This document shows positions 1 through 38,260 of a stretch of 38,260 nucleotides of DNA, one piece after another. The DNA is taken from IMG/VR virus record IMGVR_UViG_3300046648_000046, positions 1 through 38,260 of that record. The stretch is one strand, 5' to 3'. A model generated the notes under the pieces. The model saw nothing but the letters and a program-made list of their open reading frames with translations, did not search any database and was not told where the DNA came from. Every line of letters starts with the position of its first letter. The stretch's first letter is position 1. Made by a program: the position numbers and the translations under genes. The stretch comes from a virus.

Positions 1-127
1 ACGGCTGAGACGGCCGTGACGGGCTGTCCTGGTAGCGCGAGGCGCGAACCCCTGCCTTCCAGCGTCACCGTGCTGGTGGTCTGGCTGATGGTGGAACCAG
101 CGGCATCACGCACGATGGCGGAAGCAA
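1..127. repeat. Terminal direct repeat (left copy), circular contig overlap
   Basis: These 127 bases are identical to 38134-38260. The connector gene reads through the junction in frame when the two copies are merged. This shows either a circular assembly graph or a circularly permuted/cohesive-ended genome. A length of exactly 127 matches a common assembler k-mer, so the repeat is probably an assembly overlap and not a biological terminal repeat. Confidence 0.95.
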
Positions 128-224
128 CGTCAAGGTAGGTGTTAACTGCCGTCGTCTCCGAAGGGTCGACAGTCACACCACGCGCGGTCAGATCAGCGAT
201 CGTGGCCAGCGGGGTAAGTGCCAT
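1..224 (-). CDS. Head-tail connector (gp6-like), N-terminal part, continues at 38133
   Basis: This is the 5' part of a 189-residue protein split by the contig ends. The ATG at 224 begins MALTPLATIADLTARG, and the frame runs through base 1 into the matching sequence at 38133 and on to the stop at 37788. The length, the position between the capsid genes and the head closure gene, and the pattern VPADVVDMVCRLVGQELMAL near residue 130 fit the HK97 gp6/SPP1 gp15 connector group, which forms a ring under the portal. An ATG at 38246 also opens the frame, but it only appears to be the start because the contig is cut there; the true start is the one at 224, just after the 51-residue head gene. Confidence 0.75.
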   Translation of the reverse strand, partial: MALTPLATIADLTARGVTVDPSETTAVNTYLDVASAIVRDAAGSTISQTTSTVTLEGRGSRLALPGQPVTAVSA

Positions 225-235
225 CGTGCGCTACC

Positions 236-391
236 TCATTCGGGAGTTTTGGCGGAGCGGCGAACTGGTCGCTTCACAGGCGCAGGCTCGGGCGCGTACT
301 CGTACCCGCGCTTACCGTCCCCGACGAGACAGGCGGCTACGTCATCCGGAATTTCGTTGGGCACCCCGTTGGGGCCAATGACGATTGCCAA
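236..391 (-). CDS. Small head-region protein, 51 aa
   Basis: The start is taken as TTG at 391 because GGAGG lies seven bases upstream; no ATG fits. The product begins MAIVIGPNGVPNEIPDD and ends in a basic, proline-rich tail (about residues 33-51). It lies between the major capsid gene and the connector gene, which starts 12 bp downstream, so it belongs to the head operon. Genes of this size at this place are common in actinophages, but I cannot assign a function; a minor capsid or assembly role is inference from position only. Confidence 0.6.
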   Translation of the reverse strand: MAIVIGPNGVPNEIPDDVAACLVGDGKRGYEYAPEPAPVKRPVRRSAKTPE

Positions 392-468
392 GGGTCAACC
401 TCCAATGTTCAGTTGGGCCAGAGGGCCGCCCAGCGCCGAAGCACCAGGCGACCCATCACGGCGACCGA

Positions 469-1287
469 TCAGATAGACGTCCAGCTGACAACGGCCGTCG
501 GGCGAATGACCTTGGCGCCGTAGACGTGCAGACCACGCAGGCGGTCAGCGAACTTGTCCGTAGCGCGCAGGGCCTCAGTCTTCTCGATCTGCGAGACGTA
601 GGCCACGGCCGGACGGTAGAAGCCCAGCGCCTGAGGCTTGGCAGTCACCGGCAGGTTCTCAGACGTGAAGATGTCGAACCCGAGCAGCCGACCGAGCGAA
701 GCATCACGCAGACCCTGCGAATCGCCGGACACATCAACGCTGGTCAGCTTGGACGTGGCGCTCAGTAGCAGAGCCTCGAACTCAGCGTTGACGACCAGGA
801 CCCGGTTCGCACCAGGAACCTTGTTCTTCTGCATGGTCTTGCGGACCGAGCGGATCAGGTCGAACGCCGCGTTGCCATCGGCCAGGGTCGAAGCGGTCAG
901 CGCGGTACCCGCACCAGTGACAGCCGTCGACAGGATGAACTTGTCGGCATCCTCGGCGAGACCCTCACCAGCGCTGCGCGTGTAGGCGTCCATCGAACCC
1001 GCAGCCTGCGCCCGGTCGATGTCGTCCACGTAGAAGTCAAAAGACTTCTCCTGGTCGATCAGCAGATCCTGAGACGTCGAGCTGACAGCGGACGCAGAGG
1101 TGATGCGCGACGCAGCCTTGTAGTCCGTGATGGTAACGGCGGTAGCCGAGTTGACCTTGACAGTGTTACCGGCAGACGCGTTGCCCTCGTACTCACGGTT
1201 GGTGAGGGAGGCCGCAACCGCCTGCTCTCGGAAGTCGGTGAGGAGCTGCGCATTCCAGATGGCGGGAATGAACGAAGTAACGGCCAT
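469..1287 (-). CDS. Major capsid protein
   Basis: A 272-residue protein beginning MAVTSFIPAIWNAQLL. This opening, the repeated short polar segments in the N-terminal third, and the closing stretch rich in valine and alanine resemble HK97-fold coat proteins of the P22 coat/gp5 type in tailed phages. It would form the icosahedral shell. It follows the scaffold gene by 65 bp and precedes the small head protein, the usual scaffold-capsid order. No separate protease gene is visible nearby. Confidence 0.85.
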   Translation of the reverse strand: MAVTSFIPAIWNAQLLTDFREQAVAASLTNREYEGNASAGNTVKVNSATAVTITDYKAASRITSASAVSSTSQDLLIDQEKSFDFYVDDIDRAQAAGSMDAYTRSAGEGLAEDADKFILSTAVTGAGTALTASTLADGNAAFDLIRSVRKTMQKNKVPGANRVLVVNAEFEALLLSATSKLTSVDVSGDSQGLRDASLGRLLGFDIFTSENLPVTAKPQALGFYRPAVAYVSQIEKTEALRATDKFADRLRGLHVYGAKVIRPTAVVSWTSI

Positions 1288-1352
1288 GGGGCCCGTACCT
1301 TTCTATTGGGTGAGTGCGGGTCAGATTGACCAGCGCACAAGGGGTATTCGGC

Positions 1353-2000
1353 TTACTTGCCGTTCAGGAGGTTCTTGAGTCGACCCTCAGCCTTTGCCTT
1401 CACGATGGCTTCCGGGGTCATGCCGTCAAGTTCCTCGCGGGTCAGCTGAGTAGGGCCAGACGCCTTGCGCGCTGCTCCACCGTCGCCGGTGCCCTGGAAG
1501 CGTGGCCGTGCCGTTGCGGCTAGATGCGGCTTCCTGGTCAGTAGGTCTTCAATCGCGTCGTTGATCTCGTCCTCGTCAACGTCGCCGTTCTCGTCAACCT
1601 CGAACTTGGCAAGGTCGAGATACAGCGCAACGTCGGCAGGATCGGCGAACTTGCCAGCAGCAGCCGCCTTGACCTCAGACCGAACGATCCGCGCATTGGC
1701 CTTAGTGACAGCCTCGCGCGTAGCCTGCGCCTTGATCTGGTCGGCGTCAGGAGTCTCGTTATCACCCTTGGGGGTGCTCTCCAGTGCGGTCAGTCGCTGC
1801 TCTAGCTCCTGCCGCTTCGTACGCTCCTCGCGCCACTTGGACTTCATAGAGTCCAGCGCCTTCTTACCAGCGTCGCCTAGCTGGTCGGCACCATCCGGAT
1901 TAGGCTCGCCATCGCCAACCACCGTGCCCTCAGCGTCAGTCGCTGTGGCAGACTCCTCAGTGATCGGCTGCTCATCCGTGGTGCTCTCGTTCTCGGGCAT
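1353..2000 (-). CDS. Scaffolding protein
   Basis: A 215-residue, strongly acidic protein. Its N-terminus is rich in E, D and T (MPENESTTDEQPITEE...), a probable coiled coil covers about residues 48-75 (KALDSMKSKWREERTKRQEL), and the C-terminus is short and basic (KAEGRLKNLLNGK). This composition and the place directly before the capsid gene are typical of phage scaffolds, which guide procapsid assembly and are then lost. The start ATG at 2000 has GGGAGG upstream. A TACGAA-NN-TTCGTA palindrome lies 36 bp before the start. Confidence 0.8.
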   Translation of the reverse strand: MPENESTTDEQPITEESATATDAEGTVVGDGEPNPDGADQLGDAGKKALDSMKSKWREERTKRQELEQRLTALESTPKGDNETPDADQIKAQATREAVTKANARIVRSEVKAAAAGKFADPADVALYLDLAKFEVDENGDVDEDEINDAIEDLLTRKPHLAATARPRFQGTGDGGAARKASGPTQLTREELDGMTPEAIVKAKAEGRLKNLLNGK

Positions 2001-2035
2001 GCTGGGTCCTCCCTGCGCCTTGCGCGCGAGTCAGG

Positions 2036-2049
2036 TACGAAAGTTCGTA
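2036..2049. promoter_or_regulatory. Palindromic operator TACGAA-AG-TTCGTA, site 1
   Basis: Perfect 6-bp arms, partly extended to AGGTACGAA/TTCGTAGGT. It lies between the MuF-like gene and the scaffold gene, inside the late head operon. One member of a genome-wide family. Confidence 0.65.
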
Positions 2050-2068
2050 GGTGCCTTGGCGGTGCGCC

Positions 2069-2977
2069 TCAGCGGAGATAGCCGTTTTTGTACAGAAGCC
2101 GGATAGCGTGGTCTCTGTCACCGTCGGCAATGCGGTAGATCTCTTCAGGCATGAGGCGGGGCGGACGCTTCTTTTTGCGCGAGCCCGTACCCACGAAGGT
2201 TGCCTGTACCGTCCGGCCGAACATCTCAACTTGGGCCATGGACTTGCGCGCGTTCACCACGCTGGAAATGTTGGCGCCATCATCAATAGCCTTGGCCCCC
2301 GCTTCCCCAAACACCTTGCGACGCTGGGCGGGGGTCATGCTGTCGAACAGGTCGCGCGAATCCAACGGGGTGGGAGTGTGCTTGCGCGTTACCGGCTCCA
2401 TCGTGCAGTCACAGCGCGGATGGCGTAGGAAGCCACTCGATACGCCGTACTCACGGCCAGCGAGGATGATGCAGCGAGAGCATGCAGGAAGCTCGACCAC
2501 GCGAATGTATGACGTGACACCCTTGTTCGCGACCATTGCGGCCTGGTCTGCCTGCCGTCCCGTATCTGCAACCACCGTCCGCACCACCATGTCAAGGAAG
2601 GCACCCGCACGGGCCATTGCGGCACGCGGGCTGAATCCTTGGCGCTGGGCTTGGATGGCGTTAGGGGCAGCGCGAGCGAGCAGGCCCATAGTGTCGCGCC
2701 CATCGGGCGTCTGCCGTGCGAACTGCTCAGGGTCAATCTCCGGGGCGCCTGCGGCTTCACGGCCGAGTAGCTCACGCATAAACGTCTGCGTGCCCTCAGC
2801 GGCGTGCAACTGCCCCGCCTGCACCATGGCCGTGACCCGGGGAAGCAACCTGCCCCATTCCCGGGCCACATCATCGGGCCGGACCTTTGCCCACTCTGCG
2901 AGCACTGCCCGCGCTGTACCGTCCGCTAGCGCTTCACGCGCCCGCTGGTGGCGTTGCGCCCTGCGACTGACCGCCAT
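2069..2977 (-). CDS. MuF-like minor capsid/head morphogenesis protein
   Basis: A 302-residue protein placed after the portal and overlapping its 3' end by 44 bp. The middle carries PACSRCIILAGREYG and, shortly after, FLRHPRCDC, the cysteine/histidine cluster typical of MuF/VG15-type head proteins. These are packaged in small numbers and act in head assembly or DNA ejection; in some actinophages they are fused to a capsid protease. No protease motif can be confirmed here. The start is ATG at 2977 with AGGGAGA upstream. Confidence 0.75.
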   Translation of the reverse strand: MAVSRRAQRHQRAREALADGTARAVLAEWAKVRPDDVAREWGRLLPRVTAMVQAGQLHAAEGTQTFMRELLGREAAGAPEIDPEQFARQTPDGRDTMGLLARAAPNAIQAQRQGFSPRAAMARAGAFLDMVVRTVVADTGRQADQAAMVANKGVTSYIRVVELPACSRCIILAGREYGVSSGFLRHPRCDCTMEPVTRKHTPTPLDSRDLFDSMTPAQRRKVFGEAGAKAIDDGANISSVVNARKSMAQVEMFGRTVQATFVGTGSRKKKRPPRLMPEEIYRIADGDRDHAIRLLYKNGYLR

Positions 2978-4430
2978 TCGTGTTGTCTCCCTGCGCTGGG
3001 TCCTGGGCCATGAGCTGAGTAAACGCGCCCATCGGATCAGCCATCAGTTCCTTTTCACGCATGCTGAGTAGGTCCACAACCTCAGTCGGCGTGAGCCCGT
3101 ACCGCAGCGCGAGGAACTCGAACGGAAACCCAATCTGCTTGAGCTTCAGCAGCGAGTCAGTGAGCTGGGAAATCGAGCGCGACTGAGCGTCAGCCCACAC
3201 CACGCGACCAGCGGTAATGGCAACCGCCTTAGCGTCGTTGCCCTGGGCCAGTGCGACCAGCGCGAACACCTCACGTAGCGCCTGCCCAAACCACAGTTGC
3301 TTTTCCTCAACCCGCTTGACCAGGCCGGTTTCCGCAGCAATCAGCGCGTCACCGGAAAGGTTGGCCATCTTCCCAACTAGGTAGTGCTGGGGGGTGCGGG
3401 TCTGAGCGGCGATGTGGCCAACGGCCGTTTCGATGATTTCCGAGTAGGCGCCAAGGTTGGCCGCTGACCATTCCTCAGTGCGGACGTTGTCACCCGTGAA
3501 GAACTGCACCCGGTCAACGGCGAACTTTTCCATGTCCACGGGGCGTTCACCCACGATGGTGCCGGAAGCGTCGAGCACCGGAACAACCGGCCGTTCAGCG
3601 CCCAGCACAATGCGAGTGGGGAACGACGCGTAGTCAGACGTTGTGAAGAGCTGCGCCCACAGGAGGTTTACCGCATCCTGCATGGCAACCACGCCGCTGA
3701 CGTCCGATATGGGATCGCCCACCAGGGTAGGCCGGTTGGGAAGCTCGACCAGCGGGACAAGGCCGAGGGGGTTGGGCTGCGGGTTAGGCTCAGCGCCCAT
3801 GTCCCGTAGGTCCCAGCGCTTCAGCTCGTCGTCAACGTCCTGCATGCCGGTTGTCTTCTGAGCGGCACCCGCACGGGCACGCTTGAACTTCCACACCTCA
3901 TCAGCGAGATAGAGCGTGGCGAAGTCGTCGGCGCCATCCTCCCAGCGCTTCAGCCCTGCGAGACGCTTCCGGCGAGAACCAGGCTGGTACGCCACGATGC
4001 ACTGTGAGGCGTCCTCGAAGGTGACCTCAGGAGTCTCGGGGTCATCCGGGTTGCCCCACACCAGCACGAAGCTACGGGCGCTGTTGACGGCACCCAGGAA
4101 GCCAAGCTGAGAGTCAGCGTCAAGGCCATTCATCTGCCAGACACGCCACGACTCACGGTCAGACTCGGTCATCCCAGCGGGCTGGACGCCGTTCACTGCG
4201 AGACGCTCTACGGGACTGTCAGAGACCACCTGCACCCAGTTGTCAGAGAACCCCTGGTAGCGCTGCCCGTGGTACTTCTTGAACTCGTCAGAGGCGAACC
4301 GTAGAGGCTGCTTGCCCCGGTAGTACTCCTCGTTACGGTCAATCTCGAAACGGCGAGAACGTAGCTCGTCCTCAAGTAGCCCGATGAGTCGTAGGGCTTC
4401 AGCCTCAGTTGCCACCGGGCCACCTTTCAT
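2934..4430 (-). CDS. Portal protein
   Basis: A 498-residue protein of the SPP1/HK97-type portal group. The N-terminus has ALRLIGLLEDELRSRRFEI followed by NEEYYRGKQPLRF, the typical opening helices. It forms the dodecameric DNA channel at one capsid vertex and docks the terminase. The ATG at 4430 overlaps the terminase stop (ATGA). A GTG at 4415, giving MATEAEALRL, has a better ribosome site (AAAGGTGG) and may be the true start. The C-terminus is glycine/glutamine-rich. Confidence 0.88.
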   Translation of the reverse strand: MKGGPVATEAEALRLIGLLEDELRSRRFEIDRNEEYYRGKQPLRFASDEFKKYHGQRYQGFSDNWVQVVSDSPVERLAVNGVQPAGMTESDRESWRVWQMNGLDADSQLGFLGAVNSARSFVLVWGNPDDPETPEVTFEDASQCIVAYQPGSRRKRLAGLKRWEDGADDFATLYLADEVWKFKRARAGAAQKTTGMQDVDDELKRWDLRDMGAEPNPQPNPLGLVPLVELPNRPTLVGDPISDVSGVVAMQDAVNLLWAQLFTTSDYASFPTRIVLGAERPVVPVLDASGTIVGERPVDMEKFAVDRVQFFTGDNVRTEEWSAANLGAYSEIIETAVGHIAAQTRTPQHYLVGKMANLSGDALIAAETGLVKRVEEKQLWFGQALREVFALVALAQGNDAKAVAITAGRVVWADAQSRSISQLTDSLLKLKQIGFPFEFLALRYGLTPTEVVDLLSMREKELMADPMGAFTQLMAQDPAQGDNTNGGQSQGATPPAGA

Positions 4431-6025
4431 GCTCCGTAGTAGTAGGACTTGCGCTTAGGTGCAGCCATGCCAGCGGCTACGGCGTCCATCGCAGCTTCGT
4501 GCGTGAGGATCGAGGTAACCGCAACGTCGATCTTTTGGTCTTGCGCTGCCTTGGCCAGCACGTAACGGCCCTGCGGTCGAGCGGCTGCACGGGCATTACG
4601 CATGTGGCCGGACGTGATCGGGCACCCGTCGTGACTGAACGTGGTGTCAGCCTTGGCTATGTCCGTCTTCAGCCGTTCCGCAGCAGCGTGCATCTGCACA
4701 ACTCGGCGCGTGTACCAGCTAATTACGACCCGGTCCCCGTACTGCGCTGCCCACTGGTCTACCTCAGAGTCCCAATAGGGCGGGTCAGCGTAGAGGAGCT
4801 TGACGTCATAGCGGGTCATCAACTCGTCCAGCGCTGCGGAGACTTCCAACCGGGGGACTTGCCCACCGTAATCAGCGGGATTCCAGATGGTTGGTAGTCG
4901 GTTAGGGCCGAACGTCGGCGTGAACTGGAAACCGTCCAGCGTCTCAGCGCGAAAGGCCGTCCAGTCGTCAACGTCGGAACCATCGAACCCCAGGACAACC
5001 GGGGTCTTGGGCGCTACGCTGCGTGCCGAATTGGCCCGAGCCTCCCACAGATTGTGTTCAAGCCATGCACCAGCACCAGCCACAATGCGGTTACCGAAGA
5101 ACCGCTCAGCCTGCGCAGGGTCCGTCTCGGCTAGTTCGCTGGCCTCAGCCTCGATAGCGTCTAGGTCGATGTGCGGACAGTCACAGTAGACAGCCTTGTG
5201 AATCTTCCGGCGCTCTTGCTTGTTGCGGTAGCTCAGGTTCAAGGGCGCTTGCGGGAAGTACCGGTAAACGTCCTCAGCCTTGCTCTCGTGCGTGCGCTTA
5301 GCCGTCGACTCCTCGGAAGGGTCGTATGCGTTGGTCGTCTCCATCGAGCGCCCGGACATACCAGCGAGACCACGGCGCATCGTCTCAGCAACCTTGATCA
5401 TCTTGTTGGTTGCCGTATACGTGCCTGTCTCGTCCTGAATGGCGAACGTGATTGGGTTACCGAGTCGCGATTGCGCGGAGCTGGTGACTACGTCTATTCG
5501 CCCCTCATCGCCTACGCGTATGAACCCCTCACGCACGCTCATGATGGCGCCTAGTGACCCGTGCTTGACCATGGCAGTCAGCGGCCGGTAGACGTTCGCC
5601 ACCTGGTCTTCAGACGTCGCTAGAAGCTGAATCAGCGGGGTGGGCTGAGGCACGGCCATAGGCTCGCCCGGGGCGTACTCGTAGGACCACCCGCAGGGGC
5701 AACCCCAATCCTTGCACCGGAAGCGCTCAGGACCCTCAGCAAACCCGCTGAAGACAGTAGGACCAGCAGCCTCGGCAAGCACGATCGCAGCAGCGAAAGG
5801 GCCCTTGCCCGACTTCTGCGACATGATGACCTGCGCACGCCGGTAGACAAACGCTGTGGAGCGCTGCCCTACCTCTGCGTCAGCACGCACCGTGTAGAAG
5901 TGACTGGCTACTTTCAGTTGCCACGGCAGGAACTCGAACGGCTCACCCTGACGGAATCCGTCCGGGATGACTGCATGCGACTCAATCCACGCGAGAGTGA
6001 CGACCAAGGGTGTCCCCTCAGCCAT
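4427..6025 (-). CDS. Terminase large subunit
   Basis: A 532-residue packaging motor. The Walker A-like loop is SQKSGKG near residue 70 and the Walker B-like segment is FAIQDETG near residue 198. The nuclease half has LGFDGSDVDDW near 345, DPPYWDSEVDQW, and KIDVAVTSILTHEAAMDAV near the end, giving the acidic residues of the RNase H-like fold. It pumps DNA into the head and cuts concatemers, working with the small subunit just upstream (8-bp overlap) and the portal downstream. Confidence 0.92.
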   Translation of the reverse strand: MAEGTPLVVTLAWIESHAVIPDGFRQGEPFEFLPWQLKVASHFYTVRADAEVGQRSTAFVYRRAQVIMSQKSGKGPFAAAIVLAEAAGPTVFSGFAEGPERFRCKDWGCPCGWSYEYAPGEPMAVPQPTPLIQLLATSEDQVANVYRPLTAMVKHGSLGAIMSVREGFIRVGDEGRIDVVTSSAQSRLGNPITFAIQDETGTYTATNKMIKVAETMRRGLAGMSGRSMETTNAYDPSEESTAKRTHESKAEDVYRYFPQAPLNLSYRNKQERRKIHKAVYCDCPHIDLDAIEAEASELAETDPAQAERFFGNRIVAGAGAWLEHNLWEARANSARSVAPKTPVVLGFDGSDVDDWTAFRAETLDGFQFTPTFGPNRLPTIWNPADYGGQVPRLEVSAALDELMTRYDVKLLYADPPYWDSEVDQWAAQYGDRVVISWYTRRVVQMHAAAERLKTDIAKADTTFSHDGCPITSGHMRNARAAARPQGRYVLAKAAQDQKIDVAVTSILTHEAAMDAVAAGMAAPKRKSYYYGA

Positions 6026-6485
6026 CCTGTACCGCCTTCAAACGGGCAGTCAGGGAAGCCACAGGGGAGACAGCGGATAGGGTCGTTGTCTGCTCGTCGT
6101 CGGCGTCAACCTTGGCAATGGTCCACTTGTTGCGCTGCATGCCGCTGACCGAAAGGCCGAGCGACTCGGCGAACTGCTTGACCTGACCCCACACGATGGC
6201 GGAGGAGCGCGGAGACTCAGCGCGAACGAGCAAGCGCACGTAGGACGCTACCTCGAAGTCCTGGTGTAGCTGCTCCCACATGACAGCCTGCGGAGTCTCC
6301 CAGAGACGTTCCCAGATCTGAAGCTCACGGGGTGTAGCCATGTCCAGCGGGAAGGCTGGTTCAGCTCCGTCCCTTCCCTCAGCGGGTAGGGTCGTCCATC
6401 CCTGGGCGTCAGCCTTGGCCTTGTGGCTCCGGTCAGTGCTGGTCGGCGCAGGGCCGGACCGAGCACGAGCACCACCCTTGGCCAT
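6018..6485 (-). CDS. Terminase small subunit
   Basis: A 155-residue protein directly before the large terminase, overlapping it by 8 bp. The start is set at ATG 6485, eight bases after GGAGG; GTG at 6494 is a weaker alternative. The first 25 residues are basic (AKGGARARSGPAPT), a common feature of phage small terminases, followed by a helical region around VASYVRLLVRAESPRSSAI. It should recognise the packaging site; the repeat-rich DNA just upstream (6495-6677) is a candidate target. Confidence 0.75.
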   Translation of the reverse strand: MAKGGARARSGPAPTSTDRSHKAKADAQGWTTLPAEGRDGAEPAFPLDMATPRELQIWERLWETPQAVMWEQLHQDFEVASYVRLLVRAESPRSSAIVWGQVKQFAESLGLSVSGMQRNKWTIAKVDADDEQTTTLSAVSPVASLTARLKAVQDG

Positions 6486-6494
6486 GGTCATCAC

Positions 6495-6677
6495 CTCCGT
6501 TCACCGGGATTTGCAGTGCAAAGAGCGCGCGTGTGGCGCGAGTCACAATCGGGGTCTCTGAACCGGGCGCACCCCTCGGAGCCCTCCCCCGCGTTCAACG
6601 TCCCCAAGATCAAAAGGGGTCATCCCCCACCCCGTCTTTGCAATCGCGATGCAAACGCAAATGATTGCGAACGAGAG
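6495..6677. other. Candidate packaging (cos/pac) region with short palindromes
   Basis: Non-coding stretch between the HNH gene and the small terminase. It contains TTTGCA-G-TGCAAA (6510-6522), TTTGCA...TGCAAA around TCGCGA (6637-6655) and CGCAA-ATGA-TTGCG (6656-6669), separated by a C-rich run. Related palindromes beside the small terminase gene resemble the arrangement of terminase binding sites in cos phages. The cut position cannot be seen. Confidence 0.4.
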
Positions 6678-7040
6678 CTAACCTCGATCGTTCCAACCAC
6701 CAGGTTGATTGCGTGCAGTCTCTCGGGAGTGGTGAGCCTTGGTCATCGCCCTGAGGTTCGACCAGTCGTAGCCACGTGGACCCAGCGGACCGAGCCCATC
6801 TATGTGGTCAACCTCTGTGGCCACAGGCTTCAGCGGAACAGGCAGCGCATCACACTCTGTGCACTCACAGTAGGGATGCTCTCTCAGGAAGCGTGCCCGT
6901 GTCCGTTGCCAGGTTGACCCATACCCCTTGCGCTGGGCACTGCGCCGGGCAACCCCCGCCCTTGCCCTACACTCCGGGCATCGTCCAGCGGGGTAGACCA
7001 GATTGGGACACCCCGGGGTCGAGCAGACGCTACGAGCCAT
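6678..7040 (-). CDS. HNH endonuclease beside terminase
   Basis: A 120-residue protein. Two cysteine pairs (CSTPGCPN, CPEC) in the first 30 residues are followed by the HNH core: YCECTEC near residue 57, TEVDHIDGLGP near 75, and NLRAMTKAHHSRETA near 95-110. HNH proteins next to the terminase genes assist cohesive-end cleavage in HK97-like phages; the position supports that role here and hints at a cos packaging mode. The start is ATG at 7040, after AGAGG. Confidence 0.85.
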   Translation of the reverse strand: MARSVCSTPGCPNLVYPAGRCPECRARAGVARRSAQRKGYGSTWQRTRARFLREHPYCECTECDALPVPLKPVATEVDHIDGLGPLGPRGYDWSNLRAMTKAHHSRETARNQPGGWNDRG

Positions 7041-7053
7041 GGGGGGTACCTCT

Positions 7054-7067
7054 TACGAAAGTTCGTA
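7054..7067. promoter_or_regulatory. Palindromic operator TACGAA-AG-TTCGTA, site 2
   Basis: Perfect 6-bp arms, 14 bp before the HNH start codon and just after the stop of the small membrane protein. A bound protein would cover the HNH ribosome binding site. Confidence 0.65.
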
Positions 7068-7078
7068 GGTGACTGCCC

Positions 7079-7315
7079 CTAGAACAGGCCACCCGTCAGG
7101 AAGTGGACAGAGAGCCACGCCATGAACGCAAGCAGCGTGAAACGGCGAATGCGGACCCCTGCGGAAGGAGTCCGGTTGCTCATCTTGCCCGTCTTGAACC
7201 AGCGCCATACGTGCTCGCTCAGGGTGTCGCCCTCAGCCTTGTTGAACAGCGCCTTACCCTCGATAACGACAAAGGCGCCCAGCCACGCGAGCCAAGCGAT
7301 TGTGTAGCCGCTCAT
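7079..7315 (-). CDS. Small membrane protein, two TM segments
   Basis: A 78-residue protein with hydrophobic segments at about residues 5-19 (TIAWLAWLGAFVVIE) and 59-77 (FTLLAFMAWLSVHFLTGGLF), joined by a polar, basic linker. The start ATG at 7315 has GAAAGGTGG upstream. It lies between the tRNA cluster and the HNH/terminase genes. Function unknown; a holin-like role is possible from topology but the lysis genes are elsewhere. Confidence 0.6.
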   Translation of the reverse strand: MSGYTIAWLAWLGAFVVIEGKALFNKAEGDTLSEHVWRWFKTGKMSNRTPSAGVRIRRFTLLAFMAWLSVHFLTGGLF

Positions 7316-7334
7316 GCGACCACCTTTCTATGAG

Positions 7335-7408
7335 TGCGGGTAGAGGGATTCGAACCCCCGGCTTCCTGGTCCCAAACCAGGCGCCCTAACCAACTGGGCC
7401 ATACCCAC
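7335..7408 (-). tRNA. tRNA-Pro (UGG)
   Basis: Cloverleaf read on the minus strand: acceptor GTGGGTA/TACCCGC, anticodon arm CCTGG-TTTGGGA-CCAGG with anticodon TGG, T-arm with GGTTCGAATCC. No 3' CCA is encoded. It would read CCA, a rare proline codon in high-GC hosts. 74 nt. Confidence 0.9.
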
Positions 7409-7412
7409 GTTG

Positions 7413-7494
7413 TCCGCTGAGAGGGACTCGAACCCCCACGCCCGAAGGCAACGCGTTCTAAGCGCGCCGTGTCTCGCCATTCCACCACCAGCGG
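7413..7494 (-). tRNA. tRNA-Leu (UAG)
   Basis: Acceptor CCGCTGG/TCAGCGG, anticodon loop CTTAGAA (anticodon TAG), a long variable arm containing TTGCCTTCGGGC typical of tRNA-Leu, and T-arm GGGGGTTCGAGTCCC. It reads CUA, a rare leucine codon in Streptomyces. 82 nt, 4 bp from tRNA-Pro. Confidence 0.88.
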
Positions 7495-7498
7495 GTAA

Positions 7499-7577
7499 GC
7501 GGTGCGCCCTGGTTTCGCTTGGCAGGCTTTCCGGGGATCACCCAGGGCTCACGGCCAGAGGCTTCTAGACACACCGC
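7499..7577 (-). ncRNA. tRNA-sized structured element, not a cloverleaf
   Basis: Minus-strand ends GCGGTGTG and CGCACCGC pair over eight positions (one G-T). Inside, GCCCTGG and CCAGGGC form a perfect 7-bp stem enclosing a long loop. It is the size of a tRNA and sits between two tRNA genes, but has no T-arm or anticodon arm. It may be a processing spacer or a small structured RNA. Confidence 0.35.
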
Positions 7578-7580
7578 TAG

Positions 7581-7651
7581 TTGGTACGGCAGGGATCGAA
7601 CCTGCGCACATTGGGTAGCGACCCCTTGCTCTGCCGCTGAGCTACGTACCA
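7581..7651 (-). tRNA. tRNA-like gene, anticodon uncertain
   Basis: Good acceptor (TGGTACG/CGTACCA), D-arm (GCTC-AGCGGCA-GAGC) and T-arm (GCAGG-TTCGATC-CCTGC). The anticodon stem is poor: only three G-C pairs, with A-A mismatches outside. Position-based reading gives loop GTCGCTA and anticodon CGC (Ala), but base 26 would be missing. It may be a degenerate gene. Confidence 0.6.
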
Positions 7652-7654
7652 AAG

Positions 7655-7727
7655 TGCCGAGCGATGGACTCGAACCACCAACCTCCGGAGCTTCACACCG
7701 GCGCTCTACCACTTGAGCTAGCAAGGC
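7655..7727 (-). tRNA. tRNA-Phe (GAA), weak acceptor stem
   Basis: D-arm GCTC/GAGC, anticodon loop GTGAAGC (anticodon GAA) and T-arm GGTGG-TTCGAGT-CCATC are clear. The acceptor stem has two mismatches in the middle (GCCTTGC against GCTCGGC) and the anticodon stem a T-T mismatch, so the gene may be decaying. First of the cluster after the upstream box at 7852. Confidence 0.65.
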
Positions 7728-7730
7728 TTG

Positions 7731-7851
7731 CCCCGGTCGCTCGACCCTGGGAGAGAGGCAGGGGAGCAACCGGGGAGTAGGAATCGGGCCCTCAGTCCGC
7801 CATGGCGTTACGCACTAGATGCGCGGGATGCATCCGACTCCTACTTACTAT
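7731..7851 (-). other. Structured leader before the tRNA cluster
   Basis: Two nested inverted repeats on the minus strand: AGTAGGA-TCGG pairing with CCGA-TCCTACT (about 7777-7846), and CCCCGGT-GCTC pairing with GAGC-ACCGGGG (7731-7775) just before tRNA-Phe. Likely the 5' leader of the tRNA transcript started at the 7852 box. No gene seen. Confidence 0.4.
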
Positions 7852-7870
7852 CTAGCGGTTCGATTACCCG
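7852..7870 (-). promoter_or_regulatory. GGTAATCGAACCGCTAG box A (putative phage promoter)
   Basis: One of eight near-identical boxes, all in the same orientation. It lies upstream of the tRNA cluster and could start transcription of tRNAs and possibly late genes. A copy of the 94-bp GTGTAGAA element is just upstream. Confidence 0.6.
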
Positions 7871-7892
7871 TCGTTAGGCTGGCTAAGTACCC

Positions 7893-7986
7893 GAGTGTAG
7901 AAGTGTAGAACTGAGGGGCGTTTCCGGAATCCCTTGGGGACTCCATTGGGATATGTGGATTGACGTCTAAAACTACACTTCTACAC
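7893..7986. repeat. Duplicated GTGTAGAA element, copy 1
   Basis: Contains GTGTAGAAGTGTAG (7895-7908) and its exact inverse (7973-7986) around a 26-bp core (7926-7951) that is identical to the copy at 25135-25160. It sits between the integrase terminator and box A. The tandem octamers in opposed orientation look like a protein binding site. Confidence 0.6.
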
Positions 7987-8092
7987 TGAGAGAGAGTTTT
8001 CGCAGGTCAGAAGGGTTGTAGCTGATGGGGCGTTAGAGGGGAGAGTGTAGTTTCGGGGCAGCGCCTTACCCGCTGTAACGCCAAAGGGCGGC

Positions 8093-8130
8093 CCGAGCAC
8101 TCGCCCGTGACCGCCCTGTTACCTGCCGAC
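8093..8130 (-). terminator. Terminator after integrase
   Basis: GGGCGG (8121-8126 read on minus) pairs with CCGCCC (8096-8101), followed by TTTGG. An outer GTAAC/GTTAC pair extends the stem. It begins about 10 bp after the integrase stop. The stretch 7871-8135 otherwise holds only the repeat element and no gene. Confidence 0.55.
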
Positions 8131-8135
8131 GTGAC

Positions 8136-9521
8136 TTAGCTCACTGCGTCACGGTCCCCCAGGTACTCGACTAGTGCTTGATCGTCGCCCCCGATGGCCC
8201 ATGAGACGTCGAGCCGATCCGCGCGCTGTTTGGGGTGGAGTACAACGTGTAGGCCAACGTCAGCGAGCAACCGGCCACGTTCCCCCGGGGAAGCCTCCCA
8301 AGCCTCCCCCAGCGTCCTCCCAGTGGGCTCAAGCACCTCTCTTACATCTGGGTCGTGGGAGGCCCGTAGAGCGGCGTACGTGGCTTCCAGCTCCTCAGCC
8401 ATGCTTTCCAGCGTCGTCAACATGAGCGGTCCGGCCGTAGCCATCTTGTGCGCGAGTCTCTGCGCTTGCTCCTGTGCTTCCGCCATCTGGTCTGACAGGT
8501 CGTTACCCCCTTCGAGCCTGACGACGTGCTCAGCGAACGAGCCGAAGCGCTCAAGGAACTCGTCCGTAACCCGCTGGTCGAGGGTCTCGGCGTATATGGT
8601 CACGTGCCCTTGCTTGCACTTGTAGAGGCGCACGCCCGTGCCACTGGCCCCGCCGTTCAGGTGGGTCTCACAGCGATAGCACCAGGCCAGACCGAAGCAC
8701 ATGGGGGAGGCACTGCGCGGGGCGCGATCCTGGCCCGTGGCGAGAGCCTCTAGCCGTTGCTCGATGGCGATTGCCTCAGCGGCCCCGATGATCTGCTCAG
8801 CGAAGCGCAGGGGTGTGATGCCGTCCTCTTCTAGGACTAGGGCGCCCTTGTGGCTGCGCAGGCCCCGGAGCGTGGGGGACTTGAGCAACCGGCGCCACTG
8901 AGGCTCGCTCACGCCGACCATGCGCGCTGTAGAGGCAACTGAGCCATCGTCGAGGAGCTTTCGCACGGCTGTTCTAATCTGCGCTGCCTGCTCCTCGTCG
9001 ATCTCCAGATACGCAGCACCATCCCGCCGAACGGTCCTGTAGCCGTATGGCGGCCTCCCAGCGCCCCAACGGCCCTGAGCCCTACGTGTGGCGTGTCCGT
9101 CGCTGATACGACCCCTGATGAGTTCTCGTTCCCACTCAGCGAGAGCGGCGAGCACCACAGCGACCATGCGCCCCGTGGGACTGGCCGTGTTGATCGTGTT
9201 GTCCGTCGTGGCCACCCGGACGTTATGAGCCTCACCCCATGCGACGAGCCGCAGGAACTCACTCACGCTGCGCGCGTACCGGTCGAGCTTCCACGCGATC
9301 ACAACGGCCGGACGATCCGCCATGAGCGCTCGCATGCCCTTGCGTGCTTCCAGGGGCTTGGCGCCGCTCACGCCAGCGTCTACGTACTCCACAGCGTCGT
9401 CAGGGTCGTAGCCGTTGGACTTCAGCCACTCACGCGCTGCTCGTCGCTGGGTCTCGATGCTCGCTGAGTCGTCGTTCTCTCGGCTGAGCCTGATGTATAT
9501 GGCGACCTTGACTGTCCTCAT
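8136..9521 (-). CDS. int: Large serine recombinase (phage integrase)
   Basis: A 461-residue site-specific recombinase. The resolvase domain starts at VAIYIRLSREN, where Ser13 is the expected nucleophile; YVDAGVSGAKPLEARKGM, WKLDRYARS and the helix GRMVAVVLAALAEWERELIRGRI follow. The recombinase DNA-binding domain starts near GAGRPPYGY. A zinc ribbon is seen around residues 285-320 (CYRC...YKCKQGH), and a coiled coil (DLSDQMAEAQEQAQRLAHK) follows it. It should integrate the phage at attP x attB. ATG 9521 is the first start in the frame and has only a weak ribosome site. The start lies inside the candidate attP, so integration would separate the gene from its phage promoter. Confidence 0.95.
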   Translation of the reverse strand: MRTVKVAIYIRLSRENDDSASIETQRRAAREWLKSNGYDPDDAVEYVDAGVSGAKPLEARKGMRALMADRPAVVIAWKLDRYARSVSEFLRLVAWGEAHNVRVATTDNTINTASPTGRMVAVVLAALAEWERELIRGRISDGHATRRAQGRWGAGRPPYGYRTVRRDGAAYLEIDEEQAAQIRTAVRKLLDDGSVASTARMVGVSEPQWRRLLKSPTLRGLRSHKGALVLEEDGITPLRFAEQIIGAAEAIAIEQRLEALATGQDRAPRSASPMCFGLAWCYRCETHLNGGASGTGVRLYKCKQGHVTIYAETLDQRVTDEFLERFGSFAEHVVRLEGGNDLSDQMAEAQEQAQRLAHKMATAGPLMLTTLESMAEELEATYAALRASHDPDVREVLEPTGRTLGEAWEASPGERGRLLADVGLHVVLHPKQRADRLDVSWAIGGDDQALVEYLGDRDAVS

Positions 9522-9572
9522 GTACTCAAGGCTACCCGCGTTTGCCCGAACGTGAACACCCTTGAGTACATG
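9519..9572. other. attP: Candidate attP (54-bp inverted repeat at integrase start)
   Basis: Perfect 13-bp arms CATGTACTCAAGG (9519-9531) and CCTTGAGTACATG (9560-9572). The inner bases also match imperfectly, giving 20 of 27 positions. The centre lies at 9545/9546 (CC), a non-palindromic pair as crossover needs. Length, symmetry and position beside the gene match attP sites of large serine integrases. Confidence 0.75.
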
Positions 9573-9574
9573 GA

Positions 9575-9838
9575 TCAGTTGTAGTACGACCAGCCTCTAT
9601 CCCAGGGCGATGGTTCGGCCTTGAACTCGTTCCACCCCTCCGGCGCAGGCACCAGACCGTTGCCCCACACGACACGGCAGGCGTAGAGCCATGCCTCAGC
9701 GGCAGGCTTTCCGTGCCATTCCAGCGGTAGCAGGTTGCCGTGTCCGTCGGGCAGGGTGCAGAACCCCATCAGTTCCCGATCGAGGATCGCCCAGTGTCGT
9801 TGGTCCGGTGTCTGCGTCACTACGTAGCGTCGACTCAT
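9575..9838 (-). CDS. Hypothetical protein upstream of integrase, 87 aa
   Basis: An 87-residue protein, MSRRYVVTQTPDQRHWAIL..., rich in tryptophan (DRGWSYYN at the end). Its ATG overlaps the stop of the preceding gene (ATGA), so the three genes 10517-9575 are translated as a coupled set leading into the integrase. Candidate attP starts 3 bp after its stop. No family recognised; the position suggests a role linked to lysogeny, which is inference only. Confidence 0.65.
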   Translation of the reverse strand: MSRRYVVTQTPDQRHWAILDRELMGFCTLPDGHGNLLPLEWHGKPAAEAWLYACRVVWGNGLVPAPEGWNEFKAEPSPWDRGWSYYN

Positions 9839-10116
9839 AGCGCCCAGATTCTCACGTTGATCGGTCCGGCGGAACCCTCCCAGGAACCCCCCGGTTTGCT
9901 GGTCGCGCTGACTCCGTCTGTGAGCATGGCGTGACGCAACGGCCCCCAGGACTGCATGAGAATGTTCGCTAGTACTTCCGGCCGCTCGTCCTCGTAGTGG
10001 CGCCTCAGCGCTGCTGTAATGCCCGTCACAACGGCGTCCATGCCGTCAGCGACTCCGGCACTGGTACCCCCCGCAAGTTCTCGCCCACGGATGCGCCACT
10101 GATAGCTGATGCTCAT
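9835..10116 (-). CDS. Hypothetical protein, 93 aa
   Basis: A 93-residue protein starting MSISYQWRIRGRELAGG. The middle is helical (GMDAVVTGITAALRRHYEDERPEVLANIL) and the end beta-rich. Start and stop overlap both neighbours by four bases, showing tight coupling in the integrase-side operon. No motif recognised. Confidence 0.65.
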   Translation of the reverse strand: MSISYQWRIRGRELAGGTSAGVADGMDAVVTGITAALRRHYEDERPEVLANILMQSWGPLRHAMLTDGVSATSKPGGSWEGSAGPINVRIWAL

Positions 10117-10517
10117 GTGTCCAGCCTAGGCCGGAAGCGCTGACGCTCTATCAGCGTGTTCGTGATCTCCCAGTAACGGCGAGCGGCAGCAGGCCAGGTG
10201 TTCCACGGCTCCCCCGTCGGCGCGTACTGCCCGGACGTCCGTACCCATGACCACTCGTCCCGTGCGAGCACCAGGCCACTCACGCGCCCACGGGCCAGCA
10301 TGACGAACCGTGAGGCTTCCTGGGGGCGCATCTGGCGAGCCATCGAGCAGGCGTAACCACGGACAAGGGCGGAAGCCTCATGCGCGCTGTAGACGTAATC
10401 AGAGGCCAGCACACCAGGCCAGCGCGGGTGTTCGGACCAGGCCCAGGAACCCTCACCGAGGGGCCCCGGAACGTACAGGAACAGGTCAGCAGTCGGGGCA
10501 GGGCCGATGTATACCAT
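10113..10517 (-). CDS. Hypothetical protein, first gene of integrase operon
   Basis: A 134-residue protein starting MVYIGPAPTADLFLYVPG, with LASDYVYSAHEASALVRGY in the middle. The frame stays open back to GTG 10670, but that stretch crosses inverted repeats and AT-rich DNA and has no ribosome site, so ATG 10517 is preferred, although its own ribosome site is weak. No helix-turn-helix is evident. Function unknown. Confidence 0.6.
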   Translation of the reverse strand: MVYIGPAPTADLFLYVPGPLGEGSWAWSEHPRWPGVLASDYVYSAHEASALVRGYACSMARQMRPQEASRFVMLARGRVSGLVLARDEWSWVRTSGQYAPTGEPWNTWPAAARRYWEITNTLIERQRFRPRLDT

Positions 10518-10662
10518 GATCAATACCTGACAGAGTGGGACAGGACCGTCATGGAATCGTAAAGCTTGAAGAACCAACGACTCCGGTTGTGAAGGTAATA
10601 AGTAGTACTTGTTACGAACACGTGACCAAAGGTAGTTAGTTTCGCTAACTAAGGTCTGACCC
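10518..10662. promoter_or_regulatory. AT-rich regulatory region with inverted repeat
   Basis: No gene seen. It is markedly more AT-rich than its surroundings and carries TAGTTAG-TTTCG-CTAACTA (10633-10651) plus a half copy of the TTCGTA operator near 10613. Probably the promoter/operator of the integrase-side operon. Confidence 0.4.
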
Positions 10663-10687
10663 AAAGACACTTGCTTTCGGCAAGTAA
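10663..10687. repeat. 25-bp inverted repeat, left arm
   Basis: Reads AAAGACACTTGC-TTTCG-GCAAGTAA style on the plus strand. It matches the reverse complement of 11029-11053 at 24 of 25 positions. Each arm is itself palindromic (ACTTGC/GCAAGT). Confidence 0.7.
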
Positions 10688-10699
10688 CGTTCGGCAGGC

Positions 10700-10727
10700 A
10701 AAAGAAGAGGGCCCCCGTAGGGGCCCA
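10700..10727 (-). terminator. Terminator after 66-aa gene
   Basis: Minus strand GGGCCCC-TAC-GGGGGCCC followed by TCTTCTTTT, directly after the stop of the gene at 10732. Confidence 0.8.
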
Positions 10728-10731
10728 GTCC

Positions 10732-10932
10732 TTAGGCTGTCACTTTCAGCGAGATGGTGTCCATGTCCGGGAAGAGGGCGAGGAGTTCGGCCCGCTGGGC
10801 TTCCGTGTCCTCCCAGACTCCGGGCCACTGGACCTTTGCCCTGGTAGTCCCGACCACCCCCCCGATGGCCACCACGCCGTTCGTGTTGCTGTTGCCTGCC
10901 TGGCGACCGTAGATCTCGACGTTCAGGATCAT
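10732..10932 (-). CDS. Hypothetical protein, 66 aa
   Basis: A 66-residue protein starting MILNVEIYGRQAGNSNTNGVVAIGG, probably all-beta. It is a single-gene unit: its own promoter (10962-10991), operator (10997-11010) and terminator (10700-10727) surround it, and a 25-bp inverted repeat pair flanks the unit. The ribosome site is GAAGGG, eight bases from the ATG. No family recognised. Confidence 0.65.
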   Translation of the reverse strand: MILNVEIYGRQAGNSNTNGVVAIGGVVGTTRAKVQWPGVWEDTEAQRAELLALFPDMDTISLKVTA

Positions 10933-10961
10933 TTTCTTGCCCTTCGTTGTGGTGTGTCACC

Positions 10962-10991
10962 ATCATAGGCATGCCGAAACCCTGAGCGCAA
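10962..10991 (-). promoter_or_regulatory. Sigma70-type promoter TTGCGC-18-TATGAT
   Basis: -35 at 10986-10991, -10 at 10962-10967, spacer exactly 18 bp. It lies just inside the operator palindrome and about 30 bp before the start codon of the 66-aa gene. Confidence 0.65.
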
Positions 10992-10996
10992 CCACC

Positions 10997-11010
10997 TACG
11001 AAAATTCGTA
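10997..11010. promoter_or_regulatory. Palindromic operator TACGAA-AA-TTCGTA, site 3
   Basis: Perfect arms with CACC/GTG-type flanks. It lies 6 bp upstream of a -35 element, where a bound repressor would block RNA polymerase. Confidence 0.7.
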
Positions 11011-11028
11011 TGTGACCTGCGTCTCTGA

Positions 11029-11053
11029 TTACTTGCCAAAAGCAAGTGTCTTT
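11029..11053. repeat. 25-bp inverted repeat, right arm
   Basis: Reverse-complement partner of 10663-10687 (24 of 25). It lies between the terminator of the preceding gene and operator site 3. Confidence 0.7.
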
Positions 11054-11063
11054 ATGCCCAAAC

Positions 11064-11097
11064 GAAAGAGGGCCCCGGAGTCTCCCCCAGGGCCCTC
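11064..11097 (-). terminator. Terminator after 77-aa gene
   Basis: Minus strand GAGGGCCC...GGGCCCTC stem (11090-11097 with 11068-11075) followed by TTTCGTTT. Confidence 0.75.
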
Positions 11098-11107
11098 ACT
11101 CGGTCTG

Positions 11108-11341
11108 TCAGTCAGCTATCAGGGCGCCGTCCCGGTAGGTGTACTCAGCGGACCACACGCAATCGTCCCCGTCCCACACACGCAGCTCGTACCGGTCACC
11201 CTCGCTGAAGTGGTAGGCCAGCGCGTAGGAGCGATCGAGGGTCTCGGCGTAAGCGGCCATGTCCTCAGCGTCGAACGCGTCGCCCAGGTCGTCAGAGCCC
11301 ATGTGGTGGTTGGCGTCGATGTCGCAGACCTGGATGTTCAT
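11108..11341 (-). CDS. Hypothetical acidic protein, 77 aa
   Basis: A 77-residue acidic protein, MNIQVCDIDANHHMGSDDLGD..., ending in a beta-like segment (YELRVWDGDDCVWSAEYTYRDG). The ribosome site is AAGGGAGA, nine bases before the ATG. It has its own promoter and terminator. No family recognised; the charge pattern is compatible with a small host-takeover or DNA-mimic protein, but this is speculation. Confidence 0.65.
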   Translation of the reverse strand: MNIQVCDIDANHHMGSDDLGDAFDAEDMAAYAETLDRSYALAYHFSEGDRYELRVWDGDDCVWSAEYTYRDGALIAD

Positions 11342-11379
11342 GGTGTGTCTCCCTTGCGCGCTGTGTGCTTACGAGTGGA

Positions 11380-11409
11380 ACGTTACGGGGGTGGGGGCCA
11401 GGCTGTCAA
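11380..11409 (-). promoter_or_regulatory. Sigma70-type promoter TTGACA-18-TAACGT
   Basis: -35 at 11404-11409 (perfect TTGACA), -10 at 11380-11385, spacer 18 bp. The -35 lies in the loop of a perfect hairpin (GGGGGTCAGG/CCTGGCCCCC), which is probably the terminator of the gene before it. Confidence 0.7.
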
Positions 11410-11419
11410 CCTGACCCCC
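11393..11419 (-). terminator. Hairpin after 79-aa gene, overlapping next promoter
   Basis: GGGGGTCAGG-TTGACAG-CCTGGCCCCC on the minus strand, about ten bases after the stop of the gene at 11429. There is no T-run; the loop carries the -35 box of the next gene. Confidence 0.5.
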
Positions 11420-11428
11420 GTGGCTCAG

Positions 11429-11668
11429 CTACAGCGGGAGGTACTCACCCTTGGCGTTGAACTCCCACATGTGCGTGCAAACCGTGGTGTTGGCAACGAA
11501 CGCGCGGAGCGTGTAGCCCATGCGCCCACCCTCCCACGCAACACGGCTGAACTCGTAGTTGTGGGAACCAATCCGGCGAGTCCAGCGGGTCACACGGTCG
11601 CTCGGGCGGGTCTGAGTGCCGCGCATGCCGTAGCTCTCGTGGTCCTTGCGGGGGCCGATGTTCGTCAT
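11429..11668 (-). CDS. Hypothetical protein, 79 aa
   Basis: A 79-residue basic protein, MTNIGPRKDHESYGMRG..., with several aromatic and arginine residues (RVTRWTRRIGSHNYEF). ATG 11668 follows GAAGGGACACACC, a leader shared with other small genes in this region. It has its own promoter and operator. No family recognised. Confidence 0.65.
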   Translation of the reverse strand: MTNIGPRKDHESYGMRGTQTRPSDRVTRWTRRIGSHNYEFSRVAWEGGRMGYTLRAFVANTTVCTHMWEFNAKGEYLPL

Positions 11669-11704
11669 GGTGTGTCCCTTCGTTGTTCGCTGCTGACAGG
11701 TGAA

Positions 11705-11734
11705 ACACTAGGGTCCCCGGAGCGCCCCGCGCAA
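11705..11734 (-). promoter_or_regulatory. Sigma70-type promoter TTGCGC-18-TAGTGT
   Basis: -35 at 11729-11734, -10 at 11705-11710, spacer 18 bp, downstream of operator site 4 and about 40 bp before the gene at 11668. Confidence 0.6.
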
Positions 11735-11740
11735 GGCACC

Positions 11741-11754
11741 TACGAATTTTCGTA
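11741..11754. promoter_or_regulatory. Palindromic operator TACGAA-TT-TTCGTA, site 4
   Basis: Perfect arms, 6 bp upstream of the -35 element of the next promoter; same geometry as site 3. Confidence 0.7.
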
Positions 11755-11769
11755 TGTGAGCCACAACAC

Positions 11770-11803
11770 AAAATGGCCCCCAGCGCCGGAGCACCAGGGG
11801 CCA
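11770..11803 (-). terminator. Terminator after 78-aa gene
   Basis: Minus strand GGCCCC...GGGGCC stem (11797-11802 with 11775-11780) followed by ATTTTGTG, after the stop at 11822. Confidence 0.75.
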
Positions 11804-11821
11804 AACTTGGACATTTAGGGG

Positions 11822-12058
11822 CTAGCGCTTGCGCTTCAGCGAGGCAAAGAACGAGCCCCTACGGGCACCTTCCGGCATGGACTCAAGCTCGTCGACGATC
11901 GCAGCACGGATCATCTCAGCCTCACCGTGCGCAAGCCTGAGCGTCTTACTGACCCCACCCGCTGTGGTGTAGTCAATCTCTACCGTGGCGTACTTCGGGC
12001 CAGCGATCAGCCGTGACTCAGTGATCCGCCCAACGTTCTCAACGTGACGCAGGCTCAT
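11822..12058 (-). CDS. Hypothetical protein, 78 aa
   Basis: A 78-residue protein starting MSLRHVENVGRITESRL, with a basic tail FFASLKRKR. The start ATG at 12058 overlaps the stop of the tiny membrane peptide gene and has GGGAGG upstream. The first half looks beta-rich (KYATVEIDYTTAGGV), the second helical. Last gene of the coupled set 12407-11822. Function unknown. Confidence 0.65.
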   Translation of the reverse strand: MSLRHVENVGRITESRLIAGPKYATVEIDYTTAGGVSKTLRLAHGEAEMIRAAIVDELESMPEGARRGSFFASLKRKR

Positions 12059-12144
12059 ACGAACATCCTCCCAAGGAAGAACACGAACACGGCCAGCGAG
12101 TAGAGCCAGCACATAAGGACCAGGACTTTCAGCGCGCGGAGCAT
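12055..12144 (-). CDS. Tiny membrane peptide, 29 aa
   Basis: A 29-residue peptide MLRALKVLVLMCWLYSLAVFVFFLGRMFV, about 20 of them hydrophobic: one membrane helix with a basic start. Its ATG shares the A of the upstream stop (TGATG) and its own stop overlaps the next ATG, so it is wedged in a translationally coupled trio. The tight packing supports a real gene. Function unknown. Confidence 0.5.
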   Translation of the reverse strand: MLRALKVLVLMCWLYSLAVFVFFLGRMFV

Positions 12145-12407
12145 CAGCAGTACCAGCGGTGAGCGCAGGAACGGGGCCGGTGGACGTCGATGTCTACGCG
12201 GGGGCGGACACGGTCCGTGTGGCTCTCCTCGCGCTCTGACGGGGTCTCTGACGGCTCCGCAGTGACAGTCTGGGTGACGGTATGGGTGGGGACCGGAACG
12301 GGCGTCTCCGGCGATCCTCCGGCTTCCGGGGCCAGCGCACCGACGATGACGAACCCGCCAACGGCGCCAAGGACGATCTTTGTACGGAGCTTCAGGGGCT
12401 TACGCAT
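12144..12407 (-). CDS. Membrane-anchored or secreted small protein, 87 aa
   Basis: An 87-residue protein with a basic N-terminus (MRKPLKLRTK), one hydrophobic segment (IVLGAVGGFVIVGALAP, about residues 11-27), then a threonine/proline-rich stretch (PETPVPVPTHTVTQTVTAE) as in surface-exposed actinobacterial proteins. It may be a signal-anchored protein displayed outside the membrane, perhaps for superinfection exclusion, which is inference. The ribosome site is weak. Confidence 0.55.
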   Translation of the reverse strand: MRKPLKLRTKIVLGAVGGFVIVGALAPEAGGSPETPVPVPTHTVTQTVTAEPSETPSEREESHTDRVRPRVDIDVHRPRSCAHRWYC

Positions 12408-12440
12408 GGTGGTGCTCGCTTCGCTTGTGATTGGTTGTTG

Positions 12441-12475
12441 GTCAAGTGCCCGGGGCGGGAATCGAACCCGCCCTA
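12441..12475 (-). other. tRNA T-arm-like hairpin
   Basis: Perfect hairpin GGGCGGG-TTCGATT-CCCGCCC on the minus strand, then CGGGCA, as in the T-arm and acceptor end of a tRNA. No D-arm or anticodon arm fits upstream, where the end of the 62-aa gene lies. Either a tRNA remnant or a simple terminator hairpin. Confidence 0.35.
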
Positions 12476-12493
12476 CACCATCGGGCCAGCGTG

Positions 12494-12682
12494 CTAGATC
12501 CAGCAAAGGGCCCGAACGTCCGTGCCTTGCTTGTAGGTGACGAACCCCCCATCGTCAAAGCTGATCGTCATGTCCCCGTTCACGGCGTACTCGATGTCAT
12601 CAATGAACTCGAACACCCCGTTGATGCTCAGGTGGTCACCCTCAGAGAGGTACTCAACCTTGGTGGTGATGATCTCGCGCAT
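12494..12682 (-). CDS. Hypothetical protein, 62 aa
   Basis: A 62-residue acidic protein, MREIITTKVEYLSEGDHLSI..., probably all-beta (FEFIDDIEYAVNGDMTISFDDGG). The start ATG 12682 follows CAAGGGAGACACGAC. Its leader resembles that of the gene at 11668 (both contain TGTCAGCA-CGAAC), suggesting duplicated control DNA. Function unknown. Confidence 0.65.
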   Translation of the reverse strand: MREIITTKVEYLSEGDHLSINGVFEFIDDIEYAVNGDMTISFDDGGFVTYKQGTDVRALCWI

Positions 12683-12721
12683 GTCGTGTCTCCCTTGCCG
12701 TGTTCGTTGCTGACAAGGGAG

Positions 12722-12751
12722 ACAGTACCCACCCACCTACGAAAAACGCAA
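12722..12751 (-). promoter_or_regulatory. Sigma70-type promoter TTGCGT-18-TACTGT
   Basis: -35 at 12746-12751, -10 at 12722-12727, spacer 18 bp. A half operator (TTCGTAGGTG, about 12734-12743) falls inside the spacer, and the -35 overlaps the end of the deaminase gene. Confidence 0.55.
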
Positions 12752-13192
12752 CACCCATCGCGCTGTGGGACAGACCACACGGGCAATGCGGCTGGCTCGA
12801 ATCAGCGTCCAGCATGCCGGGCAAGGTGCCCGAGTCGTGTACAGCGTGGCGCCTACTCGCTCCGCAGCCTGCGTGTGACGGATGGCGTTTCGCTCCGCAT
12901 GATCAGCGGTGCAGTTCGAGTAGTCCGTGTTCGCTGCACACTCGTCGTAGGTGAGCTGACCACGGGGACAGGCACCCTCTGTGAGACACCCAGGGACACC
13001 CGACGGGGGCCCGTTGTAGCCAGTCCCCCGAACCTCATGGGAGGCATTGACCAGGATGGCGCCCACGGCGCTACGGGTGCAGTCGGCGCGAGTCGCCACC
13101 CACTCAGCACCAGCGAGGAAATAGGCGTCCCACTCAGGGCGCAGGTACCGAGCAGATATCGCCCGGTCCCCCGTCAGCTTGTGCAGGCTCAC
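12737..13192 (-). CDS. dCMP/deoxycytidylate deaminase
   Basis: A 151-residue zinc-dependent deaminase. The catalytic HAE is at residues 98-100 (CTADHAERNAI) and the zinc cysteines are in PCPAC at 123-127. Extra cysteines (CLTEGACPRG, DECAANTDYSNC) match the second metal/insert region of dCMP deaminases. It converts dCMP to dUMP, feeding ThyX encoded just upstream in the operon. The start is GTG 13192, overlapping the previous stop as GTGA. Confidence 0.88.
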   Translation of the reverse strand: MSLHKLTGDRAISARYLRPEWDAYFLAGAEWVATRADCTRSAVGAILVNASHEVRGTGYNGPPSGVPGCLTEGACPRGQLTYDECAANTDYSNCTADHAERNAIRHTQAAERVGATLYTTRAPCPACWTLIRASRIARVVCPTARWVLRFS

Positions 13193-13536
13193 CGGTACCT
13201 CTCAAGCTCAATGTTGAACGTGTTCGACGCACGCGGGTAGATGATCAGCGAGGTATCCCCCTGCACGTGCAAGGCGCCCTCATCCGTTACGTACACCTGC
13301 ACGGCTTGGCGCACCTTGCGTTCGTACCCGGGCGGGGTGATGTGGAACGCCACGCGGGCACCCTTGGGCAAGGGAAAATCGTCTAGCGACCCGTAGTCAA
13401 GTAGGTACGTATCCGTGTCAGGAACGTTGCCCTTGAGTTCCTCGACCTTGCGGCGTGCCGACCCCAACTCGCGCCGTAGGGTTCTGAGTTCGTCTTGCGC
13501 CCACTTCGGCAAGCGAGCCTCGCGAGGGTCTGCCAT
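13189..13536 (-). CDS. Hypothetical phage protein with helical N-terminus, 115 aa
   Basis: A 115-residue protein starting [20 protein letters not shown], with a charged coiled-coil segment to about residue 37, then a beta-rich domain (GARVAFHITPPG, PRASNTFNIELERYR). Proteins with this layout (LPKWAQ-EL-LR at the start, PRASN near the end) are common in actinophages and have no known function. The ribosome site GGGAGAG precedes ATG 13536. Confidence 0.75.
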   Translation of the reverse strand: MADPREARLPKWAQDELRTLRRELGSARRKVEELKGNVPDTDTYLLDYGSLDDFPLPKGARVAFHITPPGYERKVRQAVQVYVTDEGALHVQGDTSLIIYPRASNTFNIELERYR

Positions 13537-13622
13537 GGTGCCTCTCCCGTCAGCCACACAACGGCCAGCGCCCCGAGGATGTACACACCCAGGGCACTGG
13601 CCACGATCACGAATGTCGTCAT
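13383..13622 (-). CDS. Possible small membrane protein overlapping next gene
   Basis: Its ATG overlaps the ThyX stop (ATGA). The first 25 residues form a clear membrane helix ([23 protein letters not shown]). The remaining frame runs 150 bp into the next gene in another frame, where that gene is better supported. The membrane part looks real; the overlapping tail may be translated but is unlikely to be under selection. Confidence 0.45.
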
Positions 13623-14314
13623 GCGCTCGGCTCGTCGTCGATGTCTTGCACGGAGTTGGGGGCGATGGTGCGCAGGTGCCCGAGCACGAGACCCGCGAAC
13701 TCCTGTATCTCAGCGTCAGCGTGCGTGCTGTGTCGCTTGCCCAGGACATCCCGCCATGCCCGCAGGTTGCCAGTCACCACCATGTCCACGGGGGCAGCGT
13801 TCGGCAGTACCGCGCGTGCAGCCTCGCGAGCCTGCTTGCGCTTCAGGCCAGCCTCTACGAGCCGTGCCGTCAGAACCTCGTACGCGTGGACCGTGACGCC
13901 GTAGACCCGCTCTAGAACCTCCTCGCTCACCGTGTCACCCGCAAGGGCCGGAGGGACCACAGGGGACGTTCCGGCGTAGTCCACGTACCGCTGAGACACC
14001 ACGCTGAACGACAGGTGCCGATGGCGGGTCAGCTCAGCGAGCAGCGCACGGGACACGCCACGCACCAGGAAGCTCACGGACGAGTGCTCAAGCACGCTGT
14101 AGTGACCCTGCCCGAGGATGTTGGACATGTAGCCATCGTTCGTGGCAGTCGCCGGATTGGGTCGAGCGAAACTCTTGTAGCAGATGCGCCCCGCAGCCTC
14201 CCCCAGGGCGTCAGCGTCAGCCGTCCACGGACGATCGGCGAACGCGTCGTAGTCGTACGCCTCTTCGAGGATCTCGGGCACGATGACCGTATGGGCCAGG
14301 ATGTCAACCTTCAA
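13619..14314 (-). CDS. thyX: Flavin-dependent thymidylate synthase ThyX
   Basis: A 231-residue enzyme converting dUMP to dTMP with FAD and methylenetetrahydrofolate. The ThyX signature [14 protein letters not shown] lies at residues 97-110 (RHR at 97-99, Ser107). [13 protein letters not shown] before it and the C-terminal [22 protein letters not shown] also match. The start is TTG 14314, after AGGAGAGAC; the open frame further upstream runs through an operator hairpin and is not coding. Works with the deaminase downstream to supply dTTP. Confidence 0.93.
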
Positions 14315-14341
14315 AGTCTCTCCTACGTACGAGGGGCCACC

Positions 14342-14355
14342 TACGAACTTTCGTA
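14342..14355. promoter_or_regulatory. Palindromic operator TACGAA-CT-TTCGTA, site 6
   Basis: Perfect arms inside a longer stem (GGGGTCATC/GTGGCCCC with G-T pairs), 28 bp before the thyX start. The longer stem could also act as a terminator. Confidence 0.65.
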
Positions 14356-14381
14356 GATGACCCCCAGGGATGAGCGGTAGC

Positions 14382-14555
14382 TCAGAGATCGTTGCCAGCG
14401 AGGAACTGCGCGAGATACAACGCGTCTTCCGGGCCAGCGTCAGTGAAGAACCCGGCATCGTTGATCAGCCGTACGGCCGTCCGGTAACAGTCCGCCCGGT
14501 CCGCAATGATCGTCGTCACGTTCTGCTCAGCTATCGAAGCGTCCAGCTTGGCCAT
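14382..14555 (-). CDS. Hypothetical protein, 57 aa
   Basis: A 57-residue helical, acidic protein [21 protein letters not shown]..., ending FLAGNDL. ATG 14555 is 3 bp past the stop of the gene before it, so both are likely translated together. No convincing ribosome site of its own and no recognised family. Confidence 0.55.
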
Positions 14556-14557
14556 GA

Positions 14558-14722
14558 TCAGACCGCCTTGCGGTTCAGGTCGAGAACCAGCTCACGGGCG
14601 CTGAGGTAGCCGAGTCGAACCGTGCTGATCGTCTCGCCCTTGCGGTTGCGGGTCTCGAACTCCGTACCGTCGTCCACCGTGCGAGTGATGACCTTGAACC
14701 CGTTGGCCAGCGTGTACGTCAT
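14558..14722 (-). CDS. Hypothetical protein, 54 aa
   Basis: A 54-residue protein MTYTLANGFKVITRTVDDGTEF..., beta strands then a helix (SARELVLDLNRKAV). TAAGGAG precedes ATG 14722 by seven bases, which decides the start over the open frame further upstream. It is the first gene after box B. Function unknown. Confidence 0.65.
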   Translation of the reverse strand: MTYTLANGFKVITRTVDDGTEFETRNRKGETISTVRLGYLSARELVLDLNRKAV

Positions 14723-14733
14723 GGCGTGTCTCC

Positions 14734-14994
14734 TTAGGTCGTTTCCGGCTTGTGCTGGGGCTCTAGCGGTTCGATTACCCGGGCCCACTCGGCGAGTGTC
14801 TGCGCGCCCTTGTCGAGATTGCAGGGGGCGCATGCGGGGACCACGTTCGAGAGGATGTCTCGCCCACCCCGTGACAGGGGCTGCACGTGGTCTAGGTGCT
14901 CCGCTGGTGCCTCGCAATACACGCAGCGCCCTCCCCAGTGGGCGAACACGTCAGCGCGCTTGTACGGGGTCTTACGGCGTCGCCTGGTCCGCAT
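14734..14994 (-). pseudogene. HNH endonuclease, C-terminal half in shifted frame
   Basis: An 86-residue frame from ATG 14994 with the HNH core: GGRCVYCEAPAEHLDHVQPL, LSRGGRDILSNVVPACAPCN and KGAQTLAEW. It is in the +1 frame relative to the gene at 14972-15490. The intact paralogue at 21484-21909 joins the same two halves in one frame, so this looks like a single gene broken by a one-base change. Reinitiation at ATG 14994 could still give a bare HNH domain. Confidence 0.7.
14763..14780 (-). promoter_or_regulatory. GGTAATCGAACCGCTAG box B (putative phage promoter)
   Basis: Lies 41 bp before the start codon of the 54-aa gene. It also encodes RVIEPL near the end of the HNH frame, so the HNH gene overlaps the promoter of the next operon. 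Confidence 0.6.
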
Positions 14995-15490
14995 GTACGC
15001 CTGCGTCAACGCGCTGGGCTTTCCGCCACTGGGTGAGGTAGTCGTGTGCCTGCGTGGTGTGCCTCTGCCTGTACTCGCGTACGCGTTCCGGATTCGCTCG
15101 GCGCCATTCACGTTGGTACCCCTTACGGCGCTGCGCGTCTTCCTGGTAGTACGTCGCGAGATGCTCTCTGTGCGTGTCACGCCAGAGCTGGGAGGCAGCG
15201 TTACGGGCGACTCGGTTCCGCAGGTTGTATCGTCGCTGGCTTGCCCGGATTCGGGCCTTGCGCTCGTAGGCGGTCCGCTTGCGCTCCCTGTGATCCTCGG
15301 GGGCTTCCCAGTAGCGCTCACGGACTTTGTCTTTCTGCTTGTCCGGATCAGCGGCGTACGCGTCCCGGAGCTTGGCCCTGGTGCAGTCCTTGCACTTGGC
15401 CCGGCGTCCGTCCTTGCGTCGCTTGTCCGTGTGGAATGCGGGGAGGCTCTTGACCTCCCCACACTCCGTACAGGCTTTCGCCTCGATCAC
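14972..15490 (-). pseudogene. HNH endonuclease, N-terminal half
   Basis: A 172-residue frame starting MIEAKACTECGEVKSLPAFH with a CxxC...CKDC zinc-knuckle pair, then long basic repeats (RERYWEAPEDHRERK, REWRRANPERVREYRQ) as in phage HNH proteins that read DNA with repeated helices. It stops at 14972, before the HNH core, which continues in the +1 frame. Its ATG overlaps the stop of the sigma-like gene (ATGA). A sequencing error at about 14975-15010 would also explain the split. Confidence 0.7.
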
Positions 15491-16593
15491 TTGCGTCCGC
15501 CCCGGGAAAGGTTCGAGGCAGCAGCCTCGTTCAGCGTGATGGCCTCAGCCTCGCTACCGGCCGCAAGGGCGATGTAGTACTTAGTGAAGCTCTTGAAAGC
15601 CTTGGTCCGGCTGACTCGCACGGCGTTGACCTGAAGCCCGAGCAGCTCCGCCAACCCGTCGTTGTCGCACCCGTCACCGTGGCCGAAGAACACAGCGCCA
15701 TCGATACCGAACGTGTGCTTGAGGACCGTGCGCTGACCCTCGCCCATCTTGTCGAGTGCAGCGCGAACCATGCCGATCTTCGCCGCCCGCTCGTCGCGCC
15801 GCTCGTCGGACACGTCCCGCAGTTCCTCGGCAAGGTCACCATCCGTGGCAGTGCTGACGTAGCTACGCAGGATCGCGATGGAGTCGAGCACGTACCGGCG
15901 AACCGTTTCGTCACGGGGCACGGTGAGGGTGTCCTCGATCGCGTCAACGTCCTCAGGCTTCACGGGGAGGGCCGAGAGAACCGATCGGGCGGACGAGTAC
16001 CGCTGAAGCACCGCGAGAGCTTCCAGGGCGGCACCGTGGCCCACCTTCGGCTGAACCTTGGGGGTCTCGTCGACCACGGCCAGCGTGTCAGCGAGCGAGG
16101 CGCCCTCGTTCTCGTCGTCGTTGCCCTTGTCGATGGACACGGCACCCTGCCAAGCGAGGCGAGCAGCGTCCGCCCGGTCCGCGCTGAGTCGCTCACCCTT
16201 GGGGAGGGCAGTAGCGAGCTTGGCAGCCTTGTACGGGTCTCCCTCGGCGTCACCCAGGACAGACATGAACGTCTTGACAGCGTCCTTGTCCACCCCTACG
16301 TAGCGCTGCTCGCGGACACGGTCCTTGAGGACTTCAGCAATCGTCGTGTACAGGAAGCCAAGGAAGCCGTCCACGGGGTCCCCGCTGACCTTGTCAAGGT
16401 CGTACCGGGGCAGGGCCAGGAAGAGAGCCTCTCGGGCGTCCTGCTCGAAGTCTTCCCGCAGGTTGCCATCTATTCGGCGTGCAGCCTGAGCAGCGAGGCG
16501 GGACACCCGCTCTTCCATCTCAGCGAGTACGGCCGTGATCCCGGCAAGGTCGTTGGTCTGGGCCGAACGGATCTGGGCAACGGTGAGAGACAT
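15487..16593 (-). CDS. Phage sigma-like RNA polymerase factor
   Basis: A 368-residue protein. Residues about 48-95 (DFEQDAREALFLALPRYDL ... FLGFLYTTIAEVLKDRVREQRY) match sigma70 region 2, which binds core polymerase and the -10 DNA. Residues about 280-345 (AALDKMGEGQRTVLKHTFGI ... LAELLGLQVNAVRVSRTKAF) match region 4 with its helix-turn-helix. The middle is acidic and unusual. It could direct host polymerase to the eight GGTAATCG boxes, one of which (box C) lies 36 bp before its own start, suggesting autoregulation. ATG 16593, ribosome site AAGGAG inside a hairpin. Confidence 0.75.
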   Translation of the reverse strand: MSLTVAQIRSAQTNDLAGITAVLAEMEERVSRLAAQAARRIDGNLREDFEQDAREALFLALPRYDLDKVSGDPVDGFLGFLYTTIAEVLKDRVREQRYVGVDKDAVKTFMSVLGDAEGDPYKAAKLATALPKGERLSADRADAARLAWQGAVSIDKGNDDENEGASLADTLAVVDETPKVQPKVGHGAALEALAVLQRYSSARSVLSALPVKPEDVDAIEDTLTVPRDETVRRYVLDSIAILRSYVSTATDGDLAEELRDVSDERRDERAAKIGMVRAALDKMGEGQRTVLKHTFGIDGAVFFGHGDGCDNDGLAELLGLQVNAVRVSRTKAFKSFTKYYIALAAGSEAEAITLNEAAASNLSRGGRK

Positions 16594-16628
16594 GAGGGGG
16601 ACTCCTTCGGGTGGTCGCTAGGAGTGCC
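16594..16628 (-). promoter_or_regulatory. Hairpin hiding the sigma-gene ribosome site
   Basis: Minus strand GGGCACTCC (16621-16629) pairs with GGAGTCCCC (16597-16605); the second arm contains the GGAG of the ribosome site. Confidence 0.45.
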
Positions 16629-16647
16629 CTAGCGGTTCGATTACCCG
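16629..16647 (-). promoter_or_regulatory. GGTAATCGAACCGCTAG box C (putative phage promoter)
   Basis: Lies 36 bp upstream of the sigma-like gene, directly before the hairpin that covers its ribosome site. Confidence 0.65.
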
Positions 16648-16975
16648 TGGGAGTCCGGCCGGTTTTGAGCGCTGCGGGGCAACGCCAAGGAACAGACGAA
16701 CACCCTGGGTGGGTGGTCTGCGGTTCGAGCCTCCGGCCGGATGGCTCGTCTTCGCTGAGGAGAGTTCTACGTGATTTTTCGTAGGTGGTGCAAGGTCCTT
16801 TCGTACGTGACTGCCTATTAGACCAGCTACTACCGGACATCGTTGTAGAGGATTCGAAGGCGTTACCCGGGTTCATCCCTTGGAAGTAGCGGGTTTGGCA
16901 TATGCGAACGTGGGCGTTAGCTGCGAATGCCTGTGTTTGCAGTGACAACATGTGGGCTGCACCACAACGACGAGA
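16648..16975. other. Non-coding stretch between DNA polymerase and sigma-like gene
   Basis: Over 300 bp without a convincing gene. It holds an imperfect operator (16768-16783), a half operator near 16799-16808 and box C at its end. A 143-residue open frame crossing it overlaps the sigma-like gene and has no convincing ribosome site or coding features. Confidence 0.5.
16768..16783. promoter_or_regulatory. Imperfect palindromic operator, site 7
   Basis: TACGTGATTTTTCGTA with CTAC/GTAGGTGGTG flanks: one arm degenerate, centre two bases longer. A right half-site TTTCGTACGTG follows at about 16799-16808. Confidence 0.45.
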
Positions 16976-17009
16976 GGGCCACCCTCCGTGATGGAAGATG
17001 GCCCCAAAG
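16971..17009 (-). terminator. Terminator after DNA polymerase
   Basis: Minus strand GGGCCA (16999-17004 side) pairs with TGGCCC (16976-16981 side) about 12 bp after the polymerase stop. No T-run, so moderate support. Confidence 0.5.
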
Positions 17010-17016
17010 TCGACTG

Positions 17017-18867
17017 TCAGTAGTCAGCGCCGTACAGCGAGCCCCAAGAGCGCTGGCCGATTTCCGACTCTGCCTCGATCGGCACGCCGTACAGGTCGAA
17101 CGACATGCACTGTTCCACGGTCCGCGCGTACTCAGCAGCCTCAGCCTTGGGCACGGAGCAGAGCACTTCGTCATGGATCGGCAGGCGCATGTACGGCAAC
17201 ATGCCCGCCTCTTCCAGGTTGATCAGACTCTGACCAAGGCAGTCACGGGCGGCACTCTGCACGCCGTAGTTGACCACCGCATACGTGCGCTCACGGTCCA
17301 GCGGAAGACGCCGACCAGTCACGGACACGTGGACCATGCCAGTCTCGTACGCCTCGCGCTGCAAGCGGTTAGACATGCGCCGAACCTCCGGGTACACCCG
17401 GTCATACGCCGCAAGGGCTCGCTTGACGTCTTCCATGGGCGCACCGGTCTGCCGCTGGATCGTCGCAGCCCCTCCCCCGTACACCTTGCCGAACGCAATA
17501 CCCTTCGAGATCTTGCGATGCTTCGGCGTGAAGTCGGGACCAAACACCATGCGCGCCGTGAAGGAGTGCAGATCCTCACCGTTCCGGATGGCTTCCTTCA
17601 TACGCTTGACGTCACCCAGGGCCGCCAACACGCGCAGCTCGACAGCCGCAAAGTCCGTGGACACCATGACGTGACCCTCTTCAGCGAGCAGTGCGCGCCG
17701 GATCATGTGGTCACCCGATGGCAGGGTCTGCAAGGCGGGGCGCGTGATGCTCATACGGCCCGTGCGTGCCTGCATGCTGTTGACGAATGCGTGCACCCGT
17801 CCGTCAGAGTCCATCGTGTCAAGGAACGTTTGCGTGTACGCGGAGCGCCACTTACCGGCACGCTTGCTCTTGAGGATGGCCTCAGCGAGCGGGTTTGCCT
17901 TGCGCAGCCCGAGAGGCGCCCATGAGTTCTGGTCGAGGTCAGCGAGCGCGCACAGGACAGCCTTGTCAGCCTTGTAGGCGCCGGAAGCCGTGCGGTCCGT
18001 GAGGGTCTCCCCCATGGCTAGGAGCGCTTCGGTTACCTGCCGAGTGGCGTTGATGTTCTCGACCCCGTAGCGGAGCGCCTGCGCCTCATACCTGAGGGCA
18101 TCCTCGCTCAGCGTGGCGTCCAGCGTGCGCGTGTACTGCTCGTCTAGGACCAGGCCAGTGCGCTGCATGATCGCGCAGATACGGGCTATCTCGTGCTCGT
18201 ACTGGACCAGGCGGGGGCGAACGTCCAGCTTCGCAAGCTCAGCGTCTAGGGCCACGTCGAGACGGGAAGTCAGGATGACGTCAAGTCCCGCGTACAGAAG
18301 GTAAGTCGGGTGGTCCAGCGGGATACCGGCCCAACCCGTTGCCTTGGTCAGCTTCAGCGATCGGAAGACTGCCGTCAGGTCTCCCTGAGTGTCCGGCGCG
18401 TTCGGGTCGAGGTAGTACGCAGCATTGGGCTTGAGGCCCGTTCCGCGCCCACCTTCCTGGGGTTGGCGGGGGTCGACCAGGCCAGCCTTTAGGCGCGTGT
18501 CGATGGTGCGCGGAGCGAGTGACTCGATGGTCTCGCCTGCGTGGCGGTCGAGGACGGCCCAGTCAAACGGCGCGTTGTGAATCTGGAAACGCTCGCCCCA
18601 CTCAAGGGCCCACTTGACAGCCTGAACGAACCAGCCGCCAAGCTCGTACAGCAGCACCCACGCCGTGTGAGCGTCACCGAACTGCACCGTACGCAGGCGA
18701 TACCCGGGCGAGTAGATGTCAAGGCCCGTGGTCTCCGTGTCCAGCGCGATGGGTCCACGTGCATTCGCTGCGCGGAACCAGGTCTTGAACTCGTCGAGAT
18801 CCTCACGGGTCTCGGGGACCTTGACCACCACGGGGTCACCAGCAATCGCGTAGCCGTACACCTTCAC
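17017..18867 (-). CDS. Family A DNA polymerase
   Basis: A 616-residue polymerase. The N-terminal 3'-5' exonuclease begins with ALDTETTGL (Asp43, Glu45). Polymerase motif A is STDFAAVELRVLAALG near residue 405; motif B is RKISKGIAFGKVYGGGA near 455; motif C is HDEVLCSVP near 575. It lacks a 5' nuclease domain, as usual in phage polymerases of this size. It replicates phage DNA with the primase-helicase encoded just upstream. The start is GTG 18867 with AAAGGAGG; this ribosome site is partly paired in a CCTTTG/CAAAGG hairpin. Confidence 0.93.
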   Translation of the reverse strand: MKVYGYAIAGDPVVVKVPETREDLDEFKTWFRAANARGPIALDTETTGLDIYSPGYRLRTVQFGDAHTAWVLLYELGGWFVQAVKWALEWGERFQIHNAPFDWAVLDRHAGETIESLAPRTIDTRLKAGLVDPRQPQEGGRGTGLKPNAAYYLDPNAPDTQGDLTAVFRSLKLTKATGWAGIPLDHPTYLLYAGLDVILTSRLDVALDAELAKLDVRPRLVQYEHEIARICAIMQRTGLVLDEQYTRTLDATLSEDALRYEAQALRYGVENINATRQVTEALLAMGETLTDRTASGAYKADKAVLCALADLDQNSWAPLGLRKANPLAEAILKSKRAGKWRSAYTQTFLDTMDSDGRVHAFVNSMQARTGRMSITRPALQTLPSGDHMIRRALLAEEGHVMVSTDFAAVELRVLAALGDVKRMKEAIRNGEDLHSFTARMVFGPDFTPKHRKISKGIAFGKVYGGGAATIQRQTGAPMEDVKRALAAYDRVYPEVRRMSNRLQREAYETGMVHVSVTGRRLPLDRERTYAVVNYGVQSAARDCLGQSLINLEEAGMLPYMRLPIHDEVLCSVPKAEAAEYARTVEQCMSFDLYGVPIEAESEIGQRSWGSLYGADY

Positions 18868-18876
18868 GCGGCACCT

Positions 18877-18895
18877 CCTTTGTGCAGCGCAAAGG
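18877..18895 (-). promoter_or_regulatory. Hairpin covering polymerase ribosome site
   Basis: CCTTTG...CAAAGG arms; the second arm overlaps AAAGGAGG before the GTG start. Confidence 0.4.
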
Positions 18896-18924
18896 GGCCA
18901 CCTACGAACTTTCGTAGGTGGCCC
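18895..18924. promoter_or_regulatory. Palindromic operator site 9 in a long perfect hairpin
   Basis: Core TACGAA-CT-TTCGTA (18903-18916) extended to GGGGCCACC/GGTGGCCCC, followed on the minus strand by TTTG. It could be both an operator and a two-way terminator, 36 bp before the polymerase start. Confidence 0.7.
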
Positions 18925-18973
18925 CTGCGCATGTTGTGTCAGCCTCGGCGTACCGGGCCCGTTCGTGTTCGTC

Positions 18974-18990
18974 CTAGCGGTTCGATTACC
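18974..18990 (-). promoter_or_regulatory. GGTAATCGAACCGCTAG box D (putative phage promoter)
   Basis: Starts immediately after the stop of the primase-helicase gene and lies 107 bp before the polymerase start. Confidence 0.6.
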
Positions 18991-21429
18991 TCAGTCGGTA
19001 CCGAAGATGCCCGGACCAGACTTGGACTCAGCCACAGCGTGACTGACACCCACCAGGACCATTCCCTTAGAGCTACGGACGCGCTGAATCCCGCGCTCTT
19101 CCATGGCCGAGTAGAACGCCCGACGAGTCCAGATCTCGCGCTGTGGCAGTCCCTCAGCCTCACACCAATCCTTGTAGTCGTTGTACGCCTCAGCGCCATC
19201 GATCCGGGCAGCAGCGTCAGCGACGAGCACACCCGGGAAGAAACCGGCGAGAGCATCGCTGGTCTCTTTGTATTCCTGGGTTGCCTTAGAGATCGAGGCA
19301 GGGTCCTTGAGCCCGTTCTCAAACCAGCTACGCGACCCCCGGACGGCCCATGCAGCGATGCCCTGCGCTTCGGCAAGGAGCTGCTTGTCAAGGTCGTATT
19401 CACGCTCGTGCGGGGCAAAGAACCGCTTGAACGGAATCATCTTGACTCGGCGCCACAGGCCATCATCCTGCCCACGGAACTTGGGCTTGTGGTTGGTCGC
19501 GAGCATGAGCAAGAACGACGGTTTGAACTCGAAGAACTCTTGACGCAGGAAGCGGGCAGACACCATGTCCTTACCCGTGACCCGCTTGAGGACAGCCTCA
19601 GACATGGGCTTACCGGCCTCACCCTCAGAGGCCATGACCAGGCGTGCCCCGCGCAGCGCTGCAATGTCGTTGGGGATACCGCCCCCGCCCTTTTCCTCGA
19701 ACGTCTGGAAGGGGGTGGTCTTGGTCAGCGAGCCAAAGACAGAGTCAACGGTGTCCGTCAGCACCGACTTGCCGTTAGCACCCTTGCCCCACAGCACAGC
19801 GAAACACTGCTCGTCCGTGTAGCCCGTGATGCCGTAGCCAATGAGCCGTTGCATGTACGGCACAAGGTCAGGGTCCTCCGGGAAGATCTCAGTCAGGAAC
19901 CGTTCCCAGCGCGGGCACTTGGCGTCAGCGTCGTACTCAATGGCGAGCGAGTACGTGAGCATGTCTTCCTTGGTATGGGGGCGCAGCAGACCCGTACGCA
20001 GCTCGACCACGCCGTTACGGAAGCTCAGCAGCTCGGGGCGCGCGTCAAAGTCCTGCGGCGCCACGTACACGCTGGGCACACTGCGAAGCTCAGTCATGAG
20101 AGCGTCAATGCGCGTCGTCATGGTGAAACCCTTGGACTCAGACAGCTTGCCAGCGAGCACCAGGGCAGCGCCCATACGGTGGATCTCCTGACGCACCTTC
20201 ACTTCAGAGCGCTCCCACACGCGACCGTTCCACGTGTAGAAGCCAAGACCCGGGGCGAACTTGATACGGCCGTCCGTCCAAGCCACCAGCGCGTGAGCGT
20301 TCATCGCGTCAGACTCGCCGTACCGCTCGATCAGCGAAGCGAGGATGCGCCCAGCTTCCGCGCCCTGGTCACGGCTCACCACGTCGGCGCCGGTAGCCTC
20401 GCTCAGCTCCTCGGAGACTGCCGCTCGTCGGGCATCCTCAGGCTTGGCAACAGGTCGAGCAGCCTTGACGGCACTGTGCAACGCCCCTGCAAAACCAGTG
20501 GGGTTGGTACCACGCCAGTCAGTCAGGTCAGACTTGTTGCCCAGGTTCGGAATGGGCAGCGCGTAGACCTCGATACCGAACGGCTTGAGACCCTCAGCCA
20601 ACTTCCGGTTGAAGTCCTGCCCTGCCTTGTCGTTGTCGCCACACGCGATGACCTGAGTTCCCTTGACCCCGTTGGCAATCTCCTCGATCGTCTCGGGAGA
20701 GGCCACCAGCGAGGCGCCACGGACCATGACCACGTCGTAGCCCACGCCAACCGCTGTAAGCCCGTCTCCCGGCCCCTCAGTGACCAGGGTGACCCCGTAC
20801 CCACCAGAGCCCTTGAACACGCCGTAGGGAGACCAGCGGTAGCCGTCAGGATTGCTCAGCGACACCCACCGTCCGGGGCATCCTCCGCTGAGGTCACGCC
20901 CCTGCAAGCCACGCGCCATCCCGTTGAACCCCATCAGAGGAACCGTGAGGCGCGGGAAGCGGGTGAACGCACGGGCACGGTGGGCAAAGTTGGGGACGCT
21001 GAAACCATCGTCAGCGCCAAGGTTCAGTTCACGCGCCGTGTCGGCGTCCAGACCAAACCGGTCAGCGGCATACGCGAGAGCCTGTACACCCACCGTCGAG
21101 GCAGGATCGTGGAGCCACTCGACCGTGCGGTCTATGTACTGCGCGAGCGAGGCGATAGCGGCCACACCCACAAGGGCAGGCTTAGCAGCAGCCACGGTAG
21201 GCGCGTCGCCCTCTACCTCGAACATGTCTCGCCACTCCAAACCCGCAGCCTTGACCACGTCTCCTGTCTTGCACCCGGCACGGCACGTCATGCGCACCTT
21301 GCGATCATCGCCCACCCAGATGCGAAGCGACGGACGAGAGTCACCATGCGCGGGACACACCGCGAGGAAACCCCCGTCCGCCTGCTCGGTCACCTCAGCG
21401 AAGCGCCCCAAAAGGTCGTTGAACTGCAC
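18991..21429 (-). CDS. Primase-helicase (CHC2/TOPRIM plus SF3 helicase)
   Basis: An 812-residue bifunctional protein. A CHC2-type zinc finger opens it (CPAHGD at 25-30, CRAGC at 49-53). A TOPRIM domain follows (VTEGPGDGLTAVG near 216, ACGDNDKAG near 264). The C-terminal half is a D5/SF3-type helicase with Walker A WGKGANGKSV near 545-555 and the later FLLMLATNHKPKFRGQDDGLWRR segment. It should unwind DNA and prime synthesis for the phage polymerase. The start is GTG 21429 after GAAGGGAAG, 34 bp downstream of box E. Confidence 0.92.
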   Translation of the reverse strand: MQFNDLLGRFAEVTEQADGGFLAVCPAHGDSRPSLRIWVGDDRKVRMTCRAGCKTGDVVKAAGLEWRDMFEVEGDAPTVAAAKPALVGVAAIASLAQYIDRTVEWLHDPASTVGVQALAYAADRFGLDADTARELNLGADDGFSVPNFAHRARAFTRFPRLTVPLMGFNGMARGLQGRDLSGGCPGRWVSLSNPDGYRWSPYGVFKGSGGYGVTLVTEGPGDGLTAVGVGYDVVMVRGASLVASPETIEEIANGVKGTQVIACGDNDKAGQDFNRKLAEGLKPFGIEVYALPIPNLGNKSDLTDWRGTNPTGFAGALHSAVKAARPVAKPEDARRAAVSEELSEATGADVVSRDQGAEAGRILASLIERYGESDAMNAHALVAWTDGRIKFAPGLGFYTWNGRVWERSEVKVRQEIHRMGAALVLAGKLSESKGFTMTTRIDALMTELRSVPSVYVAPQDFDARPELLSFRNGVVELRTGLLRPHTKEDMLTYSLAIEYDADAKCPRWERFLTEIFPEDPDLVPYMQRLIGYGITGYTDEQCFAVLWGKGANGKSVLTDTVDSVFGSLTKTTPFQTFEEKGGGGIPNDIAALRGARLVMASEGEAGKPMSEAVLKRVTGKDMVSARFLRQEFFEFKPSFLLMLATNHKPKFRGQDDGLWRRVKMIPFKRFFAPHEREYDLDKQLLAEAQGIAAWAVRGSRSWFENGLKDPASISKATQEYKETSDALAGFFPGVLVADAAARIDGAEAYNDYKDWCEAEGLPQREIWTRRAFYSAMEERGIQRVRSSKGMVLVGVSHAVAESKSGPGIFGTD

Positions 21430-21462
21430 TGTGTCTTCCCTTCTGTCTCGTTCGCTGAGGCT

Positions 21463-21480
21463 CTAGCGGTTCGATTACCC
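21463..21480 (-). promoter_or_regulatory. GGTAATCGAACCGCTAG box E (putative phage promoter)
   Basis: Lies 3 bp after the HNH stop and 34 bp before the primase-helicase start codon. Confidence 0.65.
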
Positions 21481-21483
21481 GCC

Positions 21484-21909
21484 CTAGAACGGGGGCTCAG
21501 ACGTGAAGCTCTCTGCCCACTCGGCAAGCGTCTTGGCACCCTTGGATAGGTTGCAGTGTTGGCACGCCGGAACGATGTTCGCCTCTACGTCGCTACCTCC
21601 CTTACTCAGCGGCTCGACATGGTCAAGGTGGGTGGCGTGCGCTCCGCAGTAGGCGCAGGCATGTCCCCAGCGTTCGAGGATGGCCGTACGGCTGTAAGCC
21701 ACGTGTTCTACGCCGTACTCCTCGGCACGCCGCTTGTGGGTCAGCCTGTGGCGCTCGTCGGGCGGTAGGCGCCGGTAGTAGTTCTTGACGTGCTGCTGTT
21801 GCTTCTTACGTCGACATGTGGCACACGCTGAGGATGGCTTCTTAGCCTTGCCAGCGAGGAACTGTTCAGCGGGTTTGGCCCGCCCGCATAGTCGACAGAT
21901 CTGGGTCAC
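21484..21909 (-). CDS. HNH endonuclease, intact
   Basis: A 141-residue protein. GTG 21909 (ribosome site GGGAGG) gives MTQICRLCGRAKPAEQF with a CxxC...CATC knuckle, a basic helical stretch (RRKKQQQHVKNYYRR), and the HNH core GHACAYCGAHATHLDHVEPL, LSKGGSDVEANIVPACQHCN, KGAKTLAEW. Same architecture as the split gene at 14734-15490, so the two are paralogues. Probably a free-standing homing-type nuclease. The start overlaps the previous stop (GTGA). Confidence 0.85.
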   Translation of the reverse strand: MTQICRLCGRAKPAEQFLAGKAKKPSSACATCRRKKQQQHVKNYYRRLPPDERHRLTHKRRAEEYGVEHVAYSRTAILERWGHACAYCGAHATHLDHVEPLSKGGSDVEANIVPACQHCNLSKGAKTLAEWAESFTSEPPF

Positions 21910-22085
21910 TCGGGAACCTCCCTGGTACCGACCGTGGCGCCCCTGGTGATAGCAGCTGAGATGGCGTCGAGGTACCGGCCCCAATCCTTGCGCGCTGTGG
22001 CGCCCTCAATGATCACGATCACGTCACCTCGTTTTGCTAGCCGGACGTCCCCAAGAGCGGGGGCAGACCCCAGCGAGATAATCAA
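21906..22085 (-). CDS. Hypothetical protein, 59 aa
   Basis: A 59-residue protein starting MIISLGSAPALGDVRLAKRGDVIVIIEG. The start is TTG 22085, fixed by TAGGAGGA eight bases upstream. Operator site 10 overlaps this ribosome site. The frame ends by overlapping the HNH start. Function unknown. Confidence 0.55.
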   Translation of the reverse strand: MIISLGSAPALGDVRLAKRGDVIVIIEGATARKDWGRYLDAISAAITRGATVGTREVPE

Positions 22086-22095
22086 CGGTTCCTCC

Positions 22096-22109
22096 TACGA
22101 AAGTTCGTA
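22096..22109. promoter_or_regulatory. Palindromic operator TACGAA-AG-TTCGTA, site 10
   Basis: Perfect arms, 11 bp before the TTG start of the 59-aa gene; its right arm touches AGGAGG. Confidence 0.7.
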
Positions 22110-22120
22110 CGTGGTGAAAC

Positions 22121-22154
22121 AGGAAAAGGGGCCAGCGCACGAAGCACTGACCCC
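22121..22154 (-). terminator. Terminator after 96-aa gene
   Basis: GGGGTCAG (22147-22154) pairs with CTGGCCCC (22128-22135) on the minus strand, followed by TTTTCC. Confidence 0.8.
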
Positions 22155-22161
22155 AACTCCC

Positions 22162-22452
22162 CTACTCGGCAGTCTGGTTCACGAAGTCTGGCGTCACCAG
22201 CCGTACGTGTTCCGCGCTGATCTCTACCGGCCGAAGCGTCTTGCGGGAACCGAGACCCCAACCGGAGTCAGTACCCGTGGGCTGGACGACGAGCGTGGGC
22301 AGCAGTCGACCCCCGATGTTCTTGGTCGTGACGTCGATGACCACAGCGTCAGACAGGCGGACCCGGTTGCCGTGACGAGTGCCGAACGAGACCAGGTCAC
22401 CCGCGTACAGTTCCTCGCCTGCGTAGTCCGTGACTACTCCGCGCTTACCCAT
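22162..22452 (-). CDS. Hypothetical beta-rich protein, 96 aa
   Basis: A 96-residue protein MGKRGVVTDYAGEELYAGDLVSFGTRHGNRVRLSDAVVIDV..., with an SH3/KOW-like pattern of short strands. Its ATG overlaps the previous stop (ATGA), and a strong terminator follows. No clear family; a nucleic-acid binding role is only a guess from the fold pattern. Confidence 0.65.
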   Translation of the reverse strand: MGKRGVVTDYAGEELYAGDLVSFGTRHGNRVRLSDAVVIDVTTKNIGGRLLPTLVVQPTGTDSGWGLGSRKTLRPVEISAEHVRLVTPDFVNQTAE

Positions 22453-22811
22453 CAGATCTGACCCTTCGTACGATCGGCGATTTCCAGCAGGTCAGCGGCT
22501 GTGCGCGCTATCAGGAACCTGCGCTGAGTGTCCAGCGAGTTGAACGAGCGGCCATAGATGCGCACGGCCAGCGTTCCCGCTACCTGGTCGAGGCGCGGAA
22601 CGAGCTTCTCAAGCTCCGTGTCAGGCACCAGGGACACATTCCCGTCAGCCTTGCGAATCAGGTAGCGCAGGCGCGCACCAGTGGTCTTGTGAGGGCCGGA
22701 CAGGATCTCAGCGGGCATGGCGTTGCCCCGGTACTTGACCTTTGCGCCAACCTGGTGTTCCGCCATCTGCTCTCTCCTCGGGTCGCGTTCGGGCGTGAAG
22801 ATGAATGTCAT
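22452..22811 (-). CDS. Hypothetical protein, 119 aa
   Basis: A 119-residue protein starting MTFIFTPERDPRREQMAEHQVGAKVKYRGNAMPAE. ATG 22811 is chosen because GGAGGAGAG lies just upstream. The basic central part (KTTGARLRYLIRKADGNVSL) is followed by a helical end (RRFLIARTAADLLEIADRTKGQI). Coupled to the next gene by overlap. Function unknown. Confidence 0.65.
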   Translation of the reverse strand: MTFIFTPERDPRREQMAEHQVGAKVKYRGNAMPAEILSGPHKTTGARLRYLIRKADGNVSLVPDTELEKLVPRLDQVAGTLAVRIYGRSFNSLDTQRRFLIARTAADLLEIADRTKGQI

Positions 22812-22877
22812 AGGGGTCTCTCCTCCCACTGCCTCAGGCCCCGGGCATGCCGCATGGGCACACTCGGGGCGTAGGCA

Positions 22878-23135
22878 CTACCAGGCTTCGTGAGCCTCAG
22901 GGAAGTTGAGCTGATCGGTGCTGACTGCCGCAGGCTCGCGCTCGTCGAAGTAGGTAGACAGGAGCTTGGTCGGAACGCCGGTCAACTCGACCCGGGCAGC
23001 GATGACCTGCGCACCCTTGGGCAGCAGGTGAGCGACAGCCTTACGGGCCAGCGCAGTACCAGCGGCGATGACTAGGGCGTTGTCGAACTCTCCGGGCTGA
23101 ACGGTGTCAACGCGAACAACTTCGTACAGGGCCAC
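22878..23135 (-). CDS. Hypothetical protein, 85 aa
   Basis: An 85-residue protein MALYEVVRVDTVQPGEFDNALVIAAGTALARKAVAHLLP..., starting at GTG 23135 after GAGAGAGG. Short alternating strand and helix pattern, ending EAHEAW. Unknown function, within the replication operon. Confidence 0.6.
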   Translation of the reverse strand: MALYEVVRVDTVQPGEFDNALVIAAGTALARKAVAHLLPKGAQVIAARVELTGVPTKLLSTYFDEREPAAVSTDQLNFPEAHEAW

Positions 23136-23153
23136 AGGTGTTGCCTCTCTCCG

Positions 23154-23321
23154 TCAGGAATACTCGGGGTCGCCGATCGGCTCGTCATCAAGGTTGAAGC
23201 GCACACGGCGTTCATGCTGGACGGCCTTTGCAGCCTCAGGCGGGAAGCGCCACAAGGGGCCCCTGATAGCTTCGTCAGAGGCGCCCTTGAGTGCTACCGC
23301 CCACTCATCTGGGGTGGGCAT
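23154..23321 (-). CDS. Hypothetical protein, 55 aa
   Basis: A 55-residue protein starting MPTPDEWAVALKGASDEAIRG and ending NLDDEPIGDPEYS. It starts 6 bp after the stop of the putative RDF gene, with no strong ribosome site, so it is probably translated by coupling. Unknown function. Confidence 0.55.
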   Translation of the reverse strand: MPTPDEWAVALKGASDEAIRGPLWRFPPEAAKAVQHERRVRFNLDDEPIGDPEYS

Positions 23322-23326
23322 GGGGG

Positions 23327-24052
23327 TTAGCGCTCCTCGCCGATCGCGTCGTTGTAGGAACCGAGCACCGTGATAACCGGCTTGCGGTAACTCACGTCAA
23401 TGCCAGCCTTGTTGGTGTACTGGACGTGCTCCAACTCCAGTCGGCAGAGCGCCTCACCGTCGACCCGGTCAAGGGCGTCCTTGACCTCATGGACAACCTC
23501 AGCGAGAGACCAGGCGGTAGCGATCAGCTTTCCGGCGCCCAGCTCGTAGCCGTGGCCAGCGAGACGGAACGTGACGTTGATCGAGGGGGACGGACCACGC
23601 CGACGCTTGGCAAGGTCCTTGCGCTCAGACATGGTGCGCGGGCAACCGCAAGGCTGGCCCTTGTCCTCCGCAGGCGACAGGAAGAACTCACCGTCACACT
23701 CATGGACCGGACCGCCCGGACCCCACAGGATGAGCTTGTCTTCCACAGCCTTCGAACCGTTGATCACGATCTCGACCGAGTCAGACTCAGTCATGACGTG
23801 AAGGTTCATGTTCTTGGTCGGGTCGTACTCCTCGGGCGTACCACCGAGCAGCTCAGCGATACCGTCCGCCACCGTCGGATCGTCGGTCAGCACACGCCAG
23901 TTGGCGAGACTCACCGGCTCCATACGGCGCGTGTCAGGGTTGCGCACCTGCATGCCAGAGCGGAACTGGAAGGTGGGGCGCTCGTACTCAACCTTGGCGG
24001 TACGCGGCTTGGGCTTGGCGTCAGGGTCGGTGTCGAAGATGCGCAGGGCCAT
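23327..24052 (-). CDS. Putative recombination directionality factor (phiC31 gp3-like)
   Basis: A 241-residue protein starting MALRIFDTDPDAKPKPRTAK. The pattern ANWRVLTDDPTVADGIAELLGGTPEEYD, then a cysteine cluster (HECDGEFF ... GQPCGCP, about residues 117-137) and PSINVTFRLAGHGYELGAGK, recalls the gp3-like actinophage family, whose phiC31 member switches the serine integrase from integration to excision. The pairing with a serine integrase in this genome fits. From memory of the family, not a search. It lies downstream of box F and a large hairpin. Confidence 0.7.
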   Translation of the reverse strand: MALRIFDTDPDAKPKPRTAKVEYERPTFQFRSGMQVRNPDTRRMEPVSLANWRVLTDDPTVADGIAELLGGTPEEYDPTKNMNLHVMTESDSVEIVINGSKAVEDKLILWGPGGPVHECDGEFFLSPAEDKGQPCGCPRTMSERKDLAKRRRGPSPSINVTFRLAGHGYELGAGKLIATAWSLAEVVHEVKDALDRVDGEALCRLELEHVQYTNKAGIDVSYRKPVITVLGSYNDAIGEER

Positions 24053-24105
24053 GGGTTACCGCCGTATCTGTGAAGCGCTCTCGCGCGAGGCTGTGAAGGT
24101 GGAAC

Positions 24106-24179
24106 GGGGAGAGGCGGGGACCCGGTCATGTCCACGTGCGCAGTGCGCATCTGCTGACCGGTCCAGCCGCTCTCTCCCC
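24106..24179 (-). other. Large hairpin before the putative RDF gene
   Basis: GGGGAGAG (24172-24179) pairs with CTCTCCCC (24106-24113), and the inner GCGG/CCGC extends it with one bulge. A smaller TGCGCA repeat lies in the loop. It may delay or control expression of the gene at 24052. Confidence 0.4.
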
Positions 24180-24192
24180 CTTCGAAGTGGTG

Positions 24193-24210
24193 CTAGCGGT
24201 TCGATTACCT
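24193..24210 (-). promoter_or_regulatory. GGTAATCGAACCGCTAG box F (putative phage promoter)
   Basis: Just after the exonuclease stop; 141 bp before the putative RDF start, with the long hairpin between. Confidence 0.6.
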
Positions 24211-24213
24211 GCG

Positions 24214-25044
24214 CTACGCGCGCCGCTGAGTACCCGTGATCAGCGCGTCACCGGTCGACCAAATGGGGTCGCCAAGCACGGTCTTGCTCACCTTGTTGAC
24301 CCACTCGAACGTGCTGCGCAGGTGCAGGAAGTGTGCGAACACTTCCCCCTCGTCGATACGCACGGGCTTGAACGCTGCCTGGTCCTCAGTGATGTGCAGG
24401 ACCACAGCGCCGTCAAAGTCGGGCATGGGCTCACGGTTACCGGCCGGATCGATGATGACCTCAGCGTGTGCGTAGGCAGACATCTGAAGCGCCACGTCCG
24501 GGTAGGTGCTCTTGGACGTCTTCCAGTCCGCCATCACAAGGGCGGTTTCCCCGTGCGGGTCCGGCTTGCCGTTCTCGTCGAGCTTCAGGCGCAGGATGCC
24601 GTCAAACGATCCGGCGTACTGGTGCTCGTCGGACCAGGCCACATCTTCAGCGCGGACAAGCTCAGGCTGTACGCCGTCGAGGAACGCGGAAAAGTTCCGC
24701 TGATACGGGACCATGTCAGGGTGGACACGGCCGACACGCTCACCACGGATCAGCCGCTCGAACAGGTCGTGTGCCTCGCTACCAACACGGGCGCGAGTCT
24801 TGGTGTACCGGTTGGCAGCGCCCTTGAGGTACTGCACGGCGCCGTCTCGGTCACGCTGGGCCATCTGCTCGATGAAATCCAGCGAGTCAACGGCCAGTTC
24901 GGCAACCATCTTCGCCTGCCAGAACGCAAGGAACGGCTTGGGGAGCATGCCCACGACGGACGTAACGCCCGGGTACTTGATATCCGGGAACGCTTCGTTG
25001 AAGTAGAAGCGCGAGCCAGAACGCTGGATAGTGCGGACAGCCAC
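24214..25044 (-). CDS. RecB/Cas4-like PD-(D/E)XK exonuclease
   Basis: A 276-residue nuclease. Motifs: VGSEAHDLFERL (His92), GSFDGIL (Asp148), VMADWKTSK (Asp173, Lys175) and QMSAYAHA (Gln187, Tyr191), the full RecB-family set. No iron-sulphur cysteine cluster as in Cas4 is seen. It likely processes DNA ends for phage recombination or degrades DNA. The start is GTG 25044 after AGAGGGG, which is paired in a hairpin. Confidence 0.85.
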   Translation of the reverse strand: MAVRTIQRSGSRFYFNEAFPDIKYPGVTSVVGMLPKPFLAFWQAKMVAELAVDSLDFIEQMAQRDRDGAVQYLKGAANRYTKTRARVGSEAHDLFERLIRGERVGRVHPDMVPYQRNFSAFLDGVQPELVRAEDVAWSDEHQYAGSFDGILRLKLDENGKPDPHGETALVMADWKTSKSTYPDVALQMSAYAHAEVIIDPAGNREPMPDFDGAVVLHITEDQAAFKPVRIDEGEVFAHFLHLRSTFEWVNKVSKTVLGDPIWSTGDALITGTQRRA

Positions 25045-25051
25045 TGTGTGG

Positions 25052-25078
25052 CCCCTCTCGTAGTCGGTTACAGAGGGG
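25052..25078 (-). promoter_or_regulatory. Hairpin hiding exonuclease ribosome site
   Basis: CCCCTCT (25072-25078) pairs with AGAGGGG (25052-25058), the ribosome site of the GTG at 25044. Confidence 0.45.
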
Positions 25079-25080
25079 TC

Positions 25081-25098
25081 CTAGCGGCTCGATTACCC
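25081..25098 (-). promoter_or_regulatory. GGTAATCGAGCCGCTAG box G (putative phage promoter)
   Basis: One base differs from the main form. It lies 37 bp before the exonuclease start and directly downstream of the second GTGTAGAA element. Confidence 0.65.
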
Positions 25099-25101
25099 GC
25101 C

Positions 25102-25195
25102 GAGTGTAGAAGTGTAGAAACGGGGGTCAGTTCTGGAATCCCTTGGGGACTCCATTGGGAATCTATTTTTTAGGGGGAAAACTACACTTCTACAT
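25102..25195. repeat. Duplicated GTGTAGAA element, copy 2
   Basis: GTGTAGAAGTGTAG at 25104-25117 and the inverse CTACACTTCTACA at 25182-25194 around the 26-bp core (25135-25160) shared exactly with copy 1. It lies between a strong terminator and box G. Confidence 0.6.
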
Positions 25196-25276
25196 TCTTG
25201 CTGGTCAGAGGCTTGTGTGACCTCACCCGCTGTGTAGTTTGAGGCCCGAGCCCACACACGGCCGTCTGCGGGCATG

Positions 25277-25322
25277 AAAAAGCCCCGCCCGACCAGGTCA
25301 CCAGGGACCAGCCGAACGGGGC
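25277..25322 (-). terminator. Strong terminator after 389-aa gene
   Basis: GCCCCG...CGGGGC stem with inner CGGC/GTCGGG pairing, followed by TTTTTC on the minus strand, about 20 bp after the stop at 25343. Confidence 0.88.
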
Positions 25323-25342
25323 GGAGAGGGGCGCGCAGGCCC

Positions 25343-26512
25343 CTAGAACGTGGCGTCAATCATCTTCTTGACCGCCTTGTACAGCTCCTCAAGCTCAGCG
25401 CGGACAGACTCTTTGGTCTCCTCGGTCGCTGCCTCGAAGTCCTCAGGCTTGGCCTTGACTACGTCCCGCTTGAGCTTCTGGACGTACGAGCGGACCCGCA
25501 CATCCGGGGTCTCCTGCTCGGTCTCCTCGGTCTCTTCGTCCGACTCGTTCTCAGACTCGCCACCCTGGGTCAGAGCAGCCTTGGCCTGGTACCGCTCGCG
25601 CTGGATCTCGCCGTGTCCCTTGAGCGCCGTCCCGTACAGGTCAGCGATGTACTGCGACACGCTCACATCCTCGGGCTTGGCCTCAAGAGCCTTGGCGTAG
25701 CGCTGCTGCTCCTCGGGGTCGTTGTCGAGGCTCCGCAGGTACTGCGCCCGGACGTCGCTCCGCTGGTGCTGGACGGCACGCTGAAGCTTCTTGAGCGCCT
25801 CTTCCGTGTCGTAGTTGTGCTCGAACCCCTCCCCTGCCTTGTTGTACAGCGCGCGGGCCGCTTCCTTGGCTGCGTGGCTTGCGCCCAGGATGTCAGGGTT
25901 GCCGTCCTTGTTGGGGATTCGGTGCCACATGTCCAGCATGATGGAGGCAACATCCTTGGCCAGGTCGGACGTCTTCAGGTGCAGTTTCACACCCTCAGCG
26001 ACACGGGCGGCGCCATCGGCAATCAGCTCCGTGACTCCGGCGTACACGCTGTAGTCCTGGGGGTTCACGGCGCTGACCTCACCCTTGGGGGTCGGCGTGG
26101 TCGAGACATCCTCGGGCATGGTGTCGGCAGCAGCCTTGAACGCCGTGCGCTTCTCAGTCTTGACAGCGATGGAGCCCTTACCGCTGAGCGACGAAATCAG
26201 GCTCTCGGTCTCGGTCTCCAGCTCCGTCAGCGCTTCGGCGTCCGTGAGGCTGAGCGCACGCTCAATGTTGGCGTCAACCTGCTCGATGACCTTCTGTCCC
26301 TCGTCCGTGTTCACGTCGTTACGGTCAGTCATGGTCTCTCCCTCGTTCTGGGTGGTCGCCATCAGCTTCAGGCAGTTCTTGCAGGTGACCTTTTCAGACA
26401 CCTTGCGGTAGCCCTCCACAGCGCGGTTACCGCCACAGTCCGGACCGGGCATGAACCCATCGGGCGTGGTCGAGTAGTGGACCTTACCGCCTCGCCCGAG
26501 CTTGATGTTCAT
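25343..26512 (-). CDS. Hypothetical protein with N-terminal zinc-knuckle and acidic helical body
   Basis: A 389-residue protein. The first 55 residues hold PDCGGNRA and VTCKNCLKL, a small zinc-ribbon-like module often seen as a free actinobacterial protein. Then comes a long acidic, helical body with coiled-coil potential and a very acidic stretch (SENESDEETEETEQE). AGGGAGAGACC before an internal ATG at 26332 (MTDRNDVNTDEG) suggests that a shorter form may also be made. It is the first gene of the early block after a consensus promoter and operator. Function unknown. Confidence 0.7.
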   Translation of the reverse strand: MNIKLGRGGKVHYSTTPDGFMPGPDCGGNRAVEGYRKVSEKVTCKNCLKLMATTQNEGETMTDRNDVNTDEGQKVIEQVDANIERALSLTDAEALTELETETESLISSLSGKGSIAVKTEKRTAFKAAADTMPEDVSTTPTPKGEVSAVNPQDYSVYAGVTELIADGAARVAEGVKLHLKTSDLAKDVASIMLDMWHRIPNKDGNPDILGASHAAKEAARALYNKAGEGFEHNYDTEEALKKLQRAVQHQRSDVRAQYLRSLDNDPEEQQRYAKALEAKPEDVSVSQYIADLYGTALKGHGEIQRERYQAKAALTQGGESENESDEETEETEQETPDVRVRSYVQKLKRDVVKAKPEDFEAATEETKESVRAELEELYKAVKKMIDATF

Positions 26513-26547
26513 GTCCGCCCCTTCGCTGTGTCGTCCTTACGAAGTAC

Positions 26548-26577
26548 AGACTAGGTGCCAGCGCGCCCAACTGTCAA
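26548..26577 (-). promoter_or_regulatory. Sigma70-type promoter TTGACA-18-TAGTCT
   Basis: Perfect -35 at 26572-26577, -10 at 26548-26553, spacer 18 bp, about 30 bp of leader before ATG 26512. The best host-type promoter in the genome, so probably an immediate early promoter. Confidence 0.75.
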
Positions 26578-26583
26578 ACCACA

Positions 26584-26597
26584 TACGAAAGTTCGTA
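26584..26597. promoter_or_regulatory. Palindromic operator TACGAA-AG-TTCGTA, site 11
   Basis: Perfect arms, 6 bp upstream of the -35 element, in the same position as at sites 3 and 4. Confidence 0.75.
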
Positions 26598-26609
26598 GGT
26601 GCAGAAACA

Positions 26610-26652
26610 CGAATGGCCCCCAACCCGGCGCAAAGGCGCAGGTCAGGGGCCT
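26610..26652 (-). terminator. Terminator after dNMP kinase
   Basis: GGCCCC (26646-26651 side) pairs with GGGGCC (26615-26620 side), with a GCGCC/GGCGC inner stem, followed by ATTCGTGTTT. Confidence 0.7.
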
Positions 26653-26660
26653 GTTCTGTG

Positions 26661-27218
26661 TTACATGGCGTCAGCTATACGGCGGTGCAGATCGTCGACT
26701 TTCGCCGTGTTGTAGACCGTGACGTCTGCTGCGTAGTCGTTCAGGGCGGTTTCACTGGCGTGCGAGGCAGCAGCACCAGTCATGGGAGACAGGCGGTCAG
26801 GCCGGACGATGCGGACCAGGCGGAAGCCACGGGCGCGCAACATGTCAGCCTCATTGGGGTACCGGACATCGGTCACCACCACGGGCAGGTTCCACGCTTC
26901 AGCCGTGTTCAGCTTCCGGCGCATGATGCCCGCCCAAAAGTCGTCGTCGTACTCGCGTACGGTCTGGCCCGTGGACTGCAACACCCGCCGAACTTCCGGG
27001 TACTTGTCCTTGGCGTACTCCCACCCCACGTCAGCGATCAGCGCGGACAGTCGCACCGTGACGCCGTACCCAGTGGGGATGTACGGATTGAGGCTCAGCG
27101 CCATTTCCTTCAACGGATCGGCGAACGCGAGACGGGTATAGGCATGGGCGCGTACCAGGTGCGCAGCCGCCGTGTCCTTCCCGCTACGTGCCTTGCCGAT
27201 CAGCGCGATGTTACGCAA
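26661..27218 (-). CDS. Deoxynucleoside monophosphate kinase
   Basis: A 185-residue P-loop kinase: IALIGKARSGKDTAAAHL at residues 4-21 and later VVVTDVRYPNEADMLRARG, typical of phage dNMP kinases. It would phosphorylate dNMPs for replication, completing a set with ThyX and dCMP deaminase. The start is TTG 27218; its ribosome site GGGGAGGG is fully paired in a hairpin just after box H. Confidence 0.82.
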   Translation of the reverse strand: MRNIALIGKARSGKDTAAAHLVRAHAYTRLAFADPLKEMALSLNPYIPTGYGVTVRLSALIADVGWEYAKDKYPEVRRVLQSTGQTVREYDDDFWAGIMRRKLNTAEAWNLPVVVTDVRYPNEADMLRARGFRLVRIVRPDRLSPMTGAAASHASETALNDYAADVTVYNTAKVDDLHRRIADAM

Positions 27219-27221
27219 GAT

Positions 27222-27252
27222 CCCTCCCCAAGTTGGGTGTACCTGGGGAGGG
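27222..27252 (-). promoter_or_regulatory. Hairpin hiding kinase ribosome site
   Basis: Perfect 8-bp stem CCCTCCCC (27245-27252) with GGGGAGGG (27222-27229), the latter being the ribosome site of the TTG at 27218. Confidence 0.55.
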
Positions 27253-27253
27253 T

Positions 27254-27272
27254 CTAGCGACTCGATTACCCG
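27254..27272 (-). promoter_or_regulatory. GGTAATCGAGTCGCTAG box H (putative phage promoter)
   Basis: Most divergent copy (two changes). It begins directly after the stop of the holin-like gene and lies 36 bp before the kinase start. Confidence 0.6.
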
Positions 27273-27449
27273 CTACGCGCCCAGGAAGCCACGGAGGACA
27301 GCGAGGATCTCGTCAGATGGGAAGTCCGGCACGAAGCGAGCGACGATCGGAAGCGCCACGACGGCACCCGAGAGGATCTTGCGCCGATGCGCCACAACGA
27401 AGTAGTACGCCTCGCGTAGCTTCGACGAGTCAGCGGAATGGTTGCCCAT
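27273..27449 (-). CDS. Holin-like small membrane protein, 58 aa
   Basis: A 58-residue protein MGNHSADSSKLREAYYFV... with one hydrophobic segment (KILSGAVVALPIVARFV, about residues 24-40). GGAGG eight bases before ATG 27449 decides the start. It follows the endolysin and another membrane protein, so a lysis role is likely. Confidence 0.6.
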   Translation of the reverse strand: MGNHSADSSKLREAYYFVVAHRRKILSGAVVALPIVARFVPDFPSDEILAVLRGFLGA

Positions 27450-27453
27450 AGGG

Positions 27454-27693
27454 TTAGCCTCCAATGGCCTTGGCGATGGTGAGTCCGGCACTGGTTAGCG
27501 CCGTGATGGCTGCGACAGGAACCGTGTACTTCCAGCGTTCAACGCTGCGTAGTCGGTCCTCGTGATCGTCAAGCGTCTTGCCAACCTCATGGTTGGATTG
27601 AACGAGTGAGCGCACGTCATCGCGCAGGCCAACAATCTGGTCGTAAATCTCGCGCGCTGAGATGGTCACTCCTAGCGGGTCTTGCTCTGACAT
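27454..27693 (-). CDS. Holin/XhlA-like membrane protein, 79 aa
   Basis: A 79-residue protein: polar coiled-coil first half (REIYDQIVGLRDDVRSLVQS ... DDHEDRLRSVERWK), then one membrane helix (YTVPVAAITALTSAGLTIAKAI). This layout matches small lysis proteins such as XhlA or DUF2746-type phage proteins. It sits directly after the endolysin. Together with the next gene it probably permeabilises the membrane. Confidence 0.65.
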   Translation of the reverse strand: MSEQDPLGVTISAREIYDQIVGLRDDVRSLVQSNHEVGKTLDDHEDRLRSVERWKYTVPVAAITALTSAGLTIAKAIGG

Positions 27694-27705
27694 GACGACC
27701 CCCCG

Positions 27706-28632
27706 TTACGACACGACTAGGAAGCCATGCCGGTTGCCCAGCTTGGTCAGCGACACGAACCCGGGAATCCCGTCAGCGTCCGCGCCCCTGTATCCAAGCT
27801 TGGTTTGCCACTTGCGGTACGCGGCTATGGTCGTAGTGCCCCAACTCCCGTCGCTGGCATAAGCCTTGGCTAGGTAGCCCTCAGCACGTAGCGCAGCCTC
27901 GACCAGCTTCACGCCGGACGCGTACGTCTGGTGACCCTGCCTAGCTCCGGGGTCAGTCTTCGCAGCCTTGACCAGGTTGGACAGGTCTACCTTGGGCTTG
28001 GGCTTGGGCTTAGCCGCAGGCGCAGGCTTGGGCGCAGGCTTAGCAGGCGCAGGCACGGCCACAGGAGCAGCAGCGAACAGCGCAGCCTTGTTGATGGCGC
28101 CCGGGTCCCAGTGGTCGTTACCGGGAACGTTGCTGTGTCCGTAGTGGCCAGCCTTGTTGGTCCAGATATCGCGGCTACGCTTCGCAGCGCTGTCCCCGTA
28201 CTTGCTCGCGAGCGCACCCATGGGGAAGACGTCCGGCACACCCCACGAACGGATAGCAGCCATGAGCGCGCGGAAGTTCGGGCCCGGCTTCCAGTACCCG
28301 GTAAACGGCGTACCGGCGCGGGCCAGTACCTCAATCTGTATGCAGACCTTGCCCGTACGGTTCGTGCGCGTGGCGCCATCGTTCTTGAGCGCGCGGGCAG
28401 ACTTGTCGAGCGGGCCGAACTGCCCGAGCCTGTCAGTCGTCGGGTCGTACAGGAAGTGAGGCTCAGCGCCAATGGTGCGCAGGTACTTGCCTACGGCGTC
28501 GAACGCAGCGTTACCGGCGCCCGATTCGGTCGTGTGCCAGACCACGCGGGGTGGCTTGCCCGGGGTGTCCATGGCTCCGCCGATGGTGCCTGCCCCGAGA
28601 CGCTCAGCGCCGGAAATCCAAACGGTACCCAA
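27706..28632 (-). CDS. Endolysin: N-acetylmuramoyl-L-alanine amidase with PG-binding domain
   Basis: A 308-residue lysin. Amidase domain with His33 in RVVWHTTESG, and GHYGHSNVPGNDHWDPGAI near 165-180, giving the zinc ligands of the amidase_2 fold. A proline/lysine/alanine-rich linker (about 190-220, PAPAKPAPKPAPAAKPKPKP) leads to a C-terminal peptidoglycan-binding domain (AYRKWQTKLGYRGADADGIPG). It cuts the host wall at the end of the lytic cycle. The start is TTG 28632, set by AGAAGGAG; the longer open frame upstream is not supported. Confidence 0.9.
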   Translation of the reverse strand: MGTVWISGAERLGAGTIGGAMDTPGKPPRVVWHTTESGAGNAAFDAVGKYLRTIGAEPHFLYDPTTDRLGQFGPLDKSARALKNDGATRTNRTGKVCIQIEVLARAGTPFTGYWKPGPNFRALMAAIRSWGVPDVFPMGALASKYGDSAAKRSRDIWTNKAGHYGHSNVPGNDHWDPGAINKAALFAAAPVAVPAPAKPAPKPAPAAKPKPKPKVDLSNLVKAAKTDPGARQGHQTYASGVKLVEAALRAEGYLAKAYASDGSWGTTTIAAYRKWQTKLGYRGADADGIPGFVSLTKLGNRHGFLVVS

Positions 28633-28690
28633 GTGCTTTGCTCCTTCTGTGAAAGGCGGGCAGGGCAGCGCGAAGCATGCCCCACCCACC

Positions 28691-28704
28691 TACGAATTTT
28701 CGTA
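28691..28704. promoter_or_regulatory. Palindromic operator TACGAA-TT-TTCGTA, site 12
   Basis: Perfect arms directly after the stop of the last tail gene and 59 bp before the endolysin start. Confidence 0.7.
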
Positions 28705-28708
28705 CGTG

Positions 28709-28966
28709 CTAGACGAGCTGACGGGTCGACGTCGTAGCCTGCGAGATGACCACGTTGAACCAACCGTTGGTCACCAGGTAGGTGCGCAGCGAGTCAACCC
28801 ACTCGTCAAACTCGGCAGCAGTCGGCGCGGTGTCAGACGTCAAGGTCCACTTGACCTCGAAGTTGATCAGAATCGGAATGCCGCTCAGCATGTTCCGCGC
28901 TGCGGATACAACCACGGGGCGGATCACAAAGTCTGGCGTCGTCGGCGTAGTCCACTGGCTAGCCAT
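28709..28966 (-). CDS. Hypothetical tail-region protein, 85 aa
   Basis: An 85-residue protein MASQWTTPTTPDFVIRPVVVSAARNMLSG..., beta-rich first half and a helix (EFDEWVDSLRTYLVTNGW). Last gene of the tail block, 3 bp after the 163-residue tail gene. Unknown; perhaps a tail-tip accessory protein. Confidence 0.6.
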   Translation of the reverse strand: MASQWTTPTTPDFVIRPVVVSAARNMLSGIPILINFEVKWTLTSDTAPTAAEFDEWVDSLRTYLVTNGWFNVVISQATTSTRQLV

Positions 28967-28969
28967 CAG

Positions 28970-29461
28970 TTATCCAATCTCGTAAAGGGCGTTGCCCCGG
29001 ATCGCGTTACCGCTGGCCCATGCCCACGGCGCCGAAGCGTCCACGATGCCGGTAGCAGTAATGGCGGTACCGTCCACACGGCCAGTGTCGATTTCCAGCT
29101 CAAACGCACCAGTCGTAGTGAGGCGCATACGGGCACCCGCGCGGATCGGGTTGGACTGTAGAAGCTCCGCCCGTCCGATGCTGGTGATCAGACCAGCGGC
29201 AGGGACAGGCAGACCGAATCGCCAGTTGTTCGTAGCACCTGACGGGAAGGTGGTGGTAGAGCCGAAGATGACCTCAAACGCGAGCGTGCACGTGTTGCCG
29301 AAGATGGCGTACGAGCAGTTGAACGAACCGTTTCCGATCGCTGGGGTGTTGAGTCCATCGGACGTGGTCCACGTTGGGGTGTACGCCTGCCATGTCGGCG
29401 TGATGCCGTTCAGTCGACCAGCCGTAATGGTCTGGCCTGCGTACCAGGGAGTGAAACTCAT
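28970..29461 (-). CDS. Minor tail protein
   Basis: A 163-residue protein MSFTPWYAGQTITAGRLNGITPTWQAYTPTWTTSDG..., ending with AIRGNALYEIG. The motif W-AYTPTWT, GNGSFNCSYAIFGNTCTLAFEV and the beta-rich, threonine/glycine-rich sequence are typical of small actinophage tail-fibre or tail-tip proteins. It follows the giant tail protein by 8 bp. Likely a virion surface protein. Confidence 0.7.
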   Translation of the reverse strand: MSFTPWYAGQTITAGRLNGITPTWQAYTPTWTTSDGLNTPAIGNGSFNCSYAIFGNTCTLAFEVIFGSTTTFPSGATNNWRFGLPVPAAGLITSIGRAELLQSNPIRAGARMRLTTTGAFELEIDTGRVDGTAITATGIVDASAPWAWASGNAIRGNALYEIG

Positions 29462-29469
29462 GACCCTCC

Positions 29470-32400
29470 TTACAGGGCGACGATTGCAGGGTGGGTCAGG
29501 CTGATTGGCTGACCAGGGTTGTGCGTCTTGACCACGCCGTTGATGCTGCGCTCAGTGGTCATGCGCTGGGCACCCACTAGCTCAAGGTCATCGAACGCGA
29601 ACGAGATTGGCAGCGTGTTCGTGTTGGCGGTCTGCACGAACGTCCGGATGCCCACCCCGCCAGCGGCAGGTAGGTCCGTATCCGTCGCCGTGACCTGCCA
29701 CGCGTCTGGCTCGCTGTCCTGCGTCCGCCACGCCTTGGCGCTGATGGTCGACCCCGTGACGTTGAACCGGACGTAGTACGCCTGGCCTGCGCTGTGCACC
29801 ATCGTGCTTGCAGCAGTCGCGAGCAGCGTTTCACTCGGCGTGCGCTTGCGGATGGACAGCTCAGCCGTGGCAGCGTTGCTGCTGAAAAACAGTCGGGCGA
29901 AGTAGTAGCTATTCACCGCGCTGTCCGTACGCAGCAGGCAGTACGCATAAATGGCGTCGCCAGTCGGGACTACCGGAACCGTGGTTTTCACCAATAGCTC
30001 AGAGTCCGTGCGGCTGAGCCCATCCATTGACGTGATGTGGAATGAGTTCTTGGTCGACACGTTGTGTCTTCCAGTGGTGCCGTTCACGTCGTACTCAGAC
30101 GACGCAGACGTACCGTGAACAGTCCACGCGTTGCCAAAGTCGGAAGTACCCCACCCGTTCGAAACCGAGCGCGTGAACGTGTCCTTCATGCTCTGGATTG
30201 CGGTAACCCGCAGTTCCTCGCCACCAGTCGACACACTGAAAGGGAACTCGTACGGCATGTTCACCGAGCCCAGGACCGGGCGAATGGTGGCGCCCTGAAC
30301 GAGGATCACGTCAGTCGCAGGCGGATTACTGCCCACGGTCGCAGCGATGGACATTCCGTCGACACTGGCAGGGGCCGTGAACGTCGCTTCAAACCACGTC
30401 CACGTGTTGGCAGGGACAGTCAGCGTGTTTCCGCTGGTGCTGGTGTAGTTGGTCCCGGTGTACCAGTTGAGGTTCAGCCCAACAGAGCGTGTGCGTGCGC
30501 AGCGCACCCAACCCGAGACGACGTACTGAGCGCCAGTGACTACCCCAGTGACGCGCGTGCTGTACGCGTTGGGGGTGGACGCTACGCCGTTCGGGGTGAA
30601 CTGCAACGCCCATGCGCTGTCACTCGGGGACTGTGGAGCAGGCACACGCGCGACCGTTCCCCCAGATCCGTTCCAGCTAGACGCGTCATCGCGTAGCCAG
30701 GGGTTCGGGGTGAGGACTGGCTGAGCCTGAACCCACATCGGGCCGTTCGTCACCGTGACGTCCACCTGTGTCTCACCGGTCGTCAGATCCTCGTACAGCG
30801 TGGTGCCGTCCGTGTCTGCCTTACCCAGTGAGGGGGTCTGGTCCCATCCCTCGTTTCGGCCGTCGATGGTGCCCACGTTGTACACGCTGTGCGGGGTGCA
30901 GTTGTACTCAATGGACCAGGACGCCAGCGACAGGGTCTCTTGGTATCCCTCCACCTTCTGGTCAATGGTGCCAGGGGGCATCCACTCGGGTGGGTTGACG
31001 ATCGTCAGTCGGTCGCCAACCTCGACATCAGCGGCAGACGAGATGAGGCCAGGCGCACGCGCCAGGTCCACAGCGATCGAGGGGTAACGCGCCTCATCCA
31101 CCGTGCCCATGCGCAGGTACCACCACGCTGTCTGGTCGGTCTGCTCGTCGTTGTACAGGTTCAGCGTGGTCGAGTCGTCGTACGTGCCCACACCAAGCGG
31201 GGGGTTCTGAACAGACAGGGTGCCGGTTTCCAAAATGGCCTGAGCCGACCCACCGTTACGGCGCTCAATCGTCCGGTCATTCCGAATTAGCTGGTCATCG
31301 TCAATGGGCTCGACCGGAGATATCAACCCGCGCGCGTTGAAGTCGAGTTCGAGCTGAACGGGCTGGTTATAGAACCCTGCGCGACCCCGGAACTTCAGCC
31401 CGATGTCCTCACGGTTCTCGTACAGGATTCCGCCGTCAGCGTCGGCAGCATCCTGAATCGTGGTCATGAGCGTCTCTGGGTACTGCGGCCCAACCTGCGC
31501 ATGGTCGTTGGCGCCATCCTGAATGAGCAGCGGTAGCGCCTCCTCACCCGAAAGGCGGATCATGCGGTTACCGGCAGTCTCACCGGCCCATCCGTCGATT
31601 GCCCCGCTGTACGCCGAGTTGGCCTTACCGTCCAGCCACGAACCCCACGCCGAGATGTGGCCCAGGGCCAACCCGTCGAGATCCGAGGAGTAGCCGTCAG
31701 GTGGGGAAGCCACGGCAACCGGGCGCCCGATCGTACCTGCGAACGTGCCCGAGCCCGCTCCCGCGTCTCCGCCAACGTCCTGCCAAATTAGCTGGTAGTC
31801 GACGTTCGCGCCGTTCTGGTTCACCGTCAGTTGAACCCGAATCCACTGGCCCCAAAGGTCGGTACCGATGGCGGTTGCGTGGTCGAATATCTGGACCCCG
31901 TCAGCGTCCTTACCGATGACGTGCGCCACCCCAGTACCCCACTGCAAGTACCACTCAGCGAGGGTGCCCGTGGAGATCACCCGCATGTACGTGCGCACCG
32001 TCGGGTTGATGGTGTCCATGCGGTAGATGAATTGAACTGTCCACGAAGTGGGGGGAGTTGCAGGCGCAGGGACAGCGCCGTAAAGCTGGGTCAGAGCACC
32101 CGCAGCGCTCTTGATCGTTGGAAGCGGGCTGCTCGATGGGAGCGTGTCCACAGCAGCCCAGTTGACGGGCGACACCTTCAACGGGCTAGTGCTGGTGCCC
32201 AGGTTGATAGCCTGCGTGGCCGTCTGCCCCTCTTCCATGGGCCAGTAGCTCAGAGGCTTGAACGAGGGAATCCGGCGCCGGAGCGTGGAGTCAAGAGCCT
32301 TCTGACCCTGCCCGAGTCGGCGCATGATGCCAGAGGCGACGAGCGGCACGTAGCCGTCAGAGCCCTCAGCCTCCCAGCGGGTAGGCCACTCGCTGACCTC

Positions 32401-33345
32401 ACCCACGAAACGCGTACGCCGGTTAGTGATGGCTGCACCAACACCCACGGTCCACACGCGCGAGGCAGAGTCCGTGAAGCTCGTAGTATTCGCTGCCTGC
32501 ACCTCAAAGTTCGGGGAGGCCACAACGGTGCCATCAATCCCTGAACGGACCTCAGCGCGGTAACAGCGGCCCGTGAAGGGGTACCGCAGTACCGTGATGC
32601 CAGAGTCAAGCTGCTGAGGCGAGACACTCAGCGGCGCCGTACTGTCGAAAATGGCGAACGTGCCGGAGCTGACACCATCGCCACCAAAGTTGATCCACGG
32701 GCCATCCATGGACTCAGCCCAGTAGAACCGCGAGGTAGCACCACCGGCGCCGTTGTCGACGTCGAACGTGGTACGCAGGGCAATGCGCTTGGGCAGGTTC
32801 TCGGGTAGGGCCATGCTCGAAACACGGCCCACCGTTCCATCCTGCGTGGTGTGGATGTACAGCGCGCGGTTCTCTAGGCGCATGTGGTACGACCGGTTAC
32901 CCGCTGCACCCCACTTGCCTATGAGCATCTGGGCGCCGGAAGCGTACCAATCCGCCTCGCCCTCCCAGCGGATATCAATGTCACCCGTGATCTTGACCGG
33001 AGCAGCGTCCGGCGTGGTCGTCAGGTCGGGGGCGCCTGACAGGTTGTCAAGGAACACCCCACCTTCGAGCACGCTGACCCGTAGCGGAGTGTTCCGGCCG
33101 AACTTGCCGTAGAGATCACTGCGGGGATTGCGAGGCGAGTAACGTCCCACAATCCCCGTCAGCTTCGAGGTTCCATTGTTCAGGGTCAACCGGCAAGAGC
33201 CGGGGTCGACCACTGCCCCTTCGTCCGCCTTACCACGCGTGATGACAACCGGGTCTCGGTTGTACACGTCAGCGGAAATGTTCTGCCACACGCCGTTGAT
33301 CTCTAGCTCTGTGACAATCTTCAGCGGATCGGTGGGGAACCCCAT
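29470..33345 (-). CDS. Giant minor tail protein with carbohydrate-binding-like modules
   Basis: A 1291-residue protein following the tape measure, in the place where separate distal tail and tail-associated genes normally lie. The N-terminal part (ITRGKADEGAVVDPGSCRLTL) has the opening of actinophage tail proteins. Two concanavalin/LamG-like stretches follow (about 100-290 and 360-560). A central part resembles a tail hub (about 590-850). A CBM4/9-like module (PNPWLRDDASSW ... TVPANTWTWFEATFTAP) covers about 900-1050, and another jelly-roll-like domain (KDTFTRSVSNGWGTSDFG) the end. Likely the tail tip and main receptor-binding protein. Domain borders are estimates. Confidence 0.75.
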   Translation of the reverse strand: MGFPTDPLKIVTELEINGVWQNISADVYNRDPVVITRGKADEGAVVDPGSCRLTLNNGTSKLTGIVGRYSPRNPRSDLYGKFGRNTPLRVSVLEGGVFLDNLSGAPDLTTTPDAAPVKITGDIDIRWEGEADWYASGAQMLIGKWGAAGNRSYHMRLENRALYIHTTQDGTVGRVSSMALPENLPKRIALRTTFDVDNGAGGATSRFYWAESMDGPWINFGGDGVSSGTFAIFDSTAPLSVSPQQLDSGITVLRYPFTGRCYRAEVRSGIDGTVVASPNFEVQAANTTSFTDSASRVWTVGVGAAITNRRTRFVGEVSEWPTRWEAEGSDGYVPLVASGIMRRLGQGQKALDSTLRRRIPSFKPLSYWPMEEGQTATQAINLGTSTSPLKVSPVNWAAVDTLPSSSPLPTIKSAAGALTQLYGAVPAPATPPTSWTVQFIYRMDTINPTVRTYMRVISTGTLAEWYLQWGTGVAHVIGKDADGVQIFDHATAIGTDLWGQWIRVQLTVNQNGANVDYQLIWQDVGGDAGAGSGTFAGTIGRPVAVASPPDGYSSDLDGLALGHISAWGSWLDGKANSAYSGAIDGWAGETAGNRMIRLSGEEALPLLIQDGANDHAQVGPQYPETLMTTIQDAADADGGILYENREDIGLKFRGRAGFYNQPVQLELDFNARGLISPVEPIDDDQLIRNDRTIERRNGGSAQAILETGTLSVQNPPLGVGTYDDSTTLNLYNDEQTDQTAWWYLRMGTVDEARYPSIAVDLARAPGLISSAADVEVGDRLTIVNPPEWMPPGTIDQKVEGYQETLSLASWSIEYNCTPHSVYNVGTIDGRNEGWDQTPSLGKADTDGTTLYEDLTTGETQVDVTVTNGPMWVQAQPVLTPNPWLRDDASSWNGSGGTVARVPAPQSPSDSAWALQFTPNGVASTPNAYSTRVTGVVTGAQYVVSGWVRCARTRSVGLNLNWYTGTNYTSTSGNTLTVPANTWTWFEATFTAPASVDGMSIAATVGSNPPATDVILVQGATIRPVLGSVNMPYEFPFSVSTGGEELRVTAIQSMKDTFTRSVSNGWGTSDFGNAWTVHGTSASSEYDVNGTTGRHNVSTKNSFHITSMDGLSRTDSELLVKTTVPVVPTGDAIYAYCLLRTDSAVNSYYFARLFFSSNAATAELSIRKRTPSETLLATAASTMVHSAGQAYYVRFNVTGSTISAKAWRTQDSEPDAWQVTATDTDLPAAGGVGIRTFVQTANTNTLPISFAFDDLELVGAQRMTTERSINGVVKTHNPGQPISLTHPAIVAL

Positions 33346-33355
33346 TGCGTACCTC

Positions 33356-35197
33356 CTATCGAGTGGCTATCTGCGAGAAACCACGTCCGTCAACACGGAA
33401 CAGCTTTCGGACTAGCCGCTTCATTTCCTCGTCCGAACCAGTCACATCTAGGCGGATGTTCTGGTTTACGCGAGCGCTCGCAGTAGCAGCGATGCCGCGC
33501 GCTTCCCATTCGGTCGTAACCGGCAGGGAGTGAGTCAGCCCCTTTAGCTGCTTACGCAGGTGTGGAATCTGCTTCTTGATACCGCGCTGGAAACCGGCGA
33601 TGACCATTCGGCCGTTAGGCGTCAGGATCTTCTTGTCAAGGGGCGCAGGTCCCTTCCAGCTAGTCAGCTTGGACGTAAGACCACCAAGGGTGGACTTGAC
33701 CGACCCAAACATGTTCTTGATTCCGTTAATGAATCCGGAGATCAGAGACTTACCGGCGCCCCACAGGACACCGCCCAGCGAGCCCAGAGCCGACTTAGCC
33801 TTGCCCGGAAGGGACTTGACAAAGTCAACCGCAGACCGGACGCCATCCCGCGCAGCGTTGGCCATCCGAGTACCGCCCGCCTTCATGGCAGACCACAGCT
33901 TGCCCGCAAGCGGAGCGATGGCCGAACCAATCTTGCCCGGTAGGTCTCGGAAGATGGACATCACGAAACTCGCCATGCCCCTAACAACCTGCTTGGCCAT
34001 ATCCATTGCACCGCTGAAGTCACCCTGAAGTAGCTTCGCGATCATCTGGATAGCGGGCACAACCACCGAAGTGATGTACTTCGCAAGGTAGTTGGCAAAG
34101 ATCGTTGCGAGCTGACCGACAAGCGCAATGATCGGGGTCAGAATCGGAACGAGCGCCTGTACAACCTGGCCCAGCGCACCAAACAGCGGAACGAGCGCAG
34201 CGAGGATCGGCGTAAGCGCAGGCAGCAGAGCAACGACGAGTTGCATGATCGGAGGAATCAGCGGCATGACCGCCTGCACCAGCGCGAGGAACGCCGTAAC
34301 AACTCCGTCGAGCACCGGACCCAGCGCAGCAATAACCGGCATGAGAGCGGAGCCCAGTTGCGCGATGATCGGCCCAAGTGCCTGTAGCAGCTTGGAAATT
34401 ACCGGTCCAGCGAACTGGAGTATCTGCCCGAGGAGCTGACCCAGCACCGGAAGGATTCCGCCAATGGCGCCGAAGAATGAACTCAGCACTCCCCCGGCCT
34501 GCCCGATTCCGCTGGACAGTCCGCTGAAGAGTCCGCCGAGACCCTGCCCCAGTGAGCCGAGACCCTGCGCGAGCCCATCAACCACGGGACCCGCATTCTT
34601 CATGACAGCCTGAAAGCCGGGCATGATGCCCTTGACCAGCTCACCAAGACCAGCCACAAGGGGCTGAATCATCGGCGCAGCCTGCTTGAACATGTCCCCC
34701 AGGGCAGGGGCGATACTGTCGAAGATGCCGCCTAGCTGCTTGGCTGCGTCAGCGAGGGGCTTGACCAGTGGCTGAGCGAGACTCTGCATGGTCTTGGAAA
34801 CGTGATCCTTGAGCCCAGAGAACGCGCTCTGAACCTGCTTGTTCTGTGCGGCAGCAGCCACACCCATACCGACCATCGCCAGAGGTACAGCAGCGATGGC
34901 ACCAGCCGCAGCGACTGCACCACCCGCAATCCCTGCGAACCCCAGTAGCGCAGGCTTAACGCTCTTGCTCGCCACTGTACCCATCGAGCTGAAAGCGGAG
35001 CCCATGCGGGTCTGAATACTCGAAGCTACGCCAGAAATCCGGGGACCCAGCGAGCGGAACGCAGAGTCAACCCGGCGCCCCACCCGCTCAGCTTCAGTGC
35101 GGATCGTCTCAAGCCTGCGGGCTGCGGCGCGTACGCCCCGGTCCAGTCGGTCAGTGTCGATGCCGAGTGCCACAGTCAGCGAAGCGAGAGTGGCCAC
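33356..35197 (-). CDS. Tape measure protein
   Basis: A 613-residue protein. A coiled-coil N-terminus (RGVRAAARRLETIRTEAERV), a long hydrophobic helical middle with glycine/proline repeats (GELVKGIMPGFQAVMKN, LVVALLPALTPILAALVPL) and a C-terminal SSLGG/KSLPGKAKSAL region are typical of tape measures. It sets tail length; at about 1.5 angstrom per residue the tail would be roughly 90 nm. The start is GTG 35197, after GAGAGGGGG. It follows the frameshifted chaperone genes as expected. Confidence 0.9.
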   Translation of the reverse strand: MATLASLTVALGIDTDRLDRGVRAAARRLETIRTEAERVGRRVDSAFRSLGPRISGVASSIQTRMGSAFSSMGTVASKSVKPALLGFAGIAGGAVAAAGAIAAVPLAMVGMGVAAAAQNKQVQSAFSGLKDHVSKTMQSLAQPLVKPLADAAKQLGGIFDSIAPALGDMFKQAAPMIQPLVAGLGELVKGIMPGFQAVMKNAGPVVDGLAQGLGSLGQGLGGLFSGLSSGIGQAGGVLSSFFGAIGGILPVLGQLLGQILQFAGPVISKLLQALGPIIAQLGSALMPVIAALGPVLDGVVTAFLALVQAVMPLIPPIMQLVVALLPALTPILAALVPLFGALGQVVQALVPILTPIIALVGQLATIFANYLAKYITSVVVPAIQMIAKLLQGDFSGAMDMAKQVVRGMASFVMSIFRDLPGKIGSAIAPLAGKLWSAMKAGGTRMANAARDGVRSAVDFVKSLPGKAKSALGSLGGVLWGAGKSLISGFINGIKNMFGSVKSTLGGLTSKLTSWKGPAPLDKKILTPNGRMVIAGFQRGIKKQIPHLRKQLKGLTHSLPVTTEWEARGIAATASARVNQNIRLDVTGSDEEMKRLVRKLFRVDGRGFSQIATR

Positions 35198-35222
35198 AGG
35201 ACACCCCCTCTCGGTAGGTCAC

Positions 35223-35564
35223 CTACGAATTTTCGTATGCGCGGACGTCGCCGCCCAAAGCAGAGTTCGTCTTCAAAACTTCCTGCCAGATTTCCTCTGG
35301 GGTCTTATCGCGCTTAAACCACACCGGGACAAAGTCCTTGGCCTTGAGCTTGGCGCCCTGCGCGTTGGCCACCGTGGCAGCGATGATGCCTGCCTGGTAG
35401 TCGGCGCGGAGACGCTCGTCAAGGGGGCCGGTCACCCGCTCGTACGCCATCCATTCGGTTAGTTCCCGGGAAGACGTACGGGCGAGCAACTCGGCTACAG
35501 GTATGCGCAGATGACTGGCAAGACGGAAGTAGAACTGTCGCTCTGGGCGGCCTACTAGTTTCCC
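35223..35564 (-). CDS. Tail assembly chaperone, -1 frameshift extension (gpT-like)
   Basis: This frame has no well-placed start; the -1 slip at GGGAAAC joins it to the chaperone. After the slip it reads GKLVGRPERQFYFRLASHL, then ELLARTSSRELTEWMAYERV, and ends AYENS. The fused product is about 232 residues (121 + 111). As in lambda gpG/gpGT, the short and long forms together guide tail tube assembly on the tape measure. Confidence 0.85.
   Translation of the reverse strand, partial: GKLVGRPERQFYFRLASHLRIPVAELLARTSSRELTEWMAYERVTGPLDERLRADYQAGIIAATVANAQGAKLKAKDFVPVWFKRDKTPEEIWQEVLKTNSALGGDVRAYENS
35224..35237. promoter_or_regulatory. Palindromic operator TACGAA-TT-TTCGTA, site 13
   Basis: Perfect arms. 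It encodes the last residues YENS and the stop of the chaperone extension, and lies 27 bp before the tape measure start. A rare case of the palindrome inside coding DNA. Confidence 0.65.
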
Positions 35565-35920
35565 GTCAGTTCCTCAACGTCATCGTCAGAGAGACCGGAG
35601 AGACGCGTAGCAACCTCGACCACGCGGGTAAGCGCCTGAGCGCTCTTCTCACCAAGTCGCTTGACCTCAGCATCAGAACGGAACAGCCGCTTGCCGTTCT
35701 CGTCCACCAGGCAGAACGCAGCGAGGCGGGCACGGTAGCGCTCAAGCGCCTTGTCCTTGTCAACGCCACTCATGTTGGCGTTCAACATGCCAGCCTCGAA
35801 CCGGTCCCGATCGGTACCGTTCATGCCCTGGACGAGAACCGTACCGCCCCACTCCGGGACGTCGACAGGCTCACGCTGTAGGTCGTCAGCGCTCAGGATG
35901 TCGTCAGCGGAAAGGTACAT
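35555..35920 (-). CDS. Tail assembly chaperone (gpG-like)
   Basis: A 121-residue acidic helical protein MYLSADDILSADDLQREPVDVPEWG..., ending DDDVEELTGN. Its position between the tail tube and tape measure genes, and the slippery GGGAAAC at its 3' end, identify it as the upstream chaperone. It starts 5 bp after the tail tube stop. Confidence 0.88.
   Translation of the reverse strand: MYLSADDILSADDLQREPVDVPEWGGTVLVQGMNGTDRDRFEAGMLNANMSGVDKDKALERYRARLAAFCLVDENGKRLFRSDAEVKRLGEKSAQALTRVVEVATRLSGLSDDDVEELTGN
35558..35564 (-). other. Slippery heptamer G GGA AAC (programmed -1 frameshift site)
   Basis: Codons ACG GGA AAC TAG in the zero frame; slipping back one base gives GGG AAA CTA GTA and an open frame to 35223. 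It matches the X XXY YYZ rule exactly, one codon before the stop. Confidence 0.9.
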
Positions 35921-35925
35921 CTACG

Positions 35926-36348
35926 TCACGCTCCGAAGGTGATAACAGGCTTGCCAGAAACCTTGAACTTCAGCTCAGCAGACATCTTGTCGTCCACGGG
36001 AGCTTCCTGAGAGAAACCGGTGAATACCAGCTTCAGCGCCCACTCACCCAGCGTGCCGGGGAACGTGAGCTTGTAATCGCGCGGCGATGCATCCTCGAAG
36101 TCAGCGATCATCGCGTCATGCTTGCGCGGGTCGTAGTTGACATTGATGGTGACCTCACCGGCGTCCTTGAGACCACCGATGAACTCTCGCCACCCGTTGG
36201 CCGAATCGTGGGCGGTGACGTCGTACGTCTCCCGCTCGATCTCCGGGCCGCTGAGGCTGGTCACGTTACCGATGGTGGTGAACGTGGGCGTTGGGGTTGC
36301 CATGTCGGACCGCTTCAGCGCGATACCGAAGGCGTCAACTCCAGACAC
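35926..36348 (-). CDS. Major tail (tube) protein
   Basis: A 140-residue protein. GNVTSLSGPEIERETYDVTAHDS and GWREFIGGLKDAGEVTINVNYDP are typical of siphovirus tail tube proteins with the lambda gpV-like fold, as is the closing KFKVSGKPVIT. It polymerises into the tube around the tape measure. Confidence 0.9.
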   Translation of the reverse strand: MSGVDAFGIALKRSDMATPTPTFTTIGNVTSLSGPEIERETYDVTAHDSANGWREFIGGLKDAGEVTINVNYDPRKHDAMIADFEDASPRDYKLTFPGTLGEWALKLVFTGFSQEAPVDDKMSAELKFKVSGKPVITFGA

Positions 36349-36352
36349 GTGG

Positions 36353-36745
36353 TTACTCCTTCGTCATGTGTACGCGGTACTGCGCGTTGATATGCCGCAC
36401 GTCCGGATCGGGGTCCGGTAGTACCTGGTGTTGGCTGTGCTTGATATAGACGTCCTTGAACCCGGACACGGTCAACGGCAGGCGATCAAGTGCAGCGTCA
36501 ACGGCTGCGAACATGTCGTAGACCTCACCGTTACCAGGCGCCTTAGACCACACGTGGACGACGACCAGGGAGTTAAGCCCCTGCGCGTCGTGGCTGTCAT
36601 CGGGGAATTCCGAGAACGAGCCGAACGAGACGTAGGGGAACGGCGCTGGTTCCGGCACCTCGTCGAACACCCGACCAGCGAGGGAAGGCGCAGCGTTCAG
36701 CTTGGCGAATAGCGCCGTCTGTAGTGGACGCAGACCAGTTGCCAA
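36353..36745 (-). CDS. Tail terminator (DUF3168-like)
   Basis: A 130-residue protein. LRPLQTALFAKLNAAPSLAGRVFDEVPEPAPFPYVSFG and VVVHVWSKAPGNGEVYDM match the tail terminator/DUF3168 pattern. It caps the tail and joins the head. It lies between the gp10-like gene and the tail tube gene, the usual order. Confidence 0.85.
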   Translation of the reverse strand: MATGLRPLQTALFAKLNAAPSLAGRVFDEVPEPAPFPYVSFGSFSEFPDDSHDAQGLNSLVVVHVWSKAPGNGEVYDMFAAVDAALDRLPLTVSGFKDVYIKHSQHQVLPDPDPDVRHINAQYRVHMTKE

Positions 36746-36751
36746 AAGTCG

Positions 36752-37117
36752 TCACCTTCCCAGGAATCGGGGCACCGAGCGCCGCAACTCGCGTTCGCCG
36801 GTACGTCGATGGATCTGAGCGGCAGGACCTAGGAACGGCTGATCGTCCATCTTGGACGTGCCCTTTTCCACGTAGTACGCATACTCGCGCGTCTTGCCTG
36901 CTTGGATCTGGACCCATGCCTTGCCTGAAGACGAATTGACCTTTGTCTCAATGGAGTCCCGTAGGGCGCCCGTTCGCACAGGCGCAAGGTCTTTAGCCGT
37001 CTTCTCAAGGTCATGGGCCCAGCGCTCAAGTGCCTCGTTGCGGGCAGCGTTCACACGGCGAGGTAGCAGGCGGAGCCTTGCAATCGCTGTCTTGAGCCCG
37101 CGCACGCTGGCACTCAT
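36752..37117 (-). CDS. HK97 gp10-like tail completion protein
   Basis: A 121-residue basic protein with APVRTGALRDSIETKV, YAYYVEKGTSKMDDQPFLGPA: the HK97 gp10 family signature. Acts in head-tail joining. It ends 6 bp before the tail terminator gene. Confidence 0.9.
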   Translation of the reverse strand: MSASVRGLKTAIARLRLLPRRVNAARNEALERWAHDLEKTAKDLAPVRTGALRDSIETKVNSSSGKAWVQIQAGKTREYAYYVEKGTSKMDDQPFLGPAAQIHRRTGERELRRSVPRFLGR

Positions 37118-37119
37118 GG

Positions 37120-37446
37120 TCAGCCGTTCTGAAGTACCGCCACGTTGACCGTAGTCACCGCGCTGTACGTGATGCTGGCTCGACCGGTCACCGGGTCCCG
37201 GTAGACGTTGGTCAGCGGGATGAAACCGTGCCCACCCGCAGGGACAGACAGGGCAGCGTCACCGATGGCCAGACCATCAATGGTGCCCGGAGTGACCACA
37301 GTGACAGTGATCGGCGAACCGCTACCGTTCGAGACGTGCAGCGAGAGGCCACCACCAACGGGGGCAGTGTCGCCACCCGCAGAGGCAGCAGCGTAGGTAG
37401 GTGCGGTACCGGCCAGGGCAACGCGCTGGGCAGCTAGGGAAGCCAT
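37120..37446 (-). CDS. Hypothetical, possible capsid decoration protein, 108 aa
   Basis: A 108-residue protein rich in Ala, Gly, Thr and Val: MASLAAQRVALAGTAPTYAAAS..., then LHVSNGSGSPITVTVVTPG and GRASITYSAVTTVNVAVLQ. All-beta and without charge clusters, as in small head decoration proteins. It sits between two head-completion genes. Assignment rests on composition and place. Confidence 0.55.
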   Translation of the reverse strand: MASLAAQRVALAGTAPTYAAASAGGDTAPVGGGLSLHVSNGSGSPITVTVVTPGTIDGLAIGDAALSVPAGGHGFIPLTNVYRDPVTGRASITYSAVTTVNVAVLQNG

Positions 37447-37458
37447 ACGGCAGAGTCC

Positions 37459-37791
37459 TTACTGTGAGGTCTGGCGAACCTTGCAGTCAGCCCGCAAGTA
37501 GGTGCCAGGTTCGGAAGGTTCGAACGTGGCCAGAACATCGAAGATCCGGCCAGGGGTTCGCAGTTCATCCCCCCGGCGTACTTGGGCGGAGGGAAGTAGA
37601 TACACGACGTGGGAGAGATCCGCGCCGTTGGAGTCAGCAACCACGCGTTCAGTGGCGGAAGGCTGCGAGAAACGGGCGCGCACCGCATCAATTTTTGCGC
37701 GTGCGCTAGTCCATCCCCCCATGCCATCCGGCGTACGAACCTCACGCCACACCTCAGCGGACGTGTTCAGCATGCGAGCAATACGGCTCAT
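37459..37791 (-). CDS. Head closure protein (SPP1 gp16-like)
   Basis: A 110-residue protein with VWREVRTPDGMGGWTSARAK, VVYLLPSAQVRRGDELRTPGRIFDVLATFEPS, the beta-barrel pattern of head-tail adaptors. It plugs the connector until the tail attaches. The ATG overlaps the connector stop (ATGA). Confidence 0.82.
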   Translation of the reverse strand: MSRIARMLNTSAEVWREVRTPDGMGGWTSARAKIDAVRARFSQPSATERVVADSNGADLSHVVYLLPSAQVRRGDELRTPGRIFDVLATFEPSEPGTYLRADCKVRQTSQ

Positions 37792-38260
37792 AGGCTTCTC
37801 ACCGTCACACCAGCGCCAGAGCCGAAGCGAGCGGCCAACCTGTCGCGCTGGAAGTCAGACAGTGCCATCGTGCCGGTTTCCGTGTCGGCGTACGTGACCG
37901 AGTAATCCCCGATCCGCTCAGACTTCACGCCGCGCGAGGATGTGTCACCGTTGCGCAGCGCCATCAGTTCCTGTCCCACCAGGCGACAGACCATGTCGAC
38001 CACGTCAGCGGGAACCGTGGGCAACCCGTGCGTGTAGGTAACCGTGATCACGGTTTCCTCTTCAAAGCCACAGGAGCGCGTCAGAGCGCCTGACAGAAGC
38101 TTGTAGTCCGTGACTGCCACCCCATCCACCAAAACGGCTGAGACGGCCGTGACGGGCTGTCCTGGTAGCGCGAGGCGCGAACCCCTGCCTTCCAGCGTCA
38201 CCGTGCTGGTGGTCTGGCTGATGGTGGAACCAGCGGCATCACGCACGATGGCGGAAGCAA
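37788..38260 (-). CDS. Head-tail connector (gp6-like), C-terminal part, begins at 224
   Basis: 3' part of the 189-residue connector whose start is at 224 on the other side of the contig join (38134-38260 duplicates 1-127). It contains VPADVVDMVCRLVGQELMALRNGD and ends GSGAGVTVRSL. See the entry at 1-224. Confidence 0.75.
   Translation of the reverse strand, partial: ASAIVRDAAGSTISQTTSTVTLEGRGSRLALPGQPVTAVSAVLVDGVAVTDYKLLSGALTRSCGFEEETVITVTYTHGLPTVPADVVDMVCRLVGQELMALRNGDTSSRGVKSERIGDYSVTYADTETGTMALSDFQRDRLAARFGSGAGVTVRSL
38134..38260. repeat. Terminal direct repeat (right copy), circular contig overlap
   Basis: Exact copy of positions 1-127. Removing one copy gives a 38,133-bp circle. The physical ends of the virion DNA are not marked by this repeat. 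Confidence 0.95.

Follow-up and report, generated by a model that had tools for sequence, protein, structure and literature searches.

The window, by which we mean the whole 38,260-nucleotide stretch analysed here, is a phiC31-like Streptomyces phage related to Dubu, Rowa, phiSASD1 and the phiC31 group; its genes lie on the minus strand and the coding fraction is ~0.86 (Table 1). Capsid genes at one end and connector genes at the other suggest, from gene order, that the contig is circularly permuted. Besides exonuclease and endolysin genes, it encodes a serine integrase and a recombination directionality factor, so that the phage is temperate; a scan of sequenced genome contigs found no prophage relatives in host genomes. 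Four phage tRNA genes (Pro, Leu, Ala, Phe) occupy 7334-7727, between the integrase and an HNH gene.

Ten perfect copies of the palindrome TACGAA-NN-TTCGTA had been noted in a preliminary description of this DNA, spread over early and late regions, and all ten are present at the positions given there. With 12 specified bases, ~0.001 copies of TACGAANNTTCGTA would be expected, and none arose in 300 Markov simulations; if up to three mismatches are allowed, the window has 17 matches, where shuffled sequences have 5.5 +/- 2.5. Read on the coding (minus) strand, the full site is 22 bp long, CACNTACGAANNTTCGTANGTG. Every copy (10/10) departs from it at one base or none, and any other place in the window at five or more. 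Distances of up to 175 bp to the start codon had been given; with likely starts picked by ribosome-binding site, which makes the distances approximate, they become 10-72 bp on the minus strand, and, given such starts for ThyX, for the endolysin and for the ORF that overlaps 35224, no site falls within a gene and all ten lie in intergenic gaps. Dispersal through the non-coding gaps of a whole genome might equally be the mark of a mobile or repetitive element, or of a replication or packaging signal, with no regulatory role; that reading is highly improbable given that the sites keep particular gene boundaries across divergent phages and a fixed offset to promoters (see below), while outside the 22 bp the flanks of the copies are entirely different.

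Table 1. Operators, half-site elements and genes of the window, with the half-operators of the eleven operator types.
Feature	Position	Strand	Remarks
Operator CACCTACGAACTTTCGTACCTG	2032..2053	-	35 bp before gene 1353-2000 (scaffold position in relatives); kept there in 8 genomes
Operator	7050..7071	-	13 bp before HNH gene 6678-7040; gene-order position of phiC31 CIR 41033
Serine integrase	8136..9521	-	Basis for temperate life style
Operator 10993-11014 and promoter-like TTGCGC-18-TATGAT downstream	10962..11014	-	
Operator 11737-11758 and promoter-like TTGCGC-18-TAGTGT downstream	11705..11758	-	Terminator-like hairpin just upstream, 11803-11774
Single half-site TTCGTAGGTG after T-run	12734..12743	-	Conserved in G001 and G025
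Operator	14338..14359	-	27 bp to likely TTG start of ThyX; position of Vash and Shawty CIRs
phiC31 gp12-like protein, sigma-factor-like	15487..16593	-	phrog_15865, E=2.4e-102; downstream of half-site tandem
Half-site tandem, CACGTACGAA 16800-16809 and CACCTACGAA 16778-16787	16764..16809	-	22 bp apart, direct repeat
Operator	18899..18920	-	Between primase and DNA polymerase I, 35 bp to start; position of phiC31 CIR 27544
Operator	22092..22113	-	10 bp before phiC31 gp5-like gene; terminator-like hairpin just upstream; position of phiC31 CIR 24365
Gp3-like recombination directionality factor	23327..24052	-	PF18897
phiC31 c-family repressor, 389 aa	25343..26512	-	Phage_Repressor_c PF25746, E=1.6e-73, 248 bits against a cut-off of 27
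Operator 26580-26601 and repressor-gene promoter TTGACA-18-TAGTCT	26548..26601	-	Position of phiC31 CIR 19202
Operator	28687..28708	-	58 bp before likely endolysin start; position of phiC31 CIR 17011
Operator	35220..35241	-	26 bp before gene 33356-35197 (tape-measure position)
Half-operator, window			CACcTACGAAa
Half-operator, G042			CACcTACCAAa
Half-operator, G014			CACcTACCGAt
Half-operator, Rowa			CACCT(A/C)CG(A/G)Aa
Half-operator, AbbeyMikolon			CACCACCTCAC; combines the window's outer CACC with phiC31 inner TCAC
Half-operator, Shady			CACCTAGTAAC
Half-operator, Shaeky			CACCCCTTAAC
Half-operator, Sycamore			CACCCCTTGAC
Half-operator, phiC31 type			AGCCTACTCAC
Half-operator, Sebastisaurus			AGCCTACTCTT
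Half-operator, Dubu			AGGCGACTCAA

One of the ten sites stands before the repressor gene, in the order operator, promoter, start codon, and an operator on the repressor's own promoter leads us to infer that the protein would regulate its own synthesis. The ORF has a second in-frame start, Met61 at ~26332, with the ribosome-binding site GAGGGAGA; phiC31 c is known for several in-frame forms. Homologues in three related viral genomes (G022, G004 and G036) start near Met61 and lack the N-terminal module. This cysteine-rich module (residues 1-60) is swapped among phages, the window's being phiC31-like (60%) and that of G001 Shawty-like. By tblastn the repressor matches Rowa (41% identity over 99%, the closest repressor of an isolated phage), phiBT1, Shawty, Vash, Lilbooboo, Dubu, AbbeyMikolon and the N-terminus of phiC31 c (60%). 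Its predicted fold is mostly helical and of modest confidence (mean pLDDT 72, pTM 0.42); compared with the PDB at E<=0.001 it has no match, and so none to a known DNA-binding structure, and its only viral structure matches are proteins of Shawty, Vash and Nesbitt. Column co-variation was also considered as a pointer to the recognition helix; the top co-varying columns mostly divide two large clades, and we therefore claim no recognition residue.

The preliminary description had compared the sites to the phiC31 conserved inverted repeats (CIRs) as dispersed repressor operators, and this comparison is supported. Given the c-family repressor, the operator on its own promoter, the common site boundaries and the same 22-bp frame, the likeness goes beyond resemblance and amounts to homology. 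The phiC31 c protein reportedly binds the CIRs, from work by M. Smith and colleagues in the 1990s. A de novo search for over-represented palindromes recovers the phiC31 CIR (CCTACTCACGTGAGTAGG, returned as TACTCANNTGAGTA), with 15 copies in phiC31, 16 in phiBT1, 15 in Vash and 14 in Shawty; the copy before phiC31 c (19202) is the 'inverted repeat B/B'' annotated in GenBank X12865, the coordinates of which were converted by hand. Five window boundaries, judged equivalent by orthology of the gene downstream of each site, also carry a CIR in phiC31 or in Vash and Shawty: those of the endolysin, the repressor, the gp5-like gene, the polymerase and ThyX. The HNH-gene site matches phiC31 CIR 41033 by gene order only, and for the remaining window sites no phiC31-type counterpart was shown. 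Like phiC31 and phiBT1 (Lomovskayavirus), the window combines a homologous PF25746 repressor and the same gene order with 10-16 dispersed intergenic sites, a site at the repressor promoter and an in-frame internal start. The inner half-site nevertheless differs, TACGAAN in the window and TACTCAC in phiC31; the phiC31 core TACTCACGTGAGTA is absent as a window operator, and the frame and outer bases alone are in common. Since phages with clear c homologues (AbbeyMikolon, Shady, Sebastisaurus) likewise differ in core, the core difference can be read as specificity within the family, which supports a probable new sequence specificity of the known phiC31-type system. Judged from the sequence, the ten sites are very probably operators to which the phage's own repressor, of the phiC31 c family, would bind; the lack of a structural match to a DNA-binding protein and the seven sites with no visible promoter (see below) count against this.

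The position of the sites relative to promoters is consistent with this function. A sigma70-like promoter, taken as TTG... at a fixed 5-6 bp from the site and TA...T 17-18 bp further, follows 12 of the 56 distinct sites in ten genomes of the group, against 0.05% of random positions; in the window this is seen at 10997, 11741 and 26584, and no such promoter is visible directly downstream of the other seven of the ten. The sites at 11741 and 22096 are each immediately preceded by a terminator-like hairpin, and a third such hairpin lies upstream of 10997. The repressor would occupy the 22-bp quasi-palindrome as a dimer, or as a larger oligomer. At its own promoter and the early ones, the operator immediately precedes the -35 box, with its centre near -50, and as the operator ends just before that box, RNA polymerase would be hindered by a dimer bound there. 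The seven other sites lack a visible promoter, so that a roadblock or some unrecognised phage promoter has to be assumed; bound repressor may there obstruct read-through in the manner of a stoperator, or may cover a phage-specific promoter. In a lysogen each transcription unit would in this way be shut separately, leaving the whole virus silent.

A site just upstream of a -35 box would suit an activator too, and another phage regulator, the gp12 sigma-like protein (the gene for which is present in all close relatives) or a late activator, could bind the palindromes and activate lytic genes. Such an activator would, however, also sit on the repressor's own promoter and at sites without visible promoters, and the homologous phiC31 repeats are known from prior work to be repressor sites. 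The distribution of the site across genomes bears on the same choice. A scan of viral contigs found the site in 95 stretches; PF25746 is encoded in 11 of the 12 viral records of at least 15 kb with at least two sites, the exception being a 17.6-kb fragment (G006), and in 6 of the 14 single-site records of at least 15 kb. In contigs with a single site and no repressor the centre is often a different one, such as CC, AC, GC or CA, and these are probably chance sites. In phiSASD1, where a search for a c homologue found none, only two perfect copies of the operator of its relative Dubu are retained, which argues against an activator, but Dubu itself has few copies of its operator, so that these relics weigh little in favour of the link between repeat and repressor. 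Repressor distance follows operator distance (Spearman 0.76; 0.65 among representatives), and in partial correlations with operator distance the repressor reaches 0.60 and the polymerase 0.55. The polymerase thus tracks the operator nearly as well, as an activator reading would allow; co-variation alone cannot single out the repressor, and we do not accept it as proof. Taking these points together, an activator appears unlikely, and we retain the repressor as the protein that would bind the sites.

The operator is less symmetric than it looks. The two central bases, said to vary freely, do not: they are AG/CT at six window sites and AA/TT at the other four, and A-R or Y-T (AA, AG, TT or CT) in 55 of the 56 distinct sites of the group, with one self-complementary centre where 19.5 would be expected. 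As for the reported extension to CACC...GGTG, CAC and GTG are indeed conserved, but the base adjoining the core is mostly canonical on one side only; pairing between the two flank bases is seen at 5 of 56 sites, below the 20.5 expected, and left C and right G are mutually exclusive (Fisher p=1e-8). Read along the A-R strand, 41 of 55 sites have a canonical right flank and 17 a canonical left one. When only distinct states are counted within each orthologous gap, the exclusion holds (p=3e-5) and the coupling is weaker (23:10, p=0.035), with flips in about half of the gaps that hold several sites. Centre polarity runs with transcription at 20 sites and against it at 35, so there is no fixed orientation. 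The G042 operators show the same polarity pattern with one exception, and those of Rowa are openly polar. A constrained centre and flanks that avoid pairing together give the operator a hidden polarity, in contrast to the phiC31-type CIR, which is fully symmetric with a CG centre and a paired flank, where the window has an AA/AG centre, an unpaired flank and polarity.

These flanks also speak to the idea that the palindromes act as RNA hairpins in transcripts, controlling translation or serving in RNA processing. As a 22-nt transcript, a site with full pairing has a folding energy of -12.9 kcal/mol, and start codons are near, yet most copies fold at -3 to -6 kcal/mol only, and pairing next to the core is avoided, the opposite of a conserved stem. 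At early promoters the sites lie upstream of the likely transcription start, no compensatory core change occurs within the group and half-sites are conserved at some places, all of which leaves hairpins with very little credibility compared with DNA operators. Avoidance of an RNA hairpin (-12.9 vs ~-6 kcal/mol) could nevertheless account for the flank, but not for the centre.

Half-sites form a second kind of element. The supposed imperfect copy at 16768 is not an imperfect palindrome, and the half-site listed at 16800 is not separate from it: the two make up one direct-repeat element, the tandem of Table 1. The other half-site that had been claimed, at about 12738, is real and conserved. Ahead of the sigma-like gene lies a promoter-like TTGCAC-18-TAGAAC, the -35 of which (TTGCAC) is bracketed by the tandem, and the pair of half-sites is conserved in G001 (28196-28227, minus-strand coordinates), G002 (15410), G003 (6307) and G025 (9325); one half-site is found at this gene in G022, G036 and G037. 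Full palindromes were never found before the sigma-like gene in the window or in G001, G002, G003 and G025, whereas the corresponding gap of phiC31, phiBT1 and Vash holds two full CIRs. Half-site operators could place the sigma-like gene under weaker or differently cooperative control. We put forward tentatively, and with more doubt than confidence, that the operator is a disguised asymmetric site, in which A-R centre and GGTG flank are coupled, symmetric combinations are selected against and orthologues have flipped both; taken with the half-site tandem, this would mean that the c-family repressor binds as a polar complex and recognises two or more operator geometries, in contrast to the symmetric CIR of phiC31.

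Eleven operator types, the window's and ten others, fall into one 22-bp frame and form a graded series (Table 1); as the seeds were hand-picked from blind searches, consensus letters at weak positions are approximate. Rowa (immunity repressor gp26) has 17 sites CACCTNCGNANNTNCGNAGGTG, one base per half off the window's, against 0-1 in controls; they were missed by the perfect-palindrome search and recovered by a degenerate scan, are not annotated in the record as far as shown and, unlike those of the window, are overtly asymmetric, with half-sites TCCGAA and TACGGA. G041 and G042, the repressors of which have diverged (46-51% identity), have TACCAA in place of TACGAA. G014 has three copies of TACCGA and, ahead of terminase-side and scaffold genes, two of TACGAA, which suggests mosaic exchange of operators. 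Separately, a 12.9-kb viral fragment (G038) carries four fully palindromic AACGTACGAATATTCGTACGTT-like sites (2928, 5224, 8680 and 10814) and has no PF25746 match; these are possibly the convergent site of a different regulator. Dubu also contains six GGAGAG-N3-CTCTCC inverted repeats (6733, 21395, 21452, 24657, 27178 and 31015), more than its CIR-like sites.

The likeness to L5 stoperators that had also been proposed holds for the working principle, many dispersed repressor sites of which some lie at promoters and most do not, but fails for repressor family and site orientation. L5 sites are 13 bp long and oriented with transcription, while those of the window are 22-bp quasi-palindromes of no fixed orientation; for an L5-family repressor in the window, Pfam matched only PF25746 and no mycobacteriophage was among the tblastn hits. 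Because the repressor matched the phiC31 family alone, we limit the likeness to the working principle. In the L5 group (cluster A), site sequence differs between immunity groups (PMC6550527). The Streptomyces phage R4 has a repressor-stoperator system (PMC10276819) and, by description, resembles the window in its repressor gene between lysis and early genes and its multiple intergenic sites; R4 is absent from the tblastn hits of the window repressor.

With eleven operator types beside homologous repressors in a fixed frame, the immunity specificity code of phiC31-type phages becomes directly testable. Heteroimmunity among these phages can be predicted from the series, which also offers orthogonal pairs of repressor and operator as tools for Streptomyces, and the hidden polarity poses a concrete puzzle, that of a dimer reading a near-palindrome.
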